Source: Pirellula sp.
Lineage (GTDB): Bacteria > Planctomycetota > Planctomycetia > Pirellulales > PNKZ01
Reading direction: 5' to 3'
Assembly: GCA_013822735.1 (NCBI GenBank)
Contig: PNKZ01000001.1
Span: 62,001-126,000, forward strand
DNA: 64,000 nucleotides
In this document: positions 1 through 64,000 of the stretch, piece after piece
Layout of the letters: each line of letters begins with the position of its first letter
How positions within the stretch are numbered: position 1 is the stretch's first letter
Notes under the pieces: model-generated
What the model was told of the DNA's origin: nothing
The model's input: only the letters and a program-made list of their open reading frames with translations
Database searches by the model: none
Program-made: the position numbers and the translations under genes

Positions 1-44
1 TGGAGATCGACGAAGCCTACGGCCCGGCGAAGAAAGAGCGCTAA
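1..44 (+). CDS. C-terminal tail of an upstream gene (partial)
   Basis: Reading frame 3 is open from the left edge and ends at the TAA at 42-44, giving the residues EIDEAYGPAKKER before the stop. The charged Lys/Arg-rich end resembles the C-termini of several secreted sulfatases further along, but 13 residues cannot identify a family. It converges with the ABC exporter gene, whose stop is at 70. Call based on frame and position only. Confidence 0.4.
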   Translation, partial: EIDEAYGPAKKER

Positions 45-69
45 GCGAAAGCACGCCGAACGCGCGACG

Positions 70-2172
70 TTAGTGCACGTCGCGGAATCGGAGAATCAGC
101 AACACCGCCGCCAGCGTCGCCGCGAAGACGACGCTGAGCGCCACGACGCTGGCCGTCGTTCCCAAGCGTTTCTTCTTCGGCAAATAATACTCGGCGAAGT
201 CCGGTCGGTCCGGGTCGTTGATCGAGCGATCGGTCACGATGGTGTTCGAGTACGGCGAAGGTCCGAGCGGTTTGCGCTCCGCTTCCAGCAGCAGCATCGC
301 TTCGAAGCCGTGCCGGGTCGGCATGATGAAAGCCGCGGGGCGCACGAAGCGTTGCATGTCGTGAATCGGCAAGAGCGTGCCGCCGAAAATCACCATGGGG
401 ATGAGCACCAACGGCAGCAGCGCCATCGCAACCTCTTGCGTCCTTGCGACGGCGGAAATGATCAGGCCGATTCCGACGCCGGTGCAGGCCGTCAGCATCA
501 TGATCAAAAACGAGGAAGCGATCGGCGCTCGCAGGCCGCAGCCCCAGCGGGCGGCGATCAACAGCACCGCGCATTGAATCGTGCATAAAATCGCCCCCAC
601 GATCAGCTTCGACGCCACATAAGCCGGCAACTGCAAGTTGACCATCCGCTCACGTTGAAAGATGGCCCATTCGCCGACGATCTCGCGCACGGCGTTCGAA
701 CAACCGAACCAAAGGGACGACAAGCACAACAAGAACACGGTGACGGCGGTGGCGCCGGTCGTGCGCAGCCACGATTCGCTGGTGATTTGCTGCCGCGCGT
801 GTTCGCCGAACACCACGATCACCAACATCGCGACAATCGGCGCTTGCGCCAACAAGATCACCGTATTCCACCGATCGGCGATCTTGATCGTCAGCGATCG
901 TCGCACCAAGGTGATGCATTGCTGCACGACGTCGTTGTTGCGCGGCGGCGCGAGCATCTCGCGCGACGGCACTTTCCCGGCGCGCGCTTCAACGTAATTC
1001 TTGTAGTAGGCCGATTCTTGAAAACGTCGCCGCCACTCTTCGGCCGACCGAGTGGATAAGCCGCGCAGCACGCGCTCCGGCGAAAGATCGCGCTCTCCCT
1101 TGGTCGCGTCGAGCTGCGGATTGAAAAACTCCACGGCGTCGGGATGCGCCGGGCCGAAGTACACCAGCCTGCCGGGATCGCGCTCGTTGGTGTCGCGCGC
1201 CACGATCGCCAACAGATCCATCAATCGAAACGCTTCGCGTCCCGGTTGATGCACCGTCAAGAGGATCCCTTTGCCGATGTCGGCCAGCCGTCGCAGCAGC
1301 GTCATGACGACGAACGCGTCTTCCGACGACAAGCCCGAAGTTGGCTCGTCGAGGAACAACACCGCCGGATCGGTCAGCAATTCCATCGCTAGGTTGACGC
1401 GTTTCCGCTGCCCGCCGCTGATTCCTTTGCGCTCCGGCGAGCCGATGCGAACGTACCGCGTTCCTTCGATCTGCAGTTGCTTGAGTACCCCGGTCACGCG
1501 CTTCCGAATCTCTTCATCGGTCGTGTCGGCCGGCATGCGGAGCCGAGCCGTAAAGCTCAAGGCCTGATCGACCGTCAGCTCATTGTGCATGATGTCGTCT
1601 TGCGGCACGTAGCCGATGAGGCTGCCGTAATCCGCATAGTGAGCATGCAAGTCGTAGCCGTTGAGCGTCACCTTTCCGCGCGCCGGAAAGAGGTAGCCGT
1701 TCAGCAAGTTCATCAACGTGGTCTTGCCGGAACCGCTCGGGCCCATCAGTCCGACGAACTCCGACGAGAAAAACGTTAGCGACACCCCTTCCAGCAATTT
1801 GCGATTCCCGGCGTCGAAGGAAATGTCGCGCGCTTCCACGGTGAGCGCCGCGAGACGTTCGGTGCGCTCCAACCTTCCTTCCGGTGAAAGCTCCAGTCGG
1901 AAACTACCGATCGTCACGATGTCGCCCGGGCGCAGCGGCGTCGGCTCCTCGACCAAATGGCCGTTGTGCAGCGTGCCGTTTGATGAGCCGAGATCTTCGA
2001 TGATCAGCACGTCGCCGGCCGGCACGATGCGTGCATGCTGACGTGAGACGCGATCGCATTCCAGTACGCAATCGCAGGACGAGTCGCGCCCCAAGATCAT
2101 CGGCCGATCGCAAATCCAACTAGTGGGAGGGGCGGTCGGACGATTGGGCGAGGATGGTTTGAATGACGACAT
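70..2172 (-). CDS. FHA-domain ABC-2 type exporter, ABCG-like half transporter
   Basis: A 700-residue protein fusing a phosphothreonine-binding FHA domain, an ATPase and a permease. The FHA domain is at about 23-95 (GRDSSCD, SRQHARI, DLGSSNGT). The ATPase follows, with Walker A GPSGSGKTT at 144-152, signature ISGGQ at 251-255, Walker B VLFLDE at 271-276 and the switch His at 308. From about 430 there are six hydrophobic segments of ABC-2 membrane type. The order NBD-TMD is that of ABCG/White-type half transporters, which work as dimers; the substrate cannot be read from the sequence. The FHA domain suggests control by Ser/Thr phosphorylation, and a Hanks-type kinase gene lies at 20.5 kb, but a direct link is inference. 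The ATG at 2172 sits just before the FHA fold; no strong ribosome binding site is visible. Confidence 0.93.
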   Translation of the reverse strand: MSSFKPSSPNRPTAPPTSWICDRPMILGRDSSCDCVLECDRVSRQHARIVPAGDVLIIEDLGSSNGTLHNGHLVEEPTPLRPGDIVTIGSFRLELSPEGRLERTERLAALTVEARDISFDAGNRKLLEGVSLTFFSSEFVGLMGPSGSGKTTLMNLLNGYLFPARGKVTLNGYDLHAHYADYGSLIGYVPQDDIMHNELTVDQALSFTARLRMPADTTDEEIRKRVTGVLKQLQIEGTRYVRIGSPERKGISGGQRKRVNLAMELLTDPAVLFLDEPTSGLSSEDAFVVMTLLRRLADIGKGILLTVHQPGREAFRLMDLLAIVARDTNERDPGRLVYFGPAHPDAVEFFNPQLDATKGERDLSPERVLRGLSTRSAEEWRRRFQESAYYKNYVEARAGKVPSREMLAPPRNNDVVQQCITLVRRSLTIKIADRWNTVILLAQAPIVAMLVIVVFGEHARQQITSESWLRTTGATAVTVFLLCLSSLWFGCSNAVREIVGEWAIFQRERMVNLQLPAYVASKLIVGAILCTIQCAVLLIAARWGCGLRAPIASSFLIMMLTACTGVGIGLIISAVARTQEVAMALLPLVLIPMVIFGGTLLPIHDMQRFVRPAAFIMPTRHGFEAMLLLEAERKPLGPSPYSNTIVTDRSINDPDRPDFAEYYLPKKKRLGTTASVVALSVVFAATLAAVLLILRFRDVH

Positions 2173-2317
2173 GCTGCGGAGAATGTTAATCGCGGCTTAA
2201 GGGCGTCCAAGGCGCGTCACAATTCTAGCATGCCGGCGATCGCATCTCTGCGCGGGTCTCGGCAGTTCTTCGGCCTCGAATAGCGGCGACGTCGCCCCTG
2301 AGCAAAAGGTTTCGAGC

Positions 2318-2331
2318 GGCTGGGGCAGAAC
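2318..2331. repeat. 14-bp match to one arm of the 6.15-kb inverted repeat
   Basis: GGCTGGGGCAGAAC here is identical to the reverse complement of 6202-6215 in the nested inverted repeat. It may be a decayed copy of the same intergenic element. It lies in the gap between the FHA exporter start and the AraC remnant. Confidence 0.4.
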
Positions 2332-2401
2332 ACAGCGAATGTCGTCGCGGTGAGCGGTCGGCATTAGCCGGCCGGTAGAGGCTCCCCTCCAACGATTTTT
2401 A

Positions 2402-2599
2402 ATGAAAATGCGAATCCGCCAGGCGTGCGAAATGTTACAAAGCGAGAGCATGAGCTTGTCGGAGGTCGCCGATCGCTTGGCCTTCAGCGACCAAAACGCG
2501 TTCACGCGCCACTTTCGCAAACATATCGGCCGGACGCCGCGCCGCTATCGGCTCGAGACTCGGGCCGCCGCAACCTATAACGCCCCTAGCTCCTTCTGA
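2402..2599 (+). pseudogene. AraC-family regulator remnant, C-terminal HTH only
   Basis: A 65-codon frame encoding only the end of an AraC/XylS DNA-binding domain: helix MRIRQACEMLQSESMSLSEV, then ADRLAFSDQNAFTRHFRKHI and the conserved GRTPRRYR. Full regulators are about 280-390 residues with two helix-turn-helix motifs. Here the in-frame TGA at 2351 blocks extension; the codons between it and the ATG still read like family sequence (RFLMKMRIRQ), so the gene looks eroded from its 5' side. It ends 15 nt before the hydrolase start. A short stand-alone DNA-binding protein is possible but less likely. Confidence 0.6.
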
Positions 2600-2614
2600 A
2601 GCGAGAACATTGCC

Positions 2615-3565
2615 ATGAACCAACTTCGTACGCTGGGCTACCTACGACCGCTCGTTTGCTTGCTCGCCGTGGGAATGCTGATAAGTTCGGCTCGCGGGCA
2701 AGCGTCGAGCGCAAAGGTTCGTTCGGTCGATCCGCCGACGGCGTTGCCGAGCAATGTGGTCGGCTCGCTGGAAGAGTTTCAGGACGTGACGTTCGCGAAG
2801 TACGGCGATCGAGAACTGCAGCTCGATCTCTACCGCCCGAAGGTGCGCGCCATGCCGCTGCCGGCGATCGTTTGCATTCACGGCGGCGGTTGGGTCAAGG
2901 GAGATCGCGGCTCGATGACGAACTTGGCTCAAGCGCTGGCGGCGCGCGGCTATGTGACCGCGACAATCAGCTATCGGCTCTCGGGCGAAGCGAAGTTCCC
3001 GGCCGCGATTCAAGATTGCAAAGCGGCGGTGCGGTGGTTGCGTGCGAACGCCGATCGCTACGGCATCGACCCCGACCACGTCGGTGCGACGGGCCTTTCC
3101 GCCGGCGGCCACTTGGCGGCGCTCTTGGCGACCAGCGGCGCTGCGAGCGGGCTCGAAGGGGCAGGGGGGAACGTCGAACAATCGAGCGCCGTGCAGGCCT
3201 GCGTGGCAATGGGAGCCCAGAGCGATTTGGAAACAAAGCGCATTGGAGAACTATCGGCCAAGGCCGACGATCCGTACTACCGGAAGTTTCTCGGCGGGCC
3301 GCAAAGCGAACTGCCGCAACTCTACGCGGCCGCCAGCCCTCGGCATCATCTCGATAAACAAGATCCGCCGCTCATGTTTATGACCGGCGCGCTCGACGAC
3401 GAGAGCACGCACGCCGATGCGACGCGCGAAGACTTGGCGAAGCTCGGCATCCCGACGGAGCTGGTCCTCATCCCCGATGCTCCGCACTCGTTTCTCGGCA
3501 AGGCACGGCATTTTCAAATCGCGGTCGACGCCTGCGATCGGTTCTTTCGCAAGCACCTGAAGTAG
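2615..3565 (+). CDS. Secreted alpha/beta hydrolase, BD-FAE/carboxylesterase type
   Basis: A 316-residue esterase-like protein with an N-terminal signal peptide (hydrophobic run at about 12-25, cleavage probably near ARGQA). It has the oxyanion-hole signature HGGGW at 89-93, the nucleophile elbow GLSAGG with Ser162, a likely acid at Asp261 or Asp262 (TGALDDES) and the catalytic His291 (DAPHSF). Family members (lipase/acetylesterase, BD-FAE, kynurenine-formamidase-like) cleave acyl esters, often acetyl or feruloyl groups on polysaccharides. The substrate here is unknown; export fits a role in carbohydrate breakdown with the nearby sulfatases. Confidence 0.9.
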   Translation: MNQLRTLGYLRPLVCLLAVGMLISSARGQASSAKVRSVDPPTALPSNVVGSLEEFQDVTFAKYGDRELQLDLYRPKVRAMPLPAIVCIHGGGWVKGDRGSMTNLAQALAARGYVTATISYRLSGEAKFPAAIQDCKAAVRWLRANADRYGIDPDHVGATGLSAGGHLAALLATSGAASGLEGAGGNVEQSSAVQACVAMGAQSDLETKRIGELSAKADDPYYRKFLGGPQSELPQLYAAASPRHHLDKQDPPLMFMTGALDDESTHADATREDLAKLGIPTELVLIPDAPHSFLGKARHFQIAVDACDRFFRKHLK

Positions 3566-3612
3566 TCGCCCTGACCGCAGCCGTCACTTGCCGGCAATCA
3601 CAGGGTGCGGCC

Positions 3613-3628
3613 CCGTGAATCGTCACGG
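3613..3628. terminator. Small hairpin between convergent genes
   Basis: CCGTGA-ATCG-TCACGG is a perfect 6-bp stem with a 4-nt loop, in the 85-bp gap between the stops of the hydrolase (3565) and the TonB-dependent receptor (3651). It could end transcription from either side, but there is no T-tract, so this is weak. Confidence 0.25.
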
Positions 3629-3650
3629 CAGTTGGCGGATCGGCGGACGA

Positions 3651-5932
3651 CTAGAACGTGGCGCCGAGGTTGAAGCGGAAGTTGATCGGAGCGCCCGGCA
3701 TGACGTTGAATTGGTCGACGGACGCGGTCGAGTAACGCGTGTCGAACAGGTTCTCGACGTACGCATCCAAGTTCCAGCGCCCGACTTGGCTAAAGACGCC
3801 GAGGTCCCAGCGGCCGTACGAAGGCAACACCAGCGGCACGTTGTAGTCGCCGCGGCGATCGCCGACGTAGACGTAGCCGAGACCGAGTCCGACGACGCGA
3901 TCGCGATTCTGGATGAAGTTGTAACGCGTCCAGCTGTTGGCAAGGTTATACGGCACGCCGCGGACTCGGCCCGAGATGTTCGGGACGGGATTGTTGTCGT
4001 TCTGCGTGACGTCGGTGTACGAGTAGTTGGAAACGGTGCTCAAACGCTCCGTCCAGTTCCCCAACAGGTTGAGTTCCACGCCCTTACTGCGCTGATCGGC
4101 CTGAACGTACGTCAGACCGGCGTCCGGCTGCACGGCGACGTTCCAGCGGTCGATCTGAAACGCGCTGAACGTACCGATGAGATTGTCGGTGAGTTGCGCC
4201 TTCATGCCGGCTTCATAGATGCGGCCGAGTTCCGGATCGGTGTTGGCGCCGGGGCCCGGGAAACCGAACGTGTTGGAACCGATCGGATTGAACGACGTCG
4301 TGTAGAGTCCGTAGATCGAAAGCAGTTCCGGAATCAGCTGATACGTGAGGCCGACCTTCGGAGTGCCTTGGTCGAACGAGCCGGCGTTATGAATCGGGAG
4401 GCCGCCGAGATTGTAGTTGGACGTTTGACGAATATTGTCGTAACGCACGCCGTAGTTCAAGAACAGCCGATCGGTTAGTTCGACGAGGTCTTGGAAGTAG
4501 ACGCCCGTGCGAATCGTGTAGAGACCGTTGAAGGCGAAGTCGAACGACGGATCCGCGATCGTTTCGTTGAACGGGCCGGCCGACGCCGGATCGATGAGTA
4601 ACGGGCTATCGAGGAAGGGAATGCTCGACGGAAAGAATGCGCGTTGGAAGTTCCAGTTCATTTCCGTGCCGACGACCGTGTTGTGTCGAAAGAGCGGGCC
4701 GTTGAACTTGCCGTTCACGTTGGCGATGGCGGCGTGGTTGTAGCCCTTTTGCCCGCCTAGGTACTGACGACGAATGACCGAAGGGAACGGCGAGAACGCG
4801 TTGTTGAAGAAGCCGTTCGCGTCGAAGCTGCCCGGCAATGCGGCGACCGGTTGCGTCCCTTGGTTTTGAAAGTCGTAGAAGATCGAGCTCGTCCCGAGGA
4901 AGAGCGACCAATCGTCGCTGAACGAATGCGTGAGCGTCAGCGTGCTGCGATAGTCGTGCGCCTTGATGAAGTTCGCCGGGTCGCCAAGGAACCGCGACGC
5001 GGGCAGCGCTTCGGTGTTGCCGTTGATCGCAACGAGGCCGGTATCGTATTGGCGGCGGTCGTTGTTGTACTCCGCCTCGTAGGTGAGCACCGTGTCGTCG
5101 TCGAGCAACATCGTCATCGTCGGAGCGAAGAACGTCCGCTCGTTCACGCCGTAGTCGCGGAAACTGCCGACGTTGTGATGCGCGGCGTTGAAGCGGAAGA
5201 GGATGTCCCCCGCTTGGTTCGTGTTGTTGGCGTCGACCGTATACCGATTTAAGCCGTAGCTGCCGAACTGGAAGCCGCCGACGGCGAAACGGTCTTGCTG
5301 GGCGCGTTTCGTGATGACGTTGAACGTACCGGTCGGCAGCGCCGAGCCGTAGGCCACCGAGGCGGGCCTTTGAGTACTTCCACCCGTTCCACGTTCTGGT
5401 AGTCGCGTGGAGTATACGTCGGGTCGAGGAAGCCGTTCTTGCGGTAGTTGTTCGACGAAAGTTCAAAGCCGCGAATCGAGAACGCATCGGGCCGACGCAC
5501 GCCGTCGCCGCCGTTGCCGAACGCCTTCACGGCGCCGCCGATGTCGCGAATTAAGTCGTCCGTCTGAATCACCTGTTGATCGCGACGAAGCTGTTCGGTG
5601 ATGGTGTTCGTCGTGCCCGGATTGATCATCTCGGGAATCGCGATCCAGGAGCCGGTCGTCGTGGCGCTCGAGCCGTAGCCGACGTTCGGCGCGGCGACGA
5701 ACGGGTTGGAATCGAGAATCGTCGTCTGCCCGAACGGCTCGAAGTTCGGCGTGAGATTCGGAGCCTCGGGCTCAGCGACGACTTCCGTTTCGGGTAGCCG
5801 CGGGAGCGGAGTACGCGGTGCCGCCGCGGCGGGTGGTTCCGGTTGTTGAGCGCCGGCGATGTCTCCGTCCAAGGCACTCCAAGCCAGCGTGCCCGACATG
5901 ACAAAGAGGTTCAGCCATGAACGCAACGACAT
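3651..5932 (-). pseudogene. TonB-dependent outer-membrane receptor, siderophore type, broken by a one-base frameshift
   Basis: Two overlapping frames make one receptor of about 760 residues. The upstream frame has a signal peptide, a TonB-box-like stretch (ETEVVAE) and a plug domain ending in VERVEVLKGP. The downstream frame continues with AYGSALPTGTFNVITKRA, the rest of the plug and a 22-strand-type barrel ending in the aromatic residue of RFNLGATF. Family members read KGPASVAYG across the joint; here the frame slips at about 5361-5370, where one C appears to be missing (GAGGCGGG instead of GAGGCCGGG). The start at 5932 is chosen because GGGAG (5940-5944) lies 7 nt upstream; an in-frame ATG at 5962 lacks this. 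The one-base loss could be a real mutation or a sequencing error. The tonB gene next to it is the natural partner. Confidence 0.85.
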
Positions 5933-5962
5933 GCGATAGCTCCCGGAATTCGACGTTGGCAC

Positions 5963-5979
5963 GTGCTACGTCGTAGTAC
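5963..5979. promoter_or_regulatory. Near-palindrome upstream of the receptor gene, candidate operator
   Basis: GTGCTACG-T-CGTAGTAC is an 8-bp inverted repeat with one mismatch, 30 bp upstream of the preferred receptor start. A second small palindrome, CTGAC-ACCATC-GTCAG, directly follows at 5979-5994. Iron-uptake receptors are usually repressor-controlled, so an operator is plausible, but neither site is a recognisable Fur box. Confidence 0.25.
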
Positions 5980-6144
5980 TGACACCATCGTCAGGACGAA
6001 CAATTTCCGGGCGCCGAATATTCCTATAAACTTAAGAACATCGTAGTCGGCATAACCGTTGCCGGCACTGCTCGCGCCGGTTGGCAGCGGTCGGAAGCGG
6101 CAAAAACGGCTGCTGCGGCTAAAGTGCGCGCTTCAAGAAAATGT

Positions 6145-6218
6145 CGGGTGGCTGGGGCTGAGCCGAAGGCGAATCCCCGGTCGACCGGGGCATCACTCCG
6201 TTCTGCCCCAGCCACCCG
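6145..6218. repeat. 74-bp nested inverted repeat, REP-like or terminator hairpin
   Basis: The outer arms CGGGTGGCTGGGGC (6145-6158) and GCCCCAGCCACCCG (6205-6218) are perfect 14-bp complements. Inside lies a perfect 16-bp palindrome, CCCCGGTCGACCGGGG (6175-6190), so the element can form a long cruciform-like stem. It sits 7 bp beyond the stop of tonB (minus strand) and upstream of the receptor gene, so it could separate their transcripts. The AT-rich rest of this 293-bp gap (5933-6225) probably holds the receptor promoter. One arm recurs at 2318-2331. Confidence 0.7.
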
Positions 6219-6225
6219 TGAGCGT

Positions 6226-7059
6226 TCACGTCGCGTCGCGAAATGTAAACCGTACGACGTGTTCCATGACGACCATCACGTTGCGACCGAGCAAGCGGGC
6301 CGGAGTGAAGCGCCAGCGCAAGGCGGTGCGCTGCGCCGAGTCGTCGAAGCTCGCGATGCCGCTCGACTCGACGACGACCGCTTCTTCGACCGCTCCCTCA
6401 GCGCTGATCTTCAGGCGCAAGAGCACCACCCCTTCCAAGCGCTGCGCTCGAGCATCCTGCGGGTAGGGAGGTTTCTGATTGTAGAGGTGCGCGTAAGGGG
6501 GCTCGTCAAACTGCGAACCTTCTACTTCCATCGCCGACGCCGATTCCACGCTCTCGACCGGCGCCACGGTCTTCGCCGGCGTCTTCGAACGTTGGCGACG
6601 CTGGTCGTCGGGCCGCGGTTCGTCGGGCATCTCCGCGCGCTCGATCTCCGGTTCGGAGACCTTCGGTTCGTTCATGGCCGGCTCCACGGCTTCGGTCGAT
6701 TTCGGCGGTTCCTCACGCGCCGTCGGTTGCGAAACTTCGGCAATCTTCGGCGGCGGCTTTACCCGAGGCTTCTGCGGCTCGATCCGAATCGGTCGCTCGG
6801 GCGTTTCGTCTTCGCTCGATTCGGGGGCCGCGGCGATCGAGGCCTGCAAGGCAATCGAGGCGCGTCGGCTACGCGTTACCAAGTGCGGCGGCGTGAAGCC
6901 CAGCCACGCGACCATTCCGACGAGCAGATAGTAACCGCCGTACGCCGAGAGATGCGTCCCGATACTGAGCACCATCGATAGCGCTAAACGCCGTCCGGTC
7001 GACGCCTTCCGTCGAGGCGGTCCGGCATCGTCGATGATAGGCAATTCGGGTATGATCAT
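6226..7059 (-). CDS. tonB: TonB energy transducer
   Basis: A 277-residue inner-membrane protein that passes ExbB/ExbD-derived energy to outer-membrane receptors. The single N-terminal membrane segment (about 26-54) contains SIGTH (Ser32 to His36), the SxxxH pattern important for coupling in known TonB proteins. A Pro/Glu/Lys-rich periplasmic linker (about 80-190) follows. The C-terminal domain starts near 195 with PPYPQDAR and has the family pattern GVVLLRLKISAEGAV and ALRWRFTPA. No exbB or exbD is nearby. It lies upstream of the broken receptor on the same strand, separated by the nested inverted repeat, and is transcribed divergently from the ArsR-like gene. Confidence 0.92.
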   Translation of the reverse strand: MIIPELPIIDDAGPPRRKASTGRRLALSMVLSIGTHLSAYGGYYLLVGMVAWLGFTPPHLVTRSRRASIALQASIAAAPESSEDETPERPIRIEPQKPRVKPPPKIAEVSQPTAREEPPKSTEAVEPAMNEPKVSEPEIERAEMPDEPRPDDQRRQRSKTPAKTVAPVESVESASAMEVEGSQFDEPPYAHLYNQKPPYPQDARAQRLEGVVLLRLKISAEGAVEEAVVVESSGIASFDDSAQRTALRWRFTPARLLGRNVMVVMEHVVRFTFRDAT

Positions 7060-7165
7060 GCTGAACGATCGCGAAAGTGGATAGTAAATAATCTAATTGT
7101 CGTAAGAACGTACTGCAAGTTCGCCGGCACGCGCGGCGGAAGGGCAAAGTCGGAACGGTTAGCCG
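7060..7165. promoter_or_regulatory. Divergent promoter region between tonB and the ArsR-like gene
   Basis: A 106-bp gap with an AT-rich core (about 7079-7098) unlike the GC-rich surroundings. It must carry promoters for both divergent genes and is the obvious place for an ArsR-type operator. I see no clean 12-2-12 palindrome. Confidence 0.35.
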
Positions 7166-7513
7166 ATGATTATGAAGAAGCCTGAAGAGTTTCAGTGGTG
7201 CGCCGAACGTCTGAAAGCGCTCGGCGACCCGGAACGGCTGCGAATCATTACGGTGTTGCTCAGCGGTCCTCGCAACGTCAGTGCGATCGCCGAAGAACTC
7301 GACGATGCCATCGTCAAAGTTTCGCACCATCTGGGGGTGCTGCGGCACTCGGGCATCGTGCAAACGACGAAGCAAGGTCGTCACGTCGAATATGCGTTGG
7401 CCTCCGACGTATTCGTCGTGGCGAATGTCTCCGATACGGAAAACTTCCTCGACCTCGGCTGCTGTCGTTTGGAACTTCCGGCGACGAAATCCGGTCGGCG
7501 TTCGCGCGAGTAG
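7166..7513 (+). CDS. ArsR/SmtB-family winged-helix regulator
   Basis: A 115-residue DNA-binding protein. The ArsR fold is clear: RLKALGDPERLRIITVLL (helices 1-2), VSAIAEELDDAIVKVSHHLGVLRHSGIV (helix-turn-helix, about 38-65) and the wing QGRHVEYAL. The classic ELCVCDL metal site is absent; there is a Cys at 12 and a Cys pair near 99-100, so metal sensing is possible but not shown. Being divergent from tonB, it may repress the iron/TonB uptake genes. An ATG two codons downstream (7172) is an alternative start. Confidence 0.88.
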   Translation: MIMKKPEEFQWCAERLKALGDPERLRIITVLLSGPRNVSAIAEELDDAIVKVSHHLGVLRHSGIVQTTKQGRHVEYALASDVFVVANVSDTENFLDLGCCRLELPATKSGRRSRE

Positions 7514-7625
7514 TCGCCGCCGAACCGGCCAAGCCCGACGTCGTCGGTAGTACCCTACTGTCTGCGACGCACATTCGAGAGAGCGGTTCTCACACGACGG
7601 CGCAGAGAATAGGATCGCCGAAATC

Positions 7626-8648
7626 ATGACTGCCGCCGACGACCAAGCGAATATCGAGAGCACGGGGATCGGGCCGAAGATGCCGTATCGCGCGCTCGGG
7701 CGAACCGGCTTGCAGATTTCGGCGTTGGCATTTGGAGCGGGGCCGATTTCGACCTTGATGGTCGGCGACGATCAGGCACGGCAAGACGCCGTCGTTCGTG
7801 CGGCGATCAAGCGGGGCATTAATTGGTTCGACACGGCCGCAACCTACGGCGGCGGGCAATCGGAGCAAAGCCTCGGTCGCGCGTTCGAGGAGCTGCGCTG
7901 CGCCGCGCAGGTTTATGTGGCGACGAAGGTACGGCTGACGACCGACGACTTGGCCGACATTCGCGGGGCCGTGCGGCGGTCGTTGGAAGGAAGCCTCACG
8001 CGGCTGCGGATGTCGGGCGTCGCGCTGTTGCAATTGCACAACTCGATCACGCTTGGTCGTAATGACGAACCGACGAGCCTCACGCCCGACGACATTTTGC
8101 GGCCGGGGGGCGTTGCCGACGCGATGGAAGCATTGCGCAACGAAGGTCTGGTCGCGCATCTTGGGCTCACGGGAGTCGGCCGACCGGAATCGATGGCCGA
8201 AGTGGTTAGGTCGGGGCGCTTCGACACGATGCAAGTGCCGTATCATCTCCTCAACCCGAGCGCCGGGATGACGATGCCGAGCGACTTCCGCGAAACCAAC
8301 TACGGCAACATCATTGCGGACTGCGCCGAAACCGAGATGGGAGTATTCGCCATCCGGGTATTGGCCGGCGGCGCGTTGGCAGGTAACCCGCCGAGCCCGC
8401 ACACGCTCAAGACGCCGTTCTTTCCCTTGGACCTCTACGAACGCGATCGATCGCGAGCCGCGGACTTGCGAAAGGCGCTGGGCGCCGCACGGCGACTGCC
8501 GCAGGAAGCGGTCCGGTTCTCGCTGGCCCATCCGCACGTAAACTCCGCGATCATCGGCTTTGGAGACGTCGCGCAGATCGACGAAGCGCTCGCGGCGCTG
8601 GAACTTCGGACTTCGCCGTTGAATCGTGCCTCGTCGTCGACACCCTAG
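7626..8648 (+). CDS. Aldo/keto reductase family oxidoreductase
   Basis: A 340-residue NADPH-dependent carbonyl reductase-like TIM barrel without a signal peptide, so cytoplasmic. The catalytic tetrad is visible: Asp69 and Tyr74 in NWFDTAATYGGGQSE, Lys101 in VATKV and His138 in LLQLHNS. The cofactor-end pattern HVNSAIIGFGDVAQIDEAL is present near the C-terminus. It lies 112 bp after the ArsR-like gene and 22 bp before the DinB-fold gene, so the latter two may be co-transcribed. The physiological substrate cannot be inferred. Confidence 0.9.
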   Translation: MTAADDQANIESTGIGPKMPYRALGRTGLQISALAFGAGPISTLMVGDDQARQDAVVRAAIKRGINWFDTAATYGGGQSEQSLGRAFEELRCAAQVYVATKVRLTTDDLADIRGAVRRSLEGSLTRLRMSGVALLQLHNSITLGRNDEPTSLTPDDILRPGGVADAMEALRNEGLVAHLGLTGVGRPESMAEVVRSGRFDTMQVPYHLLNPSAGMTMPSDFRETNYGNIIADCAETEMGVFAIRVLAGGALAGNPPSPHTLKTPFFPLDLYERDRSRAADLRKALGAARRLPQEAVRFSLAHPHVNSAIIGFGDVAQIDEALAALELRTSPLNRASSSTP

Positions 8649-8670
8649 TGAAACGTATTGGGGGAAGCGT

Positions 8671-9159
8671 ATGGACCTTCTCGACCGATTGCTGGGCCAC
8701 GATGCGTGGACGACGCGGCAACTACTCGACATCTGCGCGTCGCTGCCTGATGAGAAGCTCGACGCGGAGTTCGACATCGGCTTCCGCACGCTCCGGGCTA
8801 CGCTGACGCACATCATCCACAACACCGAAGTGTGGACCGCCTTAATGGCGCAGCAGGAAGTTCCCCGGGAAACAGATCGAACCGTGCCCGGATTGATCTG
8901 TCGCTTGGAGGCGGCGACCGCACAAATTCAAACGGTTGCTCGGGCCGTCGCCGACCGCGGCGATTGGGATGAGAAGTGGTTGGACTACCTGGACAACCCT
9001 CCCGTGGAGAAAACGTATGGAGCTGCGATTGCACACGTAATCACCCACAGCATGCACCATCGCGCTCAGGTGCTCTACCTGCTGCGCCTCGCCGGAGTTG
9101 CCAACCTGCCGGAAGGAGACGTTTTCAGTTGGGAAAACCGAGGGGAAGCGGTCGTTTAA
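8671..9159 (+). CDS. DinB-fold metalloprotein (DinB/YfiT superfamily)
   Basis: A 162-residue four-helix-bundle protein. The presumed metal ligands are His47 (LTHIIHNTEVW) and the HxxxH pair His126/His130 (THSMHHRAQVL). Members are often thiol-dependent transferases or stress-induced proteins; the name is shared with, but unrelated to, DNA polymerase IV. The ATG at 8671 is preferred over an in-frame start at 8626 because the conserved fold begins there and GGGGGAAG lies directly upstream. Confidence 0.85.
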   Translation: MDLLDRLLGHDAWTTRQLLDICASLPDEKLDAEFDIGFRTLRATLTHIIHNTEVWTALMAQQEVPRETDRTVPGLICRLEAATAQIQTVARAVADRGDWDEKWLDYLDNPPVEKTYGAAIAHVITHSMHHRAQVLYLLRLAGVANLPEGDVFSWENRGEAVV

Positions 9160-9249
9160 CGTTTCTCCCTCATTCTTAGTTGTCTAGGGCGCTGCGACAG
9201 CGGAGGTTAGGCGATCACAAAAGGCCGGCGCATAGGTCATGCCTCATTT

Positions 9250-11196
9250 ATGAACAAGCTTCCCAAAATGAAGACGACAATTCGTTGCTTACTGTTGTTG
9301 ATGTTCGCCTTCATCGCCACGTCGGTCAGCGCCGCCGACAAGCCGAACGTCGTCGTCATTCTTGCTGACGATCTAGGGTACGGGGAACTCGCCTGCTACG
9401 GCCATCCGAAGTTTCGCACGCCGCACTTAGATCGTATGGCGGCCGAAGGAGCGAAGCTGACCCACTTCAATTCGCCGATGCCGTTCTGCGCTCCGACGCG
9501 CGCCGCGCTGCTGACGGGCCGCTATCCGTTTCGCTGCGGCATGACGTCGAACCCCGCGCCCGACGGCGGACCGTCGGCCGACCAACTCCATCTGCCGCCG
9601 AGCGAGGTGCTGTTGCCGCAACTGCTCAAGCAAGCCGGCTATGCGACGGGAATGATCGGCAAGTGGCATTTGGGTCACTCCCGGACTGAACAGCTTCCCA
9701 TCCACCGCGGCTTCGACGAATACATCGGCATTTTGTATTCCAACGACATGCGGCCCGTGCGGCTGGTCGAAGGGGACGCGCCGGTGGAGTATCCGGTCGT
9801 GCAGGCGAACCTGACGCGTCGCTATACCGATCGGGCCATGGCCTTTATCGAACGCAACAAGGAGCGTCCCTTTTTCTTGTATTTCGCGCATGCGATGCCC
9901 CACAAACCGCTGGCCGCCTCGGAGACGTTTTATAAGAAGAGCGGCGCAGGCTTGTATGGTGACGTCATCGCCGAGCTCGACGCTTCGGTTGGCGAGATCC
10001 TCGCCAAGATCAAAGCATTGGGTCTCGATGAAAAGACGCTCGTCGTTTTTACCAGCGACAACGGAGCGACGTTCGGCGGCAGCACCGGCGGACTGCGCGG
10101 AATGAAAGGAAGCACTTACGAAGGGGGCTTTCGCGTGCCGTGTATTGCGCGCCGCCCGGGCGTGATTCCTGCCGGACACGTCAGCGCCAAGCCGGCGATC
10201 ATGATGGATCTGTTCGCGACGGTTCTCAACGTCGCCGGCGTCGAGTCGCCGGCCGAACGCACGATCGACGGACGCAACATCCTGCCGCTCTTTACGAGCG
10301 ACGCGAAGAGTCCGCACGAAGCGATCCTCGGCAACATGGCGAGCATTCGCGACGCACGTTGGAAACTCCATGTTCTGAAGCCGACGGAGGGGCTCGCCGG
10401 CGTCGGCAAGAATTTGAAACCCGGCGAACGCTACCTGGATCCGCGCGGGCCCGACGGCGTGACGATCATCGCGCCCTATGAACAAGCTCAGCCGTCGGAA
10501 CATCCCGGCCTGCGCACCGGCGACGCCGCGAAACCGAGGCAGCTTTTCGATCTTCAAAACGATCCGGCGGAGCAGCACGATGTGGCGGCCGAGCAGCCGG
10601 CGGAGGTCGCGCGGTTGCAAGCGATCTACGACCGCATGAGCCAAGACTTTCCCCCAGCCGAGCCGGCGGCGAAGCCTCGCAAGCGGCCCGACGTCGGCTA
10701 TCACCCCACGCCCCAGGACGTCGTCGAGAAAATGCTCGACTTGGCCAAGGTCACGAAGGAAGATCACGTTTGCGATCTCGGTTGCGGCGACGGTCGCTTT
10801 GTCATAACGGCCGCAATGAAATACGGCTGCCACGCGACCGGTTACGAAATCGATCCCCAACTCGTCGCCCAAGGACGCAATCGTATTCGTGAAGAAAAGC
10901 TCGACGAGCTTGCGAAGATCGTCGAGCAGGACATCTTCACCGCAGACATCGCAAACGTCAGCGTCATGACGTTGTTTTTGCTGGAAGACTTGAACGAGCA
11001 GCTGATCCCGCGATTGCAAACGATGAAGCCCGGCAGCCGCGTCGTCACGCACGAGTTTCACATTCCCGGCATCGAGGCCGAGCAGGAGCTGGCTTGGGTC
11101 TCCAAGATCGACAACAGCGAACATCTGCTGTTTGTTTATACGGTCCCGCTCAAAGCAGCGCCGCCCAAATCCAAACTGCGGGAAGCCGGGCGGTGA
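9250..11196 (+). CDS. Sulfatase fused to a C-terminal SAM-dependent methyltransferase
   Basis: A 648-residue two-domain protein. After a signal peptide (about 8-28) comes an S1-type sulfatase: metal-binding ADDLGYGE, the maturation motif FCAPTRAALLTGR with Cys80 as formylglycine precursor, GKWHLG and TSDNG. It ends near residue 470 with the usual LFDLQNDPAEQHDVA tail. The same frame then runs into a class I methyltransferase (about 478-640): HPTPQDVVEKMLDLA, SAM-binding DLGCGDGRF at about 509, YEID and the strand SRVVTHEFHIPG. No frameshift or stop separates the halves. Methyltransferases of this small DOT1/FAM173-like type are normally cytosolic, so the joint is odd for an exported enzyme. 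It heads a plus-strand run of three genes. Confidence 0.9.
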   Translation: MNKLPKMKTTIRCLLLLMFAFIATSVSAADKPNVVVILADDLGYGELACYGHPKFRTPHLDRMAAEGAKLTHFNSPMPFCAPTRAALLTGRYPFRCGMTSNPAPDGGPSADQLHLPPSEVLLPQLLKQAGYATGMIGKWHLGHSRTEQLPIHRGFDEYIGILYSNDMRPVRLVEGDAPVEYPVVQANLTRRYTDRAMAFIERNKERPFFLYFAHAMPHKPLAASETFYKKSGAGLYGDVIAELDASVGEILAKIKALGLDEKTLVVFTSDNGATFGGSTGGLRGMKGSTYEGGFRVPCIARRPGVIPAGHVSAKPAIMMDLFATVLNVAGVESPAERTIDGRNILPLFTSDAKSPHEAILGNMASIRDARWKLHVLKPTEGLAGVGKNLKPGERYLDPRGPDGVTIIAPYEQAQPSEHPGLRTGDAAKPRQLFDLQNDPAEQHDVAAEQPAEVARLQAIYDRMSQDFPPAEPAAKPRKRPDVGYHPTPQDVVEKMLDLAKVTKEDHVCDLGCGDGRFVITAAMKYGCHATGYEIDPQLVAQGRNRIREEKLDELAKIVEQDIFTADIANVSVMTLFLLEDLNEQLIPRLQTMKPGSRVVTHEFHIPGIEAEQELAWVSKIDNSEHLLFVYTVPLKAAPPKSKLREAGR

Positions 11197-11265
11197 CGAG
11201 ACGCAATATTTTGTCGCCCGGGCGCGTCATTTCCACATCTTTCTTCCTACACCGCGCTGAACAAC

Positions 11266-12672
11266 ATGACTCGATTCATCCGGCCGCTACTCTCGGCTCT
11301 GACTTGTTTTACTTTGCTGGGGGCAACTTCCTCGTTCGCCGCCGACAAGCCGAACATCGTCGTCTTTATTTCCGACGATCACGGCCAACTCGATTCCTCG
11401 GTCTACGGCGCCGGCGACGTCCGCACGCCGAACATGGATCGACTCGCAGCCGACGGCATGACGTTCACGCACGCCTTCGTCGCCTCCCCGGCCTGTGGAC
11501 CGAGCCGCACCGCGTTGCTCACCGGCCTTTGGTCGGCGCGCAACGGCGCCGAGCCGAATCATAAGGCAAAGAACCCGGACGTGCGTTCGCTCCCGCCGTT
11601 GCTGCATGCCTTGGGGTATGAAGTGGCCGCGTTCGGGAAGGTCGCCCACGGCAACTACGCGAAGGACCACGGCTTCGACGTCGTGAGCGGAATCCAAATC
11701 GGCTACAGCGACACCGTCGAGGTTGCCGAGTATCTCAAGAAGCGTGACGCCTCGAAGCCGCTCTGTTTGTTTTACGGCACGCGGCATCCGCACGTGCCTT
11801 GGGGCGAGAATTCCGGCTACGATCCGGCCGCCATCAAGCTGCCTCCCACGCATGTCGATACCGCCGCCACGCGCGAACAACGGGCCCGCTACTACTCCGA
11901 CGTCACGCGCGCCGACGCGTTGCTCGGCGAGCTGCGCGATCTCGCGAAAGCCCACGTACCGGGAGACACGCTCTTCATCTACACGGCCGACCATGGCGGG
12001 CAGTGGCCGTTTGCGAAGTGGAACCTCTACGACGCCGGCACCCGCGTGCCGTTTCTCGCGTCGTGGCCCGGCCGGCTCAAGCCGGGCTCGACGAGCGACG
12101 CGATGATTTGCTGGCCCGATCTGCTGCCGACCTTCATCGAACTGGCCGGCGGCGCGACGCCCGCGGGGATCGACGGTCGGTCGTTTGCCGGCGTGCTGCG
12201 CGGCACGGCGACGACGCATCGCGATCAGGTCTTCACGACCCACAGCGGAGACGGCGACTTCAATGTCTATCCGATCCGCAGCGTCCGCACGCGCGATTGG
12301 AAATACATCCGCAACCTGCATCCCGAGTTTCAGCACCACACGCACATCTCGCGCTCCAGCGGCCCGAGCGGTCGCGACTATTGGGGGTCGTGGGTCGAAG
12401 CGGCCGGGCAAGATTCGCTCGCCGCGGCCGTCGTGAAGCGCTATTCGGAGCGACCTGCTGAGGAACTGTATAATCTGGCGACCGATCCGTACGAGTTGCA
12501 CAATCTCGCGGCCAATCCGGCACAGGCCGAGCGACTGCAATTGCTTCGTGCCGACCTCGACGCCTGGATGAAGGCGCAAGGGGACAAACAAACCGTGTTC
12601 GGCAAGCCCCTCTTGCTCGGCGAGACGCCGACGCTTATCGCGCCGGGCGCCGCGAAATCGAAGCGGAAGTAG
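11266..12672 (+). CDS. Secreted sulfatase, heparan N-sulfatase-like
   Basis: A 468-residue enzyme with a signal peptide (about 1-26), metal-binding SDDHGQ, the activation motif SPACGPSRTALLTG (Cys77) and TADHGG instead of the commoner SDNG. The CGPSR form and the stretch after it resemble N-sulfoglucosamine sulfohydrolase (SGSH, S1_8) relatives, which remove N-linked sulfate from glucosamine. The C-terminus carries the usual LYNLATDPYELHNLA segment and ends SKRK. It lies 69 bp after the sulfatase-methyltransferase gene and 62 bp before the isomerase-like gene, on the same strand. Confidence 0.9.
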   Translation: MTRFIRPLLSALTCFTLLGATSSFAADKPNIVVFISDDHGQLDSSVYGAGDVRTPNMDRLAADGMTFTHAFVASPACGPSRTALLTGLWSARNGAEPNHKAKNPDVRSLPPLLHALGYEVAAFGKVAHGNYAKDHGFDVVSGIQIGYSDTVEVAEYLKKRDASKPLCLFYGTRHPHVPWGENSGYDPAAIKLPPTHVDTAATREQRARYYSDVTRADALLGELRDLAKAHVPGDTLFIYTADHGGQWPFAKWNLYDAGTRVPFLASWPGRLKPGSTSDAMICWPDLLPTFIELAGGATPAGIDGRSFAGVLRGTATTHRDQVFTTHSGDGDFNVYPIRSVRTRDWKYIRNLHPEFQHHTHISRSSGPSGRDYWGSWVEAAGQDSLAAAVVKRYSERPAEELYNLATDPYELHNLAANPAQAERLQLLRADLDAWMKAQGDKQTVFGKPLLLGETPTLIAPGAAKSKRK

Positions 12673-12734
12673 GTCTCCGTCGGCAACTCACGCGCATCGC
12701 TTTCACACATTGCTTCTCTCGCATCGAGGTCGTC

Positions 12735-13619
12735 ATGTTCCCCAATGTCCCCGTGAGTCGTCGCCGCTTTCTCGTCGGTTCGTCGGCGCTCGCCGCGGGA
12801 TGTTTGTTGCCGCAGCGGCTATTAGGTGCGCAAGCCGGGGAGCCCAAGCGCGAACGGAAGATTCCGGTCGGCGTGCAACTTTGGACGCTGCGCAACGAGG
12901 TACAGCAAGACTTGGCCGGCACGTTGCAGCGCGTCGCCGACATCGGATATGCGGGGGTGGAACTCTGGTTTCAGACCTGGCCGAAGGCCGGCGAGTTGAA
13001 GAAGGTCGTCGCCGATTGCGGGCTGCAAATCGCGAGCGCCCACGTGAATCTGAAAGACCTGCTCGACGACTTTCCGCGCCTCGCCGACTATCACCGCGAG
13101 CTCGGCAACAAGACGCTCGTAATTCCGTACATTCCGAATTACGCCGGGCTTTCGCAAGACGACTGGCGGAAGACGATCGACGACGTGCGGCACGCGGCCC
13201 GAGCCGGCACCGAGGCGGGCTTTCAGATGCTCTACCACAATCACGACTTTGAATTCACGACGCGCATCGGCGATGTCGAAGTGTTTGATCAGATCTTCGG
13301 CACGATCGACGCGAAGGTGCTCGGCGCGGAGATCGACGTCTTCTTCGTGGCCGAGGTCGGACGCGATCCCGCGGCGCTGCTGCGCAAGTTCGACGGCCGG
13401 TTGAAACGCGTACATCTGAAGGAGAAAGCAAAGCCGGGTTCGAAGGGGAAGAACACCGAGCTGGGGCGCGGCACCATCGATTGGCCCGCCGTGCTCGCAG
13501 CCGCGGCCGCCGCGGGAACGGAGTGGTATCTCGTCGAGCAAAATTGCGAAGATCGCCCGGCGCTCGAGAGCATTCAAATCAGCTTCGACTATCTGAAGAG
13601 CCTCGGCGTCGTCGCTTAA
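12735..13619 (+). CDS. Tat-exported sugar phosphate isomerase/epimerase-like TIM-barrel protein
   Basis: A 294-residue protein with a twin-arginine signal (SRRRFLVGSSALAAG). It has the xylose-isomerase-like (AP_endonuc_2) barrel: GVQLWTLRNEV, the metal-site region YHNHDFEF, EIDVFFV, KRVHLKEK and the late ELGRGTIDWPAVL. Related proteins isomerise, epimerise or dehydrate sugars, and planctomycetes encode many exported versions of unknown substrate. GAGGT lies 4 nt before the ATG. As last gene of the 9250-13619 run it may act on sugars released by the sulfatases. Confidence 0.88.
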   Translation: MFPNVPVSRRRFLVGSSALAAGCLLPQRLLGAQAGEPKRERKIPVGVQLWTLRNEVQQDLAGTLQRVADIGYAGVELWFQTWPKAGELKKVVADCGLQIASAHVNLKDLLDDFPRLADYHRELGNKTLVIPYIPNYAGLSQDDWRKTIDDVRHAARAGTEAGFQMLYHNHDFEFTTRIGDVEVFDQIFGTIDAKVLGAEIDVFFVAEVGRDPAALLRKFDGRLKRVHLKEKAKPGSKGKNTELGRGTIDWPAVLAAAAAAGTEWYLVEQNCEDRPALESIQISFDYLKSLGVVA

Positions 13620-14258
13620 CGCGCACTCGACGGAACAGCTTCGTCAAGGGAAGTTTTGGCCGGCCAAATCTGCTCTGGAATTTGGGCCGGCCGATTCGCG
13701 ACAATACGGCGTGATTCGTTGCGCCGTCTTAGCCCACGGCGAGTCGCCGGGGGCAATTGAGCGCGGTGGATAGCCCCACGGTGTGCATCGCCGTGGCAAG
13801 GAGAACCCCGTGCTTCGCCTCCGTCTTATTCACAGTAGCATTGGCGATCGGCCCCCTCATCCGTCCTGCGGACACCTTCTCCCGCGAGGGGAGAAGGGAG
13901 TAGGGACGGGGTTTTCGATGGTCACGCGAAATCGACGTAAGTCCTGCGCACTAAATCATCGAAATGCGCACAACGGACCCCTCGGAGTGCGCGTCGGAGC
14001 GCTTACCAACAAGGGAGCGCACTACGCGCTCGGCGCTGTGCGCACGGGGCAGGGGACTGCTGGAGGACTTACGTCGATTTACGGCGCGGCGAGCGGCTAC
14101 ATTTGCCGTCGGCGGCGCTCTGCGATCGGAACGCTCCGCTACGGAGCGCGCAAGGCGACCGAATTCGCGCACTTCGCCCAACAGGGCGTCGGGCGCACTG
14201 CGCACGAAAATGTCGTCGGCGCGCAGCCAATAGTGCGGTGCGCGCACGATGCGCGCAG
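13620..14258. repeat. Composite intergenic repeat block A (inverted relative to block B)
   Basis: This gene-free stretch after the isomerase stop is homologous, in opposite orientation, to 29290-29880. Matching parts in order: 13662-13691 (28 of 30 identical to the complement of 29828-29857); a CGGCGTGATTCG segment at 13707-13718; a clamp-like CCTTCTCCC hairpin region near 13865-13895; the 152-bp TIR unit 13929-14080; an exact 44-nt match 13979-14022 with 29526-29569; and an exact 25-nt match 14189-14213 with 29335-29359. Block A has about 115 bp of extra sequence near 13735-13850. It holds no convincing gene; a degenerate frame on the minus strand reads IFVRSAP as in block B. Confidence 0.85.
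13929..14080. repeat. 152-bp unit with perfect 16-bp terminal inverted repeats
   Basis: The ends are AAATCGACGTAAGTCC (13929-13944) and its exact complement GGACTTACGTCGATTT (14065-14080). The inside is rich in TGCGCA/GTGCGC. It has the outline of a MITE or structured-RNA element. The counterpart in block B is 29468-29619. Confidence 0.75.
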
Positions 14259-14286
14259 TAGCCGGCGCGTCGTCGCGAATGAAGCA

Positions 14287-15924
14287 TTACTTCCGCGGCG
14301 TCGTGCTGACTGCCGGAGCGAGCGCGCCCGTGCGGCGCGCCCACTCGTCCCATTCTTGGGAAAGCGAGGCGACGAGTTCCGGATGCTGCATCGCCAAATC
14401 ATTCGTCTCGCAGGGATCTTTGCCGACGTCGTACAGTTCCCACGCCGCGGCGGTCGGGAATCGTTTGCCCCAGACGAGTTTCCACGGCGCCTTGTGGATG
14501 GCACGGGCTCCTTCGTGCTGATAACACAAGGCTCGCGGCGGCAGCGCGGTGCCCGACCTCAAGAGCGGAGCGAGGCTCGCACCTTCCATCGGTTGCACGG
14601 CTCTGTCGCTCCGAACTTGTGGATACTCGGCGCCGCAAAGTTCGACGAGCGTCGGCATGATGTCCATGACGTGCGCCGGATCGCGTACCCAACGTCCGGC
14701 CCCTTCGATTCCCTGCGGCCAGTGCACGATGAGCGGCGTGGTGATGCCTCCCTGATGCGTAAAGTGCTTGTAGAGGCGAAACGGCGTGTTGCTCAGGTTG
14801 GCCCAGGCCGAGCCGTAGGCGGAGTGCGTATGCGGGCCGCCGATCGTTGGCAATGCGGGGCCTGCGTGCAGCGTGGTCGTGCCGCGGCGCGATTCCCCGT
14901 CGAAGCCGAAGGGTCCCCACTCGTAGCAAGCGCCGTTGTCGGAGAGGAGCAGAATGAGCGTGTTGTCGTATGTGCCGGTCGCACGCAACTGCGCGACGAT
15001 GCGACCCATCCCTTCGTCGACATGCCGGACCATCGCCGCATACACGGCCATGCGATAGGCGAGGTCCTCGCGATGATCGGCGGGGAGCGAATCCCAGGCG
15101 GGGTTCGGGCGGCCGGAATAGCCGTTGGCAATGGCATCGTTCTGTTCGACGGGCACGAGCGAGCGCTCCGTCAGCTTCCAACCATCATGATCGACGAGGC
15201 CGAGTTGCCGCATGCGCGCGAAACGTTCTGCGCGCAGCACGTCCCAGCCGCGGCGATACGTTTCCACGAGCGGCGCGACCGTTGCGGCCGGAGCTTGAAT
15301 CGGGAAGTGGGGGGACGAATGGGCGAGATACAAGAACCACGGCTTCTTCTCGGCTTGGGCCTGACGAATGAACTCGCTCGCGTAATCGCTGAACACGTCG
15401 GTGGCGTAGAACTTGTTCGGGTCGACCGCCAACTCCGGGCGGCGTCCTTCCGGCAGGCGCGCATACTTCGCGGCGTCCCATTGATCCTGCGAGTGCCCCA
15501 TCGTGTAGCCGAAGAACTCGTCGAAGCCGCGCGACGTGGGAACGGCCTTCGGTCCGCCGCCGACGTGCCACTTGCCGACGGCGTAAGTGCGGTAGCCCGC
15601 CGCGCCAAGGACTTCCGCGAGCGTCACGCAGCGGTCGTTCAGTTGGCCGCCGAAGTTGGGAATGCCTGCTTGTCCAGGATGCAAGCCGGTGAGGAGCGAC
15701 GCGCGGCTCGGGCAGCAACGCGCGGAGTTGGTCATCGCCGTGAAACGAAGGCCTTCCTGACCGAGTCGATCGATGTGCGGCGTCGGAATTTCGCCGCCGT
15801 AGCAACCCAGATCGCTGAAGCCGAGATCGTCGAGCAGCACGAGCAACACGTTCGGGCGTTCGACGGCCGAGGCGTGGCCGCTCCAGAGAATCGCGGCGAC
15901 GAAGAAATACGCGAACGATTTCAT
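14287..15924 (-). CDS. Secreted arylsulfatase-like sulfatase
   Basis: A 545-residue enzyme with a short signal peptide (about 1-20). It has metal-binding LDDLGFSD, the activation motif ARCCPSRASLLTG (Cys70 the formylglycine precursor, with a second Cys directly after it), GKWHVGG and SDNGA. Length and the CCPSR motif resemble arylsulfatases of the AtsA type (S1_4). The C-terminal LYDVGKDPCETNDLA segment is conserved. The gene is alone on the minus strand between repeat block A, which starts about 30 bp beyond its stop, and the divergent polymerase IV gene. Confidence 0.9.
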   Translation of the reverse strand: MKSFAYFFVAAILWSGHASAVERPNVLLVLLDDLGFSDLGCYGGEIPTPHIDRLGQEGLRFTAMTNSARCCPSRASLLTGLHPGQAGIPNFGGQLNDRCVTLAEVLGAAGYRTYAVGKWHVGGGPKAVPTSRGFDEFFGYTMGHSQDQWDAAKYARLPEGRRPELAVDPNKFYATDVFSDYASEFIRQAQAEKKPWFLYLAHSSPHFPIQAPAATVAPLVETYRRGWDVLRAERFARMRQLGLVDHDGWKLTERSLVPVEQNDAIANGYSGRPNPAWDSLPADHREDLAYRMAVYAAMVRHVDEGMGRIVAQLRATGTYDNTLILLLSDNGACYEWGPFGFDGESRRGTTTLHAGPALPTIGGPHTHSAYGSAWANLSNTPFRLYKHFTHQGGITTPLIVHWPQGIEGAGRWVRDPAHVMDIMPTLVELCGAEYPQVRSDRAVQPMEGASLAPLLRSGTALPPRALCYQHEGARAIHKAPWKLVWGKRFPTAAAWELYDVGKDPCETNDLAMQHPELVASLSQEWDEWARRTGALAPAVSTTPRK

Positions 15925-16050
15925 ATGCGGAGGGGGCTCGATGTTCTGAAGGGGAGACGCGAATTGCCGTCAGTATATTGCGGGCCGATCCGTTTTGCGC
16001 CGGTGCGGTCTCGCCGAATTGGCTATCATACGATGCATGAGGAACGACAG

Positions 16051-17229
16051 ATGATTCTTCACGTCGATATGGATGCATTCTACGCCTCGGTCGAGGAGCG
16101 CGACGATCCCCGGCTCGTCGGCAAGCCGGTTGTGGTCGGCGGCACGGCCGAAGGTCGGGGCGTCGTTGCGGCGGCGAATTACGTCGCGAGAAGGTTCGGC
16201 GTGCATAGCGCGATGCCGGCGGTCACGGCGCGGCGTCTCTGTCCGCAGGCCGTGTTTCTGCCGGTGCGAATGCGACACTATGCCGAGATCTCGCAGCAGA
16301 TCCGCGCCATCTTCGAGCAATACACGCCGCTGGTCGAGCCGCTCTCGCTGGATGAGGCGTTCCTCGACGTCACCGGTAGCGAGCACATGTTCGGTTCGGC
16401 CGCCGAGATCGGGCGTCGCATCAAGCAGCAAATTCTCGACGAGCTTCGGCTGGTAGCTTCCGTCGGCGCGGCGCCGAACAAGTTTGTGGCGAAGATTGCC
16501 AGCGACGTGCACAAACCCGACGCGCTCGTGTTGGTCGCACCAAGCGAGGTGCAGGCGTTTCTCGATCCCTTGCCGGTCGGACGCATTTGGGGAGTCGGCA
16601 AGGTGACGAACCAAGTGTTCGAACGATTCGGCATTCGGACGATCGGGCAATTGCGCGCCTTGCCGCAGGAGACGATCGCCGGTTTGTTCGGCTCGAGCGG
16701 CGAGCATTATTGGAAGCTGGCCCACGGGATCGACGACCGGCGCGTCGTGCCGGATCGCGAGGCGAAGTCGATTTCCAACGAGACCACGTTCGCCGAAGAT
16801 ATCGACGACAAGGAATCGCTGCGCGCTTGGCTGTTGGAACTGGTCGAGCAAGTCGGACGCCGGCTGCGTCGTCACGGGTTGAAGGGGCGCACCGTGGAGC
16901 TGAAAGTGCGGTTCGCCGACTTTCAGACGATCTCACGTTCGCAAACACTGACGGAGCCGACCAACGTGACCGACGAGCTTTGGCAGGCCGCGGTGGAACT
17001 GCTGACTAAGCGGTTGCCGGCCGGGCATTTGCCGGTGCGCTTGTTGGGAATGGGGGTTACCGGCTTAGAAACGCAACCGACGCAAGGGCTGCTCTTCGAC
17101 GATGAGGAGCGGCAGAAGCAGCGACAACTGGATAATGTGGCGGACCAGATCAAGGAGCGGTTCGGCGGCGGCGCGTTGGGACGCGCGAGCGGGCTCGTCC
17201 ACGAAGCGCGCCGCAAGCCGAGGCGATAG
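16051..17229 (+). CDS. dinB: DNA polymerase IV, Y-family translesion polymerase
   Basis: A 392-residue error-prone polymerase that copies past damaged bases. Catalytic acids are Asp6 and Asp8 in HVDMDAFYASVE, and Asp101/Glu102 in LSLDEAFLDVTGS. The little-finger region is present and QGLLFDDE near the C-terminus is a likely sliding-clamp-binding motif. The frame stays open far upstream (to 13783), but homology begins here; GAGGA at 16039-16043 is 7 nt before the ATG. A slightly longer start at 16033 is possible. It sits among sulfatases with no apparent functional link. Confidence 0.95.
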   Translation: MILHVDMDAFYASVEERDDPRLVGKPVVVGGTAEGRGVVAAANYVARRFGVHSAMPAVTARRLCPQAVFLPVRMRHYAEISQQIRAIFEQYTPLVEPLSLDEAFLDVTGSEHMFGSAAEIGRRIKQQILDELRLVASVGAAPNKFVAKIASDVHKPDALVLVAPSEVQAFLDPLPVGRIWGVGKVTNQVFERFGIRTIGQLRALPQETIAGLFGSSGEHYWKLAHGIDDRRVVPDREAKSISNETTFAEDIDDKESLRAWLLELVEQVGRRLRRHGLKGRTVELKVRFADFQTISRSQTLTEPTNVTDELWQAAVELLTKRLPAGHLPVRLLGMGVTGLETQPTQGLLFDDEERQKQRQLDNVADQIKERFGGGALGRASGLVHEARRKPRR

Positions 17230-17287
17230 ATCGGCAAATATTCCAGCGGTCCGGCGCATCGAAGATTCCCAGACATCAACCGTCTCT

Positions 17288-18817
17288 ATGAAATACAACG
17301 CCATGATTCATTACGCCCTTCGACATTCGTTGCCGTTGCTCTTGCCGATGATTCTCCTTTGCGGAATGTCGACGGCAATCGCCGCGCCGCCGAACATCAT
17401 TCTGATGATGGGAGACGATCACGGGTGGGAGGAAACCGGCTATCACGGCCACCCGCACGTGAAGACGCCCGTACTCGACGAGATCGCGGCGACGGGGCTG
17501 CGGCTCGATAACTTCTATGCCGGGCACCCGAGCTGCTCGCCGACGCGCGGCAGCTTCCTCACCGGTCGACATCCGAATCGCTACGGCACGTTCGCGCCGG
17601 GCTGGTCGATACGGCCGGAAGAAATCACCACGGCCCATCAGCTCGGCAAGGTCGGCTACCGTTGCGGCCACTTCGGTAAGTGGCACGTCGGCGCCGTGAA
17701 GGCCGGCTCTCCCGTCAACCCCGGCGCGATGGGCTTTCACCAGTGGGTTTCGCACGACAACTTCTTCGAGCTGAATCCTTCGCTCTCGCGCAACGGCGGA
17801 CCGCCGGAAGTGTTTCAGGGCGAAAGTTCGGAAGTGATCGTGCGTGAGGCGATCCGCTTCATCGACGGCGCGAAGCAGCAGCAGAAGCCGTTCTTCACGA
17901 TCATCTGGTTCGGCTCGCCGCACGAACCGTATAGCGCGCTCCCCGCCGACTTGGCGCTCTACGACGACCTGCCGGCGAAATACAAGAAGAACGTAAAGCT
18001 CACGTCGAACGAAACCGGCGGGCCGGTGACGCGCCCGCAAGGAGAGGTGCTGCGCGAGCGCTACGCCGAGATCACGGCGATGGATCGCGCCATCGGCATC
18101 TTACGCAAACATCTCGCCGAGCAGGGGCTGCGTGATGACACGTTGCTCTTCTATTGCGGCGACAACGGTACTTCGCCCGACGCGGCACTCGGCTTTCCGC
18201 ATCGCGGCATGAAGGGGCAAGTTTACGACGGCGGCGTGCTGGTGCCGGGGCTCATCGAATGGCCGGCGCGCATTGCGAAGCCGCGCACAACGACCGTGCG
18301 CGTGTCGACGAGCGATCTGCTCCCCACCATGTGTGCGCTCACCGGCACTTCGCTGCCTGATCGCGTTCTCGACGGAGTCGACGTAAGCGGCGTGTTGGAC
18401 GGCCGTCTTACGGAGCGGCCCAATCCGCTCTACTTTTGGGAATACAACACAGGCAGGGTGACGCGCGCGAAGCCGGAGCCGTATATCGATCCGGAACTGC
18501 AAAAGGGAACGACGCCGCTCGTGAAAAAGGCGGGCGGCAAGGCCACTCGCGACTTCAACAACTTCCGCCAACCTCCGGTGACGGACGAAGACTATCTCGG
18601 CCCGCGGGCCGTGATCGACGGCAGGTACAAACTCGTGGTCCACGAAAGCAAGGCGGGCGAACCGCGCTACGAGGTGTTCGACCTGGAAGCCGATCCGGCG
18701 GAGAAGTTGAGTTTGCTCGGAAAAGATCCGGCGCTCGACCGGCGGCTGCAAGAGAAGCTCAAGTCGTGGCAGCAGTCGGTGCTGCAAAGTTTGACCGGCG
18801 CGGATTATCGGAAGTAG
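17288..18817 (+). CDS. Secreted sulfatase
   Basis: A 509-residue S1-type sulfatase with a signal peptide (about 10-33). It has metal-binding GDDHGWEE, the activation motif PSCSPTRGSFLTGRHPNRYG (Cys83), GKWHVG and CGDNGTS near the second metal site. The conserved C-terminal YEVFDLEADPAEKLSL segment closes the fold. The ATG at 17288 begins just before the signal peptide; an in-frame ATG at 17303 is an alternative. It lies 58 bp after dinB and 67 bp before the next sulfatase on the same strand. Linkage specificity is not readable. Confidence 0.9.
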   Translation: MKYNAMIHYALRHSLPLLLPMILLCGMSTAIAAPPNIILMMGDDHGWEETGYHGHPHVKTPVLDEIAATGLRLDNFYAGHPSCSPTRGSFLTGRHPNRYGTFAPGWSIRPEEITTAHQLGKVGYRCGHFGKWHVGAVKAGSPVNPGAMGFHQWVSHDNFFELNPSLSRNGGPPEVFQGESSEVIVREAIRFIDGAKQQQKPFFTIIWFGSPHEPYSALPADLALYDDLPAKYKKNVKLTSNETGGPVTRPQGEVLRERYAEITAMDRAIGILRKHLAEQGLRDDTLLFYCGDNGTSPDAALGFPHRGMKGQVYDGGVLVPGLIEWPARIAKPRTTTVRVSTSDLLPTMCALTGTSLPDRVLDGVDVSGVLDGRLTERPNPLYFWEYNTGRVTRAKPEPYIDPELQKGTTPLVKKAGGKATRDFNNFRQPPVTDEDYLGPRAVIDGRYKLVVHESKAGEPRYEVFDLEADPAEKLSLLGKDPALDRRLQEKLKSWQQSVLQSLTGADYRK

Positions 18818-18884
18818 TTCGCCGCTCGATGTTCGTTCGTTTCTCCGCCGTTTTTCTCACGCACCCCATTCGGAAAGTCGCCTC

Positions 18885-20423
18885 ATGCAAACTCTCCGTC
18901 GCTTCGTCGTGTTGGCCGTCGCTTTCAGTGCGGCGGCTTCGGTAGTGCCCGTAGGGGCGGCATCGCAACCGAATATCGTCGTTATGTTGGTCGACGACAT
19001 GGGGATCATGGACACCTCGGTGCCGTTTCTCACCGATGCGGAAGGGAAGCCGCAGCGTTATCCGCTCAACGACTACTACCGGACGCCGAATATGGATCGG
19101 CTGGCGTCGCGCGGCGTGCGGTTCAATAACTTCTACGCGATGAGCGTCTGCTCGCCGACGCGGGTCTGCCTGATGACCGGACAGAACGCGGCGCGGCACC
19201 GGACGACAAATTGGATCAACCCGGATAAGGACAACGCGGGATTGCGAGGCGCACAGGATTGGAACTGGCGCGGCTTGGAACCCGGCGACGTCACGCTACC
19301 AGGCGTGCTGCAAGCGGCCGGTTATCGCACGATCCACGTCGGTAAGGGGCACTTCGCGCCGCGGGCGTTTCCCGGCGCCGATCCGGCGAACCTCGGGTTC
19401 GACGTCAACGTCGGCGGCGGCTCGATCGGCGCGCCGGGAAGTTACTACGGCGAGCACAACTATGGCGGCCACGGCGGCAAGCGAACGACGCATGCCGTGC
19501 CCGGTCTGGAAAAGTACCACGGTACCGCAACGTTTCTTACGGAAGCCCTGACGCTGGAAGCGAAGCGGCACGTCGGCGAGGCGGTGGAAGCGAAGAAGCC
19601 GTTCTATCTTTACTTCGCACAGTATGCCGTGCATGCGCCGTTCCATTCCGATCCGCGATTTGCCGCGCACTATGCAAACTCCGGTAAGCCGGCCAACGCA
19701 CAGGCTTTTGCAACGCTGATCGAAGGGATGGACAAATCGCTCGGCGACATGCTCGACCATCTGGAGAGTTTGGGGGTCGCCGAGAACACGCTTGTGTTCT
19801 TCCTGGGCGACAACGGCACCGACGCGCCGCTCGGCCACGAACATGAAGTGGCGTGCGCCGCGCCGTTGCGCGGTAAGAAAGGTTCGCACTATGAAGGGGG
19901 AATGCGCGTGCCGTTCCTCGCCGCTTGGGCCAAGTCGGATGCGAACAACCCGCATCAGCAGCGGCTCCCGATCACCGCCGGCGCGGTGCAAACACAGCAA
20001 GCGGCGGTCTACGATTTGTTCCCGACGATCTTAAATGCGGCCGGCGTGAAAGCCCCCGCCGAGCACAAAGTCGACGGCCTGGTGCTCGACGCAATGTTGA
20101 CCGGCAAGCGGGATACGGAGCGCTCGGAGAAGTTTTTGATGCACTACCCGCACGCGCCGCATCGCACTGATTACTTCACCGTCTATCGCGACGGTCGTTG
20201 GAAGGTCGTCTACCACTATTTCCCGACGTCGGTCTCCGACGGCTCGCACTATCAACTCTTTAATTTAGCGGAGGACCCGTTTGAGCAAAGTAATTTGGCC
20301 GGTTCGCGTCCGGAGGAGCTTCGCCGGCTGATGAAGGGACTGATCGCGGCTTTGGAGCAATGCGATGCCGCGTATCCGCTCGCGAAAGACGGATCGGGAC
20401 CTGAAAAACCACGGCTTCCGTAG
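18885..20423 (+). CDS. Secreted sulfatase
   Basis: A 512-residue sulfatase with a signal peptide (about 1-26), metal-binding VDDMGIMD, activation motif [14 protein letters not shown] (Cys89) and LGDNGTD. The usual GKWH motif reads [10 protein letters not shown], so the Lys and His are kept but Trp is lost. Relative to neighbours there is an insertion around 55-65 ([16 protein letters not shown]) before the RTPNMDRL helix. The C-terminal [17 protein letters not shown] segment is typical. It is probably co-transcribed with the preceding sulfatase. The stop is 109 bp before the kinase start. Confidence 0.9.
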
Positions 20424-20490
20424 GTCGACTTTCCCCATTCGCATCCCGGAGATTTTCGCCTCGCACGGGGCACCCCACCTGTGGGTAGGT

Positions 20491-20522
20491 TATACTCGCT
20501 TCTCCAAAATCTGCGGAGAAGG
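20491..20522 (+). promoter_or_regulatory. Possible -10 element and ribosome binding site of the kinase gene
   Basis: TATACT at 20491-20496 resembles a -10 hexamer, but no matching -35 is clear. GGAGAAGG at 20515-20522 is a strong Shine-Dalgarno-like run; it lies 10 nt before GTG 20533 and 4 nt before TTG 20527, which supports a non-ATG start here. Confidence 0.4.
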
Positions 20523-20532
20523 CATCTTGGCA

Positions 20533-23500
20533 GTGTCGATCGAACAATTGGGCAAAGCGCTCGTCTCCTCCGGTCTTTTGACCGCTGAGGAAGTCAAAGC
20601 ATTGTGGAACGGGCTGCCTGCCGAAGGTCGACCCAAGGACGGCGACGGTTTTGCGCAGGCCCTCATCGCGGCCGGCAAGCTCACGAAGTTTCAAGCTCAA
20701 GAGCTGCTCGCCGGACGCGGCAACCGGCTGATCATGGGCGACTACACGATCGTCGCCGAGATCGGCGCCGGCGGGATGGGACAAGTCTACAAGGCGCAGC
20801 ACCGGCGCATGAAGCGCGTCGTCGCGCTTAAGGTGATGTCGAGCGCGGCGATGAAAGACGCGGCTGCCGTCAAGCGGTTCCAGCGCGAAGTTGAGGCTGC
20901 CGCGCGGCTCGAGCATCCGAATATCGTTACGGCGTACGACTCCGGCGAGGCAGGTAGCGTCAAGTATCTCGTGATGCAGTTCGTCGACGGCGGCGACCTC
21001 TCGGACCTCGTCAAGAAGAACGGCCCGCTGCCGATCGAACGCGCGGTTGATTACGTGATCCAAGCGGCCCGAGGGCTCGCCTTTGCACATGGCGCGGGCG
21101 TGGTGCATCGCGACATCAAGCCGGCCAACTTGCTGCTCGATAAGAAGGGAGTCGTCAAGATTCTCGATATGGGCTTGGCCCGGATCGAAGACGGCGACGG
21201 CCTGACTGCGACCGAGCAGGTAATGGGCACCGTCGACTACATGAGCCCCGAGCAAGCGGCCGACACCAAGAACGCCGAAGGGCGGAGCGATATCTACTCG
21301 CTCGGCTGCACGCTTTGGTATTTGCTCACGGCGAAGAAATTGTACGACGGCGACACGATGATCTCGCGGCTCATGAAGCACCGCGATGCGCCGTTGCCTT
21401 CGCTGGTGAAAGAGCGCGACGACGCGAGTTGGCCGCTGGAGCAAGTGTTCCACAAAATGATCGCGAAACGGCCGCAAGACCGTTACCAATCGATGGACGA
21501 AGTGGTCGCGGCACTCGAGCCGCACGGCGGCGGAAACTACGGCGGCAGCTCCGCCGGCATGGGCTCCGGCATCGGCGGCGGCAAAGCGCAGAGCGCCGAG
21601 CTGGCGTCGTTTATGCAGGCCATGGCGAGCCCATCGAAGCCCGCACATCCGGCCGTGGCCGATGCGCCCGGCTCCTCATCGAAGACGAAGCTGCCGATGG
21701 ATGTGACCGCGGCATTCGCCCGGCCGGAAGCGGAAACCGATCCCAAGAGCGAAGTACTTCCTCAAGCGATATCCCCGGGCAGCCATGCGAAGCCGAGCGC
21801 GCCCGCGCGGAAGAAGCAGCCGCCCGTGAAGCTGATCGCGGCCGGTATTCTCGGTGTCGCACTGCTCGTGGTCGCGGGCATTATCATCAAAGTACGCGAC
21901 AATGACGGCAGCGTCGTCGCGGAGCTCAACGTGCCGAGCGGCGCGAGCGCGGAAATAGCTGCGACGCCGATTGCCCCCGGCGGCTCGCCGGGGGCTAAGA
22001 CGCTGACTATCGCCGAAATGCTCGACTCGCCCGACTATGTCTGGAGCGAGCCTGAGAACCTCGGGCCGACGATCAACGGGCCGGGGAATGAAGACCGCCC
22101 CTCACTAACCAACGATCAATTGCGAATTCGATTCAGTACGTACGGAGATAACGGACCTCGTGAGGCCGTGCGCACGTCGACGACAGTTCCTTTCGGTACT
22201 CCGTCGAAGTCCCTCAACGTCAAGTTTCCCTGGCTCAGCGGCGACGGCCTTACGTTGGCTTGTGTGGGGAAGGCGTCGGACGGCGCCACCGATGATCTCC
22301 ACCTCATACGACGCGCCACAACGGAGAGCGAATGGGAAGCGCGGACCGAGTCGGGGCCGGAAGTCAACCAAGCGGGAAGCGCGTACCGGCCGACTCTCTC
22401 GCCGGACGGCTTGACGCTCGTTTTTAGTCTGGATCGCGATCTTTGGATGAGTCGACGAGCGTCGCCGGACAAATCGTTCGGGCCGGCAACGAAGATCGGT
22501 GCTCATGTGAATAATAGCGAAAAGGATGAAAAAATCGGTCAGCTATTGGCCGATAATCAGACGTTCGTCTTTAACCGAGACAACAACGAGTGGTACTTCA
22601 CGTTCACCAGCCAGACGGGCGTGAAGTCGGCGCTGTCGTTTCGCGATGCGCCGTTTGTCGGCACGGAAGTGTGGTTTGCCGGCGACGGCACGTCGGTATA
22701 CTTCGCCGCGGATCTTCCCGGCGGGTTCGGCGAAAGAGATATCTGGGTGACCCGGCTCATACCGAAGAACGGGACCTCGCCGAGCGTCATGCCGACCCAG
22801 ACTCCGGTCGCTCACGCTGCGAGCTCGACTACGCTCGCCACGGGCGGCTCCCCTCAGACGCTCTCGCTCGCCGAACTGCTCGAATCCCCCGACTACGCAT
22901 GGGGTGCTCCCGAGAATCTGGGGCCGAACGTCAACACGAAGCACGTCGAGTCGAAGCCCACGCTTACGGCGGACGAACTTCGCATTGTGTTTCGCTGCGA
23001 CGCAGGCGCCACGAGCGACATCAGCAGTCTCTGGGAGAGCACGCGCGCGACAATCGACGAACCGTTCGGCCCGCGCGTTCGTCTCACCGGCTCGGCGTAC
23101 GAAGACGAGCCGTTTCTCTCGGCCGACGGACTGACGCTGCTCTACGATACGCATGCCGTCCCTTCCAAACGCCTTTCGGAAGATATCCGTCTTCGTCGGC
23201 GCCCCGCGCTCGACGCTCCCTGGAGCAAGCCGGAGACGGTGCCTTTGCCGGAAGACCATGACGAGCAATCGCCTTGGCTTTCGCCTGACGGGCTCACGTT
23301 AATCTACGCTTCGCCGCGCGCCGGCGGCAGCGGCTTGCGCGACCTCTGGTTTTGCAAACGTAATACGCCTGACGCTCCGTTTGGTCCGTCGACGAATTTC
23401 CGCTGCGGCGCGAATAGCCCGGCGTCGGAAGGTTCTCCGCAACTTCTGCGCGACGGCCGCACGGTATTGTTTAGTCGCGAAGGCAAGCCGTTTGTCACCT

Positions 23501-25509
23501 TCACCTCGCCGACCGGCGTTGTATCGGCCCTGTCTCTTCGAGGCGTGCCCGACGACGTGCGCGAGCCTTGGCTCTCCGCCGACGGACGGCGATTGTATTT
23601 CCATTCCAGTCGTCCCGGCGGCCAAGGGGGCGAGGACCTTTGGATGATGCGGCTCATGCCCAAGGGCTCCGGTGCCCACTCAACTCCGTCGTTCGTCACG
23701 GCGGCAACGCCGGTCATGAAGCCCGGTGCCGGCGGCGTCGTTTATCTCGACGAAGTCGTCTATAAATCCTACGCGGGCTACGACGACTCGCCGCTAAGCC
23801 TCACGATTGATCCCGACGCCGCCGCGACGATCGCAAAACTCTTTCCGGGCGAGTCTTCCGCTCCGACGCATGCGATCGTGATGCATCCCGAAAACGAAGG
23901 GAATGCCGAGAAGAAAGGGAAGACTCCGCTACTCGCCACGCTCGATTACGATCTCTCGCTGCCGTGCGACCGCTTACAAGCCCGGGTGCGGGGCGGAACC
24001 GGCGGTCGCAAAGACCCGCTCTTTGCCGAAGTTTGGGGCGACGGCAAGAAGCTCTGGGAATCGAGCGACCTCATCGACCTCGGGCCGGCCGGCATCGCGG
24101 TCGACGTCGATGTTCGCGGCGTGCGCGATCTGCAGTTGACGGCCCGCGCGACGAAGCGAGCTCAAGGTTCACACGTCCTGTGGCTCGACCCGCGGGTGAC
24201 GTCGATTTCCAATTCCCAGTCTCCCATTTCAAATTCTCAAGCCGGCGTCGTTTATCTCGACGATCTGCCGGAAACCGCGTTCGATTGCAAAGACCCGCTC
24301 CGCAAGCATGGGCTCAATCGAGACGGTAACAAAGATCTGAATTGGTTGGGACAAAAGCCGAGTCATTCCCTATTTACCCATCCGGTAGGCGTACACCAAC
24401 CGGCGTGGGTGACGTATGCCCTCGACGGGCGCTACGCGGAGTTCCGCACGACCGTCGGCGCGTCAATCGTCCCCGAAAGTCCGTTGACCTTTCGTATTTT
24501 CGGCGATGACAAACCGCTTTGGGAATCGAAGCCGCAAGCTGCGGCTCAAGTCGGGGTCGATGCGGTCGTCGACGTGAGCGGCGTGAAAGTGCTCAAGTTG
24601 GAAGTCGTTGCCCGCGGATCCGTGAGCGGCGCCCACGCCGTCTGGATCGAACCGCGGCTGACGCCGATTACGTCGCCGGCCCTCGGCGGTATGTCGGAGG
24701 TGAAGACTACTGCGATCGCCGACATGCTCGACTCGCCCGATTTTGTGTGGACCGAGCCGGAGAATCTCGGGCCCACGATCAACGGACCGGGAGACGAAAG
24801 GAATCCGTCGCTCACCCGCGATCAGTTGCGGATCAACTTCAACGTCAACGGCGACTCCGAGCGGTTTGAGGCGGCCCGAACTTCGCTGACGATTCCGTTC
24901 GGGGTTCCCGTCAAGAGCCCGGTGCTGAAGGGGCCTTATTTGAGCGGCGACGGACTGTCGGTCGTCGGTGTTCGAAGCGATGCCGACGGGGGCGGGCTGT
25001 TGCTGGCACGTCGGCCCGCGCTCGATGCGAAATGGGAGCCCGCGCTCGATCTCCCCGCGGAATGCAACGGGCCGCGCGGTAAATCGGTCGTTCCTAAGCT
25101 CTCCGCGGATGAGCTTGCGATCATCTTCCATGGGTCCGATCAGTCGAATGGATTGACTGACCTCTGGATGACGCGCCGCGCGTCGCCGACGCAACCGTTC
25201 GGTCCGGCAACGCTTCTCGGCGCGCACGTCAACACTCCCAACAGCGAGTCGCGAGGCATGCTTCTGGCCGACGGCGAGACGCTCGTCTTTAATCGCAGCG
25301 GCCAGTGGTACTTCACGCTCGCCGGCGCAACCGGCGTGAAAACAGCTCTTACGCTCCGCGAGAGTCCGTTTGCGAACGCAATGGATGTGTGGCTGGCCCC
25401 CGACGGCCGCACGGCCTACTTTGCCGAAGATCGCCCCGGCAGCCATGGCGGCAAAGATATTTGGCTCACCCACCGCGTGCCGAAGAATCAGCCGGCCGCG
25501 AAACCTTAG
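20533..25509 (+). CDS. Membrane Ser/Thr protein kinase with PD40 propeller repeats and NPCBM domains
   Basis: A protein of about 1658 residues. A short planctomycete-type N-terminal module (1-65) precedes a Hanks-type kinase (about 70-340): [24 protein letters not shown] with catalytic Asp194, DMG in place of DFG (212-214), and MSPEQA. A low-complexity linker leads to one membrane segment (about 432-455). The outer part has three related blocks beginning near 493, 777 and 1390 with the pattern [18 protein letters not shown] and many SPDGLTL-type PD40 blades. Two NPCBM-like carbohydrate-binding domains (GVVYLDE near 1070, GVVYLDD near 1237) sit between blocks two and three. It may phosphorylate cytoplasmic targets in response to an envelope or sugar signal; this is inference. 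A GTG or TTG start is needed, because the longer ATG frame would overlap the preceding gene. Confidence 0.88.
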
Positions 25510-25529
25510 CGCGAAGCGGCGTTGCATCG

Positions 25530-27650
25530 CTAGCGCACTACCTTCAGGTTGCGGAAGCCGGCCTTGTCGCCGAACACCAGAAAGTTCAGCGCCTGCTTCG
25601 GCTCGCCGAGCACCTTGTGTTTGCCGGTCACCACCGTGTCGTTCACCTGCAGCGTCGCTTCGTCGCCGCGGAACGCTATGCGCACCGGATACCAACGGTC
25701 GGCTTCGAGCTTGATTGCTTTGCGCCCGAGCGGCTCGGTCTGTTCCTTCGCTTCGCCGCGCGCAGGGTTCTTCGTCACGCCGATGTGCGAGCTCGAGACT
25801 TCGATGCGGAAACTATGTTGCCGCCCGCCGCATTCGATGCGCAGCGAGTGGCGATCGGCCCCGCGCAGATTGATCTCATACTGAATCGCGCCGTCGCCGA
25901 GTTCGACCGGAATCTGCAGCACGGCCCCTTGCTGATCGCCCGGCTTCTGCGCGCCCCACAGGCCGCCGTCGACGGCGGTCCACTCTCCTTGCCCGGCTCG
26001 GGCCGGCGGCGCGGGCAGCTTCGCCAGCGCGTCTTCCAGCACCACGGTCCCTTGCAGCGGCGGCAGCTCCGCCACGGGCGCCTGCTTCGGCTTCGCGCCC
26101 GGCGGCGGCAACGTCCGGCTATAACCGCCGTCGCGATAGCGCGCGAGCAGCGCCGCAAGTTCCTTGGCCTTCTCCGGATGAGTCGTGCTTAAATCTTTCG
26201 TCTCGGCCGGGTCGTCATGCGTGTTGTAGAGTTGCGGCGTGAACTGGCTTGCGTTCAATTTTTTCGACGCCGCCTTGATGCCGGCGACCGGAACCCCTTC
26301 GATCCATTTCCAAGGGCCTTCGCGTAAGGCGAACACGCCGTCGGAGCTATGCACGATTATGTCGCTGCGCCCTTGCGCGCCCGACTCACCAAGTAGCACC
26401 GACAAGAAACTCCGACTGTCTTCCGCCCCTTGGTCGACGGCCGGAAGTTCGCTGCCGACGATCGCCGCCGTGGTAGCAAGTATGTCGACCACGCTCACCA
26501 TCGCGTCGCTCACGGTGCCCGCCGGCACTTTGCCGGGCCAGCGCACGAGGAAAGGAACCTTGAAGCCCCCTTCCCACACGTCATGCTTGCCGCCGCGCAG
26601 CGCGCCGTTGACGCGCAAGCCGGCCTCGAACGCCTTCGTCTGTAGCGTGTCGGTGCGTTGCGGCTTGAAGACGCCGCCGTTGTCGCTGGTGAAGAGCACC
26701 AGCGTATTGTCGGCGATGCCGCGCTTGTCGAGCACGTCGAGAATGCCGCCTACGCTCCGGTCGAGCTCGTGAATCCAATCGCCGTAAAGGCCCGCCGCGC
26801 TTTTGCCGGCCAGGTCCTTATCCGGCGTGATCGGGTTATGCACGGCCACGGGCGTGAAGTAGAGAAAGAACGGCTTGTCGGTCGGTTGCCGCTCGATCCA
26901 TTGCGAGGCCTTCTCCGTGAGCACGTGCATCACGCGGTCGTTCTTGCGCCGCGGCGCGTCGAGCGGCAGAATCGCCGCCTTGCCCGACTCCGTATCCTTC
27001 GCTTCGTACGTTGGTTGATAATCCACGGCCGCTTCTGCCGCCGAAGGTCCGGGCAGCGTCTTGCCGGCCGGAATCTTGCCCGAGCGCAAGCCGTAGACGA
27101 AGCGGTTCTCGACAAACGCCCCGGTGAGGTCGCCGTGATTAGCCGGCACGCTGAAGTGGTAGTCGAAGCCGATATCGAGCGGGCCCGGCGAAAGCTCGCC
27201 GGCGTAGTCGGGCCGCCAATTTGGTGCGTCGGTCGCCGTGCCGTAGCCCAGGTGCCACTTGCCAACCGCCGCGGCCGAGTAGCCGTGTTGCTTCAAGAGC
27301 GACGCCATGTTCAAGCGCGTCTGCTCGATGTGCAGCGGCGCGTAAGTGCTGAGCACGCCGCTGGTGAGCGACGTGCGCCAACAGTACCGGCCCGTCAGCA
27401 GCGAATAGCGCGTCGGCGAACAAACCGACGACGTCGTGTTGGCGTCCGTGAAACGTCGCCCTTCCTTCGCGAGCCGATCCAGGTTCGGCGTTTGAATCAA
27501 CTTCGGATCGGCGCCGTAGCAACCGAGGCTGCCGTACCCGAAGTCGTCGGACAAGATGACGACGATGTTCGGTTTGCGAGCCTCGGCGGCGAACGTGGAG
27601 CTTGCTACGAAAGCCGCGATCGTCGCGGTGAGAGAGAAAAACAACTTCAT
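25530..27650 (-). CDS. Secreted sulfatase with C-terminal lectin-like domain
   Basis: A 706-residue two-part enzyme. A signal peptide (1-22) precedes an S1 sulfatase: SDDFGYGS, activation motif SSVCSPTRYSLLTGRY (Cys77), GKWHLG and TSDNGG. From about 535 a concanavalin-type domain follows (GTVVLEDALAKL, DRHSLRIECGG, VNDTVVTGKH, FGDKAGFRNLKVV), resembling the DUF1080/3-keto-disaccharide-hydrolase fold; it may bind sugar. Upstream codons stay open to 27899, but the signal peptide fixes the start. It converges with the kinase gene (20 bp between stops) and lies 58 bp after the next sulfatase on the same strand, so the two are probably co-transcribed. Confidence 0.9.
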   Translation of the reverse strand: MKLFFSLTATIAAFVASSTFAAEARKPNIVVILSDDFGYGSLGCYGADPKLIQTPNLDRLAKEGRRFTDANTTSSVCSPTRYSLLTGRYCWRTSLTSGVLSTYAPLHIEQTRLNMASLLKQHGYSAAAVGKWHLGYGTATDAPNWRPDYAGELSPGPLDIGFDYHFSVPANHGDLTGAFVENRFVYGLRSGKIPAGKTLPGPSAAEAAVDYQPTYEAKDTESGKAAILPLDAPRRKNDRVMHVLTEKASQWIERQPTDKPFFLYFTPVAVHNPITPDKDLAGKSAAGLYGDWIHELDRSVGGILDVLDKRGIADNTLVLFTSDNGGVFKPQRTDTLQTKAFEAGLRVNGALRGGKHDVWEGGFKVPFLVRWPGKVPAGTVSDAMVSVVDILATTAAIVGSELPAVDQGAEDSRSFLSVLLGESGAQGRSDIIVHSSDGVFALREGPWKWIEGVPVAGIKAASKKLNASQFTPQLYNTHDDPAETKDLSTTHPEKAKELAALLARYRDGGYSRTLPPPGAKPKQAPVAELPPLQGTVVLEDALAKLPAPPARAGQGEWTAVDGGLWGAQKPGDQQGAVLQIPVELGDGAIQYEINLRGADRHSLRIECGGRQHSFRIEVSSSHIGVTKNPARGEAKEQTEPLGRKAIKLEADRWYPVRIAFRGDEATLQVNDTVVTGKHKVLGEPKQALNFLVFGDKAGFRNLKVVR

Positions 27651-27708
27651 ATCGATACCTAGTTGAGAGTGAGCTTCCGGGATGAGGCGACGGCTGCGGT
27701 TAGTCCGA

Positions 27709-29166
27709 CTACTTCGCCTTCTTTTTCTTCTTCGCGGGTTTTGCGTCGGCGGGCGAGGCGGCTCCGGCCTTCGCCGGATCGGCCGGTTGCGGAATGTATG
27801 CGCCGGTCGACTTGCGCCACGCGTCGAGGTCGGCGTGCATCCGGTCGGCGATTTCGTGTTGCGACGTCGCCAAGCTGGTCCGCTCGCCGAGGTCGTCATG
27901 CAGGTTGTAGAGTTCGCGGGCGCCGTCTTCGTAAAACTCGATCAGCTTCCAATCGCCCTGGCGCATCGCCGAGCCGGGGGCCCAGGTCGATCCGTGGTAA
28001 TGCGGATAGTGCCAGAACAACGCCCGCTCGGGAAGCGATGCGCCGCGCAAGAGCGGCGCGAAGCTCCGACCGTCGAGATGTTGCTGCGGCAGCAAAGGAG
28101 CACCGGCGAGTTCGAGCAACGTCGGGAAAAAATCGGTGCTCATCACCGGCGCGTCGCACACCGCCGGCGATTTCACGATGCTTGGCGCTCGCACGATCAG
28201 CGGCACGCGAATCCCTCCTTCATACAGCCAGCCTTTGCCGCTGCGGAGCGGCAGGTTGCTCGTCGGGCCGGGCTCCGCTTTGGTGCAGAGTCCGCCGTTG
28301 TCGGAGAAGAAGATGACGATCGTGTTCTTCGTGAGCCCCAGCGCCGCAAGCTTCTCGTCGATGCGGCGCACCCCTTCGTCGAGCACTTTGATCTCGCAGG
28401 CATAGGCCGGATCGTCTTGCACGAGTCGCGATTGTCCCTGGTGCTCCGGCTGCGAAGCCGGCTCGACCTTCGGCAGCTGCGCGGCCTTGGCCGTGAAGTG
28501 GGCGATGTGCTTCGGATGCGGCACGATCGGCGTGTGCGGCTCGTGGTAGCCGAGGAACATGAAGAACGGCCGCGCGGCGTCGCGCTCGCCGAGGAACTTC
28601 ACGGCCGAATCGGTGAGCCGGTCGCCGACCGTCGGATCTTTGCCCGTCGCCCCGAGCGAGCCGTCTTCCACGACGACTTCGAATCCTTGCTCGTGCGGAC
28701 CGAAGTCTTTGCCGCCGAGGTGCCACTTGCCGGAGTAGAACGTTTGATAGCCTTGAGACGCCAACGCTTCGGCGATCGTCGTCTCTTCCATCGCCAGCTC
28801 GCGCCGCGTCGGCTGCGTGGTCAAGCGCGGATGGTCGAGCCTCAGGCCGGGGATGTAGTCGGTGACGCCGGTGCGCACGGGCACTTTGCCGGTCATAATG
28901 CTGCCGCGCGTCGGCGAACAGACCGCGCCGGCGGTGTAAGCCTGCGTGAACCGAACCCCTTCGCTCGCGAGCCGATCGATGCTGGGCGACTCATAGAACT
29001 TCGCCCCATAACAACCAAGATCGGCCCAGCCGAGATCGTCGGCCAAGATGAAGACGACGTTGGGGCGCGTCGGCCCGTCGGCGGCCTGTGCCGCGATCTG
29101 CGGGCCGAACGCCACGAGCGCGGCAATCGCCGGAAGAAGGGAGCGAAGTCGGGAAACGAATCGCAT
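27709..29166 (-). CDS. Secreted sulfatase with Lys-rich C-terminus
   Basis: A 485-residue S1 sulfatase: signal peptide (about 1-28), ADDLGWADLGCYG, activation motif GAVCSPTRGSIMTGK (Cys83), GKWHLGG, FSDNGG and C-terminal LYNLHDDLGERTSLA. It ends with an exceptional basic tail (KPAKKKKKAK). An in-frame ATG at 29187 would add seven residues; neither start has a clear ribosome binding site. It is the first gene of a minus-strand pair, with repeat block B upstream, so its promoter must lie close to or within that repeat. Confidence 0.9.
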   Translation of the reverse strand: MRFVSRLRSLLPAIAALVAFGPQIAAQAADGPTRPNVVFILADDLGWADLGCYGAKFYESPSIDRLASEGVRFTQAYTAGAVCSPTRGSIMTGKVPVRTGVTDYIPGLRLDHPRLTTQPTRRELAMEETTIAEALASQGYQTFYSGKWHLGGKDFGPHEQGFEVVVEDGSLGATGKDPTVGDRLTDSAVKFLGERDAARPFFMFLGYHEPHTPIVPHPKHIAHFTAKAAQLPKVEPASQPEHQGQSRLVQDDPAYACEIKVLDEGVRRIDEKLAALGLTKNTIVIFFSDNGGLCTKAEPGPTSNLPLRSGKGWLYEGGIRVPLIVRAPSIVKSPAVCDAPVMSTDFFPTLLELAGAPLLPQQHLDGRSFAPLLRGASLPERALFWHYPHYHGSTWAPGSAMRQGDWKLIEFYEDGARELYNLHDDLGERTSLATSQHEIADRMHADLDAWRKSTGAYIPQPADPAKAGAASPADAKPAKKKKKAK

Positions 29167-29289
29167 GGGCAGGCCTGATTGTTTCAAGGGTGGAAGGAGG
29201 TGCTATTTTCGTCGGCGACTGCAGACCGGTCAAATGAACGACGACTCATGACATGCGCCGCGGCGCGGAGCAGGGAAGGTCGCTTTTTC

Positions 29290-29880
29290 CTGCGCGCAAC
29301 ATGCGCCGTCTCCACAATTTGCTGCGCGGCATCCACATTTTCGTGCGCAGTGCGCCCGAGATACTTTTCCGCGAAGTGCGCAGCGGCGACTCCTTTGCGC
29401 ACTCCGCGGCGTCGCTCGCCGGCCGCGGCGCGCCGTTCTCGGAAAAGGTTGCAGGTCGCCGCGATCGAAATCGACGTAAGTCCTCGAAGCGCTCGTTGCC
29501 CCGTGCGCACTAAGTCAAACCGGGTGTGCGCTCCCTTGTTGGTAAGCGCTCCGACGCGCACTCCGAGGGCCCCGTGGTGCGCATTTGGAGGAATTAGTGC
29601 GCGGCACTTACGTCGATTTCGGAGCGCGAGTTTTAGCCCTCTGCGATTCGCCCGTCGTGGGCCAAGCCGACTTGCCGTGGAGCGGTTCGTATTGTTGGGA
29701 CGGAGAGGTCTTGAGCGACGCACGGAGAAATATCCTCTTCTTATCTCTCCCCTCGCCCCTTGCGGGAGAGGGGCCGGGGCTGAGGGGGCTATAGGCACAG
29801 CGAATCACGCCGCATTCTCCCAAACCTGCCGGCCCAAAATCCAGAGAAGATTTGGCCACCCTCCAGATGCGCAGAGTGCG
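29290..29880. repeat. Composite intergenic repeat block B (inverted copy of block A)
   Basis: Reverse-complement homologue of block A, with the same order of parts: the GGCCAAATCT segment (29828-29857), the CGGCGTGATTCG segment (about 29800-29811), a gene-free clamp-rich stretch with the hairpin CCCCTTGCGGGAGAGGGG (about 29756-29773), the TIR unit (29468-29619), and the TGCGCAC-rich end with an exact 25-nt match at 29335-29359. On the plus strand a frame from 29301 reads IFVRSAPEIL, matching IFVRSAPDAL on the minus strand of block A; this may be leftover coding sequence or only DNA similarity. No supported gene. Confidence 0.85.
29468..29619. repeat. 152-bp unit with inverted termini, block B copy
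   Basis: AAATCGACGTAAGT (29468-29481) is the exact complement of ACTTACGTCGATTT (29606-29619). Its length equals that of the unit in block A. The interior shares an exact 44-nt stretch with block A (29526-29569). Confidence 0.7.
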
Positions 29881-29984
29881 CGCCAAGACGAGACGAAGAA
29901 AGGGAGGAATGGGGAATGAAAAGGGGATATTGGAGATAAGAGGGAAAGCGAGCCGGGAGCGTGAGCGACCGGAGTCGAATGTAG

Positions 29985-30165
29985 TAGGCACGTTCCGTGT
30001 GCCGTCGCCCGTGGCAGATTATGAGTTGCGCTGCGCGTGTTCCGTGCGCAACGCCAAGCGTCATACAACGTCACCCTCATCCGGCCTCACGGCCACCTTC
30101 TCCTAGCGGGAGAAGGAAATTAACACAGCTCCCAGTGGGAGAAGGAAATCAACACGGAGCGCATC
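29985..30165. repeat. Palindromic intergenic repeats before a sulfatase gene
   Basis: Three elements lie here: GGCAC-GTTCCGT-GTGCC near 29988; a hairpin CCTTCTCC-TAGCG-GGAGAAGG at 30096-30116 preceded by CCCTCATCCGGCC, also present in block A near 13850-13890; and an imperfect direct repeat GGGAGAAGGAAATTAACAC (30108-30126) / GGGAGAAGGAAATCAACAC (30137-30155). These look like dispersed REP-type sequences. No gene is supported between 29880 and 30284. Confidence 0.6.
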
Positions 30166-30283
30166 GTTTCCCGCATTGGTACCAACGGGAGCTTGCTCCC
30201 CGCGCGAGCAGAAGAGAAGATGCACGCGCCGGCCATCGCGGCAGCCGATGGTTCGCAGTTGTTTTTCCGTCTGCGCTCGAGGA

Positions 30284-31651
30284 ATGATCGTGCGAATTCT
30301 CTCCGCTCCGCGAAGTTCGGCTTGGGGCCTTGCCGCACTGTTGCTGCTTCCGGCGTTTGCTTTGGCTGCGCCCCCTGCGAAGCCGAACATCGTCGTCATC
30401 CTCGCCGACGATCACGGTCGGGCCGATTACTCGGCCTACGGCACAAAGGATCTGCGGACGCCGCATATCGATCGGATCTTTCGCGAGGGGATGACCTTCG
30501 ACAACTTTTACGCCAACAGTTGCGTCTGTTCGCCGACGCGAGCGGCGCTGCTCACCGGGCGCTATCCCGATCGGGTCGGAGTGCCGGGCGTCATTCGTTA
30601 TTTGCCGGACGACTCGTGGGGTTATCTGTCGCCCGAAGCGGTGATGTTGCCGCAGGTGTTGAAGAAGGCCGACTACCACACGGCGCTCGTCGGCAAGTGG
30701 CACTTGGGGCTCGAAAGTCCGAACACGCCGAACGAGCGCGGGTTCGACCATTTCCACGGCTTCCTCGGCGACATGATGGACGACTATTGGACGCATCTGC
30801 GGCACGGGCAGAATTTTATGCGCCGTAACTCTGACGTGATTGAGCCCGAGGGGCATGCGACCGATCTGTTCACCGATTGGGCCTGCGACTACATCGCGGA
30901 GCGGGCCGCGGGCGAGCAGCCGTTTTTCCTTTACCTCGCTTACAACGCGCCGCACGGCCCGATCCAGCCGCCGGAGGCGTGGTTGAAGAAAGTGACGGAG
31001 CGCGAACCGCAGGCGAGTCCGACGCGGCAGAAGCTCGTCGCTCTGATCGAACACATGGACGACGGCATCGGCCGGGTGCTGGCGACGCTCGCTCGGCTCA
31101 ATGTTGCCGACAAAACGATCGTGGTCTACACGTCCGACAACGGCGGCCTGCTCGGCGAAGGTGCGAACAACGGCACGTGGCGGAGCGGCAAGACCCACAT
31201 GTATGAAGGAGGGCTGCGCGTGCCTGCGGCCGTGCGCTGGCCGCTTGTCATTACCGGCGGCGAACGGACCGATCGCATTGCTCTGACGATGGATCTGTTC
31301 GCCACCTGCTGCGAGGCGGCGGGCGCGGACCTGCCGAAGGAGTGCGACGCGAAGAGCTTTTTGCCGACGCTGCTCGGAAATGGACAGGATCCTTCCGAGC
31401 GCGATCTGTACTTCTGTCGCCGCGAAGGGGGCGCGAACTACGGCGGCAAGACGATCGAGGCGCTGATTCGCGGGCCGTGGAAACTGTTGCAAGACAGCCC
31501 CTTCGCGCCGCTGGAGCTTTACAACTTGCAAGTTGATCCGCAAGAAACGACGAATCTGGCGCAGAAGGAAAAGGGAATCTTTCGCGACCTCTCGGCGGCG
31601 CTGCGCAGGCAGATACAACTCGGCGGCCGGACGCCGTGGCAGAAAGAGTGA
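30284..31651 (+). CDS. Secreted sulfatase
   Basis: A 455-residue S1 sulfatase: signal peptide (about 1-29), ADDHGRADYSAYG, activation motif SCVCSPTRAALLTGRYPDRVG (Cys82), GKWHLG and TSDNGG. It keeps the C-terminal LYNLQVDPQETTNLA segment and ends near the shortest family length. The start at 30284 is chosen because the signal peptide begins there; the open frame to 30176 runs through the intergenic repeats and is not credible as protein. Confidence 0.9.
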   Translation: MIVRILSAPRSSAWGLAALLLLPAFALAAPPAKPNIVVILADDHGRADYSAYGTKDLRTPHIDRIFREGMTFDNFYANSCVCSPTRAALLTGRYPDRVGVPGVIRYLPDDSWGYLSPEAVMLPQVLKKADYHTALVGKWHLGLESPNTPNERGFDHFHGFLGDMMDDYWTHLRHGQNFMRRNSDVIEPEGHATDLFTDWACDYIAERAAGEQPFFLYLAYNAPHGPIQPPEAWLKKVTEREPQASPTRQKLVALIEHMDDGIGRVLATLARLNVADKTIVVYTSDNGGLLGEGANNGTWRSGKTHMYEGGLRVPAAVRWPLVITGGERTDRIALTMDLFATCCEAAGADLPKECDAKSFLPTLLGNGQDPSERDLYFCRREGGANYGGKTIEALIRGPWKLLQDSPFAPLELYNLQVDPQETTNLAQKEKGIFRDLSAALRRQIQLGGRTPWQKE

Positions 31652-31658
31652 AGAGCGA

Positions 31659-31693
31659 AGACTGGAGACGGGAGACTGGAGACTGGAGACTGG
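31659..31693 (+). repeat. Five tandem copies of a 7-bp unit, AGACTGG
   Basis: AGACTGG, AGACGGG, then AGACTGG three times, directly after the sulfatase stop. It is a simple-sequence repeat able to change length by slippage. A related motif (CCCAGTCTCCC) occurs inside the kinase gene near 24215. Confidence 0.8.
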
Positions 31694-31808
31694 GAGCTTG
31701 AATCGCTTTCGAACCAAATGCACAATGTGATGCGCGGAAGGATCGTACGGGGCGGGGGCGTGGTTGATACTTTCTCGCAGCTTCCCTACTAAGAACGCTT
31801 TTTTGATC

Positions 31809-32270
31809 ATGGCCGGCGAACTCGCGGCGACACCGACGGCGGAAGAGCTGCATCGCGAAGCGCAGGCGAAGCATCATCGCCTTATGCTCGTGATCGCCGG
31901 CGCGGTGATTGCCGGTACGTTCCTGCTCGAAGTATTGCCCGACCAACGCGTGGCCTTACGCGGCTTCACGAGTTACCCGCTGCCTGAGTTGTGCGGCAGC
32001 CGCGTGGCGTTCGACGTCGAATGTCCCGGCTGCGGACTGACGCGCAGCTTCATTTGGGCCGGCCGCGGCGAGTGGCTGCGAGCTTTGCAGATGAACCGCA
32101 TCGGGTTTCTGATGATGCTTGCCGTCGTCGGGCAGATTCCGTATCGCATCTTGATGCTGCGGCACTACGAACGGGGCGAAATGCCGGAACACGCCTGGCC
32201 GCGGCGCCTCGGCTGGATGCTGATTGCACTCTTGTTCGGCAATTGGGCGCTGAAGATTTGCGGCGTCTGA
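31809..32270 (+). CDS. DUF2752 membrane protein
   Basis: A 153-residue protein with three hydrophobic segments (about 26-42, 97-117, 135-147) and the family hallmark CPGCGLTRSF (Cys72, Cys75) after the first segment. DUF2752 proteins are small bacterial membrane proteins of unknown function, often in Bacteroidetes, Actinobacteria and Planctomycetes; the CPGCG pair could bind metal or be redox active. The ATG at 31809 is preferred to 31764 because the family length fits. It converges with the HupE-like gene (23 bp between stops). Confidence 0.85.
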   Translation: MAGELAATPTAEELHREAQAKHHRLMLVIAGAVIAGTFLLEVLPDQRVALRGFTSYPLPELCGSRVAFDVECPGCGLTRSFIWAGRGEWLRALQMNRIGFLMMLAVVGQIPYRILMLRHYERGEMPEHAWPRRLGWMLIALLFGNWALKICGV

Positions 32271-32293
32271 CTGCGGTCGGAAAGCTGTGATCG

Positions 32294-33541
32294 TTACGGC
32301 ATCAAGCCGAGGCCGAATAGCCGATCGAGCAGCCAGCCGAGCCCGCAGAGCGCGATCGCGCCTGATAAGACGCGCTGGGCGGTGAGACCATGCCGCCATT
32401 GCCGCATCAGCATCACCGGCACGTAGAGTGCGCCGACGATCGCCAACTGCCCCGCTTCGACGCCGACGTTAAACGACAAGAGCGCCCGCACCACGCCGGT
32501 CGACGGCAGCCCGAGCTCGCGCAATTGGCCGGCGAAGCCGAAGCCGTGGATCAGGCCGAAGGCGAACGTCAGCATCCAGCGCCGGCTTCCGGCGGCGTCA
32601 CCCGGGCGAATCCAAAAGTTTTCGACGGCCGTGTAAACGATCGTCGCGGCGATGGCGATCTCGACCCAATCGCGGTTCACTTGCACGACTTCGAGCGTGG
32701 CGAGAATGAGCGTGATGGTGTGGGCCACGGTGAACGACGTGACGATCTTGATTAAGTCGCGAAACCGGCTGACGACGATTAGCGCGAGCAAGAATAAGAT
32801 GTGGTCGTAGCCCAGGAAGATATGCTCGACGCCGAGCACGAAAAACTGCCGCGTCGTCCGCCAGGCGGAACTTTCGGCGGTGCGACGATGCGGATTCGCT
32901 TCGTCGGCAGAAGCGTCAGCCGTCGCCGTTGCGGTCGCCGCAGCCGATGGGGTCGGCACGGGCGCTCGGAAGCCGGTGTCGTAGAAATAGTCGGGCTCAA
33001 ATTCACGGAAGATCACTTCCTCGTCGCGCCCGGGCTGCGAGATGGCGCCGATCACGCTGTGCTGCGAGCCCACGAAATGGAAGAAGCGAAACTCCAGCCA
33101 GACGTCTTCCGGCATTTGCTCGAGCGGCTTGCGAAACGTAAACGGAATGAGCGACTTGGCCGCGTGATAGTCTTGTTCGGCGATCGAGTCGCCGACGTCG
33201 GGCGGCCAGCCGACCGGCGCGGCAGTACCCCAATCGGCGAGGTCGCCGTTGATTTCAATGGGGACATACTCGCGGAGGAAGTCGACGAATGCCGGCGCTT
33301 TCGCCGCGAGCTCCGCGCGTGTGAGCCGGTGATCGCCGTCGGCGTCGAGCGCCGGCACGATCTTCACCAGCGTCACCACATCAAACACGAACTCCGTCTC
33401 GAGCGCTTCGGGCGTGAGGCGGATGCGCAAGTAGCTCGTGTCGGGATTGTGCGCGTGCGACGTGGCGGGCATCAGCCAGTACGCGACCAGCGCGAGGAAG
33501 CCGGCCGTGCCGCGGAGCAGCTTTTGCGAAGCCGTCATCAC
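32294..33541 (-). CDS. HupE/UreJ-like membrane protein with exported N-terminal domain
   Basis: A 415-residue protein. After a signal peptide (about 10-30, starting the mature part at HNPDTS) there is an extracytoplasmic domain with an EF-hand-like loop DADGDHRLTRAE (66-77, Ca-ligand pattern D-x-D-x-D ... E). An Ala/Thr-rich linker at about 205-215 leads to the HupE/UreJ_2 membrane domain: GVEHIFLGYDHILFLLAL, SFTVAHTITLILA and FGLIHGFGFAG. HupE/UreJ relatives move nickel or cobalt, but this long form with an N-terminal domain is common in genomes without nickel enzymes nearby, so the role is open. The stop of the next gene lies 2 bp from its start, indicating one operon. Confidence 0.85.
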   Translation of the reverse strand: MMTASQKLLRGTAGFLALVAYWLMPATSHAHNPDTSYLRIRLTPEALETEFVFDVVTLVKIVPALDADGDHRLTRAELAAKAPAFVDFLREYVPIEINGDLADWGTAAPVGWPPDVGDSIAEQDYHAAKSLIPFTFRKPLEQMPEDVWLEFRFFHFVGSQHSVIGAISQPGRDEEVIFREFEPDYFYDTGFRAPVPTPSAAATATATADASADEANPHRRTAESSAWRTTRQFFVLGVEHIFLGYDHILFLLALIVVSRFRDLIKIVTSFTVAHTITLILATLEVVQVNRDWVEIAIAATIVYTAVENFWIRPGDAAGSRRWMLTFAFGLIHGFGFAGQLRELGLPSTGVVRALLSFNVGVEAGQLAIVGALYVPVMLMRQWRHGLTAQRVLSGAIALCGLGWLLDRLFGLGLMP

Positions 33542-33542
33542 G

Positions 33543-36500
33543 CTACTCGCCGCCCGTCGTCGCGGCGGGCTGATACTTGATCCACATCGGCGAGACCCAC
33601 ACGAGCTCGCCGTCGGTCTGTTCGCCGCGCACGTAGTAGTAGCTGGTCTTGCCGGCTTCCGGTTGCGGGTCGGTCCACTTCAGCTCGATTTCGTTCTTCG
33701 TTTCGCACGGCAGTGGAATCTCGACGTCGTCTTTCACCAGCGTGATCTTGGCAAACGGCGCGGTGCCGACGAGCTTCAGTTCTAAAGTCGGCGCGGCCGT
33801 GGTCGTGAACTCGTCGCCGAGCATGTACGTTTTGCCGTCCGCTTTGCAGCGGTACTCGGCGACGATGTTATCTGTCGAGCCGTAGATGTGCCGTTCTTTG
33901 ATCGCCTTGATGAGCGACTCGCGCGAGTTGCTCTCGGCATACACGTGGGCATAGCTGATGTGCGTCGAAAGGTGATCGCTCGAACATTGAAACGCGAGCC
34001 GGTAGCCCTTTTGCAGCGCCAGGTTCACGAAGCCCTTCGGTTCCCAACCGCCGATCGAGTAATCGGCCGTCGGGCAGCGCGGAGCGCCGGGCCGTTCGTA
34101 GTTCTGGCGATCGCCTTGGTAGATCTCCACCATCGGCTCGACTTCCGGGTCGTTGTCGCGCCAGTCGGTACCCATGCTCGTCGCGCTGGTGTGCGAAGCG
34201 CACACGCCGCCGAAGTGCTTGAGATACTTATAAAGCATCTGTGTGTCGGGCGCATGCCCTTGGTAATCGCGCTCGGTGATCGGCAGCCGGGGCAGCGTGC
34301 GGATGCCGCGCTCGGCGAACATCACGTTGCGATGCCCTTCCGGATAACGCACGCTTCGCTCGTACGTAAACGGCGGTTCGAAGCGGCCCGGTATGCGGAA
34401 AGCGTCGGTCGTCTTTTGCGTGAGCCACCAGGTGTATTCGCGGCCGGCGCCGTTGTCGTGGTCGGCGTTGCCGAGCCATTCCATTTGCGAGACGTCGATC
34501 GCGTAGCGCCACATATCTTCCAGCGGGCCGTCGTTGGCGCCGTCGCCGCTGATCTCGGTATGTCGATGGTACTCGCCGCGAATAAGTTGCAGCTTGCGAT
34601 CGCCGACCGTCACCGTTTGAGTGCGGCAGCGTTCGACGGCGGCCCGTTCGGCGAGCGTCGCTTCCGAAGGCGTCCCCTTGCCGCTCGGCGGAAACTGCGC
34701 GGGCTTCAATTGTCGCTCTTGCATCTTCGCCAGCGGCGAGACGATACGCGTCGCGAAGACGTCATTGTCAAACGGATCGGCGGCGGCGCTCGGAGCGACG
34801 TCGTTTCGTTCGGCAAACCGATCCTGCCGGTGATCGCTCGAGTGAACGACGACCAGATCGCCGCCGGGCATCACGGCCAGGCTCGGCACGTTGTACATCA
34901 GGTTATCGGAGTTCGGCAGCAAGATCGGGCCGAGCCACTTCGTGCCGTCCCAACAGACGGCATGGCTGAGCCAGAGCGAGCCGAGCATCGGGAAGCGGAA
35001 GTCGTTTTGCCGGGAACGACAGAGGAGCCAAATCCGTCCTTGGGCGTCGCACGCGATACGGGCCAAGTTGTTGTAGGCGAGGTTGCGCTCAAGCTCGGCG
35101 TTGCGTGCCTGCTGCGGCGTTTCCCCTTGCGGCTCGATCGGTGCGACCCGTTGGTTGTTCACGCGCTTGCGCGGTTGCGCGCCGGGCAGCTTGCCGACGA
35201 ACGCCGCCGCCGGTTCTTTCCACTCGCCGGCCTCGCGCACGATGAGGCCGATCTGCCGACCGCGGTAGAGCGGATTGCCGCCGTTGTCGTAAGGTCCGGA
35301 GTCTTTGCCCCACGACGGATCGCCGAGCTCGTAAGAGATCCAGAGCGCGCCGGCTTTGTCGTATGTCAGGGCAGGGCGGGCTTCGTAGTCGGGGGAATCG
35401 GCAGCGGCCAAGATCGGTTGCGGGGCACTGTCGACGTTCGAGCCGAGCGGCGTGAACTCGCGGACGAAGATGTCGTAGTCTCCCTTCTCGTACGAGTCCC
35501 AAGCAATGGCCACGCGACCATCGGCCGCCGCGGCCACGGCCGGAGTCCAGCAATTGCGACTCTGCTCGCTCACGATACGCTCGGCGCTCCACGAGCCGTC
35601 GGCTTTTTGGGCGGCGGACGTTTGATGTCGCTCGACGATCTGAAACCGCCCGTCGCGCACCGCTTGCCAAGCGAGCCAAACACGGCCTTGCGCGTCGGCG
35701 GCGAGCGCCGGGTTGATGTCGCTTCCCGCGTTCTGCGATTGATTGACGATCTCGCCCAACTCGGCTTTACCCTGTTCGGCACCTTGCACGGTGCGCGAGA
35801 GAATCTCGAAGTTGGCGTCCTTCTTCGGATAAGTGACGTTCTGCGACCAAGCGACGACGGCGCGCCCTGCGGCGTCGACGGCGACGGAGCACTTGTAGAT
35901 GTCGCTTCCCCCTTCGGTCACCGCGACCGGCTCGCTCCACTTCCCCTGCTGCATCGTGCGGAGCCAAACTTGGTCGCCGCCGACGGGATTGGCCAAGAAG
36001 GCGAAGTCTTTCGGCTCCTGCTTCCAGCCGCGACCGCTATTGGCAAACGACGGCGCGGCCCCTTCCGCTTCTTCCAGCGGCTTGTAGGCCGTGCGATCGC
36101 CGTGCGTGAAGCTCACGTAGGCGACGAAGACGGTGCCGTCTTTCGAAATCGCCGTCGACGGATAGTCGTCGTCGGTCGGTCCGTTGGTCAGCGGCGCGGC
36201 CGAGGCGGTCCGCTCGATCTCGACTTTGCCGTCGAGCTTCTCGATGATCTTGCCGTAGGTCAGCTCGGTGAACGTAAACTCAAATTCCCCTTGCGCCGTT
36301 TTCACGGTGATGGGTGTGTCGCGCTCCAATCCGGCCAGCGACACGACGACGCCGTTGTCGGCCATCGGCTGCTTGGCTTGCACGTTCTGTCGTTTCGCGG
36401 CGGCTGCGGCGGCTTTCTTCTGGTTGTTGCCGCGACCGGTCTGCGCGAGCGGTCGGGTCGACGCGGTCCAACCCTTCACGCCGTCGATCGCATCTCCCTT

Positions 36501-36701
36501 GGCGAATCGCCAGCCGCTAATGTGCGTCACCTCGCCGGCCGCCGGAGCGATCGTGCCGTCCCACTTAGTGGAACGTTCGTCGGTGAGCCCGAAGCGGATC
36601 CGCACACCGAGTTCCGCCGCCGCGGCTTGCGACGCGAGCAAGGAACCGAAGCCCGCGACGATCAACGCAACGGGTGCTAGGCAAAGGGAACTAAAACGCA
36701 T
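33543..36701 (-). CDS. Large secreted DUF3604/PHP-like protein with N-terminal propeller-type repeats
   Basis: A 1052-residue exported protein. A signal peptide (about 8-28, cleavage near AAAAEL) is followed by blades with repeated WLAWQAVRDG/VAIAWDSY/LWISYEL patterns to about 620, which look like a sialidase/BNR-type propeller. The C-terminal part matches DUF3604, a PHP-like metallo-fold: EYHRHTE (His712, His714), then ADHDNG (Asp747-His748-Asp749). Metal-dependent phosphoesterase activity is known for PHP domains but not shown for this family. The start at 36701 is set by the signal peptide, although the frame stays open to 37157. It is the first gene of an operon with the HupE-like gene. 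Confidence 0.82.
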   Translation of the reverse strand: MRFSSLCLAPVALIVAGFGSLLASQAAAAELGVRIRFGLTDERSTKWDGTIAPAAGEVTHISGWRFAKGDAIDGVKGWTASTRPLAQTGRGNNQKKAAAAAAKRQNVQAKQPMADNGVVVSLAGLERDTPITVKTAQGEFEFTFTELTYGKIIEKLDGKVEIERTASAAPLTNGPTDDDYPSTAISKDGTVFVAYVSFTHGDRTAYKPLEEAEGAAPSFANSGRGWKQEPKDFAFLANPVGGDQVWLRTMQQGKWSEPVAVTEGGSDIYKCSVAVDAAGRAVVAWSQNVTYPKKDANFEILSRTVQGAEQGKAELGEIVNQSQNAGSDINPALAADAQGRVWLAWQAVRDGRFQIVERHQTSAAQKADGSWSAERIVSEQSRNCWTPAVAAAADGRVAIAWDSYEKGDYDIFVREFTPLGSNVDSAPQPILAAADSPDYEARPALTYDKAGALWISYELGDPSWGKDSGPYDNGGNPLYRGRQIGLIVREAGEWKEPAAAFVGKLPGAQPRKRVNNQRVAPIEPQGETPQQARNAELERNLAYNNLARIACDAQGRIWLLCRSRQNDFRFPMLGSLWLSHAVCWDGTKWLGPILLPNSDNLMYNVPSLAVMPGGDLVVVHSSDHRQDRFAERNDVAPSAAADPFDNDVFATRIVSPLAKMQERQLKPAQFPPSGKGTPSEATLAERAAVERCRTQTVTVGDRKLQLIRGEYHRHTEISGDGANDGPLEDMWRYAIDVSQMEWLGNADHDNGAGREYTWWLTQKTTDAFRIPGRFEPPFTYERSVRYPEGHRNVMFAERGIRTLPRLPITERDYQGHAPDTQMLYKYLKHFGGVCASHTSATSMGTDWRDNDPEVEPMVEIYQGDRQNYERPGAPRCPTADYSIGGWEPKGFVNLALQKGYRLAFQCSSDHLSTHISYAHVYAESNSRESLIKAIKERHIYGSTDNIVAEYRCKADGKTYMLGDEFTTTAAPTLELKLVGTAPFAKITLVKDDVEIPLPCETKNEIELKWTDPQPEAGKTSYYYVRGEQTDGELVWVSPMWIKYQPAATTGGE

Positions 36702-36940
36702 GGGAGATACCCCGTGAAAAGATCGCAGCGAAATGTCGGCGGCGCCGGAGTCGACTAGGATTTGGCCCGCTCGGCAAACCGACGCGCACAGCCGCGATTT
36801 TATTCGTCCGGTCGGCTCAAAAGCCATGGAATTCCGCCTTCTTTCGCCCTCGGTTCGCGTGACGTGGCCGGCCAAAAACTTGCCTTGAATGTGCGAGGGC
36901 GAAACTCTAGTTTGCCGGATGGTTCTTTGGCAATTCAATA

Positions 36941-37045
36941 GTAGGCCGCCACTCCGTGGCGGCAGAGTGGTTCGCACCCGTCGCAGACGATGGCCATCGG
37001 TATCGACCGTGCCGGCCGCATTTCCGCCACGGAGTGGCGGACTAC
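36941..37045. repeat. Paired REP-like palindromes, GTAG-CCGCCACTCCGTGGCGG type
   Basis: GTAGGCCGCCACTCCGTGGCGG (36941-36962) and its complement at 37024-37045 differ at one position. Each arm is itself a palindrome (CCGCCAC-TCC-GTGGCGG). The pair resembles a REP doublet (REPIN) in layout. Confidence 0.75.
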
Positions 37046-37048
37046 TTT

Positions 37049-37254
37049 GACGTAAGTCTCGCCAACTCCGCCGCGCTTCCGCGCGACTTACGTCGACGGT
37101 AAGAAACGGCCTGCGCAGATAACTGGAGTTATCTGCGCACAACCCCAAAACCCACAAGGGGTGCGCAGATACGTGGAGTTATCTGCGCAGTGACAAACTC
37201 GGAGTCGACGTAAGTCGAAGAATGCTCCCCCTCGGTTTCTATGACTTACGTCGA
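37049..37254. repeat. Nested array of TCGACGTAAGTC and TGCGCAGATAACT inverted repeats
   Basis: Two inverted pairs of the core motif (GACGTAAGTC 37049-37058 with GACTTACGTCGA 37085-37096; TCGACGTAAGTC 37205-37216 with GACTTACGTCGA 37243-37254) flank two palindromes. The first, near 37111-37139, is TGCGCAGATAACT-GG-AGTTATCTGCGCA, perfect with 13-bp arms. The second, near 37161-37189, keeps 10-bp arms. A GC/AT-mixed spacer (AACCCC ... GGGGT) lies between them. Confidence 0.75.
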
Positions 37255-37328
37255 TAAACGGCATCTTTTACGATGGAGCGAATTGCCCTGCCTCGTGTCT
37301 TCCACTCTCGCGATGAACTCCATCCTCG

Positions 37329-38114
37329 ATGATCTTCGACTGGCTCACCAATCGCCGCCGCCGGAAGCTCATCGCGCAGCCGTTTCCTGCGGCGTGGTCG
37401 GAAGTGCTCGAGAGCGACCTGCACCACTACGCCCGCCTGACGCCCGCCGAGCAAACTCGCGTACGCGACTACGTGCGCGTGTTCGTCGCCGAGAAGAATT
37501 GGGAAGGGTGCGGCGGACTGGCGCTGACCGATGAGATGAAAGTCGTGATCGCCGGGCTCGTCGCCGTGTTGGTGCTCGGCTTCCCGCCCGTCTATTTCGA
37601 CGCCGTCGTGTCGCTGTTGATCTATCCGGCCGGCTATGTGGCGCAGGAGAGTTCCACGAATCGCCACGGCGTCATCGTCGAAGGAAATTCGGTCCGGCTC
37701 GGCGAGGCTTGGTATCGAGGGCCGGTGATCTTGTCCTGGTCCGACGTCTCCGAGTGCGGCCGCGGCTTCAGCGGCGGGCGCAATGTCGTCGCGCACGAGT
37801 TTGCCCATCAGCTCGACATGCTCAACGGCCGACAAACCGACGGCGTGCCGCCGCTCGAATCCGACGCGCAACGCCGACGCTGGAACGTCGTGATGGCCCG
37901 GGAGTACGAACAACTGGTCCGCGCGTACGAGCTCAACGAACCGACGGTGCTCGATTACTACGGAGCGACGAGCCGCGTGGAGTTTTTCGCCGTCGCGACG
38001 GAGTCGTTCTTCGAAGCCCCGGGCGCTTTGCAAACGTACAACCCGGAACTGTATGCGCTGCTCCGCGACTTCTATCGCCAAGATCCGGCCTTGCGCGAAG
38101 CGAACTCCCGATAG
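37329..38114 (+). CDS. mtfA: MtfA-type zinc metallopeptidase (M90 family)
   Basis: A 261-residue protein. The zinc motif is AHEFAHQLD (His156, Glu157, His160), with the later conserved VEFFAVATESFFE region supplying the third ligand, and the family patterns WEGCGGLALTDEMK and ESSTNRHGVIVEG. In E. coli MtfA is a soluble aminopeptidase that binds the glucose regulator Mlc; Mlc is not seen here, so the partner is unknown. A hydrophobic stretch at about 72-100 belongs to the fold and is not necessarily a membrane segment. It is transcribed away from the DUF3604 operon across repeat region C; 176 bp separate it from the next sulfatase. Confidence 0.9.
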   Translation: MIFDWLTNRRRRKLIAQPFPAAWSEVLESDLHHYARLTPAEQTRVRDYVRVFVAEKNWEGCGGLALTDEMKVVIAGLVAVLVLGFPPVYFDAVVSLLIYPAGYVAQESSTNRHGVIVEGNSVRLGEAWYRGPVILSWSDVSECGRGFSGGRNVVAHEFAHQLDMLNGRQTDGVPPLESDAQRRRWNVVMAREYEQLVRAYELNEPTVLDYYGATSRVEFFAVATESFFEAPGALQTYNPELYALLRDFYRQDPALREANSR

Positions 38115-38290
38115 GGAGCCGGACGTTAGATGGTCGGCGGCTTATGGATGGTCGCCTGCTCGCTGAAACGAAAAACTTTTGCGAGGTCGCCGATAATAAC
38201 GGCGACTTGCGCGTGGCTAGAATGTCGAAGCATTCCGAAGAGTTCGCCGGCTCCCGATCGTCAACGTCCTTTTAACGCCCCGGTTGATTT

Positions 38291-40360
38291 ATGATTCGCA
38301 TCACCCCCTTCGGTCGATCGCTTTCGTTCGTGTTGCTCTGCGTCGCAACGAGCGCGAGCAGGTGTGCGGCGGCCGACCGCCCGAACTTCCTATTCCTCTA
38401 CACCGACGATCAACGTTGGGATGCGCTCGGCGTCGTGCAGCGTGAGCAAGGAGAGAAGGCGCGGTTCCCGTGGTTGGAGTCGCCGAATCTCGACCGCTTG
38501 GCCGCCGATGGGTACCGCTTTCGCAATGCGTTTGTCGTCACGTCGCTCTGCGCGCCGAGCCGCGCAGCGTTTCTCACCGGACGTTACGGGCACCTCAACG
38601 GCGTGGTCAACAATCACACGCCGTTCCCGGAAACGAGCGTGACGCATGCCTCGCTCCTGCGGGCGGCCGGCTATCGCACCGGCTATGTCGGCAAGTGGCA
38701 CATGGGAGGCCAAACAGGACAGCGTCCAGGCTTCGATTACTCCGCAAGCTTCATCGGCCAGGGCGTATTCTTCGATTGCCCCATCGAAGTGAACGGCGTG
38801 AAGACGCCGTCGACCGGTTGGGTCGACGATGTCTCGACGGAGTACGCCCGGCAGTTCATCACCGAAAACAAAGACCGGCCGTTCTCGTTGGTCGTCGGCT
38901 TCAAGACTTGCCACGGTCCGTTTACGCCGCCGGAGCGGACGGCGAAGGCTTACGAAGGCGACGAAGCGCGCGCAGTGCCGAACCTTGACGTGAAGGCCGC
39001 GTATCGCAAAGACGAATTAGAAGATGCGGTTCCGCCCGCCGCGCCGCAAAAAGGCAACGGCAAGAAGGCTGCGAAGATTGCGGCCAAGGGAACGGCGAGG
39101 ACCGGCACCAATCTCGGCATGTTTCGCGGGCTCCGAGCGATCGATGAGAACGTCGGCAAGCTCCTGGCGACGCTCGAAGAGCATGGCCTCGCCGACAATA
39201 CCGTGGTCGTCTACTCCAGCGACAACGGGTACTACCTCGGCGAACATGGTCTCGGTGATAAACGTTCGGCTTACGACGAGGCGCTCCGGGTTCCCTTGCT
39301 CGTGCGCTACCCGAAGTTGGGAAAACGCGGCGTGACGATTGATCAGATGGCGCTCAACATCGACCTGGCGCCGACGTTTCTCGACTTGGCCGGCGTGAAG
39401 ATCCCGGCCGAGATGCAAGGCCGGAGTTGGAAGCCGTTGCTCGCGGGCGAATCCGCGACCGACTGGCGGAAGTCGTACTTCTATTCCTACTTCCGCGAAG
39501 GGAAGTCGCCGACCCCGACGTTGACCGCCGTGCGCACGGAAACGGCCAAGCTCATTCGTTACCCGGGCCACGATGATTGGACGGAGATGTTTGACCTGCA
39601 GGCCGACCCGTATGAGACGAAGAACTTGTATGCCGATGCGTCGCACGCCGAACTTCGCCGCGCGTTGGAAGCTGAGTATGAGAAACAGGCGAAGGCCGTC
39701 GATTACCATGTGCCGAAATTTGCCGACGAGAAAGTGCTGCCGTCCGATCCCAAACCGTTGAATGCTTGGGTACTCGACTATCGCTTTGATCGCGATGAGA
39801 AGGACCGAGTCGTCGATGCCTCGGGCCGCGGCAACGACGGCGTGGCGCAAGGGACGACGCTCGTGAAAGCTTCGACGGCTGCGGTCGGCGGGCGAAAGTT
39901 CGACGGCAAAGGACACATTAACGTGAAGAACTCGCCGAGCCTCGACCCGAGCGTGGGGCCCTGGACCGTGGAAGCGACGTTCGTCGCCGACGCGGCCGAT
40001 GCGATGGTCTTGGCTCGCGGCGGACAATCGAACGGCTACGCGTTGTATCTCGTCGCGGGGAAGCCGACGTTTACTTACACGACCCCGGCCGGCCGGAAGA
40101 CGTTCGCCGCCAAGAAACCGATCGAAGGGAAGCGGGCGACGGTCGCCGTGCGACTGACCGAAGCGAAACGCGTCGTGATCTCGGTCGACGGCAAGCAGGC
40201 GGCCGAAGGGCGCTTGCCGCAATGGATCGGCGGTGATCCGAACGACGACATGCAGATCGGCGACGATCTCCGTTCGCCGGTATTGGAAACGAAAGTGCCG
40301 GCATTTCGCGGAACCATTGAGCGAGTACGGATTTTCAACGGCGAAGCGCCGCAAGAGTGA
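38291..40360 (+). CDS. Secreted sulfatase with C-terminal LamG-like domain
   Basis: A 689-residue two-part enzyme. Signal peptide (about 8-27), metal-binding YTDDQRWDALG, activation motif TSLCAPSRAAFLTGRYGHLNG (Cys87), GKWHMGG and SSDNGYYLGEHGL. The CAPSR form with TDDQRWD resembles the S1_11-type (N-acetylglucosamine-6-sulfatase-like) group. A Lys/Ala-rich insert occurs near 250-265. From about 495 a concanavalin A/LamG-like domain follows (YRFDRDEKDRVVDASGRGNDG, FDGKGHINVKNSPSLDP), probably for carbohydrate binding. The esterase gene starts 14 bp after its stop, so they form one operon. Confidence 0.9.
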   Translation: MIRITPFGRSLSFVLLCVATSASRCAAADRPNFLFLYTDDQRWDALGVVQREQGEKARFPWLESPNLDRLAADGYRFRNAFVVTSLCAPSRAAFLTGRYGHLNGVVNNHTPFPETSVTHASLLRAAGYRTGYVGKWHMGGQTGQRPGFDYSASFIGQGVFFDCPIEVNGVKTPSTGWVDDVSTEYARQFITENKDRPFSLVVGFKTCHGPFTPPERTAKAYEGDEARAVPNLDVKAAYRKDELEDAVPPAAPQKGNGKKAAKIAAKGTARTGTNLGMFRGLRAIDENVGKLLATLEEHGLADNTVVVYSSDNGYYLGEHGLGDKRSAYDEALRVPLLVRYPKLGKRGVTIDQMALNIDLAPTFLDLAGVKIPAEMQGRSWKPLLAGESATDWRKSYFYSYFREGKSPTPTLTAVRTETAKLIRYPGHDDWTEMFDLQADPYETKNLYADASHAELRRALEAEYEKQAKAVDYHVPKFADEKVLPSDPKPLNAWVLDYRFDRDEKDRVVDASGRGNDGVAQGTTLVKASTAAVGGRKFDGKGHINVKNSPSLDPSVGPWTVEATFVADAADAMVLARGGQSNGYALYLVAGKPTFTYTTPAGRKTFAAKKPIEGKRATVAVRLTEAKRVVISVDGKQAAEGRLPQWIGGDPNDDMQIGDDLRSPVLETKVPAFRGTIERVRIFNGEAPQE

Positions 40361-40374
40361 GAGCGAAGGTTACC

Positions 40375-41634
40375 ATGCGTCGTATTGCAACAACCGCTCT
40401 GATGTTCGTCGCTGCCGCTTGTCGCCATGAGGCGCTCGCGGCCGCAGAGCCGGCGTTGCGCGGACATCAGCCGCGGATGAGCGTCGTCGCGCCGACGCGG
40501 CTCGATTGGGTGTTCGCCTTGGCGAATCAGAGCCCCGCGGAACCGCCGGCCGATTGGCTCAAAGGGTACGACTCGACGCGGCAACGTTACGAACTTTACG
40601 TGCCGCGCACGGTGAACCCGACGAAGCCGACCGCGCTGGTGCTCTTTATTTCCGCCGGCAATGATCCGGCGGGCCTCGCGCAGTGGCGCACCGTGTGCGA
40701 TGCCACGGGGATGTTATTTGCCTCGCCGTACGGAGCGGGCAACAGTACCAATGGCCCCGAGCGCACACGGATCGTGCTCGATGTGTTGGACGACGTGCGG
40801 CGGCGGTTTGCGATCGATGCCGATCGAACGTACCTCGGCGGATTCTCCGGGGGTGCGCGCGTCGCTTGTCGGATCGCGTTCGCATTGCCGGAGTACTTCG
40901 GCGGGGTCGTGCCGGTGTGTGCGGCGGAGAGCCTGCGCGAGGAGGCTTGGCTGCGGCAGCGCGTCATTGAGCGCTTGAGCGCGGCCTTGATCACGGGGGA
41001 GACCGACTTCAATCGGGGCGAGATCGAAAGGTTCCGCGGACCGCTGCTAACCGACGTCGGCGTGCGGACCAAAGTCTGGATGGTGCCGAAGCTGGGTCAC
41101 GGCTTGCCTGCGGCAAGCGTTTTCGCCGAGGTGCTTCGCTGGTTAGAAGAAGGCGTTCCGGAGCGACGACGCTTGGCTACGAAATGGCTTGCGATTCGCG
41201 TCGCCGCAGAGGCGCCATCGCGCGCAGCTTGGTCGCACTCGCTCATGGACGAAGCGAAGACGCGATTGAAGTCGCCCGCGACGCTCTATTCAGGCCTGTC
41301 GCAATTGCAGGGAATTGCCGTTCGCTGGAACGACTTGCCGGCCGCTGCGGAGGCCAACGAGATTCTCGCGGAATACGAAGCGCGGACGGAGCGTCCTTGG
41401 GAGATGGACGACTTGGCCGAGCAGCGAAAGTTTCTCTTGGCCGAAGCTCGAGGACTCGCGGCCTACGCGACCGGACCGCTCGCGCCGCAGTATGAAAAGC
41501 AACGGGCGGGCATGGCCGGCGCCGCGCTGGAACGTTGGCAACTGCTCCTGGCCGACGATCCCGACGCGCCCGCCGGCCGCGAGGCGCAGCAACGCATTGC
41601 GGAACTGATGAAGCTGGTAAACGAATCGAAGTGA
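40375..41634 (+). CDS. Secreted alpha/beta hydrolase, PHB-depolymerase/esterase-D-like
   Basis: A 419-residue protein with a signal peptide (about 1-23). The esterase fold reads RYELYVPRTVNPTKPTALVLFI, FASPYGAGNSTNG and the nucleophile elbow GGFSGGARVA with Ser158; Asp in TGETDFNRG and His in PKLGHGLPAA complete a plausible triad. The C-terminal 140 residues are helical and Ala/Glu-rich, as in planctomycete relatives. The ATG at 40375 has GAAGG 6 nt upstream; an overlapping GTG at 40357 is less likely. It follows a sulfatase in the same operon, so it may remove ester groups from the same polysaccharide. Confidence 0.85.
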   Translation: MRRIATTALMFVAAACRHEALAAAEPALRGHQPRMSVVAPTRLDWVFALANQSPAEPPADWLKGYDSTRQRYELYVPRTVNPTKPTALVLFISAGNDPAGLAQWRTVCDATGMLFASPYGAGNSTNGPERTRIVLDVLDDVRRRFAIDADRTYLGGFSGGARVACRIAFALPEYFGGVVPVCAAESLREEAWLRQRVIERLSAALITGETDFNRGEIERFRGPLLTDVGVRTKVWMVPKLGHGLPAASVFAEVLRWLEEGVPERRRLATKWLAIRVAAEAPSRAAWSHSLMDEAKTRLKSPATLYSGLSQLQGIAVRWNDLPAAAEANEILAEYEARTERPWEMDDLAEQRKFLLAEARGLAAYATGPLAPQYEKQRAGMAGAALERWQLLLADDPDAPAGREAQQRIAELMKLVNESK

Positions 41635-41696
41635 ATCGCGCAAGCGCGAGACGCTCGGTTTAGCAAAGTTGTTCAAGTACTTTAAGGCACAAAAAT

Positions 41697-43154
41697 ATGA
41701 CGACTGCTCCGCTCGCCCGCTGGCGCCAACTAGGAATCGTTCTTGCGGCGATCATCGCCTCGACCGCCTGGAGCGCCCCTCGTTGTGAAGCCGCGCCGAA
41801 TATTGTTCTGTTTCTCGCCGATGATCTCGGCTACGGCGATCTCGGTTGCTTCGGGCATCCGATTATCCAAACGCCGAATCTTGACAAGTTCGCCGGCCAA
41901 GGCGTTCGGCTGACGCAGTGTTACTCGGCGAGCGCGGTGTGCAGCCCTTCGCGCTCGGCGCTTTTGACCGGGCGCACGCCGCACCGCAACGGCGTCTATA
42001 CGTGGATCGCCGAAGGGGCCGAAGTGCATCTGCGCACCAGTGAAATTGCTTTGCCGAAGTTATTGAAACAGGCCGGCTACACGACGTGTCATACGGGCAA
42101 GTGGCACTTGAACGGACTCTTCAATAACCCGGCACAACCGCAGCCCGGCGACCACGGCTACGATTGGTGGCTCGCGACGCAGAACAACGCAGGCCCAAGC
42201 CATGAGAATCCGAGCAACTTCGTGCGGAACGGCGAAGCAGTCGGCCGGCTCGAAGGGTACTCGGCGCCGCTCGTGGCGGCCGAGGCGAGCACTTGGCTCA
42301 AGGAAAAGCGTGATCCCAAGAAGCCGTTCTATCTGGCCGTCTGGACGCACGAGCCGCACTACCCGATTAAGTCGGCGCCGGAGTTCAAGGCCCGCTATCC
42401 GGACCTTGCGGACGACGTGCAGCGCGAGCATCACGCCAACGTCACGCAGATGGATCACGCGTTCGGGCAGCTGATGCAGACGCTCGACGAGTTGAAGCTG
42501 ACGGACGAGACGTTTGTGTTTTTCACTTCGGACAATGGGCCGGAAGGGGACGGCATCAAGTCGCCGGGCCGCGGATCCAGCGGCGGCTTGCGCGGGCGGA
42601 AGCGCGATATGCACGAAGGGGGCATTCGCGTGCCGGGCCTCGCGCGCTGGCCGGGCAAGATCAAGCCGGGCACCACGTGCGACGTTCCGGTCGTCGGCAG
42701 TGATTTCTTTCCGACGGCGCTGGCACTGGCCGGATTGCAGCCCCCGAGCGATCGAACGATCGACGGCGTGAATATGTTGACGGCGCTCGACGGCAGCGCG
42801 ACGAAACTCGCGCGACCGCAACCGCTCTACTGGCGATTGCTAATGGCGCCCAACGCGAAGTCGGCGCTGCGCGTCGATGATTGGAAGATTCTGGCGAACG
42901 ACGGCTTCACCGAGTTTGAGCTGTATGATTTGAAGGCGGACCCTCAAGAAACGACCGATCTTAAGGAGCAGGAGCCGCAACGCTTCGCGGCGTTGCGCGA
43001 GCAACTGCTGGCGCATACGTCGTCCGTCGATGCCGAAGGGCCGGATTGGTGGAAGCGTCTGAGCCCTAGCGGCGGCACCGTGAAAAAGGAAGGTGTAAAG
43101 AAGGATGCCGCCCGCAAGAACGGCGGCAAGAAGAAGGGGCCGAAGAGCGAATGA
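41697..43154 (+). CDS. Secreted sulfatase with Lys-rich C-terminus
   Basis: A 485-residue S1 sulfatase: signal peptide (about 12-32), ADDLGYGDLGCFGHP, activation motif SAVCSPSRSALLTGR (Cys82), GKWHLNG and TSDNGPEG. The usual LYDLKADPQETTDL segment is followed by a 20-residue basic tail (KKDAARKNGGKKKGPKSE). It lies 62 bp after the esterase gene on the same strand and converges with a broken sulfatase (25 bp between the stops). Confidence 0.9.
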   Translation: MTTAPLARWRQLGIVLAAIIASTAWSAPRCEAAPNIVLFLADDLGYGDLGCFGHPIIQTPNLDKFAGQGVRLTQCYSASAVCSPSRSALLTGRTPHRNGVYTWIAEGAEVHLRTSEIALPKLLKQAGYTTCHTGKWHLNGLFNNPAQPQPGDHGYDWWLATQNNAGPSHENPSNFVRNGEAVGRLEGYSAPLVAAEASTWLKEKRDPKKPFYLAVWTHEPHYPIKSAPEFKARYPDLADDVQREHHANVTQMDHAFGQLMQTLDELKLTDETFVFFTSDNGPEGDGIKSPGRGSSGGLRGRKRDMHEGGIRVPGLARWPGKIKPGTTCDVPVVGSDFFPTALALAGLQPPSDRTIDGVNMLTALDGSATKLARPQPLYWRLLMAPNAKSALRVDDWKILANDGFTEFELYDLKADPQETTDLKEQEPQRFAALREQLLAHTSSVDAEGPDWWKRLSPSGGTVKKEGVKKDAARKNGGKKKGPKSE

Positions 43155-43179
43155 TCATGGTCTTGCCGCGCGGCGATCG

Positions 43180-43787
43180 CTATTTGGCGTCGGCTCTCTT
43201 CCATTTCTTCTTTTGCTGCTTCGCTGCCGTGCGACTTTCTTCACCGTTCCAACGACGATCGTCCCAACGCGGCGGCTGCATCGAGGAGTTCCAGCGATCG
43301 AAGAGCGCTTGCAGTTCCTGTTTCTTGTCGGGAAATTTCGTGGAGAGATCGTTTTGCTCTCCGCGATCCTCGGCCAAGTTCACGAGCATCGGTTCCAGAT
43401 CGACGCCGGCTTTGACCAGTTTCCAGTCGCCGCTGCGGACGGCGTGTTGGACGCCGAAGCGGAAGTAGAGTTCGCGCGGCGCGAGCTTGTCGGTCTTGCC
43501 TTCGAGCAAGGGGAGGAGATTCACGCCGTCGAGTTGCCGCTCCGAACGCACTTCGGCCCCTGCGGCGGCCAGGGCGGTCGGCAAGACGCCGAGCTGAATG
43601 ACCGGCTCGGTCGACACCCGCCCTGCAGGAATGCGACCTTTTGGGCCCAGCCCATGTCGTCGACGTAGAAGATCAGGATGTTCGGCTTCGCGCCGGCCGA
43701 CGCCCTGGCGATCGCGGGGACTGCTGAGACCACTGCGGCGAGCCCCAGCGCGAGCGAAACGAAGAGCGGCTTCCAGGCTTCGGACAT
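43180..43787 (-). pseudogene. Sulfatase pseudogene with internal deletion
   Basis: Two frames belong to one former sulfatase. The first encodes a signal peptide and KPNILIFYVDDMGWAQ. The second, in another frame, resumes at GRVSTEPVIQLGVLPTALAAAG and continues to the end of the fold (AVRSGDWKLVKAG, LVNLAEDRGEQNDLS, basic tail KKKWKRADAK). The whole middle, including the C-x-P-S/T-R maturation motif, GKWH and SDNG, is missing, and the join near 43615-43650 is out of frame. A working enzyme cannot result. Full relatives would need about 250 more residues. It faces an intact sulfatase tail to tail and may be a relic of local gene duplication. Confidence 0.85.
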
Positions 43788-44713
43788 TTGAGGAACTCGC
43801 AAAATCGCGGAGAGAATAGTCATGCCTAGGGCATGCGCCCGTTCGGCGGTTTATTTGCGGTTTTGCGCCGTTTGCCGGGGATTCGACGAAGTGCGGGGCT
43901 CGTGATCGGCTCCGTGCCGAGGTCGCGCAGAGGCGGCAGGCAGGCGATCGGCCCACAGCAACACGTGCCGTCAATGGCGCAACGTAGCCATGTCGATGGC
44001 GCTTGGTGGGACGCCGCCGAGAAAGCAGCGCGCGGCTAGTCTTCCCCCTTTCAACGTCGATGCTGCGCTTACCCGCCGACGGGACACTCGTGACGAGGTA
44101 GCTCGTAAATCGCGCAACGGCTCGTTGGGTCGCGACATGCGCGGCTGCGAAAAATATTTTGCCTCACGCCAATCTGTCGCCCCCACTTCGTAGCGAGTGC
44201 TTGTGTCGAGACCAAATTGACTGTGATGAAGTGCCGCGCCGCGCAAGTAACTCATTGATCTACCGAGACTACGTGCGCTGAACTCACTTAGCGCCGAAAA
44301 ATGCGGGACTACGGCTCAGTGGGGGATGATCCCCTTGAGAGTAGTACTGGTCGACAGATGCTCGGCGTGATGCATTTTCGCGACACGACACTGCGCGCGC
44401 AATTTTAAATTTTAAACTGTGCGCGCGATCGTATAGTTGGAATGCGGCTCGTTGATGACGACGCAAGTGGGAAACGATTGGGTGAATGATCACGACGCGT
44501 TCGTCTTGATTCGCCGTTCGTTTCTCGTCTGCGTCGCAAGTGGATGGTCGGCAACTCTCTTGCCCGACCGCGACGGATGCCGCCGTAGGTCCGATCAGGC
44601 GTTCGCGTCGTGAGTTCGCTCCGTTCGCGTCGCTTCCCAGTTAGGTGTTTGTGCCGGCCCGTTCGTGCGCAGAACTGCGCCAAGTGTGAATTCACGTTTT
44701 ATGTCGTTTGTGC
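43788..44713. promoter_or_regulatory. Long intergenic region upstream of the giant surface protein gene
   Basis: A 926-bp stretch with no supported gene. It is less GC-rich toward its right end. It contains a short hairpin GGGGA-TGA-TCCCC at about 44314-44326 and, at 44392-44428, GC-repeats (GCGCGC) flanking an A/T-only core AATTTTAAATTTTAA. The promoter and 5' leader of the 15.7-kb gene must lie here. Confidence 0.4.
44392..44428. repeat. GCGCGC-bordered A/T core, imperfect inverted repeat
   Basis: TGCGCGCGC (44392-44400) and TGCGCGCGA (44420-44428) border a nearly pure A/T centre of 16 bp. Such a sharp switch in composition is unique among the gaps I read and lies about 290 bp before the giant gene. 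It could be an easily melted site or a regulator-binding site. Confidence 0.45.
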
Positions 44714-47700
44714 ATGATCGATCGTAAATCACGGCATCCGGGGCCGTGGCGAGCAACGAAAGCAGAGATTGAGACGATGCTGAAGGTGACGAGCCGTGTG
44801 GTGTGTGATGGGGCCAATTCTCAGTTTTCAAAGCATCGCGGGGCTGCGATCGATGCATTGCGATGGTGCGCAGGCCGACGATCGGTCGGCAGAATTTTCC
44901 GCGGCACCGCCGTGCATGGTCTGATCATCGCGCTGATCGTCGGCGGAACTCCCGGCTTCTCTCAGGCCGCGAACTACACGTGGCAAGTCGATGCGCCGAC
45001 GGCCGGGTGGAACGTCGACGGGAATTGGACCACGGCGGGGTTCCCCAATGCCTTGGGCGACGTCGCGAACCTGACGAACAATATCACCGGCGATCAGGTC
45101 GTCAGCTTGAATCAAGCGATCACGCTTGGCGCTTTGAACGTTGGAGACTCCGACGGTTCTCACTCGTTCACCATCGCCGGCGGCGGCGGCTCGTTGATTC
45201 TCGATGCCATCAGCGGTACGGCCTCGATTCGCAAGGCTTCCGGCGCCAATGCGCTCGACACGATCTCCGCGAACATTCTGTTCAACGATCCGCTCACCAT
45301 TACCAACAACTCGACGGGTACGCTCGCGCTCAGCGGGATTCTTACGAGCGCCTCGAGTTCGACGCCGCTCACGTTCCTTGGCGGCGGCAAATTCTTACTG
45401 AGCGGAGCGAATAACATCTCGGGCGCCGTAGCGCTACGTGGAGGGATTACGAGCATCTCCGCGGCGAATAACCTCGGCGACGGCTCGGCGACCAATACGC
45501 TGACGCTGGCCGGCGGCACGCTCCAGGCGACGAACTCGTTCAGTCTGGGAGTCAATCAAGGGCCGATCATCGGCTTGGGAGACGCCGTTATCGACGTCAC
45601 CGGTGCGAACAATCTCACGCTCAACGGCGCGCTGTCGGTGGACCCAGCCCTTGCCGGCAACGTACTTCTGACGAAAACCGGCCCCGGCACGCTCACGCTC
45701 ACCGGCACGAACAACACCGCCGCGATTGCGACGGCGGTCAACGGCGGCGTCGTCAGTATTGGCGCCGTGACGAATCTCGGTGCGGGAAGGCTCACACTCA
45801 ACGGCGGAACCTTGCAATACACGGGCAGTGCCGGTTCGCTGGCCAACGGTATCAATCTGGCTGCGGGCGGCGGTACCATCGACGTGACGACGTCCGGTCA
45901 AAAGCTTACGGCGACGGCACTCGTTACAGGCCCAGGCTCGCTGACCAAAGTAGGAGCCGGAACGCTGCAAATAGGCGCCACAGGCGCCGTATCGAACTAT
46001 TCGGGTTCGACCACGGTCGGCGGCGGCGTACTGGCAGGCGGCATCGATAGCTTTCTGCCTGCGGGTACGCAAGTAGCCGTCAACAGCGGCGGCACGCTCG
46101 ACCTAAACGCCTTCAATGTTACCGTCGCGTCTGTTTCCGGGGCCGGCATTATTACCAACTCCGGAGCAACGAAGGTTCTCACGCTCGGCAATACGTTCGG
46201 CAGCTCCGACACGACGTTTTCCGGATCGTTCAACGGCACGTTTACGTTAGTGAAGACTGCCGGCGGGACGCTCACCATTGCGTCGTCGACCCCCGGTACC
46301 GCCACGGGCGCTTGGACGCTCAATGCCGGTACGGTCAACCTCGACTACACGGCGAACGGTTCTGCTAGCGGCAACCTGCTGAACTCGCGCGACATGACGC
46401 TGAGCGGCGGCACGCTCAAGGTGACGGGTCGATCCGGCGCTACGGTCGCTCAGTCGTTGGGCAATATCACGGTCGGCGCTCGCGGCGGGCAAATCGTGCT
46501 GGTTCCCGGCGGCGGAACAAGCACCACGCTGACGCTGGGAACGCTCACCCACGTCACGACCGCCGGCGCTTCGCTGTTGATCAACGCACCGACGGGAACC
46601 GCGGTCAAAACGACGACGAACACTTCGGGTGCGATCTTCGGCGGTCGCTACGTCTTCACTTCCGACGGCGCCCATTACGATTGGGCCGTCAGTTCGGGAA
46701 GCACGCCGTTCACCATCGGCGGACTTGCGTCGGGCAACTACGTTCCGTTCGCTACCGCCGCCGCGACGGATAACGCACAGCTGACCGGAAGCGGCTTGCT
46801 CGCCGCCGCCGGAACATTGAACACGCTCAAAATCACCGCCGACGCCGCCGGTCAGTCGCTCGATTTGGGGACCTTCAATCTGGCGCTAACCGCCGGCGGA
46901 CTGCTGTTCAACGGTGCGAACGACTACACCATTGCCAATGGAACGCTGAAGAGCAACTTGATTGCGGCGGCCGGCACCAACGACCTCATCATCCACCAGT
47001 ACGGCACCGGCGCGCTGTCGATCGGCGCCGGCATTGTCGACGGGACGGCGGGGCCCTCAAGCCTGACCAAAGCCGGCAGCGGCACGCTGATTCTGTCGGC
47101 TGCAGCCAACGACTTCACCGGCGGGGTGTTCATCAACGCAGGCACGCTAAGTATCAGCAACAACAGTCAGCTCGGCGGCGCTCCCGGGTCGACGATTATC
47201 ACCATGAACGACGGAGCAACCCTCAAGACCACGGCGGATGTTACGACGTCGTCGCCAAGCGCCGCCGGCTCACACACCTTTTCGTTGACGGGCGGCAACG
47301 CCTCTTTCGATATTGCTCCCTCGACCGTGTTCACGATCAATAGCACAATTTCCGGCGCGGGAGGCTTGACGCTTAACAATACCGGCACGCTCTACTTGGG
47401 CGCCGCCGCAACGTACTCCGGGCCGACGTTTGTCGGAGCCGGCGCGACGTTGACGGGAAGCGTGGCGACGTTTCTCAATTCGTCCGGCGGCGGCAATCTT
47501 GATGTCGCACTCGGCGGAACGGTCGACATGAACAACAACGCCGTGACCGTCGGCGGGCTCTCCGGTGCGGGCTCCATCATTAACAGCAACGCAACGGCCG
47601 CGCGAGTGCTCACGGTCGGCGGAAACAACCTGTCGACGATCTTCTCGGGCGTGATCGGAGGAGGAGCGAACACGGCACTGACGAAAAACGGAAGCGGCGC

Positions 47701-50700
47701 GCTGACGCTAAGCAGTCAGAATACTTACACGGGTGCCACGCTCCTGAACTACGGCACCATCAAGTTCGGCGTAGACAATGCTTTGGCCGCCACGGCGATC
47801 ACGCTCATGAACGCGCAGTCCAGCGGAATCGTGCCGACGTTGCTCGACCTCGACGGACACAAGTGGACATCGGCGGGCATCACGTTTTACGGCACAGGCT
47901 CGACTTCCGTAAGCCAAGCAAGCATCAACATCGGTGCCGGAGGTACGCTCACCTTGGGAGGCGGCGTAACCGCGACGGTGAGTACCACTCCCGCCAACGG
48001 CTTTCAGGCCGGCTTTATTACCGGGGGTACCCTCGACCTGGGCACCGCGGCGCGAACCTTTTCAATCGCCGACAGTATCAATGCCGCCGTCGATCTCACG
48101 ATTACCTCGGCGATCACTTCCGCCGGCGGTACGTTCGGCATTTCGAAGACCGGTACCGGAACGTTGTTGCTCACGGGCGCGAATACGTACACGGGCACGA
48201 CGACGGTGAACGGCGGCGTGCTGGCGCTCGGCGGAACGGGAACGCTTGGCGCAACGACCGCGGCCTTGACGATGACCACCGGCACGTTGGAATTGAACGG
48301 CACCAATCAAAGTGTCGGGCTGCTGAACGGTGCGGCCGCCGGTACGATTCGCAATAGTATCGCAGGCACGGTCTCGACGCTCAGCATCGGCAACGGAACG
48401 ACGGCCGCCACGAACGCCGCTTACGCGGGCACGCTCGTCGATAACGGCGGTATTCTCGCACTGGTGAAGAACGGAGCCGGGGTGATTTCGCTAACCGGCA
48501 CCAATACATATTCCGGCGGCACGCAGGTCAATGAGGGTGTCTTAACGTTCGGCACCACCGCTTCGCAGTCCGCGAGCGGCACGACGCAGGTTGCGGCAGG
48601 TGCGGCGCTAGGGCTCGGCGTCGGCGGCACCGGTTTCTACTCTTCGACAGACGTCGACGCGCTCTTCGCCAATACGCTCGCGAACGTCAATCTTGCGGCG
48701 GGTGCGAGCGTCGGCATCGACACGACGGCGGGCGATTTTACCTACGCCACGAATCAGAACGCGGCTCGCGGACTGGTGAAACTCGGCACCAACGTGCTCA
48801 CGCTCGGCGGCATCAACGGCTACACCGGCGGCACCACGATCATGGGCGGCACGCTCGCCATTTCCTCCGACGCCAACTTGGGCGCCGCCTCCGGCGGGCT
48901 CACCATGTTCGCCGGCTCGACGTTGCGCGTTACCGGTACGGATATGCCGATCTCGAATCGCACGCTGACCCTTGCCGGCGCTTCCACCTTCGAAATTGCC
49001 GATATCGCCAATAAATACACGATCAATTCGCCGAGCATCACGGCCGGCGGAAGCATCACCAAGATCGGGCCCGGCGTGTTGAACGTCAATGCCGACATTA
49101 ACCTCAACGGCAACGTTCTCGTCGTCAACAACGGCGTGTTGGCGGTTACGCGTGCGATCACCGGCGCGGCGACGAACTCGTACACCGTCGGCAATACGGC
49201 ACTCGCCGCGGGCAACGGCGGCGGCGCGATCGTCCTGTCGGGCGCAGGGAGCCTCGGCTATACCGGTGCCGACGCTTCCGACGTGATTCGTATCGGCAAC
49301 GCTGCCGGCGGCTTCGGTTCGCTGACCGTCGGTAGCGGCACCACGGTGACGTCGACACGCTGGCGCGTCGGGATGGCCGGAACAGGCATCGCCAATATTC
49401 TGACCGGCGGAACCGTGACGCTGGCGAATTACAACATCGGCGGTTCGACCACGACGGGCGTCGGGACTTTGAATATCGCAGGCGGCACCCTAAACGGCAC
49501 CATGTCCACCGGCAACGGAGCATGGTCGGGAGCGCGCTACGAACAGAACATCGGCGTTGATCTTGGTGACGGCAATTCGGGCGGTACGCTCGACATGAGC
49601 GCGAGCAGCGGCAACTTCGGCATTGTTCAGAACAATGGCGCCGGCGTCGGGATCGTCAATCTCATTACCGGAGGTACGCTCAAGCTCAAGACGAGCGTCG
49701 TGCCCGTGACGATTACCACGGGGCGCGCGGAGCTGAACTTTCACGGTGGAACCATTGAATACACCGGCACGGCGGCGAACGGCAACTTTATCCAGACCGG
49801 CGTCACGGCCGTCAATATCTGGAGCGAAGGGGCGATCATCAATAGCGGCGGGCAGAATCTGACGATTCCGGCGCCGTTGCTGGCTCCGGCAGGCAACGGC
49901 CTGGCTGGTATCTCCGCCTCCGGGTCCGGATATTTCACCGCACCTTATGTGCAAATCAGCGGCGGCGGCGGAAACAACGACGCGACGGCCGTCGCGACAA
50001 TTGACGCCAACGGCAACATCACGGGGATCATCATCACGAATCCCGGGACCGGTTATACATCGGCTCCCGTCGTTACGCTGATCGGCGGAACGAATGGAGC
50101 AAGCGGCACCGCGACCGCAAATTTGAACTCGGGAAATGTGTCGGGCGGTTTGACGAAAACAGGTGCGGGCACCCTGACGCTTTCGGGAACCAATACCTAC
50201 ACCGGCGCGACGATCGTGAACGGCGGTACGATTTCCGTCGGTGCGACGACGATTGCAAACACAAGTTCGTTGCTCATCGGAGGCGCCGGCGACGGCGCGT
50301 TCGATCTTTATCAAGACGGCGTCGGCGCCCCGTTCAACATGACCGCCGACGCCGGGATTGTGTTGGGAGGCGCCTCGACTTCCGGCGGTCTTGGCTTCCA
50401 ACTCGGCACCGTATCCGACAGCATCGTCCTCAGCGGCACCGGCGGATTGATCATCAACGCCGGCGGCGGATTCATTAACGCCACGGCGCTGAGCGGTTTC
50501 GGCGTCGGCAACTACGACATTATCACCGGCGCGAGCAGCATCACCGGGTTCTCCAACTTGAAAATCGGTACGCTACCCGGCGGGTACGTCTACAGCCTCT
50601 CAAGCAGTTCCGGAAAGGTTACGCTGGGCGTTTCGGCCGTCCCGACTGCCGACCTGTATTGGACCGGAGATGTCGGAAGTAGCTGGAATTCGACGGCGGG

Positions 50701-53700
50701 CGGCAACACGAATTGGTCGACCACTGCGAACGGCTTAACCGATCCCGGCTACTCGCCCGGTGCGGCCAGCACGGTTTTCTTTAGCGCCACGAATTTTGGC
50801 GCAGCGAATCCCACGACGACGCTCGACTCCGCATTCTCCATTCAGGGACTCAAGTTTCTGAGCACCGGAGCAACGGCGGCCGCGATTGCCGCGGGCACGG
50901 GGGGCAGTTTGACGGTTGGTTCCGGCGGCATCGAAGTGCAAACCGGCGGACCCGCCACGACGACCATCTCCGCACCGCTCGCATTTGGCGCGGCGCAAAC
51001 TTGGAAGGTCGCCTCGGGTAGCTCGCTATTGATCAGCGGCGCATTGAGCGGCGGCGTAGCGAACTCCACTCAAGCCGCGCCCGGCCTGAACACGACGCTG
51101 ACCATCCAAGGGGGCGGTACAGTCGCGCTGAGTAATTCCGGTAACACGTTCACCGGCGACATTCTCGTCGACGCATCCACGATTGCCGTGAGCAATGACC
51201 GCAGCTGGGGCGGCGCCACAATCATTAGCAGTACGTCGCACACCATTACGCTGATCAACGGCGCTACGCTCAGCTTGGCTTCCGGCACGGTCAATCCCGG
51301 AGCGGCCACGACCGTCAACTACAACTTGATTCAGATCGGGGCCGGCAACGGCAACTTCGACATCGCGAGCGGCGCGATCTTGCAACTCGACGACCCCGGT
51401 CAACTCTACGGTTCGGGCAATCTCACGAAGAACGGCCTCGGGACGCTCATTCTTCGTTCGCAGCAATCTACGTTCGGCGGCAATCTCGTGATCGCAGCCG
51501 GGTTGCTGCAAATGTCCGGCCCCACGGGCGGCTTCGGCAACACCACGGGAACCACGACGATCAACTCCGGCGCCGCCCTCAACCTCAACGGACAAAGCAC
51601 GACCGAACTCGAAAACCTAACGATTAGCGGAACCGGCCTCGCTGCGTCGCCTGCCGGCGCCATCACCAATAGCGCCGGTACGGCAACCTTCGCCGGGCCC
51701 ATTACGTTGGCGGCGGACAGCACCATCGGCACCGGCGCCACCAGCTCCGGAACGATGACGCTATCGGGCGGCATTACCGGTCCGTTCAACCTCACCGTCA
51801 ATAATCTTGGCGCCTTCGGCACGATCTTCACGACGGCGTCCGTGAACAATGGCGGAACCATCACCAACTCCGGCACGGGCACCGGCGCCACGACAATTAG
51901 TTCCGTCATCGGGGCGAACGTCACCAGCGTCATCCAAGACAGTGCAACCTCGCAACTCGTCATGGGAGGCGTTGCCAACCTATTTAGCGGCGGTTTGATC
52001 ATCCGAGCCGGCGTCGTGCAAGGGGGTTCCCATGCCAACACGTTCGGCACCGACGCGAACGTCATTACGTTGGGTGCATCTTCCGGCAGCGCCGACACGA
52101 CCTTGAGCACGACGAGCAGCCAGACGTACAAACAGGCAATTAACGTGGCCTCCGGCAATACCGGCGTTGCGACCATCATCGCGGGTACGAGCACCGGAAG
52201 CATCGTTTTCAGCGGACCCGTCACGCTCAATAATCATGATGTTGTTCTGGGAAAAACAGGGACGACCGGGACCTCGCAATTCACGGGAGGCTTCACCGGC
52301 ACCGGAAACATTACGATCAACAACACGGTCACGAGCACCGGCGTCATCAACTTGGCGACCGGCGTCGTCAATAACACGGGAACGATCACTAATTCCGGCA
52401 GCGCTACGGGTTCCACGACGATCAGCGCCCCCATCGGAGCCAACGTCACCGGCGTGATTCAGAACAACGCTTCGACACTAGTCCTCTCCGGCATCAACTC
52501 CGCGTTCGTCGGGGCCGTCACCGTCTCCAACGGCATCTTGCAGGTCAGCGGCGCCTCGGCATTAAACGCTTTCAACACGGTGACCATCGCGTCGACGGGC
52601 ACGCTCAATGTGAACCAAAGCTTCACGATTGCCGGGCTCAACTCCATTGCGGGGGCGACGGTGACGAACACGAGCGCTACCGCCCGCGTGCTGACGTTGG
52701 GCGGTACGGGCAACTACACGTTTGCCGGCAATCTCATCGCGAACACGCCCGCGAATTTGAGCTTGACCGTCGCTCTCGCGGCCGGCGGAACGCAAACGCT
52801 GACCGGCAGCAACACGTACACCGGCGCCACGTCCGTGAATCGCGGCACGCTCATTCTCGATTTCGCGCAGGCGAGCGTGCTGACGAACATTCTCTCTGCG
52901 TCGAGTTCCTTGGTGTTCGGCGGCGGAACCTTGAGCATCGTCGGCAATGCGGCGGCGAGCAGCCAAAGCTTTACCACTTCCAGCACGGCCGGCGGTTCTT
53001 ACAGCACGCTCAACGCCGTTGCCGGCGCGGGCGGCCTCACCGTCGATTTAGGCACAATGACGCGCAATGTCAACTCGGCCTTGAACGTCACCACGACGAA
53101 CAACCCGGCGATTACGGTTTCGGGACTTTCGGTTGCCAACGGCATTGCGGTCGGTTCCAACGGCGTCGCCTTCCTCACGATCGACTCGACGAATTGGGGA
53201 ACGATTTCGGGCGGCAACATCACCGACTTCACTTCTTACCAGAACGACGACTTCACGGCGGCCGCGAACAATGTGAACGTCACGACGTCCGCCAATTGGA
53301 CCGGCACGACGGTGAACACGCTCCGTTTCGCCGCCGGATCTCCGACGCTGACGCTTTCCGGAACGAACGCTCTCGGCGCGGGCGGTTTGCTCATTACCGC
53401 AGGCGCCGGAGCAGTGACGATCGGCGGTACGGGATCGCTGGCAGGCAGCGCAGCCGGCGGCACCGTGGCGGCGCCCGTGGTCGGCGAGCTCGGCATCTTC
53501 CAGAATAGCAACTCCGTGCTGACCATCAGCACCCCGATCTTGAACAATGCGTCGGGCTTGAGCTACGTCTCGGCCGCTCCGAGCGGCAACACGCTGAACA
53601 AGTACGGCACCGGTACTTTGGTGCTTTCGTCGAATAAGAACGCCTACACCGGCGGTACGAACATCGCTTCCGGCATGCTGCAACTCGGCGCCGCGGAAGC

Positions 53701-56700
53701 GCTCCCCGACGGTTTCGCGGCCCTTGGCGGGTTGACGATTCATGCCGACGGTACGTTGGACCTCAACGGCTTAAGCGAAACCGTCAACGGGCTCTCCGGC
53801 TCCGGCGTCGTTGATAACACCTCGGCGACCGCCGCCGTGCTGTACGTCGGCAACGCCAATGCAAGTTCGACGTTCTCCGGCGTCATCCAAAACACGGGCG
53901 GCGCGTCGAGCCTGTCGCTCACCAAGGTCGGCACCGGTACGCTCACGCTCTCCGGTGCGAACACGTACGGCGGCACGACGACAATCAACGGCGGCGGCCT
54001 CACGCTCAATTTCACCGCGCCGGGAGCTCCGCTCACGAATATTATCAAGCCGAGTTCGGCGCTCAACATCGGCACCGCGACGCTTACGGTCACCGGCTCG
54101 GTCGTCGCCAATAGCCAGACCTTTGCAAGCACGACCATCGGCGGCAGCAGTCGCGTGACGCAATCCGGCACCACGCCGAACCTCACGGTCAACCTCGGCG
54201 CGATCTCGCGCGTCGCCGGTTCCGGGGGCACGCTGAATGTCACGCTCGTGTCGCCCGGCGTCGTCACCACCACGAACACGAACGACGCCACAGGCATTCT
54301 CGGTGCCTGGGCCGTCGTCAATAGCGCCGACTTCGCGACGGTCAACGCGAGCAATCAGATCGTAGCCTACACGGGTTATACGGCGTTCGCCGGCGCTACG
54401 GGCGCCGGAAGCACAACCCAAAATGCTCGCTTTGACGCGGGCAACAGCGTAAGCGCCGCCACCGTCGACTTCAACACCGTCAAGCTCGGCACGACGAGCA
54501 TCGCGTTTGCCGCGGCGACTAATATCCTGCGTCTCGGCGCCGTCGGTTCGATTCTTATGCCCACGGGTACCGGGACGTCCACGATCGGTTCCGCGGCCAA
54601 CAACGGCATTCTGACCGCGGGCGGTACCGTCGCCAACGCCGCGGGCGAGTTGAACGTCATCAACTGGAGCGCCAGCACGCTCACGATCAACTCGACGATC
54701 GCCAACAACGGCGCCGGAGCGGTGACGCTCGTGAAGTCCGGCAGCGGCGCTCTCACGCTTGCCGGCACGAACACCTATTCCGGCGGAACTATTATCAATC
54801 AGGGTACGTTAACCGCCTCGAACGCCAACCAACTCGGGTCCGGCGGTATCACGCTCAACGGCGGACAATTGACCTTCTCCGCGGATTCCGGACTCGCGCT
54901 CGGCATCACCCTCGGAGCAGGCGGCGGTACGCTCAACTGGTCCGGAATCTCCGGCGGCGATCGAACATTCGGGGCCTCGGGCAATATCGGCGTCACCGGC
55001 GTCGGCCCCCGCGTCCTCACGTTCAACGGCGGCGGCAGCGATCGTCGCGCCATCTTTGTGTCGAATATTATCGACGGAAGCGGAGGTGCGACGAGCGTCG
55101 TGTTGAACTTCGGCGCCGATAATCGCAACTTGCGTCTCACCGGAGCGAATACGTACACCGGTACGACCACGATCACGCGCGGTATTCTCGATTTCACGGC
55201 CGTCACCGGTATTGCGGGCGGCATCTCGAGCGCGGCGACCGTTGGAAATATTCTGTTCAACGCCACCGGCGCTAATCGCGCTATTCTTCAAAGCAGCCTC
55301 GGCACGCAAGTCGCCTTGACCCGTTCGTTAGGCTACGGCGACGGCCAGATCCATTGGGAAGGCAACGGCGGCTTTTCCAACAACTCGGCCGGCACGACCT
55401 GGGCCGTGAATCTCGGCGGCGCCGGGGCTACGCTCGTGTGGGGACAAGGGGGCTTTGTTCCCAACGGCAGCATACTTCAGTTCGGCGCCACGAGTATTGC
55501 AAACTCGGTCAACGGTATTGGTGCCGTCGACTTTCAGAACGGCATTCACCTCGGCGATACGTTGCGCACCATTGAAGCCGGTTCGGCCAACGATAAGCTC
55601 GGCAACACCCCGTACGACGTCATCTTGAGCGGAAATCTAACCAGCTCCGCCGGCGGCGGCATCAACAAGACCGGAGCCGGAGTATTGATCCTCGGCGGCG
55701 TCAATAATCTCTCGACCACGACAAGTGTCACGGTTTCCGCCGGCGCGCTCATCTTCAAGAACCTCGCCGCCATTCCCGGCACCGGCGCCAACATCACGCT
55801 CTCGGAGACGCCCGGCGGCAACTCCGCCTTCGGCCTCGACGGCGACACCAATCCGCTCGCTTCGCTCGGCGCCCGTATCGCCAACCCGCTCAATGCCACG
55901 GCGGCCTTCACGCTCGGCGCCGATAGTAACGTTGACTTTGATTTCAGCGCCTATCCGAAGATGCGCCTGGCCGCCTACGCCTTTACGCTTCCGACCAAGG
56001 CCATCACCTATACCGGCACGATCACTCCGGCCAATAGCACCTATATGTTCGGCGGCACGCCCTACGCGAGCGACGCCACGAATACGCTGGCTACGACGCT
56101 CGTACTCGCCAATCGCAATGCGCTGACCGGCGTCAACGCTCTCAACATGTCCTACGGCAACCTTACGTTGCTCAGCTCGAATAACTATACCGGCGGCACC
56201 ACGATCGACGGCAATGCCGTCGGAAATCCGGTGGTTGGCGTCGGCAGTAATGCGGCGTTCGGTACTGGAGATATCCTCCTTTCCGGCAATCAAACGCGCG
56301 CGCTCGGCGCCGTGAATGGAGATCGGTACGTCGCCAACAATATCAGTTTTGCAGGCACGGCGCAAAGCATCGTATTAGGGGGAGACTCCGGCAACGACGG
56401 AGTCTCCAACACGGCTAACGGCGGCGGCCTCACCTATCTCGGCACCATCACGATTTCCAGCTCCCACTCGGCGCCGGCCATTGTCGGACGCACGAGTCAT
56501 CAGATTCTTCTACTCGGTAACATTACCAACCCCGCCTTAACGACCGGACTGACGTTCGGCGTCAGTACCAATTCGTTGACGAGCCTTCTGGCAACGGCCG
56601 CTAACGGCGGCGTCGCGAAAACATACACCGGGACCTCCATCCTGAACGACGGCACCGTGCTCGTGATCGACGATGATAGCGCGCTCGGCGTCGCGACGAA

Positions 56701-59700
56701 CGGGGTTCGTCTCGGCAGCGGCACTTCAACCGCCGCCAATTTACGAGTTCAGCCGGGCACCGCTGCCGTAGTTCTCAATGCGTCGCGTACCGTGACGCTT
56801 CGCACCGACAGCAGCCAGATCATTCAAGTAGGCCGCGGCAGCACGCTCACGATTGCCGGCGTTCTCGCCGGCGGCAGTACGAACACGGGCGCGCGCACGT
56901 TTTCCAAGTTCGATGCCGGAACTTTGGTGCTGCAGAACAAGAGCACCTACGCAGGCGCCGCCACCAACTCCAATTCGATTGCCTTGCGCGGCGGTGCGCT
57001 GCGGCTCGATTCATCGTCCGGCGCGTTCACCGCGACGACTGATCGCTTCTTCGCCGATGCTGCGAATCCGTTGGCCATCGCGTTTAGCGCCGCTACCGGC
57101 ACCTTCGCCGGCGGCGCTACGTTGGAAATCGTGCAAGCTGCGACGAACGCCTTCGCGCTTACGCAAGGATTCGGCAACCTCACGTTCAACACGGGAGCGA
57201 ACGTCATTAAGTTGACGAATAACTCCGCGACCCAAGCGTTAACGCTCAATCTAGGGTCGACCTTTACGCGAGCTACGCTTATCGGCGCTACGGTGAATTT
57301 CGTCACGAACTCGGCCGGCGGCGTGAACACCATTGGGTCGGCGATCGCGAACGCCAACGGCATCATCGGCGGCTACGCGACCTTTAACGGCGTCGATTGG
57401 GCGACGCAGTCCGGCGGCGCCATTATCGCGCTTCCTTCGGGAAGCTATACCACGCTGGCGGCCGCCTCGAACAGCGCCACCACGAACTTTGTGCTCAGCT
57501 CCGGAACCGTAGCCCTCACGGCGGCCGGCGGCAGCGTGAACTCCCTGAAGCTCGTCGGCAGCGCCGGGGCCGGCACAAACGTCACGCTCAACGGCACCTT
57601 GACCGTCACCTCGCGCGGGATTCTCTTCGACAACACCTTGGGCAATGCGTCCATTTCCGGCGGCACGCAGCTCGGCGCCAACGGTAGCGAGATCATCGTC
57701 CATACGAGCGGTAGCGGCGATATTACCACCAACAAACTCACGCTCAACGGCGTGATTAAGGGGACGTCGACGGTTCTCACCAAGTCGGGTTCCGGAACGT
57801 TGGTGCTGGCGGGCGCCAACAACTACACCGGTTCGCTCATCATCAACGAAGGGGTGCTCGAATACGCCAACGGGAGCGTCGCCGGACAAAACCTGGGCAG
57901 CCCCACGGCCGGTGCGACGAACATTTTGCTCAACGGCGGCGTTCTCCGTCAAACTACGACCAATAATCTGATCTACGGCATCACCGTCAACGGCTACGCC
58001 GCGTTCGATGTTCAGAACGGCGTCACCGTTACGCAATCCGCGCAAGGCATCACCGGCAAGGTCGGCGTCGCGGGCATCCTTCAGAAGACGGGCGTCGGCA
58101 CGCTGACCTTTAGCGGCACGACCGACAATCCGTCGCTGAGCCTGGAAGTCGTCGCCGGTACGGTCAATCTCGGCAAGACGTCGACCGCTGCGGTCCACTC
58201 CGTCGGGGTCGCCGCCGGTAACGCCGCCGCGTCGACGATGGGGGCCGCGTTGCTCATCGGCGCCAACGGAACCGTGAACATCACCGGCACCGGCGGCGAT
58301 CAGATCCACGATCAAAGCAGCGTCGTCGTCCGCGCCAACGGCGTGCTGAATCTCGGCGGCGGCACCGCCACGGCCGAATCCTTCGATAGCCTCGCAGGCA
58401 CGGGCAGCGTGACCAACAATAACTTGAACGGCACCTTCACGCTGACCCTCGGAGCCGGCAACAACGTGAACGTCTCGGCCTACTCCGTGGCGGCAGCCGA
58501 CGCAGGCGTCGCCTCGACCGGACTCAATAACTTCGGCGGCGTCATCTCCGACGGCGGTGCCGGCAAGCTGGTCGCGCTCACCAAGATCGGCGGCGGCATC
58601 CAAATCCTCAGCGGTCAAAACACCTACTCCGGCACCACCTCGATCAACGCGGGCACGTTGCAACTCGGCGTCGCCAATGCATTGCCGTTCGGCGTCGGCA
58701 AGGGGGACGTCAACATCATCGGCAACGGTTACGGCGCCGGCACGATCAACGGCGGCACGAGCATCGGCTCCGCGAACTTGATTCTCGCACCCGGCACGCT
58801 CGACATGGGGGGCTTCGACCAACAGATCAACGGCCTCAATTCCTCCACCGGCGGTTACGTACTCAACAATCCCACCGTCGCTTGGAACGGCTCGGCTTGG
58901 GTCGCCGCGAACGCGACGAATTTGCTCACGCTCGGCAACGGCGACGCCGCCGGCAGCTACAACGGCACGCTCGCCAACGGCTACTCCGTCGCTCCCGGCG
59001 CGACGACGGCCCAGGCCTACACGGGAATTCTGCGGCTCGCCAAGGTCGGCGGCGGCACGCAGGCCCTCATCGGTAAGAACATCAGCTACACCGGCGCCAC
59101 GACGATCTCCGGCGGCATCCTCCGCCTCACCGACACCACGGCCTTCCAAAGCGACGTGACCAACAACGCAGCCTTGGACCTCAACGCCACGACCGGCGCG
59201 TGGACGATGGCCAACAACATCAGCGGGTCCGGCGTCGTCAACAAGCTCGGCTCCGGCACCGTGTTCCTGACAAGCCTCAACAGCTACACCGGCGCCACCA
59301 CCATCAGCGACGGCGTTTTGAGCGTCACGACGTTGGCCGACGGCGGCACCGCCAGCGGCATTGGCGCAGCGCTCAGTCTCGCCGACAACCTCGTCTTCGA
59401 CGGCGGCACGCTCCGCTACACCGGCTCCTCCGTCGCCATCAATCGCAACTTTAAGATCAACGCCGGCAAGACCGCGGTGATCGACGTCGCCACGGCCGGC
59501 ACCGTGCTTTCGATCTCCGGCACCAGCGCCGCGACCAACGGCAACTTCACGAAGTCGGGCTTCGGCACGCTTTCGCTCGGATCCGGCGTCTACGGCCACA
59601 GCGGCACGACGATCGTCTCCTCCGGAACGTTGAACGCCGCCAACGGCGCCACACTCACCGGCGGACTCACCGTGCAACAGAACGCTACGTTCAGCCCGGG

Positions 59701-60394
59701 CACAAATTCCAACGGTACCAACAACAACGGCGTCGGCGCAATCACGACCGGCAACGTCACCACGTTTGACGCATCTTCGAACTTGATCTTCGACTTCCAA
59801 GGCGCGAGCGCTAATCTCTCGGGCACGGATGTTTCGCCCGGCACGAACTGGGACTATCTCAGCACCGGCACCATCAACTTGAGTCTTGCCGGCGGCAAAA
59901 TTAATCTCTACATCGACTCGTGGAACGGCACGGCCGGCTACGGCCAAAACTCCGGCGCGAATCCCTTCGATCCGTCGTCCGTCACGTCGCTCGCTTCCAA
60001 CGTCGGGCAACACGGCTCCGACGGTCGTTTGTACGCCTACACGTGGAAATGGATGACCGCAAGCTCCGGTGTCCAAGTCGACGGCATCAACACGTCGACC
60101 ACCAGTGAAGTCGACCTCTCCCAATACTTCAACATCGTCACCGGATTGAATGGCGACGCGACGTACGGTACGGGCGTCGGCAGTTCGTACGGCTCGGCGC
60201 TCGGCGGGCAGTTCTGGGTCAGCGCCTACAATAACGAACTGTACGTCAACTACTCGGCCGTCCCTGAGCCGGGGAGCCTGCTGTTGATCGGCATGGCGGG
60301 GCTCGGCTTTGCCGGCTATCGTCGCCGCAAGAAAATCCGGGAACAAGCCGCCGAGCAAGCACCGTCGGCGACCGCGGAAGAAGCCGTCTCCTAG
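44714..60394 (+). CDS. Giant PEP-CTERM surface protein made of autotransporter-associated beta-strand repeats
   Basis: A protein of about 5226 residues. A long N-terminal region ends in a signal-type hydrophobic stretch (GLIIALIVGG, mature part near AANYTWQ). The body is dozens of PATR repeats of type LTKTGAGTLTLSGTNTYTG-TTVNGGTL. Four larger diverged modules (about 46.3-47.1, 52.8-53.6, 54.0-54.75 and 57.0-57.8 kb) share a common plan. At about 50.64 kb the protein restarts with VPTADLYWTGDVGSSWNS, like the N-terminal YTWQVDAPTAGWN, so two units may be fused. The C-terminus is a PEP-CTERM signal (VPEPGSLLLIGMAGLGF then RRRKK), with an unusual 19-residue tail after the basic cluster. No beta-barrel translocator follows. 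It is probably an adhesin or envelope-layer protein. ATG 44777 is an alternative start. Confidence 0.9.
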   Translation: MIDRKSRHPGPWRATKAEIETMLKVTSRVVCDGANSQFSKHRGAAIDALRWCAGRRSVGRIFRGTAVHGLIIALIVGGTPGFSQAANYTWQVDAPTAGWNVDGNWTTAGFPNALGDVANLTNNITGDQVVSLNQAITLGALNVGDSDGSHSFTIAGGGGSLILDAISGTASIRKASGANALDTISANILFNDPLTITNNSTGTLALSGILTSASSSTPLTFLGGGKFLLSGANNISGAVALRGGITSISAANNLGDGSATNTLTLAGGTLQATNSFSLGVNQGPIIGLGDAVIDVTGANNLTLNGALSVDPALAGNVLLTKTGPGTLTLTGTNNTAAIATAVNGGVVSIGAVTNLGAGRLTLNGGTLQYTGSAGSLANGINLAAGGGTIDVTTSGQKLTATALVTGPGSLTKVGAGTLQIGATGAVSNYSGSTTVGGGVLAGGIDSFLPAGTQVAVNSGGTLDLNAFNVTVASVSGAGIITNSGATKVLTLGNTFGSSDTTFSGSFNGTFTLVKTAGGTLTIASSTPGTATGAWTLNAGTVNLDYTANGSASGNLLNSRDMTLSGGTLKVTGRSGATVAQSLGNITVGARGGQIVLVPGGGTSTTLTLGTLTHVTTAGASLLINAPTGTAVKTTTNTSGAIFGGRYVFTSDGAHYDWAVSSGSTPFTIGGLASGNYVPFATAAATDNAQLTGSGLLAAAGTLNTLKITADAAGQSLDLGTFNLALTAGGLLFNGANDYTIANGTLKSNLIAAAGTNDLIIHQYGTGALSIGAGIVDGTAGPSSLTKAGSGTLILSAAANDFTGGVFINAGTLSISNNSQLGGAPGSTIITMNDGATLKTTADVTTSSPSAAGSHTFSLTGGNASFDIAPSTVFTINSTISGAGGLTLNNTGTLYLGAAATYSGPTFVGAGATLTGSVATFLNSSGGGNLDVALGGTVDMNNNAVTVGGLSGAGSIINSNATAARVLTVGGNNLSTIFSGVIGGGANTALTKNGSGALTLSSQNTYTGATLLNYGTIKFGVDNALAATAITLMNAQSSGIVPTLLDLDGHKWTSAGITFYGTGSTSVSQASINIGAGGTLTLGGGVTATVSTTPANGFQAGFITGGTLDLGTAARTFSIADSINAAVDLTITSAITSAGGTFGISKTGTGTLLLTGANTYTGTTTVNGGVLALGGTGTLGATTAALTMTTGTLELNGTNQSVGLLNGAAAGTIRNSIAGTVSTLSIGNGTTAATNAAYAGTLVDNGGILALVKNGAGVISLTGTNTYSGGTQVNEGVLTFGTTASQSASGTTQVAAGAALGLGVGGTGFYSSTDVDALFANTLANVNLAAGASVGIDTTAGDFTYATNQNAARGLVKLGTNVLTLGGINGYTGGTTIMGGTLAISSDANLGAASGGLTMFAGSTLRVTGTDMPISNRTLTLAGASTFEIADIANKYTINSPSITAGGSITKIGPGVLNVNADINLNGNVLVVNNGVLAVTRAITGAATNSYTVGNTALAAGNGGGAIVLSGAGSLGYTGADASDVIRIGNAAGGFGSLTVGSGTTVTSTRWRVGMAGTGIANILTGGTVTLANYNIGGSTTTGVGTLNIAGGTLNGTMSTGNGAWSGARYEQNIGVDLGDGNSGGTLDMSASSGNFGIVQNNGAGVGIVNLITGGTLKLKTSVVPVTITTGRAELNFHGGTIEYTGTAANGNFIQTGVTAVNIWSEGAIINSGGQNLTIPAPLLAPAGNGLAGISASGSGYFTAPYVQISGGGGNNDATAVATIDANGNITGIIITNPGTGYTSAPVVTLIGGTNGASGTATANLNSGNVSGGLTKTGAGTLTLSGTNTYTGATIVNGGTISVGATTIANTSSLLIGGAGDGAFDLYQDGVGAPFNMTADAGIVLGGASTSGGLGFQLGTVSDSIVLSGTGGLIINAGGGFINATALSGFGVGNYDIITGASSITGFSNLKIGTLPGGYVYSLSSSSGKVTLGVSAVPTADLYWTGDVGSSWNSTAGGNTNWSTTANGLTDPGYSPGAASTVFFSATNFGAANPTTTLDSAFSIQGLKFLSTGATAAAIAAGTGGSLTVGSGGIEVQTGGPATTTISAPLAFGAAQTWKVASGSSLLISGALSGGVANSTQAAPGLNTTLTIQGGGTVALSNSGNTFTGDILVDASTIAVSNDRSWGGATIISSTSHTITLINGATLSLASGTVNPGAATTVNYNLIQIGAGNGNFDIASGAILQLDDPGQLYGSGNLTKNGLGTLILRSQQSTFGGNLVIAAGLLQMSGPTGGFGNTTGTTTINSGAALNLNGQSTTELENLTISGTGLAASPAGAITNSAGTATFAGPITLAADSTIGTGATSSGTMTLSGGITGPFNLTVNNLGAFGTIFTTASVNNGGTITNSGTGTGATTISSVIGANVTSVIQDSATSQLVMGGVANLFSGGLIIRAGVVQGGSHANTFGTDANVITLGASSGSADTTLSTTSSQTYKQAINVASGNTGVATIIAGTSTGSIVFSGPVTLNNHDVVLGKTGTTGTSQFTGGFTGTGNITINNTVTSTGVINLATGVVNNTGTITNSGSATGSTTISAPIGANVTGVIQNNASTLVLSGINSAFVGAVTVSNGILQVSGASALNAFNTVTIASTGTLNVNQSFTIAGLNSIAGATVTNTSATARVLTLGGTGNYTFAGNLIANTPANLSLTVALAAGGTQTLTGSNTYTGATSVNRGTLILDFAQASVLTNILSASSSLVFGGGTLSIVGNAAASSQSFTTSSTAGGSYSTLNAVAGAGGLTVDLGTMTRNVNSALNVTTTNNPAITVSGLSVANGIAVGSNGVAFLTIDSTNWGTISGGNITDFTSYQNDDFTAAANNVNVTTSANWTGTTVNTLRFAAGSPTLTLSGTNALGAGGLLITAGAGAVTIGGTGSLAGSAAGGTVAAPVVGELGIFQNSNSVLTISTPILNNASGLSYVSAAPSGNTLNKYGTGTLVLSSNKNAYTGGTNIASGMLQLGAAEALPDGFAALGGLTIHADGTLDLNGLSETVNGLSGSGVVDNTSATAAVLYVGNANASSTFSGVIQNTGGASSLSLTKVGTGTLTLSGANTYGGTTTINGGGLTLNFTAPGAPLTNIIKPSSALNIGTATLTVTGSVVANSQTFASTTIGGSSRVTQSGTTPNLTVNLGAISRVAGSGGTLNVTLVSPGVVTTTNTNDATGILGAWAVVNSADFATVNASNQIVAYTGYTAFAGATGAGSTTQNARFDAGNSVSAATVDFNTVKLGTTSIAFAAATNILRLGAVGSILMPTGTGTSTIGSAANNGILTAGGTVANAAGELNVINWSASTLTINSTIANNGAGAVTLVKSGSGALTLAGTNTYSGGTIINQGTLTASNANQLGSGGITLNGGQLTFSADSGLALGITLGAGGGTLNWSGISGGDRTFGASGNIGVTGVGPRVLTFNGGGSDRRAIFVSNIIDGSGGATSVVLNFGADNRNLRLTGANTYTGTTTITRGILDFTAVTGIAGGISSAATVGNILFNATGANRAILQSSLGTQVALTRSLGYGDGQIHWEGNGGFSNNSAGTTWAVNLGGAGATLVWGQGGFVPNGSILQFGATSIANSVNGIGAVDFQNGIHLGDTLRTIEAGSANDKLGNTPYDVILSGNLTSSAGGGINKTGAGVLILGGVNNLSTTTSVTVSAGALIFKNLAAIPGTGANITLSETPGGNSAFGLDGDTNPLASLGARIANPLNATAAFTLGADSNVDFDFSAYPKMRLAAYAFTLPTKAITYTGTITPANSTYMFGGTPYASDATNTLATTLVLANRNALTGVNALNMSYGNLTLLSSNNYTGGTTIDGNAVGNPVVGVGSNAAFGTGDILLSGNQTRALGAVNGDRYVANNISFAGTAQSIVLGGDSGNDGVSNTANGGGLTYLGTITISSSHSAPAIVGRTSHQILLLGNITNPALTTGLTFGVSTNSLTSLLATAANGGVAKTYTGTSILNDGTVLVIDDDSALGVATNGVRLGSGTSTAANLRVQPGTAAVVLNASRTVTLRTDSSQIIQVGRGSTLTIAGVLAGGSTNTGARTFSKFDAGTLVLQNKSTYAGAATNSNSIALRGGALRLDSSSGAFTATTDRFFADAANPLAIAFSAATGTFAGGATLEIVQAATNAFALTQGFGNLTFNTGANVIKLTNNSATQALTLNLGSTFTRATLIGATVNFVTNSAGGVNTIGSAIANANGIIGGYATFNGVDWATQSGGAIIALPSGSYTTLAAASNSATTNFVLSSGTVALTAAGGSVNSLKLVGSAGAGTNVTLNGTLTVTSRGILFDNTLGNASISGGTQLGANGSEIIVHTSGSGDITTNKLTLNGVIKGTSTVLTKSGSGTLVLAGANNYTGSLIINEGVLEYANGSVAGQNLGSPTAGATNILLNGGVLRQTTTNNLIYGITVNGYAAFDVQNGVTVTQSAQGITGKVGVAGILQKTGVGTLTFSGTTDNPSLSLEVVAGTVNLGKTSTAAVHSVGVAAGNAAASTMGAALLIGANGTVNITGTGGDQIHDQSSVVVRANGVLNLGGGTATAESFDSLAGTGSVTNNNLNGTFTLTLGAGNNVNVSAYSVAAADAGVASTGLNNFGGVISDGGAGKLVALTKIGGGIQILSGQNTYSGTTSINAGTLQLGVANALPFGVGKGDVNIIGNGYGAGTINGGTSIGSANLILAPGTLDMGGFDQQINGLNSSTGGYVLNNPTVAWNGSAWVAANATNLLTLGNGDAAGSYNGTLANGYSVAPGATTAQAYTGILRLAKVGGGTQALIGKNISYTGATTISGGILRLTDTTAFQSDVTNNAALDLNATTGAWTMANNISGSGVVNKLGSGTVFLTSLNSYTGATTISDGVLSVTTLADGGTASGIGAALSLADNLVFDGGTLRYTGSSVAINRNFKINAGKTAVIDVATAGTVLSISGTSAATNGNFTKSGFGTLSLGSGVYGHSGTTIVSSGTLNAANGATLTGGLTVQQNATFSPGTNSNGTNNNGVGAITTGNVTTFDASSNLIFDFQGASANLSGTDVSPGTNWDYLSTGTINLSLAGGKINLYIDSWNGTAGYGQNSGANPFDPSSVTSLASNVGQHGSDGRLYAYTWKWMTASSGVQVDGINTSTTSEVDLSQYFNIVTGLNGDATYGTGVGSSYGSALGGQFWVSAYNNELYVNYSAVPEPGSLLLIGMAGLGFAGYRRRKKIREQAAEQAPSATAEEAVS

Positions 60395-60544
60395 CGCGAC
60401 CGCCGACGCTAGCGTTCTATCGACCGCGGTCATTCCGGCTTGACGCCCTTCGCGGGCGCGTCTACTTTTCCGCCCCCCGAAGCCGCGTCGTTGCAGTGCC
60501 GGAAGCCGCAGCGTCGCAAGTTTTTTCAACGAGAACGGATTCTC

Positions 60545-61624
60545 ATGTCTCAGGGCAAACCCCACGACCAGCGCGGCGACGCGCTGAGGTTCACGACGGT
60601 TCGCAGCGACGCCTCCTTGGATGCCTCGTCGCGTCTCCTGTCGATCATTGTTCCCCTGTACAACGAAGAAGAGAACGTCGATCCGCTCTGCACGCAACTG
60701 CTTGCGCTGGCCGATAAGATTCCCGAGCGCGTGGAGATCATCCTCGTCGACGACGGCAGCCGCGACGGCACCCCCGCCGCCGTGGCACGTTGGGCGGCGC
60801 AAGACGCGCGCATCAAGTCGATTCAGTTCCGTCGCAACTTCGGCCAAACCGCCGCCATGATGGCCGGCATCGATGCCGCGCAAGGCGACATTCTCATTCC
60901 GATGGACGGCGACCTCCAGAACGACCCCGCCGACATCCCGCGCCTCGTCGCCAAACTTGACGAAGGTTTCGACGTCGTTTCCGGTTGGCGCAAAGATCGC
61001 CAAGACGAATTCCTCCGCCGCACGTTGCCGAGTCGTTGCGCGAATGTGCTCGTCTCCTGGGTCGGCGGCGTGCCGCTGCACGATTTCGGTTGCTCGCTGA
61101 AAGCCTACCGTCGCAAAGTTATCAAAGACGTAAAGCTCTACGGCGAAATGCATCGCTTCGTCCCCATCTACGCGTCGTGGCAAGGAGCCCGGGTGACGGA
61201 GCTTCCCGTCGGGCACCATCCGCGCCGGTTCGGCAAATCCAAATACGGGCTCGAACGCACGTTCAAGCTGCTGCTCGATCTGATGGTCGTCAAGTTTCTG
61301 GCCAAGTATCTCACGAAGCCGATCTACGTCTTCGGCGGGTTCGCGATCTTGAGCTTCGCGTCTGCAGGCCTCGCCTCGGTCGCCTCCGTCTATCTGAAGC
61401 TGGTCGAAGGCGTGTCGTTCCTCGCCACGCCGCTGCCGCTGATCATGACGCTCACCACGATCTCCGGTTGTCTCGGCGTTATGATGGGACTTCTGGCCGA
61501 ATTGCTCACCCGCACCTACTTCGAGTCGCAAGCGAAGCCGGTGTACCTCGTCGAACGCACCTTGAATCTCGAGGGCGAGGTTGTGCCGCACTCGCTCGCT
61601 TATCCGAGCAAAAAGGCCGCCTAA
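60545..61624 (+). CDS. Family 2 glycosyltransferase, polyprenyl-phosphate sugar transferase type (GtrB/DPM1-like)
   Basis: A 359-residue membrane-bound transferase. The GT-A fold has LLSIIVPLYNEEENV, VDDGSRDGT and the metal-binding DGD at 121-123 (PMDGDLQNDPADIP), then FGCSLKAYRR and the family end region RRFGKSKYGLERTFKL. Two membrane segments follow (about 262-284 and 296-322). Such enzymes make polyprenyl-phosphate-linked glucose or related donors for surface glycans. The ATG at 60545 begins before the fold; the open frame to 60440 is upstream leader. It lies 150 bp after the giant PEP-CTERM gene, so a role in glycosylating surface proteins is possible but unproven. Confidence 0.92.
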   Translation: MSQGKPHDQRGDALRFTTVRSDASLDASSRLLSIIVPLYNEEENVDPLCTQLLALADKIPERVEIILVDDGSRDGTPAAVARWAAQDARIKSIQFRRNFGQTAAMMAGIDAAQGDILIPMDGDLQNDPADIPRLVAKLDEGFDVVSGWRKDRQDEFLRRTLPSRCANVLVSWVGGVPLHDFGCSLKAYRRKVIKDVKLYGEMHRFVPIYASWQGARVTELPVGHHPRRFGKSKYGLERTFKLLLDLMVVKFLAKYLTKPIYVFGGFAILSFASAGLASVASVYLKLVEGVSFLATPLPLIMTLTTISGCLGVMMGLLAELLTRTYFESQAKPVYLVERTLNLEGEVVPHSLAYPSKKAA

Positions 61625-61635
61625 TCGGCGGTTTT
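61617..61635 (+). terminator. Possible intrinsic terminator overlapping the glycosyltransferase stop
   Basis: CCGCC (61617-61621), a 5-nt loop and GGCGG (61627-61631) followed by TTTT. The stem includes the last codons and the TAA of the transferase gene. The stem is short and the T-tract brief, so function is uncertain. Confidence 0.4.
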
Positions 61636-61729
61636 CGCGAACAAACGGCCCATCGCCGATTGCCTTCGCGGCTTCGCTGTGTTTCCATGGAAGTTTCCAG
61701 GAATTCACAGCGCGAGTCGCAGGTTGGTC

Positions 61730-64000
61730 ATGAGCGTAAGCATGTTGGTGCCAGCAGGTCGCCGAGCGGCCTGCACTTTGATTGTTGCCGCATTCGTCGT
61801 CGGGCAGGGGGCGCTCGTCGGCCCGGCCGCGGCGGCGGAGTTGGTCGACTTCTCTTCGGTCGCCCTGACTACGTCCTCGGCGGAGCAACCGGAGCGTTCG
61901 CCGCTCGAGGCCGTCGACGGAGATGAGAAAACACGTTGGGCCGGCGACAACGCGCAGCCCGGGCATTGGCTGCAACTCGAACTGAGCGAACCGCGGCGCG
62001 TGTCCGCTTGCCGCCTCGTGTGGGAATTTCCTGACCGTACCTACCTCTACAAGCTCGAAGGCTCGACCGACGGCAAACGTTGGGAGACGCTCGTCGACGC
62101 CTCGCAAAAGGCCCGCCCCGGCCGCGAGGAGCTGCCGCTGCCGGCTACGGAGTTTCGCTGGTTTCGTCTCACGCATCTCGGCAACCATTGGCCGAGTGTC
62201 CGCGAGCTGCACTTGCTCGGCTCGGGCACGCTCCCTCCCGCGATCAAGGCCCCTGCGATTCCCGTCGGTGTTTCGGCCGACGAAGAAGCGGAGATCTTGA
62301 AAACATTGAAGTTGCCCGAGGGTTTCGCAGCCACGCTCTTCGCCGCGCCGCCGACCGTCGACTGCCCGGTCTTTGTTGCAGCCGCACCCGACGGCACGCT
62401 CTACGTCTCCAGCGACCGCAACGGCTCGCTCGGTCGCAACGCGAAGCAAGGGCGCATCTTGCGACTGCGCGACACCGACGGCGACGGTCGCTGCGACGAA
62501 GCGAAAACCTTCGTGGCCGACGTCGATTCGCCGCGCGGCCTCGTCGTCGACGGCAACACCGTCTACGTGCTCCACCCGCCGCACATCAGCGCCTACACCG
62601 ACAACGACGGCGACGGCGTTTCCGATGAGGAGCGCGTTCTCGTGAAGAATGTCGGCTGGACCTTCAAAGACCGTCCGGCCGACCACGGCTCCAACGGTCT
62701 CGAACTCGGCATCGACGGCTGGATTTACGCCGCCATCGGCGACTTCGGCTTCATGGAGGCCGAAGGCGCCGACGGCCGGAAGCTGCAATGCCGCGGCGGC
62801 GGCGTGGTCCGCGTTCGTCCCGACGGCACCGGCCTGGAACTCTACAGCTTCGGCACGCGCAACGTTCTCGAAGCGGCGATGAGTCCGCTGCTCGACGGCT
62901 TCGCGCGCGACAACACCAACGACGGCGGCGGCTGGAACATCCGCTTTCATCATTTCACCGGAGGCGAAGACCACGGCTATCCGCGACTCTTCAAGAACTT
63001 CGCCGATGAAATTATCGCGCCGTTGGCCGATTACGGCGGCGGCTCCGGTACCGGCGCTTGTTGGATCGAAGACCCGTCGTGGCCTGCGGCGTGGAACAAG
63101 CGACCGTATACCGTCGACTGGGGGCGCGAGTTGATCGGCGCCCATACGGTCGTTGAGCAGGGAGCAACCTTCATCGAGCCGAATCCGCCGGCCGACTTTG
63201 CCCGCTACACGCGCCCGACCGATCTTGATATCGACGCCCAAGGTAGAGCCTATCTCGCCAGTTGGCGCAACGGCGGTTTCACGGCCGGCCCGAAGTGCGG
63301 CTATGTTCTGCGCGTGCAACCCACGGGCTTGGAGCCTGTGCCGCCGGTCGACTACGCGCAGGCGGATGCCGAGCGCTTGATCGCCGAGCATCGCTCTCCC
63401 GCGCATCGCCGACGCTTGGCCGCGCAGCGCGAGCTGATCCGTCGCGGCATGGACGCCGCTGCAGTAAAGCAATTGGAGGCGATGGCCGCAGATCGTGCGG
63501 TGCCGCAGGAGTCGCGTGTCGCGGCGCTTTTCACGCTGCAACTCGCCGGCGGTCCGTCTGCACGATCCGGCTCGGCATCGTTGCTTGACGACCCGTCGAT
63601 CGCGGCTTGGGCCGTCCGTGCTTTGACCGACGATGATCGTCGCTTGAGCGGCGTGACTGCGGAGCCGATCGTCCGCTTGCTCGCGTCCGGCGATGCCCGC
63701 ACCCGTCGCGAAGCGGTGCGGGCCTTGGAACGTTTGGGGGATACCAACGCCGCCGGCGCGCTCGCGGTCCGACTTGGCGACGACGCCGCCGTCGTACGCC
63801 ACACCGCCGTGCATGCGCTGGCGAAGTTGCGCGCCGTCGAGCCGTGCCTCGCCCTGCTCGACAAGGCCGACGCCGCGCCGATCGCGCGCACTTGCGCATT
63901 GCAAGCACTCGTGCGTATTTCGGAGTCCACCGTGGTTGCCGGGCTCAGCGATCGTTTGGAGCAAGAGAAGGACCCGGCCCGTCGTGCGCAATTGATTACG
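61730..64000 (+). CDS. PVC-type propeller protein with discoidin-like domain and HEAT-like repeats (partial, runs off the window)
   Basis: The frame is open from the ATG at 61730 to the window end (757 codons). A signal peptide (about 8-36) precedes an F5/8 type C-like domain (about 40-165: SPLEAVDGDEKTRWAGD, HWLQLELSEPRRV, YKLEGSTDGKRWETL). A planctomycete six-bladed propeller follows (LPEGFAATLFAAPP, DGTLYVSSDRNG, DTDGDGRCDEAKTF, SPRGLVVDGNTVYV, TDLDIDAQGRAYLASW). From about 560 Ala/Leu-rich HEAT-type helices begin. Members of this group end in a heme-binding CxxCH module or similar; that part, if present, lies beyond the window. Function of the family is not established; a sugar dehydrogenase role has been suggested from the fold. 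It starts 105 bp after the transferase. Confidence 0.85.
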   Translation, partial: MSVSMLVPAGRRAACTLIVAAFVVGQGALVGPAAAAELVDFSSVALTTSSAEQPERSPLEAVDGDEKTRWAGDNAQPGHWLQLELSEPRRVSACRLVWEFPDRTYLYKLEGSTDGKRWETLVDASQKARPGREELPLPATEFRWFRLTHLGNHWPSVRELHLLGSGTLPPAIKAPAIPVGVSADEEAEILKTLKLPEGFAATLFAAPPTVDCPVFVAAAPDGTLYVSSDRNGSLGRNAKQGRILRLRDTDGDGRCDEAKTFVADVDSPRGLVVDGNTVYVLHPPHISAYTDNDGDGVSDEERVLVKNVGWTFKDRPADHGSNGLELGIDGWIYAAIGDFGFMEAEGADGRKLQCRGGGVVRVRPDGTGLELYSFGTRNVLEAAMSPLLDGFARDNTNDGGGWNIRFHHFTGGEDHGYPRLFKNFADEIIAPLADYGGGSGTGACWIEDPSWPAAWNKRPYTVDWGRELIGAHTVVEQGATFIEPNPPADFARYTRPTDLDIDAQGRAYLASWRNGGFTAGPKCGYVLRVQPTGLEPVPPVDYAQADAERLIAEHRSPAHRRRLAAQRELIRRGMDAAAVKQLEAMAADRAVPQESRVAALFTLQLAGGPSARSGSASLLDDPSIAAWAVRALTDDDRRLSGVTAEPIVRLLASGDARTRREAVRALERLGDTNAAGALAVRLGDDAAVVRHTAVHALAKLRAVEPCLALLDKADAAPIARTCALQALVRISESTVVAGLSDRLEQEKDPARRAQLIT

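Follow-up and report, generated by a model that had tools for sequence, protein, structure and literature searches.

A multi-copy intergenic repeat of paired, helically phased sites in Pirellula: a putative binding array whose cores differ between species

Three repeat units in the window and their common plan

The window analysed here, a stretch of 64,000 nucleotides of a Pirellula sp. contig, contains three intergenic repeat units: A lies between convergent genes, B between the divergent genes of two sulfatases, and C between divergent genes as well. The original prediction had marked these regions by a 12-mer, whose six exact copies were all confirmed at 13932-13943, 14066-14077, 29471-29482, 37085-37096, 37205-37216 and 37243-37254; the spans of its two partners, each with one mismatch, were adjusted to 29605-29616 and 37047-37058. 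With at most two mismatches the 12-mer matches the window 17 times, whereas 100 shuffles gave 6.7 matches on average and never more than 16. The units comprise the following features:

Unit A, 13658-13705, plus strand: promoter-like segment (GGCCGGCCAAA, TGGAAT, 18 nt, GACAAT); the strict scanner calls no promoter
Unit A, 13929-13945, plus strand: outer site AAATCGACGTAAGTCCT, containing the exact 12-mer 13932-13943
Unit A, 13965-13992, plus strand: palindrome 1, 28 bp, TGCGCAC..GTGCGC
Unit A, 13993-14014, plus strand: conserved core K1, sense strand GTCGGAGCGCTTACCAACAAGG
Unit A, 14017-14044, plus strand: palindrome 2, 28 bp
Unit A, 14064-14080, minus strand: outer site, inverted copy, containing the exact 12-mer 14066-14077
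Unit A, 14081-14270 (end approximate), plus strand: conservation continuing past type 1 on its 3' side (sense strand), with GCGC boxes
Unit B, 29814-29861, minus strand: promoter-like segment (GGTGGCCAAA, TGGATT, GAGAAT); the strict scanner calls no promoter
Unit B, 29605-29616, minus strand: outer site, one mismatch
Unit B, 29556-29583, minus strand: palindrome 1, 28 bp
Unit B, 29532-29555, minus strand: conserved core K1
Unit B, 29504-29531, minus strand: palindrome 2, 28 bp
Unit B, 29471-29482, plus strand: outer site, exact 12-mer
Unit B, 29281-29470 (end approximate), minus strand: conservation continuing past type 1 on its 3' side (sense strand)
Unit C, 36866-36890, plus strand: promoter-like box GGCCGGCCAAAAA and TTGAAT, no clear -10; the scanner calls no sense-strand promoter
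Unit C, 36921-36935, plus strand: leader GGTTCTTTGGCAATT, common to other type-2 units and to units of the sister species (G001)
Unit C, 36940-37046, unstranded: GTAG-type REPIN of the GTAGTCCGCC family, a separate family, in the variable slot of the unit
Unit C, 37047-37096, unstranded: outer site pair 1, spacer 26 bp
Unit C, 37112-37139, plus strand: palindrome 1, 11+6+11 bp, TGCGCAGATAA
Unit C, 37140-37161, plus strand: conserved core K2, CAACCCCAAAACCCACAAGGGG
Unit C, 37162-37189, plus strand: palindrome 2, 28 bp
Unit C, 37205-37254, unstranded: outer site pair 2, spacer 26 bp

A and B are members of the same family (type 1, core K1; 40 copies by core pattern), and C to another (type 2, core K2). 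Both families follow the same plan, in which a promoter-like GGCCGGCC box is accompanied by outer 12-mer sites and by two 28-29-bp TGCG palindromes flanking the core. Among 27 type-1 elements extracted with at most two mismatches per outer site, 25 span 146 bp with the outer sites included, as do A and B, and two span 144 bp; total length is thus near-constant while the spacers between the boxes are largely unconserved. The equal 152-bp units originally outlined for A and B correspond to these 146 bp plus three flanking bases per side, but the repeated unit is larger. In type 1, conservation extends about 190 bp past one end, and a GGCC..GGCC-type box lies 170-270 bp past the other end in A, B and C. 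In region C, where the sites had been described as bracketing other palindromes, they form a distinct four-site element of 208 bp (37047-37254).

The core palindromes are 28 or 29 bp long in 183 of 186 cases, counted within a search range of 24-33 bp. Their arms and centres differ among K1, K2 and the third core type, K3, with the length still at 28-29 bp; in K2 the palindromes are laid out as 11+6+11 bp around a variable centre, and the arms of K1 and K3 are shorter.

Genome-wide copies and spacing of the sites

Across the 6.88-Mb genome (G000) the exact 12-mer occurs 94 times, against none for the reversed-motif control, and with at most one mismatch it occurs 279 times, against 12 for the control. 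In an unselected 1.464-Mb sample of this genome (980 called genes, 17 cores), all 23 exact 12-mers are intergenic, and 14 of 63 copies with at most one mismatch lie inside called genes. The predicted intergenic enrichment was therefore recovered, as was the preference for inverted pairing, since 65 of the 76 site clusters in the fetched loci hold at least two sites; the remaining 11 are single, so that the pairing is not invariable as had been claimed.

Head-to-head pairs of 12-mers have almost invariant spacers. Among 96 pairs in the loci retrieved from two genomes, allowing one mismatch at most and spacers of 5-75 bp, 75 have a spacer of 15 bp and 19 one of 26 bp, with one pair each at 16 and 27 bp. 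The two main spacers are one helical turn apart. In REPINs of Xanthomonadaceae and Longilinea with the same core, by contrast, the spacers spread over 16-29 bp (45 pairs among the matches listed, in loci fetched using a 13-28 bp pattern). Because of this difference, a protein array on duplex DNA is favoured over RNA or single-strand hairpins, and hairpins are disfavoured as the working form since their loop lengths would be nearly fixed. Of the options offered in the original prediction, a dispersed binding site fits best, as a putative assignment, given the 15- and 26-bp spacers, the 28-29-bp palindromes and the near-constant lengths. Helical phasing by itself is no proof of binding.

We consider it distinctly unlikely that the units are REP/REPIN-like elements, recognised as single-strand hairpins and mobilised by a tyrosine transposase of the Y1 (HUH) kind, for instance a RAYT. 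The resemblance to GTAG- or CGTC-tagged REPs and REPINs (BIME-like dimers) lies in a short palindromic motif that is mostly arranged head to head, with dozens to hundreds of patchily distributed copies; the units share the REPIN trait of head-to-head dimers in intergenic DNA and possibly a GTAA loop. GTAG-tagged REPINs of Pseudoxanthomonas, Lysobacter and Longilinea even have the core CGACGTAAGTCG in common with the 12-mer. On the other hand, a GTRG tag within 9 nt is found in none of 39 planctomycete pairs (not de-duplicated), compared to 43 of 44 Xanthomonadaceae/Longilinea pairs among the matches listed, and the fixed 15- and 26-bp spacers are embedded in an array of 150-210 bp with other conserved palindromes. 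The 12-mer stem, by reading, is just 3-4 bp long, which falls short of the 8-9 bp stem (loop 4-5) listed for CGTC REPs in Table 1 of PMC3733652, a paper whose relevant passages also report GTAG repeats from the PVC superphylum. Of the eight Y1 matches in G000, the one at C15:127002 has a type-2 unit roughly 1.7 kb away, slightly beyond the 1.5-kb flanks examined. Those flanks, at 8 Y1 loci in G000 and 16 in G001-G003, contain no 12-mer with at most one mismatch, and the REPINs on both sides of the Y1 gene at C9 (L035) belong to the other, GTAGTCCGCC, REPIN family.

Lone sites with two mismatches occur near three Y1 loci (L032, L033 and L038). The non-planctomycete matches named above were rejected as members of the family, being GTAG-type REPINs in 43 of 44 pairs among the matches listed, and served as a control. 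Genome G057, with 51 exact 12-mers, was likewise rejected as a second host, as the 22 sites that were read belong to an unrelated repeat of about 150 bp. Genome G002 contains no exact 12-mer.

The original prediction also suggested a small non-autonomous mobile element. In its classical form this would be a MITE, the remnant of a DDE transposon that has undergone deletion, keeps terminal inverted repeats and is mobilised in trans. The units resemble MITEs in being short, with terminal inverted repeats and no gene, and the inverted ends, the length of about 150-210 bp, the copy number, the patchy distribution and the species-specific families are all in line with this origin. Nevertheless, we judge it improbable. 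In 32 + 18 elements of G001, no direct repeat of 3-9 bp (offsets 0-7) was enriched at the ends other than the GGCCGGCC end, and no linked transposase gene was found among the Y1, integrase and resolvase loci examined. Moreover, the internal boxes are more conserved than uniform decay of a copy would leave, and place and orientation are common to two species.

The promoter-like box and the folding of the palindromes

The promoter-like box has a preferred side. In G000, TTGGCCGGCC is found within 500 bp on the expected side of 24 of 27 K2 units and 19 of 31 K1 units, and on the opposite side of 0 of 27 and 1 of 31, respectively. The leader of G001, TCTTTGRCAATT, likewise precedes 20 of 28 K3 units on the expected side and none of the 28 on the other. 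On a promoter score running to 12, 26 of 49 boxes reach 8 or more, the boxes having been selected for part of the -35; so do 35 of 443 intergenic pieces taken at random and 11% of shuffled sequences. The same promoter-like box stands upstream of an RpoD-like gene. Judged from these sequences, the box suggests transcription into the array.

Could the units then be multi-copy non-coding RNA genes, with the GGCCGGCC box as a sigma-70 promoter, palindromes that fold in the RNA, and a last outer hairpin acting as terminator? The box pointing into the array speaks for the structured RNA of the original prediction, and so does co-variation of the palindrome arms, where both sides changed in 61 cells, compared to 24.1 after shuffling; co-varying arms are equally expected of a folded strand. 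Beyond the arms, there is a tendency for every half-site of a unit to change along with the others. At one A/G position the palindrome arms agree in 36 of 36 cases and the unpaired box0 in 31 of 36. Among 25 type-1 units the covariation is not convincing, and at two varying pairs the sense strand has more C-A mismatches than U-G pairs. For 39 K3 cores, RNAalifold prefers pairing between the two palindromes to pairing within each. In A, B and C, strict scans detected neither a promoter on the sense strand nor a terminator where the units end. Rfam 15 has no match in the window at the gathering score, and in nine further loci it gives three matches up to E = 5, all outside the units. Together with the nearly fixed loop lengths, these results make an RNA gene an unlikely, if still serious, explanation. 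The three Rfam matches outside the units are an SRP RNA and a sub-threshold Acido-Lenti-1 in L196, and a sub-threshold gntR-DTE in L025.

Sigma-70-like promoters are also a feature of the Correia elements (CREE) of Neisseria, which passages of PMC10969869 describe as small intergenic repeats with inverted ends and an IHF site. In the units, unlike in the elements as described there, the promoter-like box is external to the inverted sites and directed inwards, several site pairs are phased, and no target duplication was found in the G001 elements. Searches of the open-licence PMC literature with unit sequence strings returned only unrelated papers by title and abstract start, and among the matches listed for REPIN/RAYT, Planctomycetes repeats, Pirellulales MITEs and Correia/BOX elements none, judged in the same way, concerns this element.

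Place, orientation and core type in the sister species

Comparison with G001 shows that part of the units occupy the same places in both species. Of 11 flanking-gene ends of G001 that have an orthologue in the unselected G000 sample, five carry an element at the same end in G000 and none at the opposite end; the five correspond to four distinct G000 spacers, and the other six ends are without an element. Of the comparisons between the species, only this one uses unselected G000 sequence, as all G001 loci and most G000 loci were chosen for the motif. Orientation relative to the shared gene is the same in 12 of 13 element pairs, or 14 of 15 if two pairs read by hand are included, and yet the core types differ in all 13 pairs. 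For example, L207 and L066 have both flanking genes in common and both contain a unit, with a K3 core in one and a K2 core in the other. In one further orthologous pair (L190/L076), the core is present in G001, and a bare 12-mer pair stands alone in G000. We infer common descent of the shared places, which could alternatively stem from insertion hot spots. Within the window, the gene adjoining block A has no clear orthologue, and the relatives of the M90 gene adjoining block C in G001-G003 are just 55-57% identical and lack the element there.

BOX elements have a variable number of modules. PMC3049150 describes them in Streptococcus pneumoniae as intergenic, almost restricted to close species, in some cases expressed, and parasitic in the authors' judgement. 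The units are similarly intergenic and nearly confined to close species, but differ from BOX elements in their fixed lengths and spacings and in a place that is common to two species while the core type differs.

Some neighbourhoods are rearranged between the two species. The two neighbour genes of G000 spacers L051, L045 and L074 lie at two different G001 element loci, and one G001 unit joins the neighbours of two G000 units. Such breaks would be expected if the units were sites for a tyrosine or serine recombinase, as the 28-bp palindromes might also suggest: an 11+6+11 bp layout with a variable centre resembles that of Xer-type sites, and in res, Xer/dif and Tn7 ends paired half-sites of about 28 bp are set at helically phased distances, much as in the units. 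We regard this explanation as highly improbable. None of 49 integrase or resolvase loci (the integrases of G000 and G001, and 20 of 21 resolvase matches of G000-G002) has a site pair, a core or the GGCCGGCCAAAA box, and three have a lone 12-mer with one mismatch; the units thus differ from those systems in having no linked recombinase gene at these loci, and also in their dozens of scattered copies. The shorter arms of K1 and K3 depart from the K2 layout. Homologous recombination or misassembly explains the synteny breaks equally well, G001 being a metagenome assembly of 570 contigs in which misjoins at repeats could mimic rearrangements, and the G001 side of the split-spacer comparison consists of motif-bearing loci, among which halves without an element could not show.

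The best reading, to which we give somewhat less than even confidence, is a multi-copy putative binding array with concerted turnover of its cores. The repeats would be copies of a non-coding intergenic module acting as duplex DNA, with paired half-sites for one or two dimeric proteins, one putative protein on the TCGACGTAAGTC half-sites and the other on the TGCGYRC half-sites. Pair distances one helical turn apart would place the proteins on the same DNA face, so that they might form one complex over about 150-210 bp. The cores may differ by species because the sites track a binding protein with drifting specificity, or because copies overwrite each other by conversion, and recombination between copies may account for some of the synteny breaks. 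A bolder version, which we think conceivable but unlikely, envisages about 80 genome-wide nucleoprotein stations (extrapolated from 17 cores in 1.464 Mb): promoter-driven, helically phased arrays at conserved intergenic places, whose cores would be rewritten in place by copying when the specificity of the partner protein changes.

Repeats between bacterial genes are usually interpreted as REP hairpins or dead MITEs. Here, many copies keep place and orientation between species though their sequence type differs, and their sites are helically phased. If confirmed, the units would make the concerted evolution of dispersed bacterial DNA sites accessible to study, and they might offer a way into gene regulation or nucleoid organisation in Planctomycetota.

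Copies, placement and anatomy of the units

All of the 12-mer sites that the original prediction had listed are present in the window. The Pirellula sp. genome itself (G000) carries the exact 12-mer 94 times, 46 on the forward and 48 on the reverse strand, versus no occurrence of the reversed motif; when up to one mismatch is allowed, there are 279 copies versus 12 for the reversed control. The motif had been predicted to occur always in inverted pairs, and this needs softening: when sites with up to one mismatch are merged within 250 bp in the fetched G000 loci, 65 of 76 clusters hold two or more sites and 11 are single. The expected intergenic enrichment was borne out in an unselected 1.464-Mb G000 sample (980 genes; an in-house gene finder classes 84% of the sequence as coding), where 23/23 exact 12-mers lie outside genes. 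With up to one mismatch, 49 of 63 are intergenic and 14 fall inside called genes, while the reversed control gives 0 exact and 3 one-mismatch hits. Every core in this sample (9 K1 and 8 K2) is intergenic.

The units of G000 fall into two families, type 1 (blocks A and B, core K1) and type 2 (block C, core K2), while loci of the sister species (G001) contain K1 plus a third family, K3/K3b. On one strand the cores read GTCGGAGCGCTTACCAACAAGG (K1), ACCCACAAGGGG (K2) and TACTTAGGAATTAAGG (K3), each with GCG close behind. Among 27 extracted type 1 elements, the length from outer site to outer site is 146 bp in 25 and 144 bp in 2; their boxes are conserved, the spacers between them are largely unconserved, and conservation extends about 190 bp beyond one end. 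Type 2 is laid out as an outer pair, the palindrome TGCGCAGATAA-6-TTATCTGCGCA, the core, a second palindrome and a further outer pair. The slot between the array and the promoter-like box beyond one end houses other repeats, including a GTAG-type REPIN in block C. The copy of this REPIN family (GTAGTCCGCCNCTCCGNGGCGGA) within unit C spans 36940-37046 of the window, and the family also lies on both flanks of a Y1 (RAYT-like) gene at locus L035 (G000:C9:188361). Around block B two sulfatase genes point away from the block, and a third adjoins block A (window 14290-15924, 27712-31648).

Spacing, arm concordance and a probable protein array on duplex DNA

In a search of fetched G000 and G001 loci for head-to-head 12-mers (up to one mismatch, spacers of 5-75 bp), the spacer was 15 bp in 75 of 96 pairs and 26 bp in 19, with one pair each at 16 and 27 bp. 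Of the 186 core palindromes counted inside extracted cores, in a search at 24-33 bp that left out those cut by the extraction window, 183 measure 28 or 29 bp. The 45 same-core REPIN pairs of Xanthomonadaceae and Longilinea among the matches listed have spacers over 16-29 bp, a spread that may truly be wider as their loci came from a scan for 13-28 bp spacers. An 11-bp step, near-constant lengths and variable centres are the needs of proteins bound to duplex DNA, and RNA loops are free in length. The intergenic palindromic repeat therefore probably acts as a protein array on duplex DNA.

A folded RNA is one alternative. Among 39 K3/K3b cores, 61 cells in the helix arms are changed on both sides, versus 24.1 in shuffles, and the covariation score is 0.178 versus 0.090, a value reached by 0/500 shuffles. 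In the same cores neither changed pairs (8 versus 7.2) nor further pair types (14 versus 15.5) rise over shuffles, and RNAalifold pairs arms across different palindromes instead. In the 36 of 38 units with all five boxes readable, the arms agree at an A/G position in 36/36 within each palindrome and across palindromes, and the unpaired box0 in 31/36; at a C/T position the figures are 30/36 and 25/36 inside the two palindromes and 30/36 for box0. L164, one of the two omitted units, has palindromes of unlike class, yet the arms match inside each. Such concordance is compatible both with a folded strand and with a protein whose half-sites are alike in class, and cannot separate the two. At the two varying pairs, the sense strand has C-A mismatches in 5 and 10 of 32 cases and U-G in only 1 and 0, which argues against a sense RNA.

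In habit the units are similar to REPINs, Correia elements and BOX elements, but the array is unlike REPs in tag, stem and spacer, each of which failed its test. Nor was the Y1 linkage expected of REPs seen in the 1.5-kb flanks of Y1 loci in G000-G003; no target duplication was found at the ends of the tested G001 elements, and Rfam gave no match to units in the window and nine loci. We therefore describe the array as a variant form of intergenic palindromic repeat.

Promoter-like box and leader

The GGCCGGCC box lies on one side of the unit only and is present in all three window blocks. Within 500 bp of G000 units, TTGGCCGGCC occurs on the expected side, where the box points into the array, in 24/27 K2 and 19/31 K1 units, and on the opposite side in 0/27 and 1/31. 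The exact box is rarer in G001 (GGCCGGCCAA in 10/28 K3 and 2/6 K3b units, TTGGCCGGCC in 5/13 K1), partly because it often reads GTGGCC there, and it is on the opposite side in none of the K1, K3 and K3b units searched. The leader TCTTTGRCAATT accompanies 20/28 G001 K3 units on the expected side and 0/28 on the other.

Behind the box comes TGGA or TTGA, and many copies then have GATAAT, GAGAAT or GAAAAT about 16-18 nt further along. Against TTGACA/TATAAT, 26 of 49 boxes in G000 and 16 of 42 in G001 score at least 8 of 12, versus 35/443 and 24/443 random intergenic pieces and 11% and 21% of shuffled boxes, a comparison biased toward the boxes, which were selected for carrying part of the -35. 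In blocks A, B and C, strict scans detected neither a promoter on the sense strand nor a terminator where the units end. A search of 57 genomes for the exact box pattern gave 51 occurrences in G000, 73 in G001, 4 in G003 and one in G047, with none in the other 53. The box GGCCGGCCAAAA with TTGAAC and ATAAT also precedes an RpoD-like gene in G001 (L356:1500-1606), whose reading frame runs off the end of the locus and scores below family cut-offs; the box may thus be a promoter element in general use across the genus.

Shared places, different cores and distribution

For eleven flanking-gene ends of G001 elements, the unselected G000 sample contains an orthologue (identity of 65% or more, coverage of 60% or more). 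An element lies at the same end in 5 (four distinct G000 spacers, since L138 and L227 meet one spacer), at the opposite end in 0/11, and is missing in 6; orientation is equal in 4 of the 5. When the comparison took in all fetched G000 sequence, a large part of which had been selected for the motif, 13 elements of G001 could be paired with a core in G000 no more than 2.5 kb from the shared gene; orientation is equal in 12 of these pairs (exception L124/L044). Two hand-read pairs (L188/L019 and L222/L086) bring this to 14/15; L190/L076 was omitted, having no core on the G000 side. Orientation relative to neighbouring genes in co-directional spacers has no clear tie (15 versus 10 in G000, 10 versus 9 in G001).

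The core type is unlike in 13/13 element pairs. Because K3 is absent from the fetched G000 loci and K2 from the fetched G001 loci, only four G001 K1 units could match, and all four stand opposite K2. L207 and L066 have both flanking genes, the box and the outer-site layout in common, with cores K3 versus K2. The two neighbour genes of G000 spacers L051, L045 and L074 lie at two separate G001 element loci, and G001 unit L202 brings together neighbours of two G000 units, a count that covers motif-bearing G001 loci only; repeat misjoins in the fragmented G001 metagenome assembly could possibly explain these splits.

Counts of the exact 12-mer across 97 genomes of the order are 94 in G000, 116 in G001, 51 in G057, 13 in G003, 11 each in G012 and G080, 10 in G075 and fewer in the remainder, with zero in G002 of the same genus. 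The K1 core pattern (up to three mismatches) occurs 40 times in G000, 17 in G001 and once each in G003 and G049, and is missing from 93/97. The G049 match, at three mismatches, looks like chance; the other boxes are absent from its flanks. G057, of another family, was rejected as a second host: the 22 of its 51 exact 12-mers that were examined belong to an unrelated repeat, about 150 bp long and inverted at its ends (L139-L158). In G012, G080 and G075, also of another family, the 10-11 exact copies per genome exceed the reversed control. Farther afield, GTRG-tagged REPINs of Pseudoxanthomonas, Lysobacter and Longilinea (L229-L308) have a core, CGACGTAAGTCG, common to Gammaproteobacteria and Chloroflexota among the matches listed, and three IMG/VR viral contigs (L334-L336) carry CGACGTAAGTC and its inverse around a 13-bp spacer.
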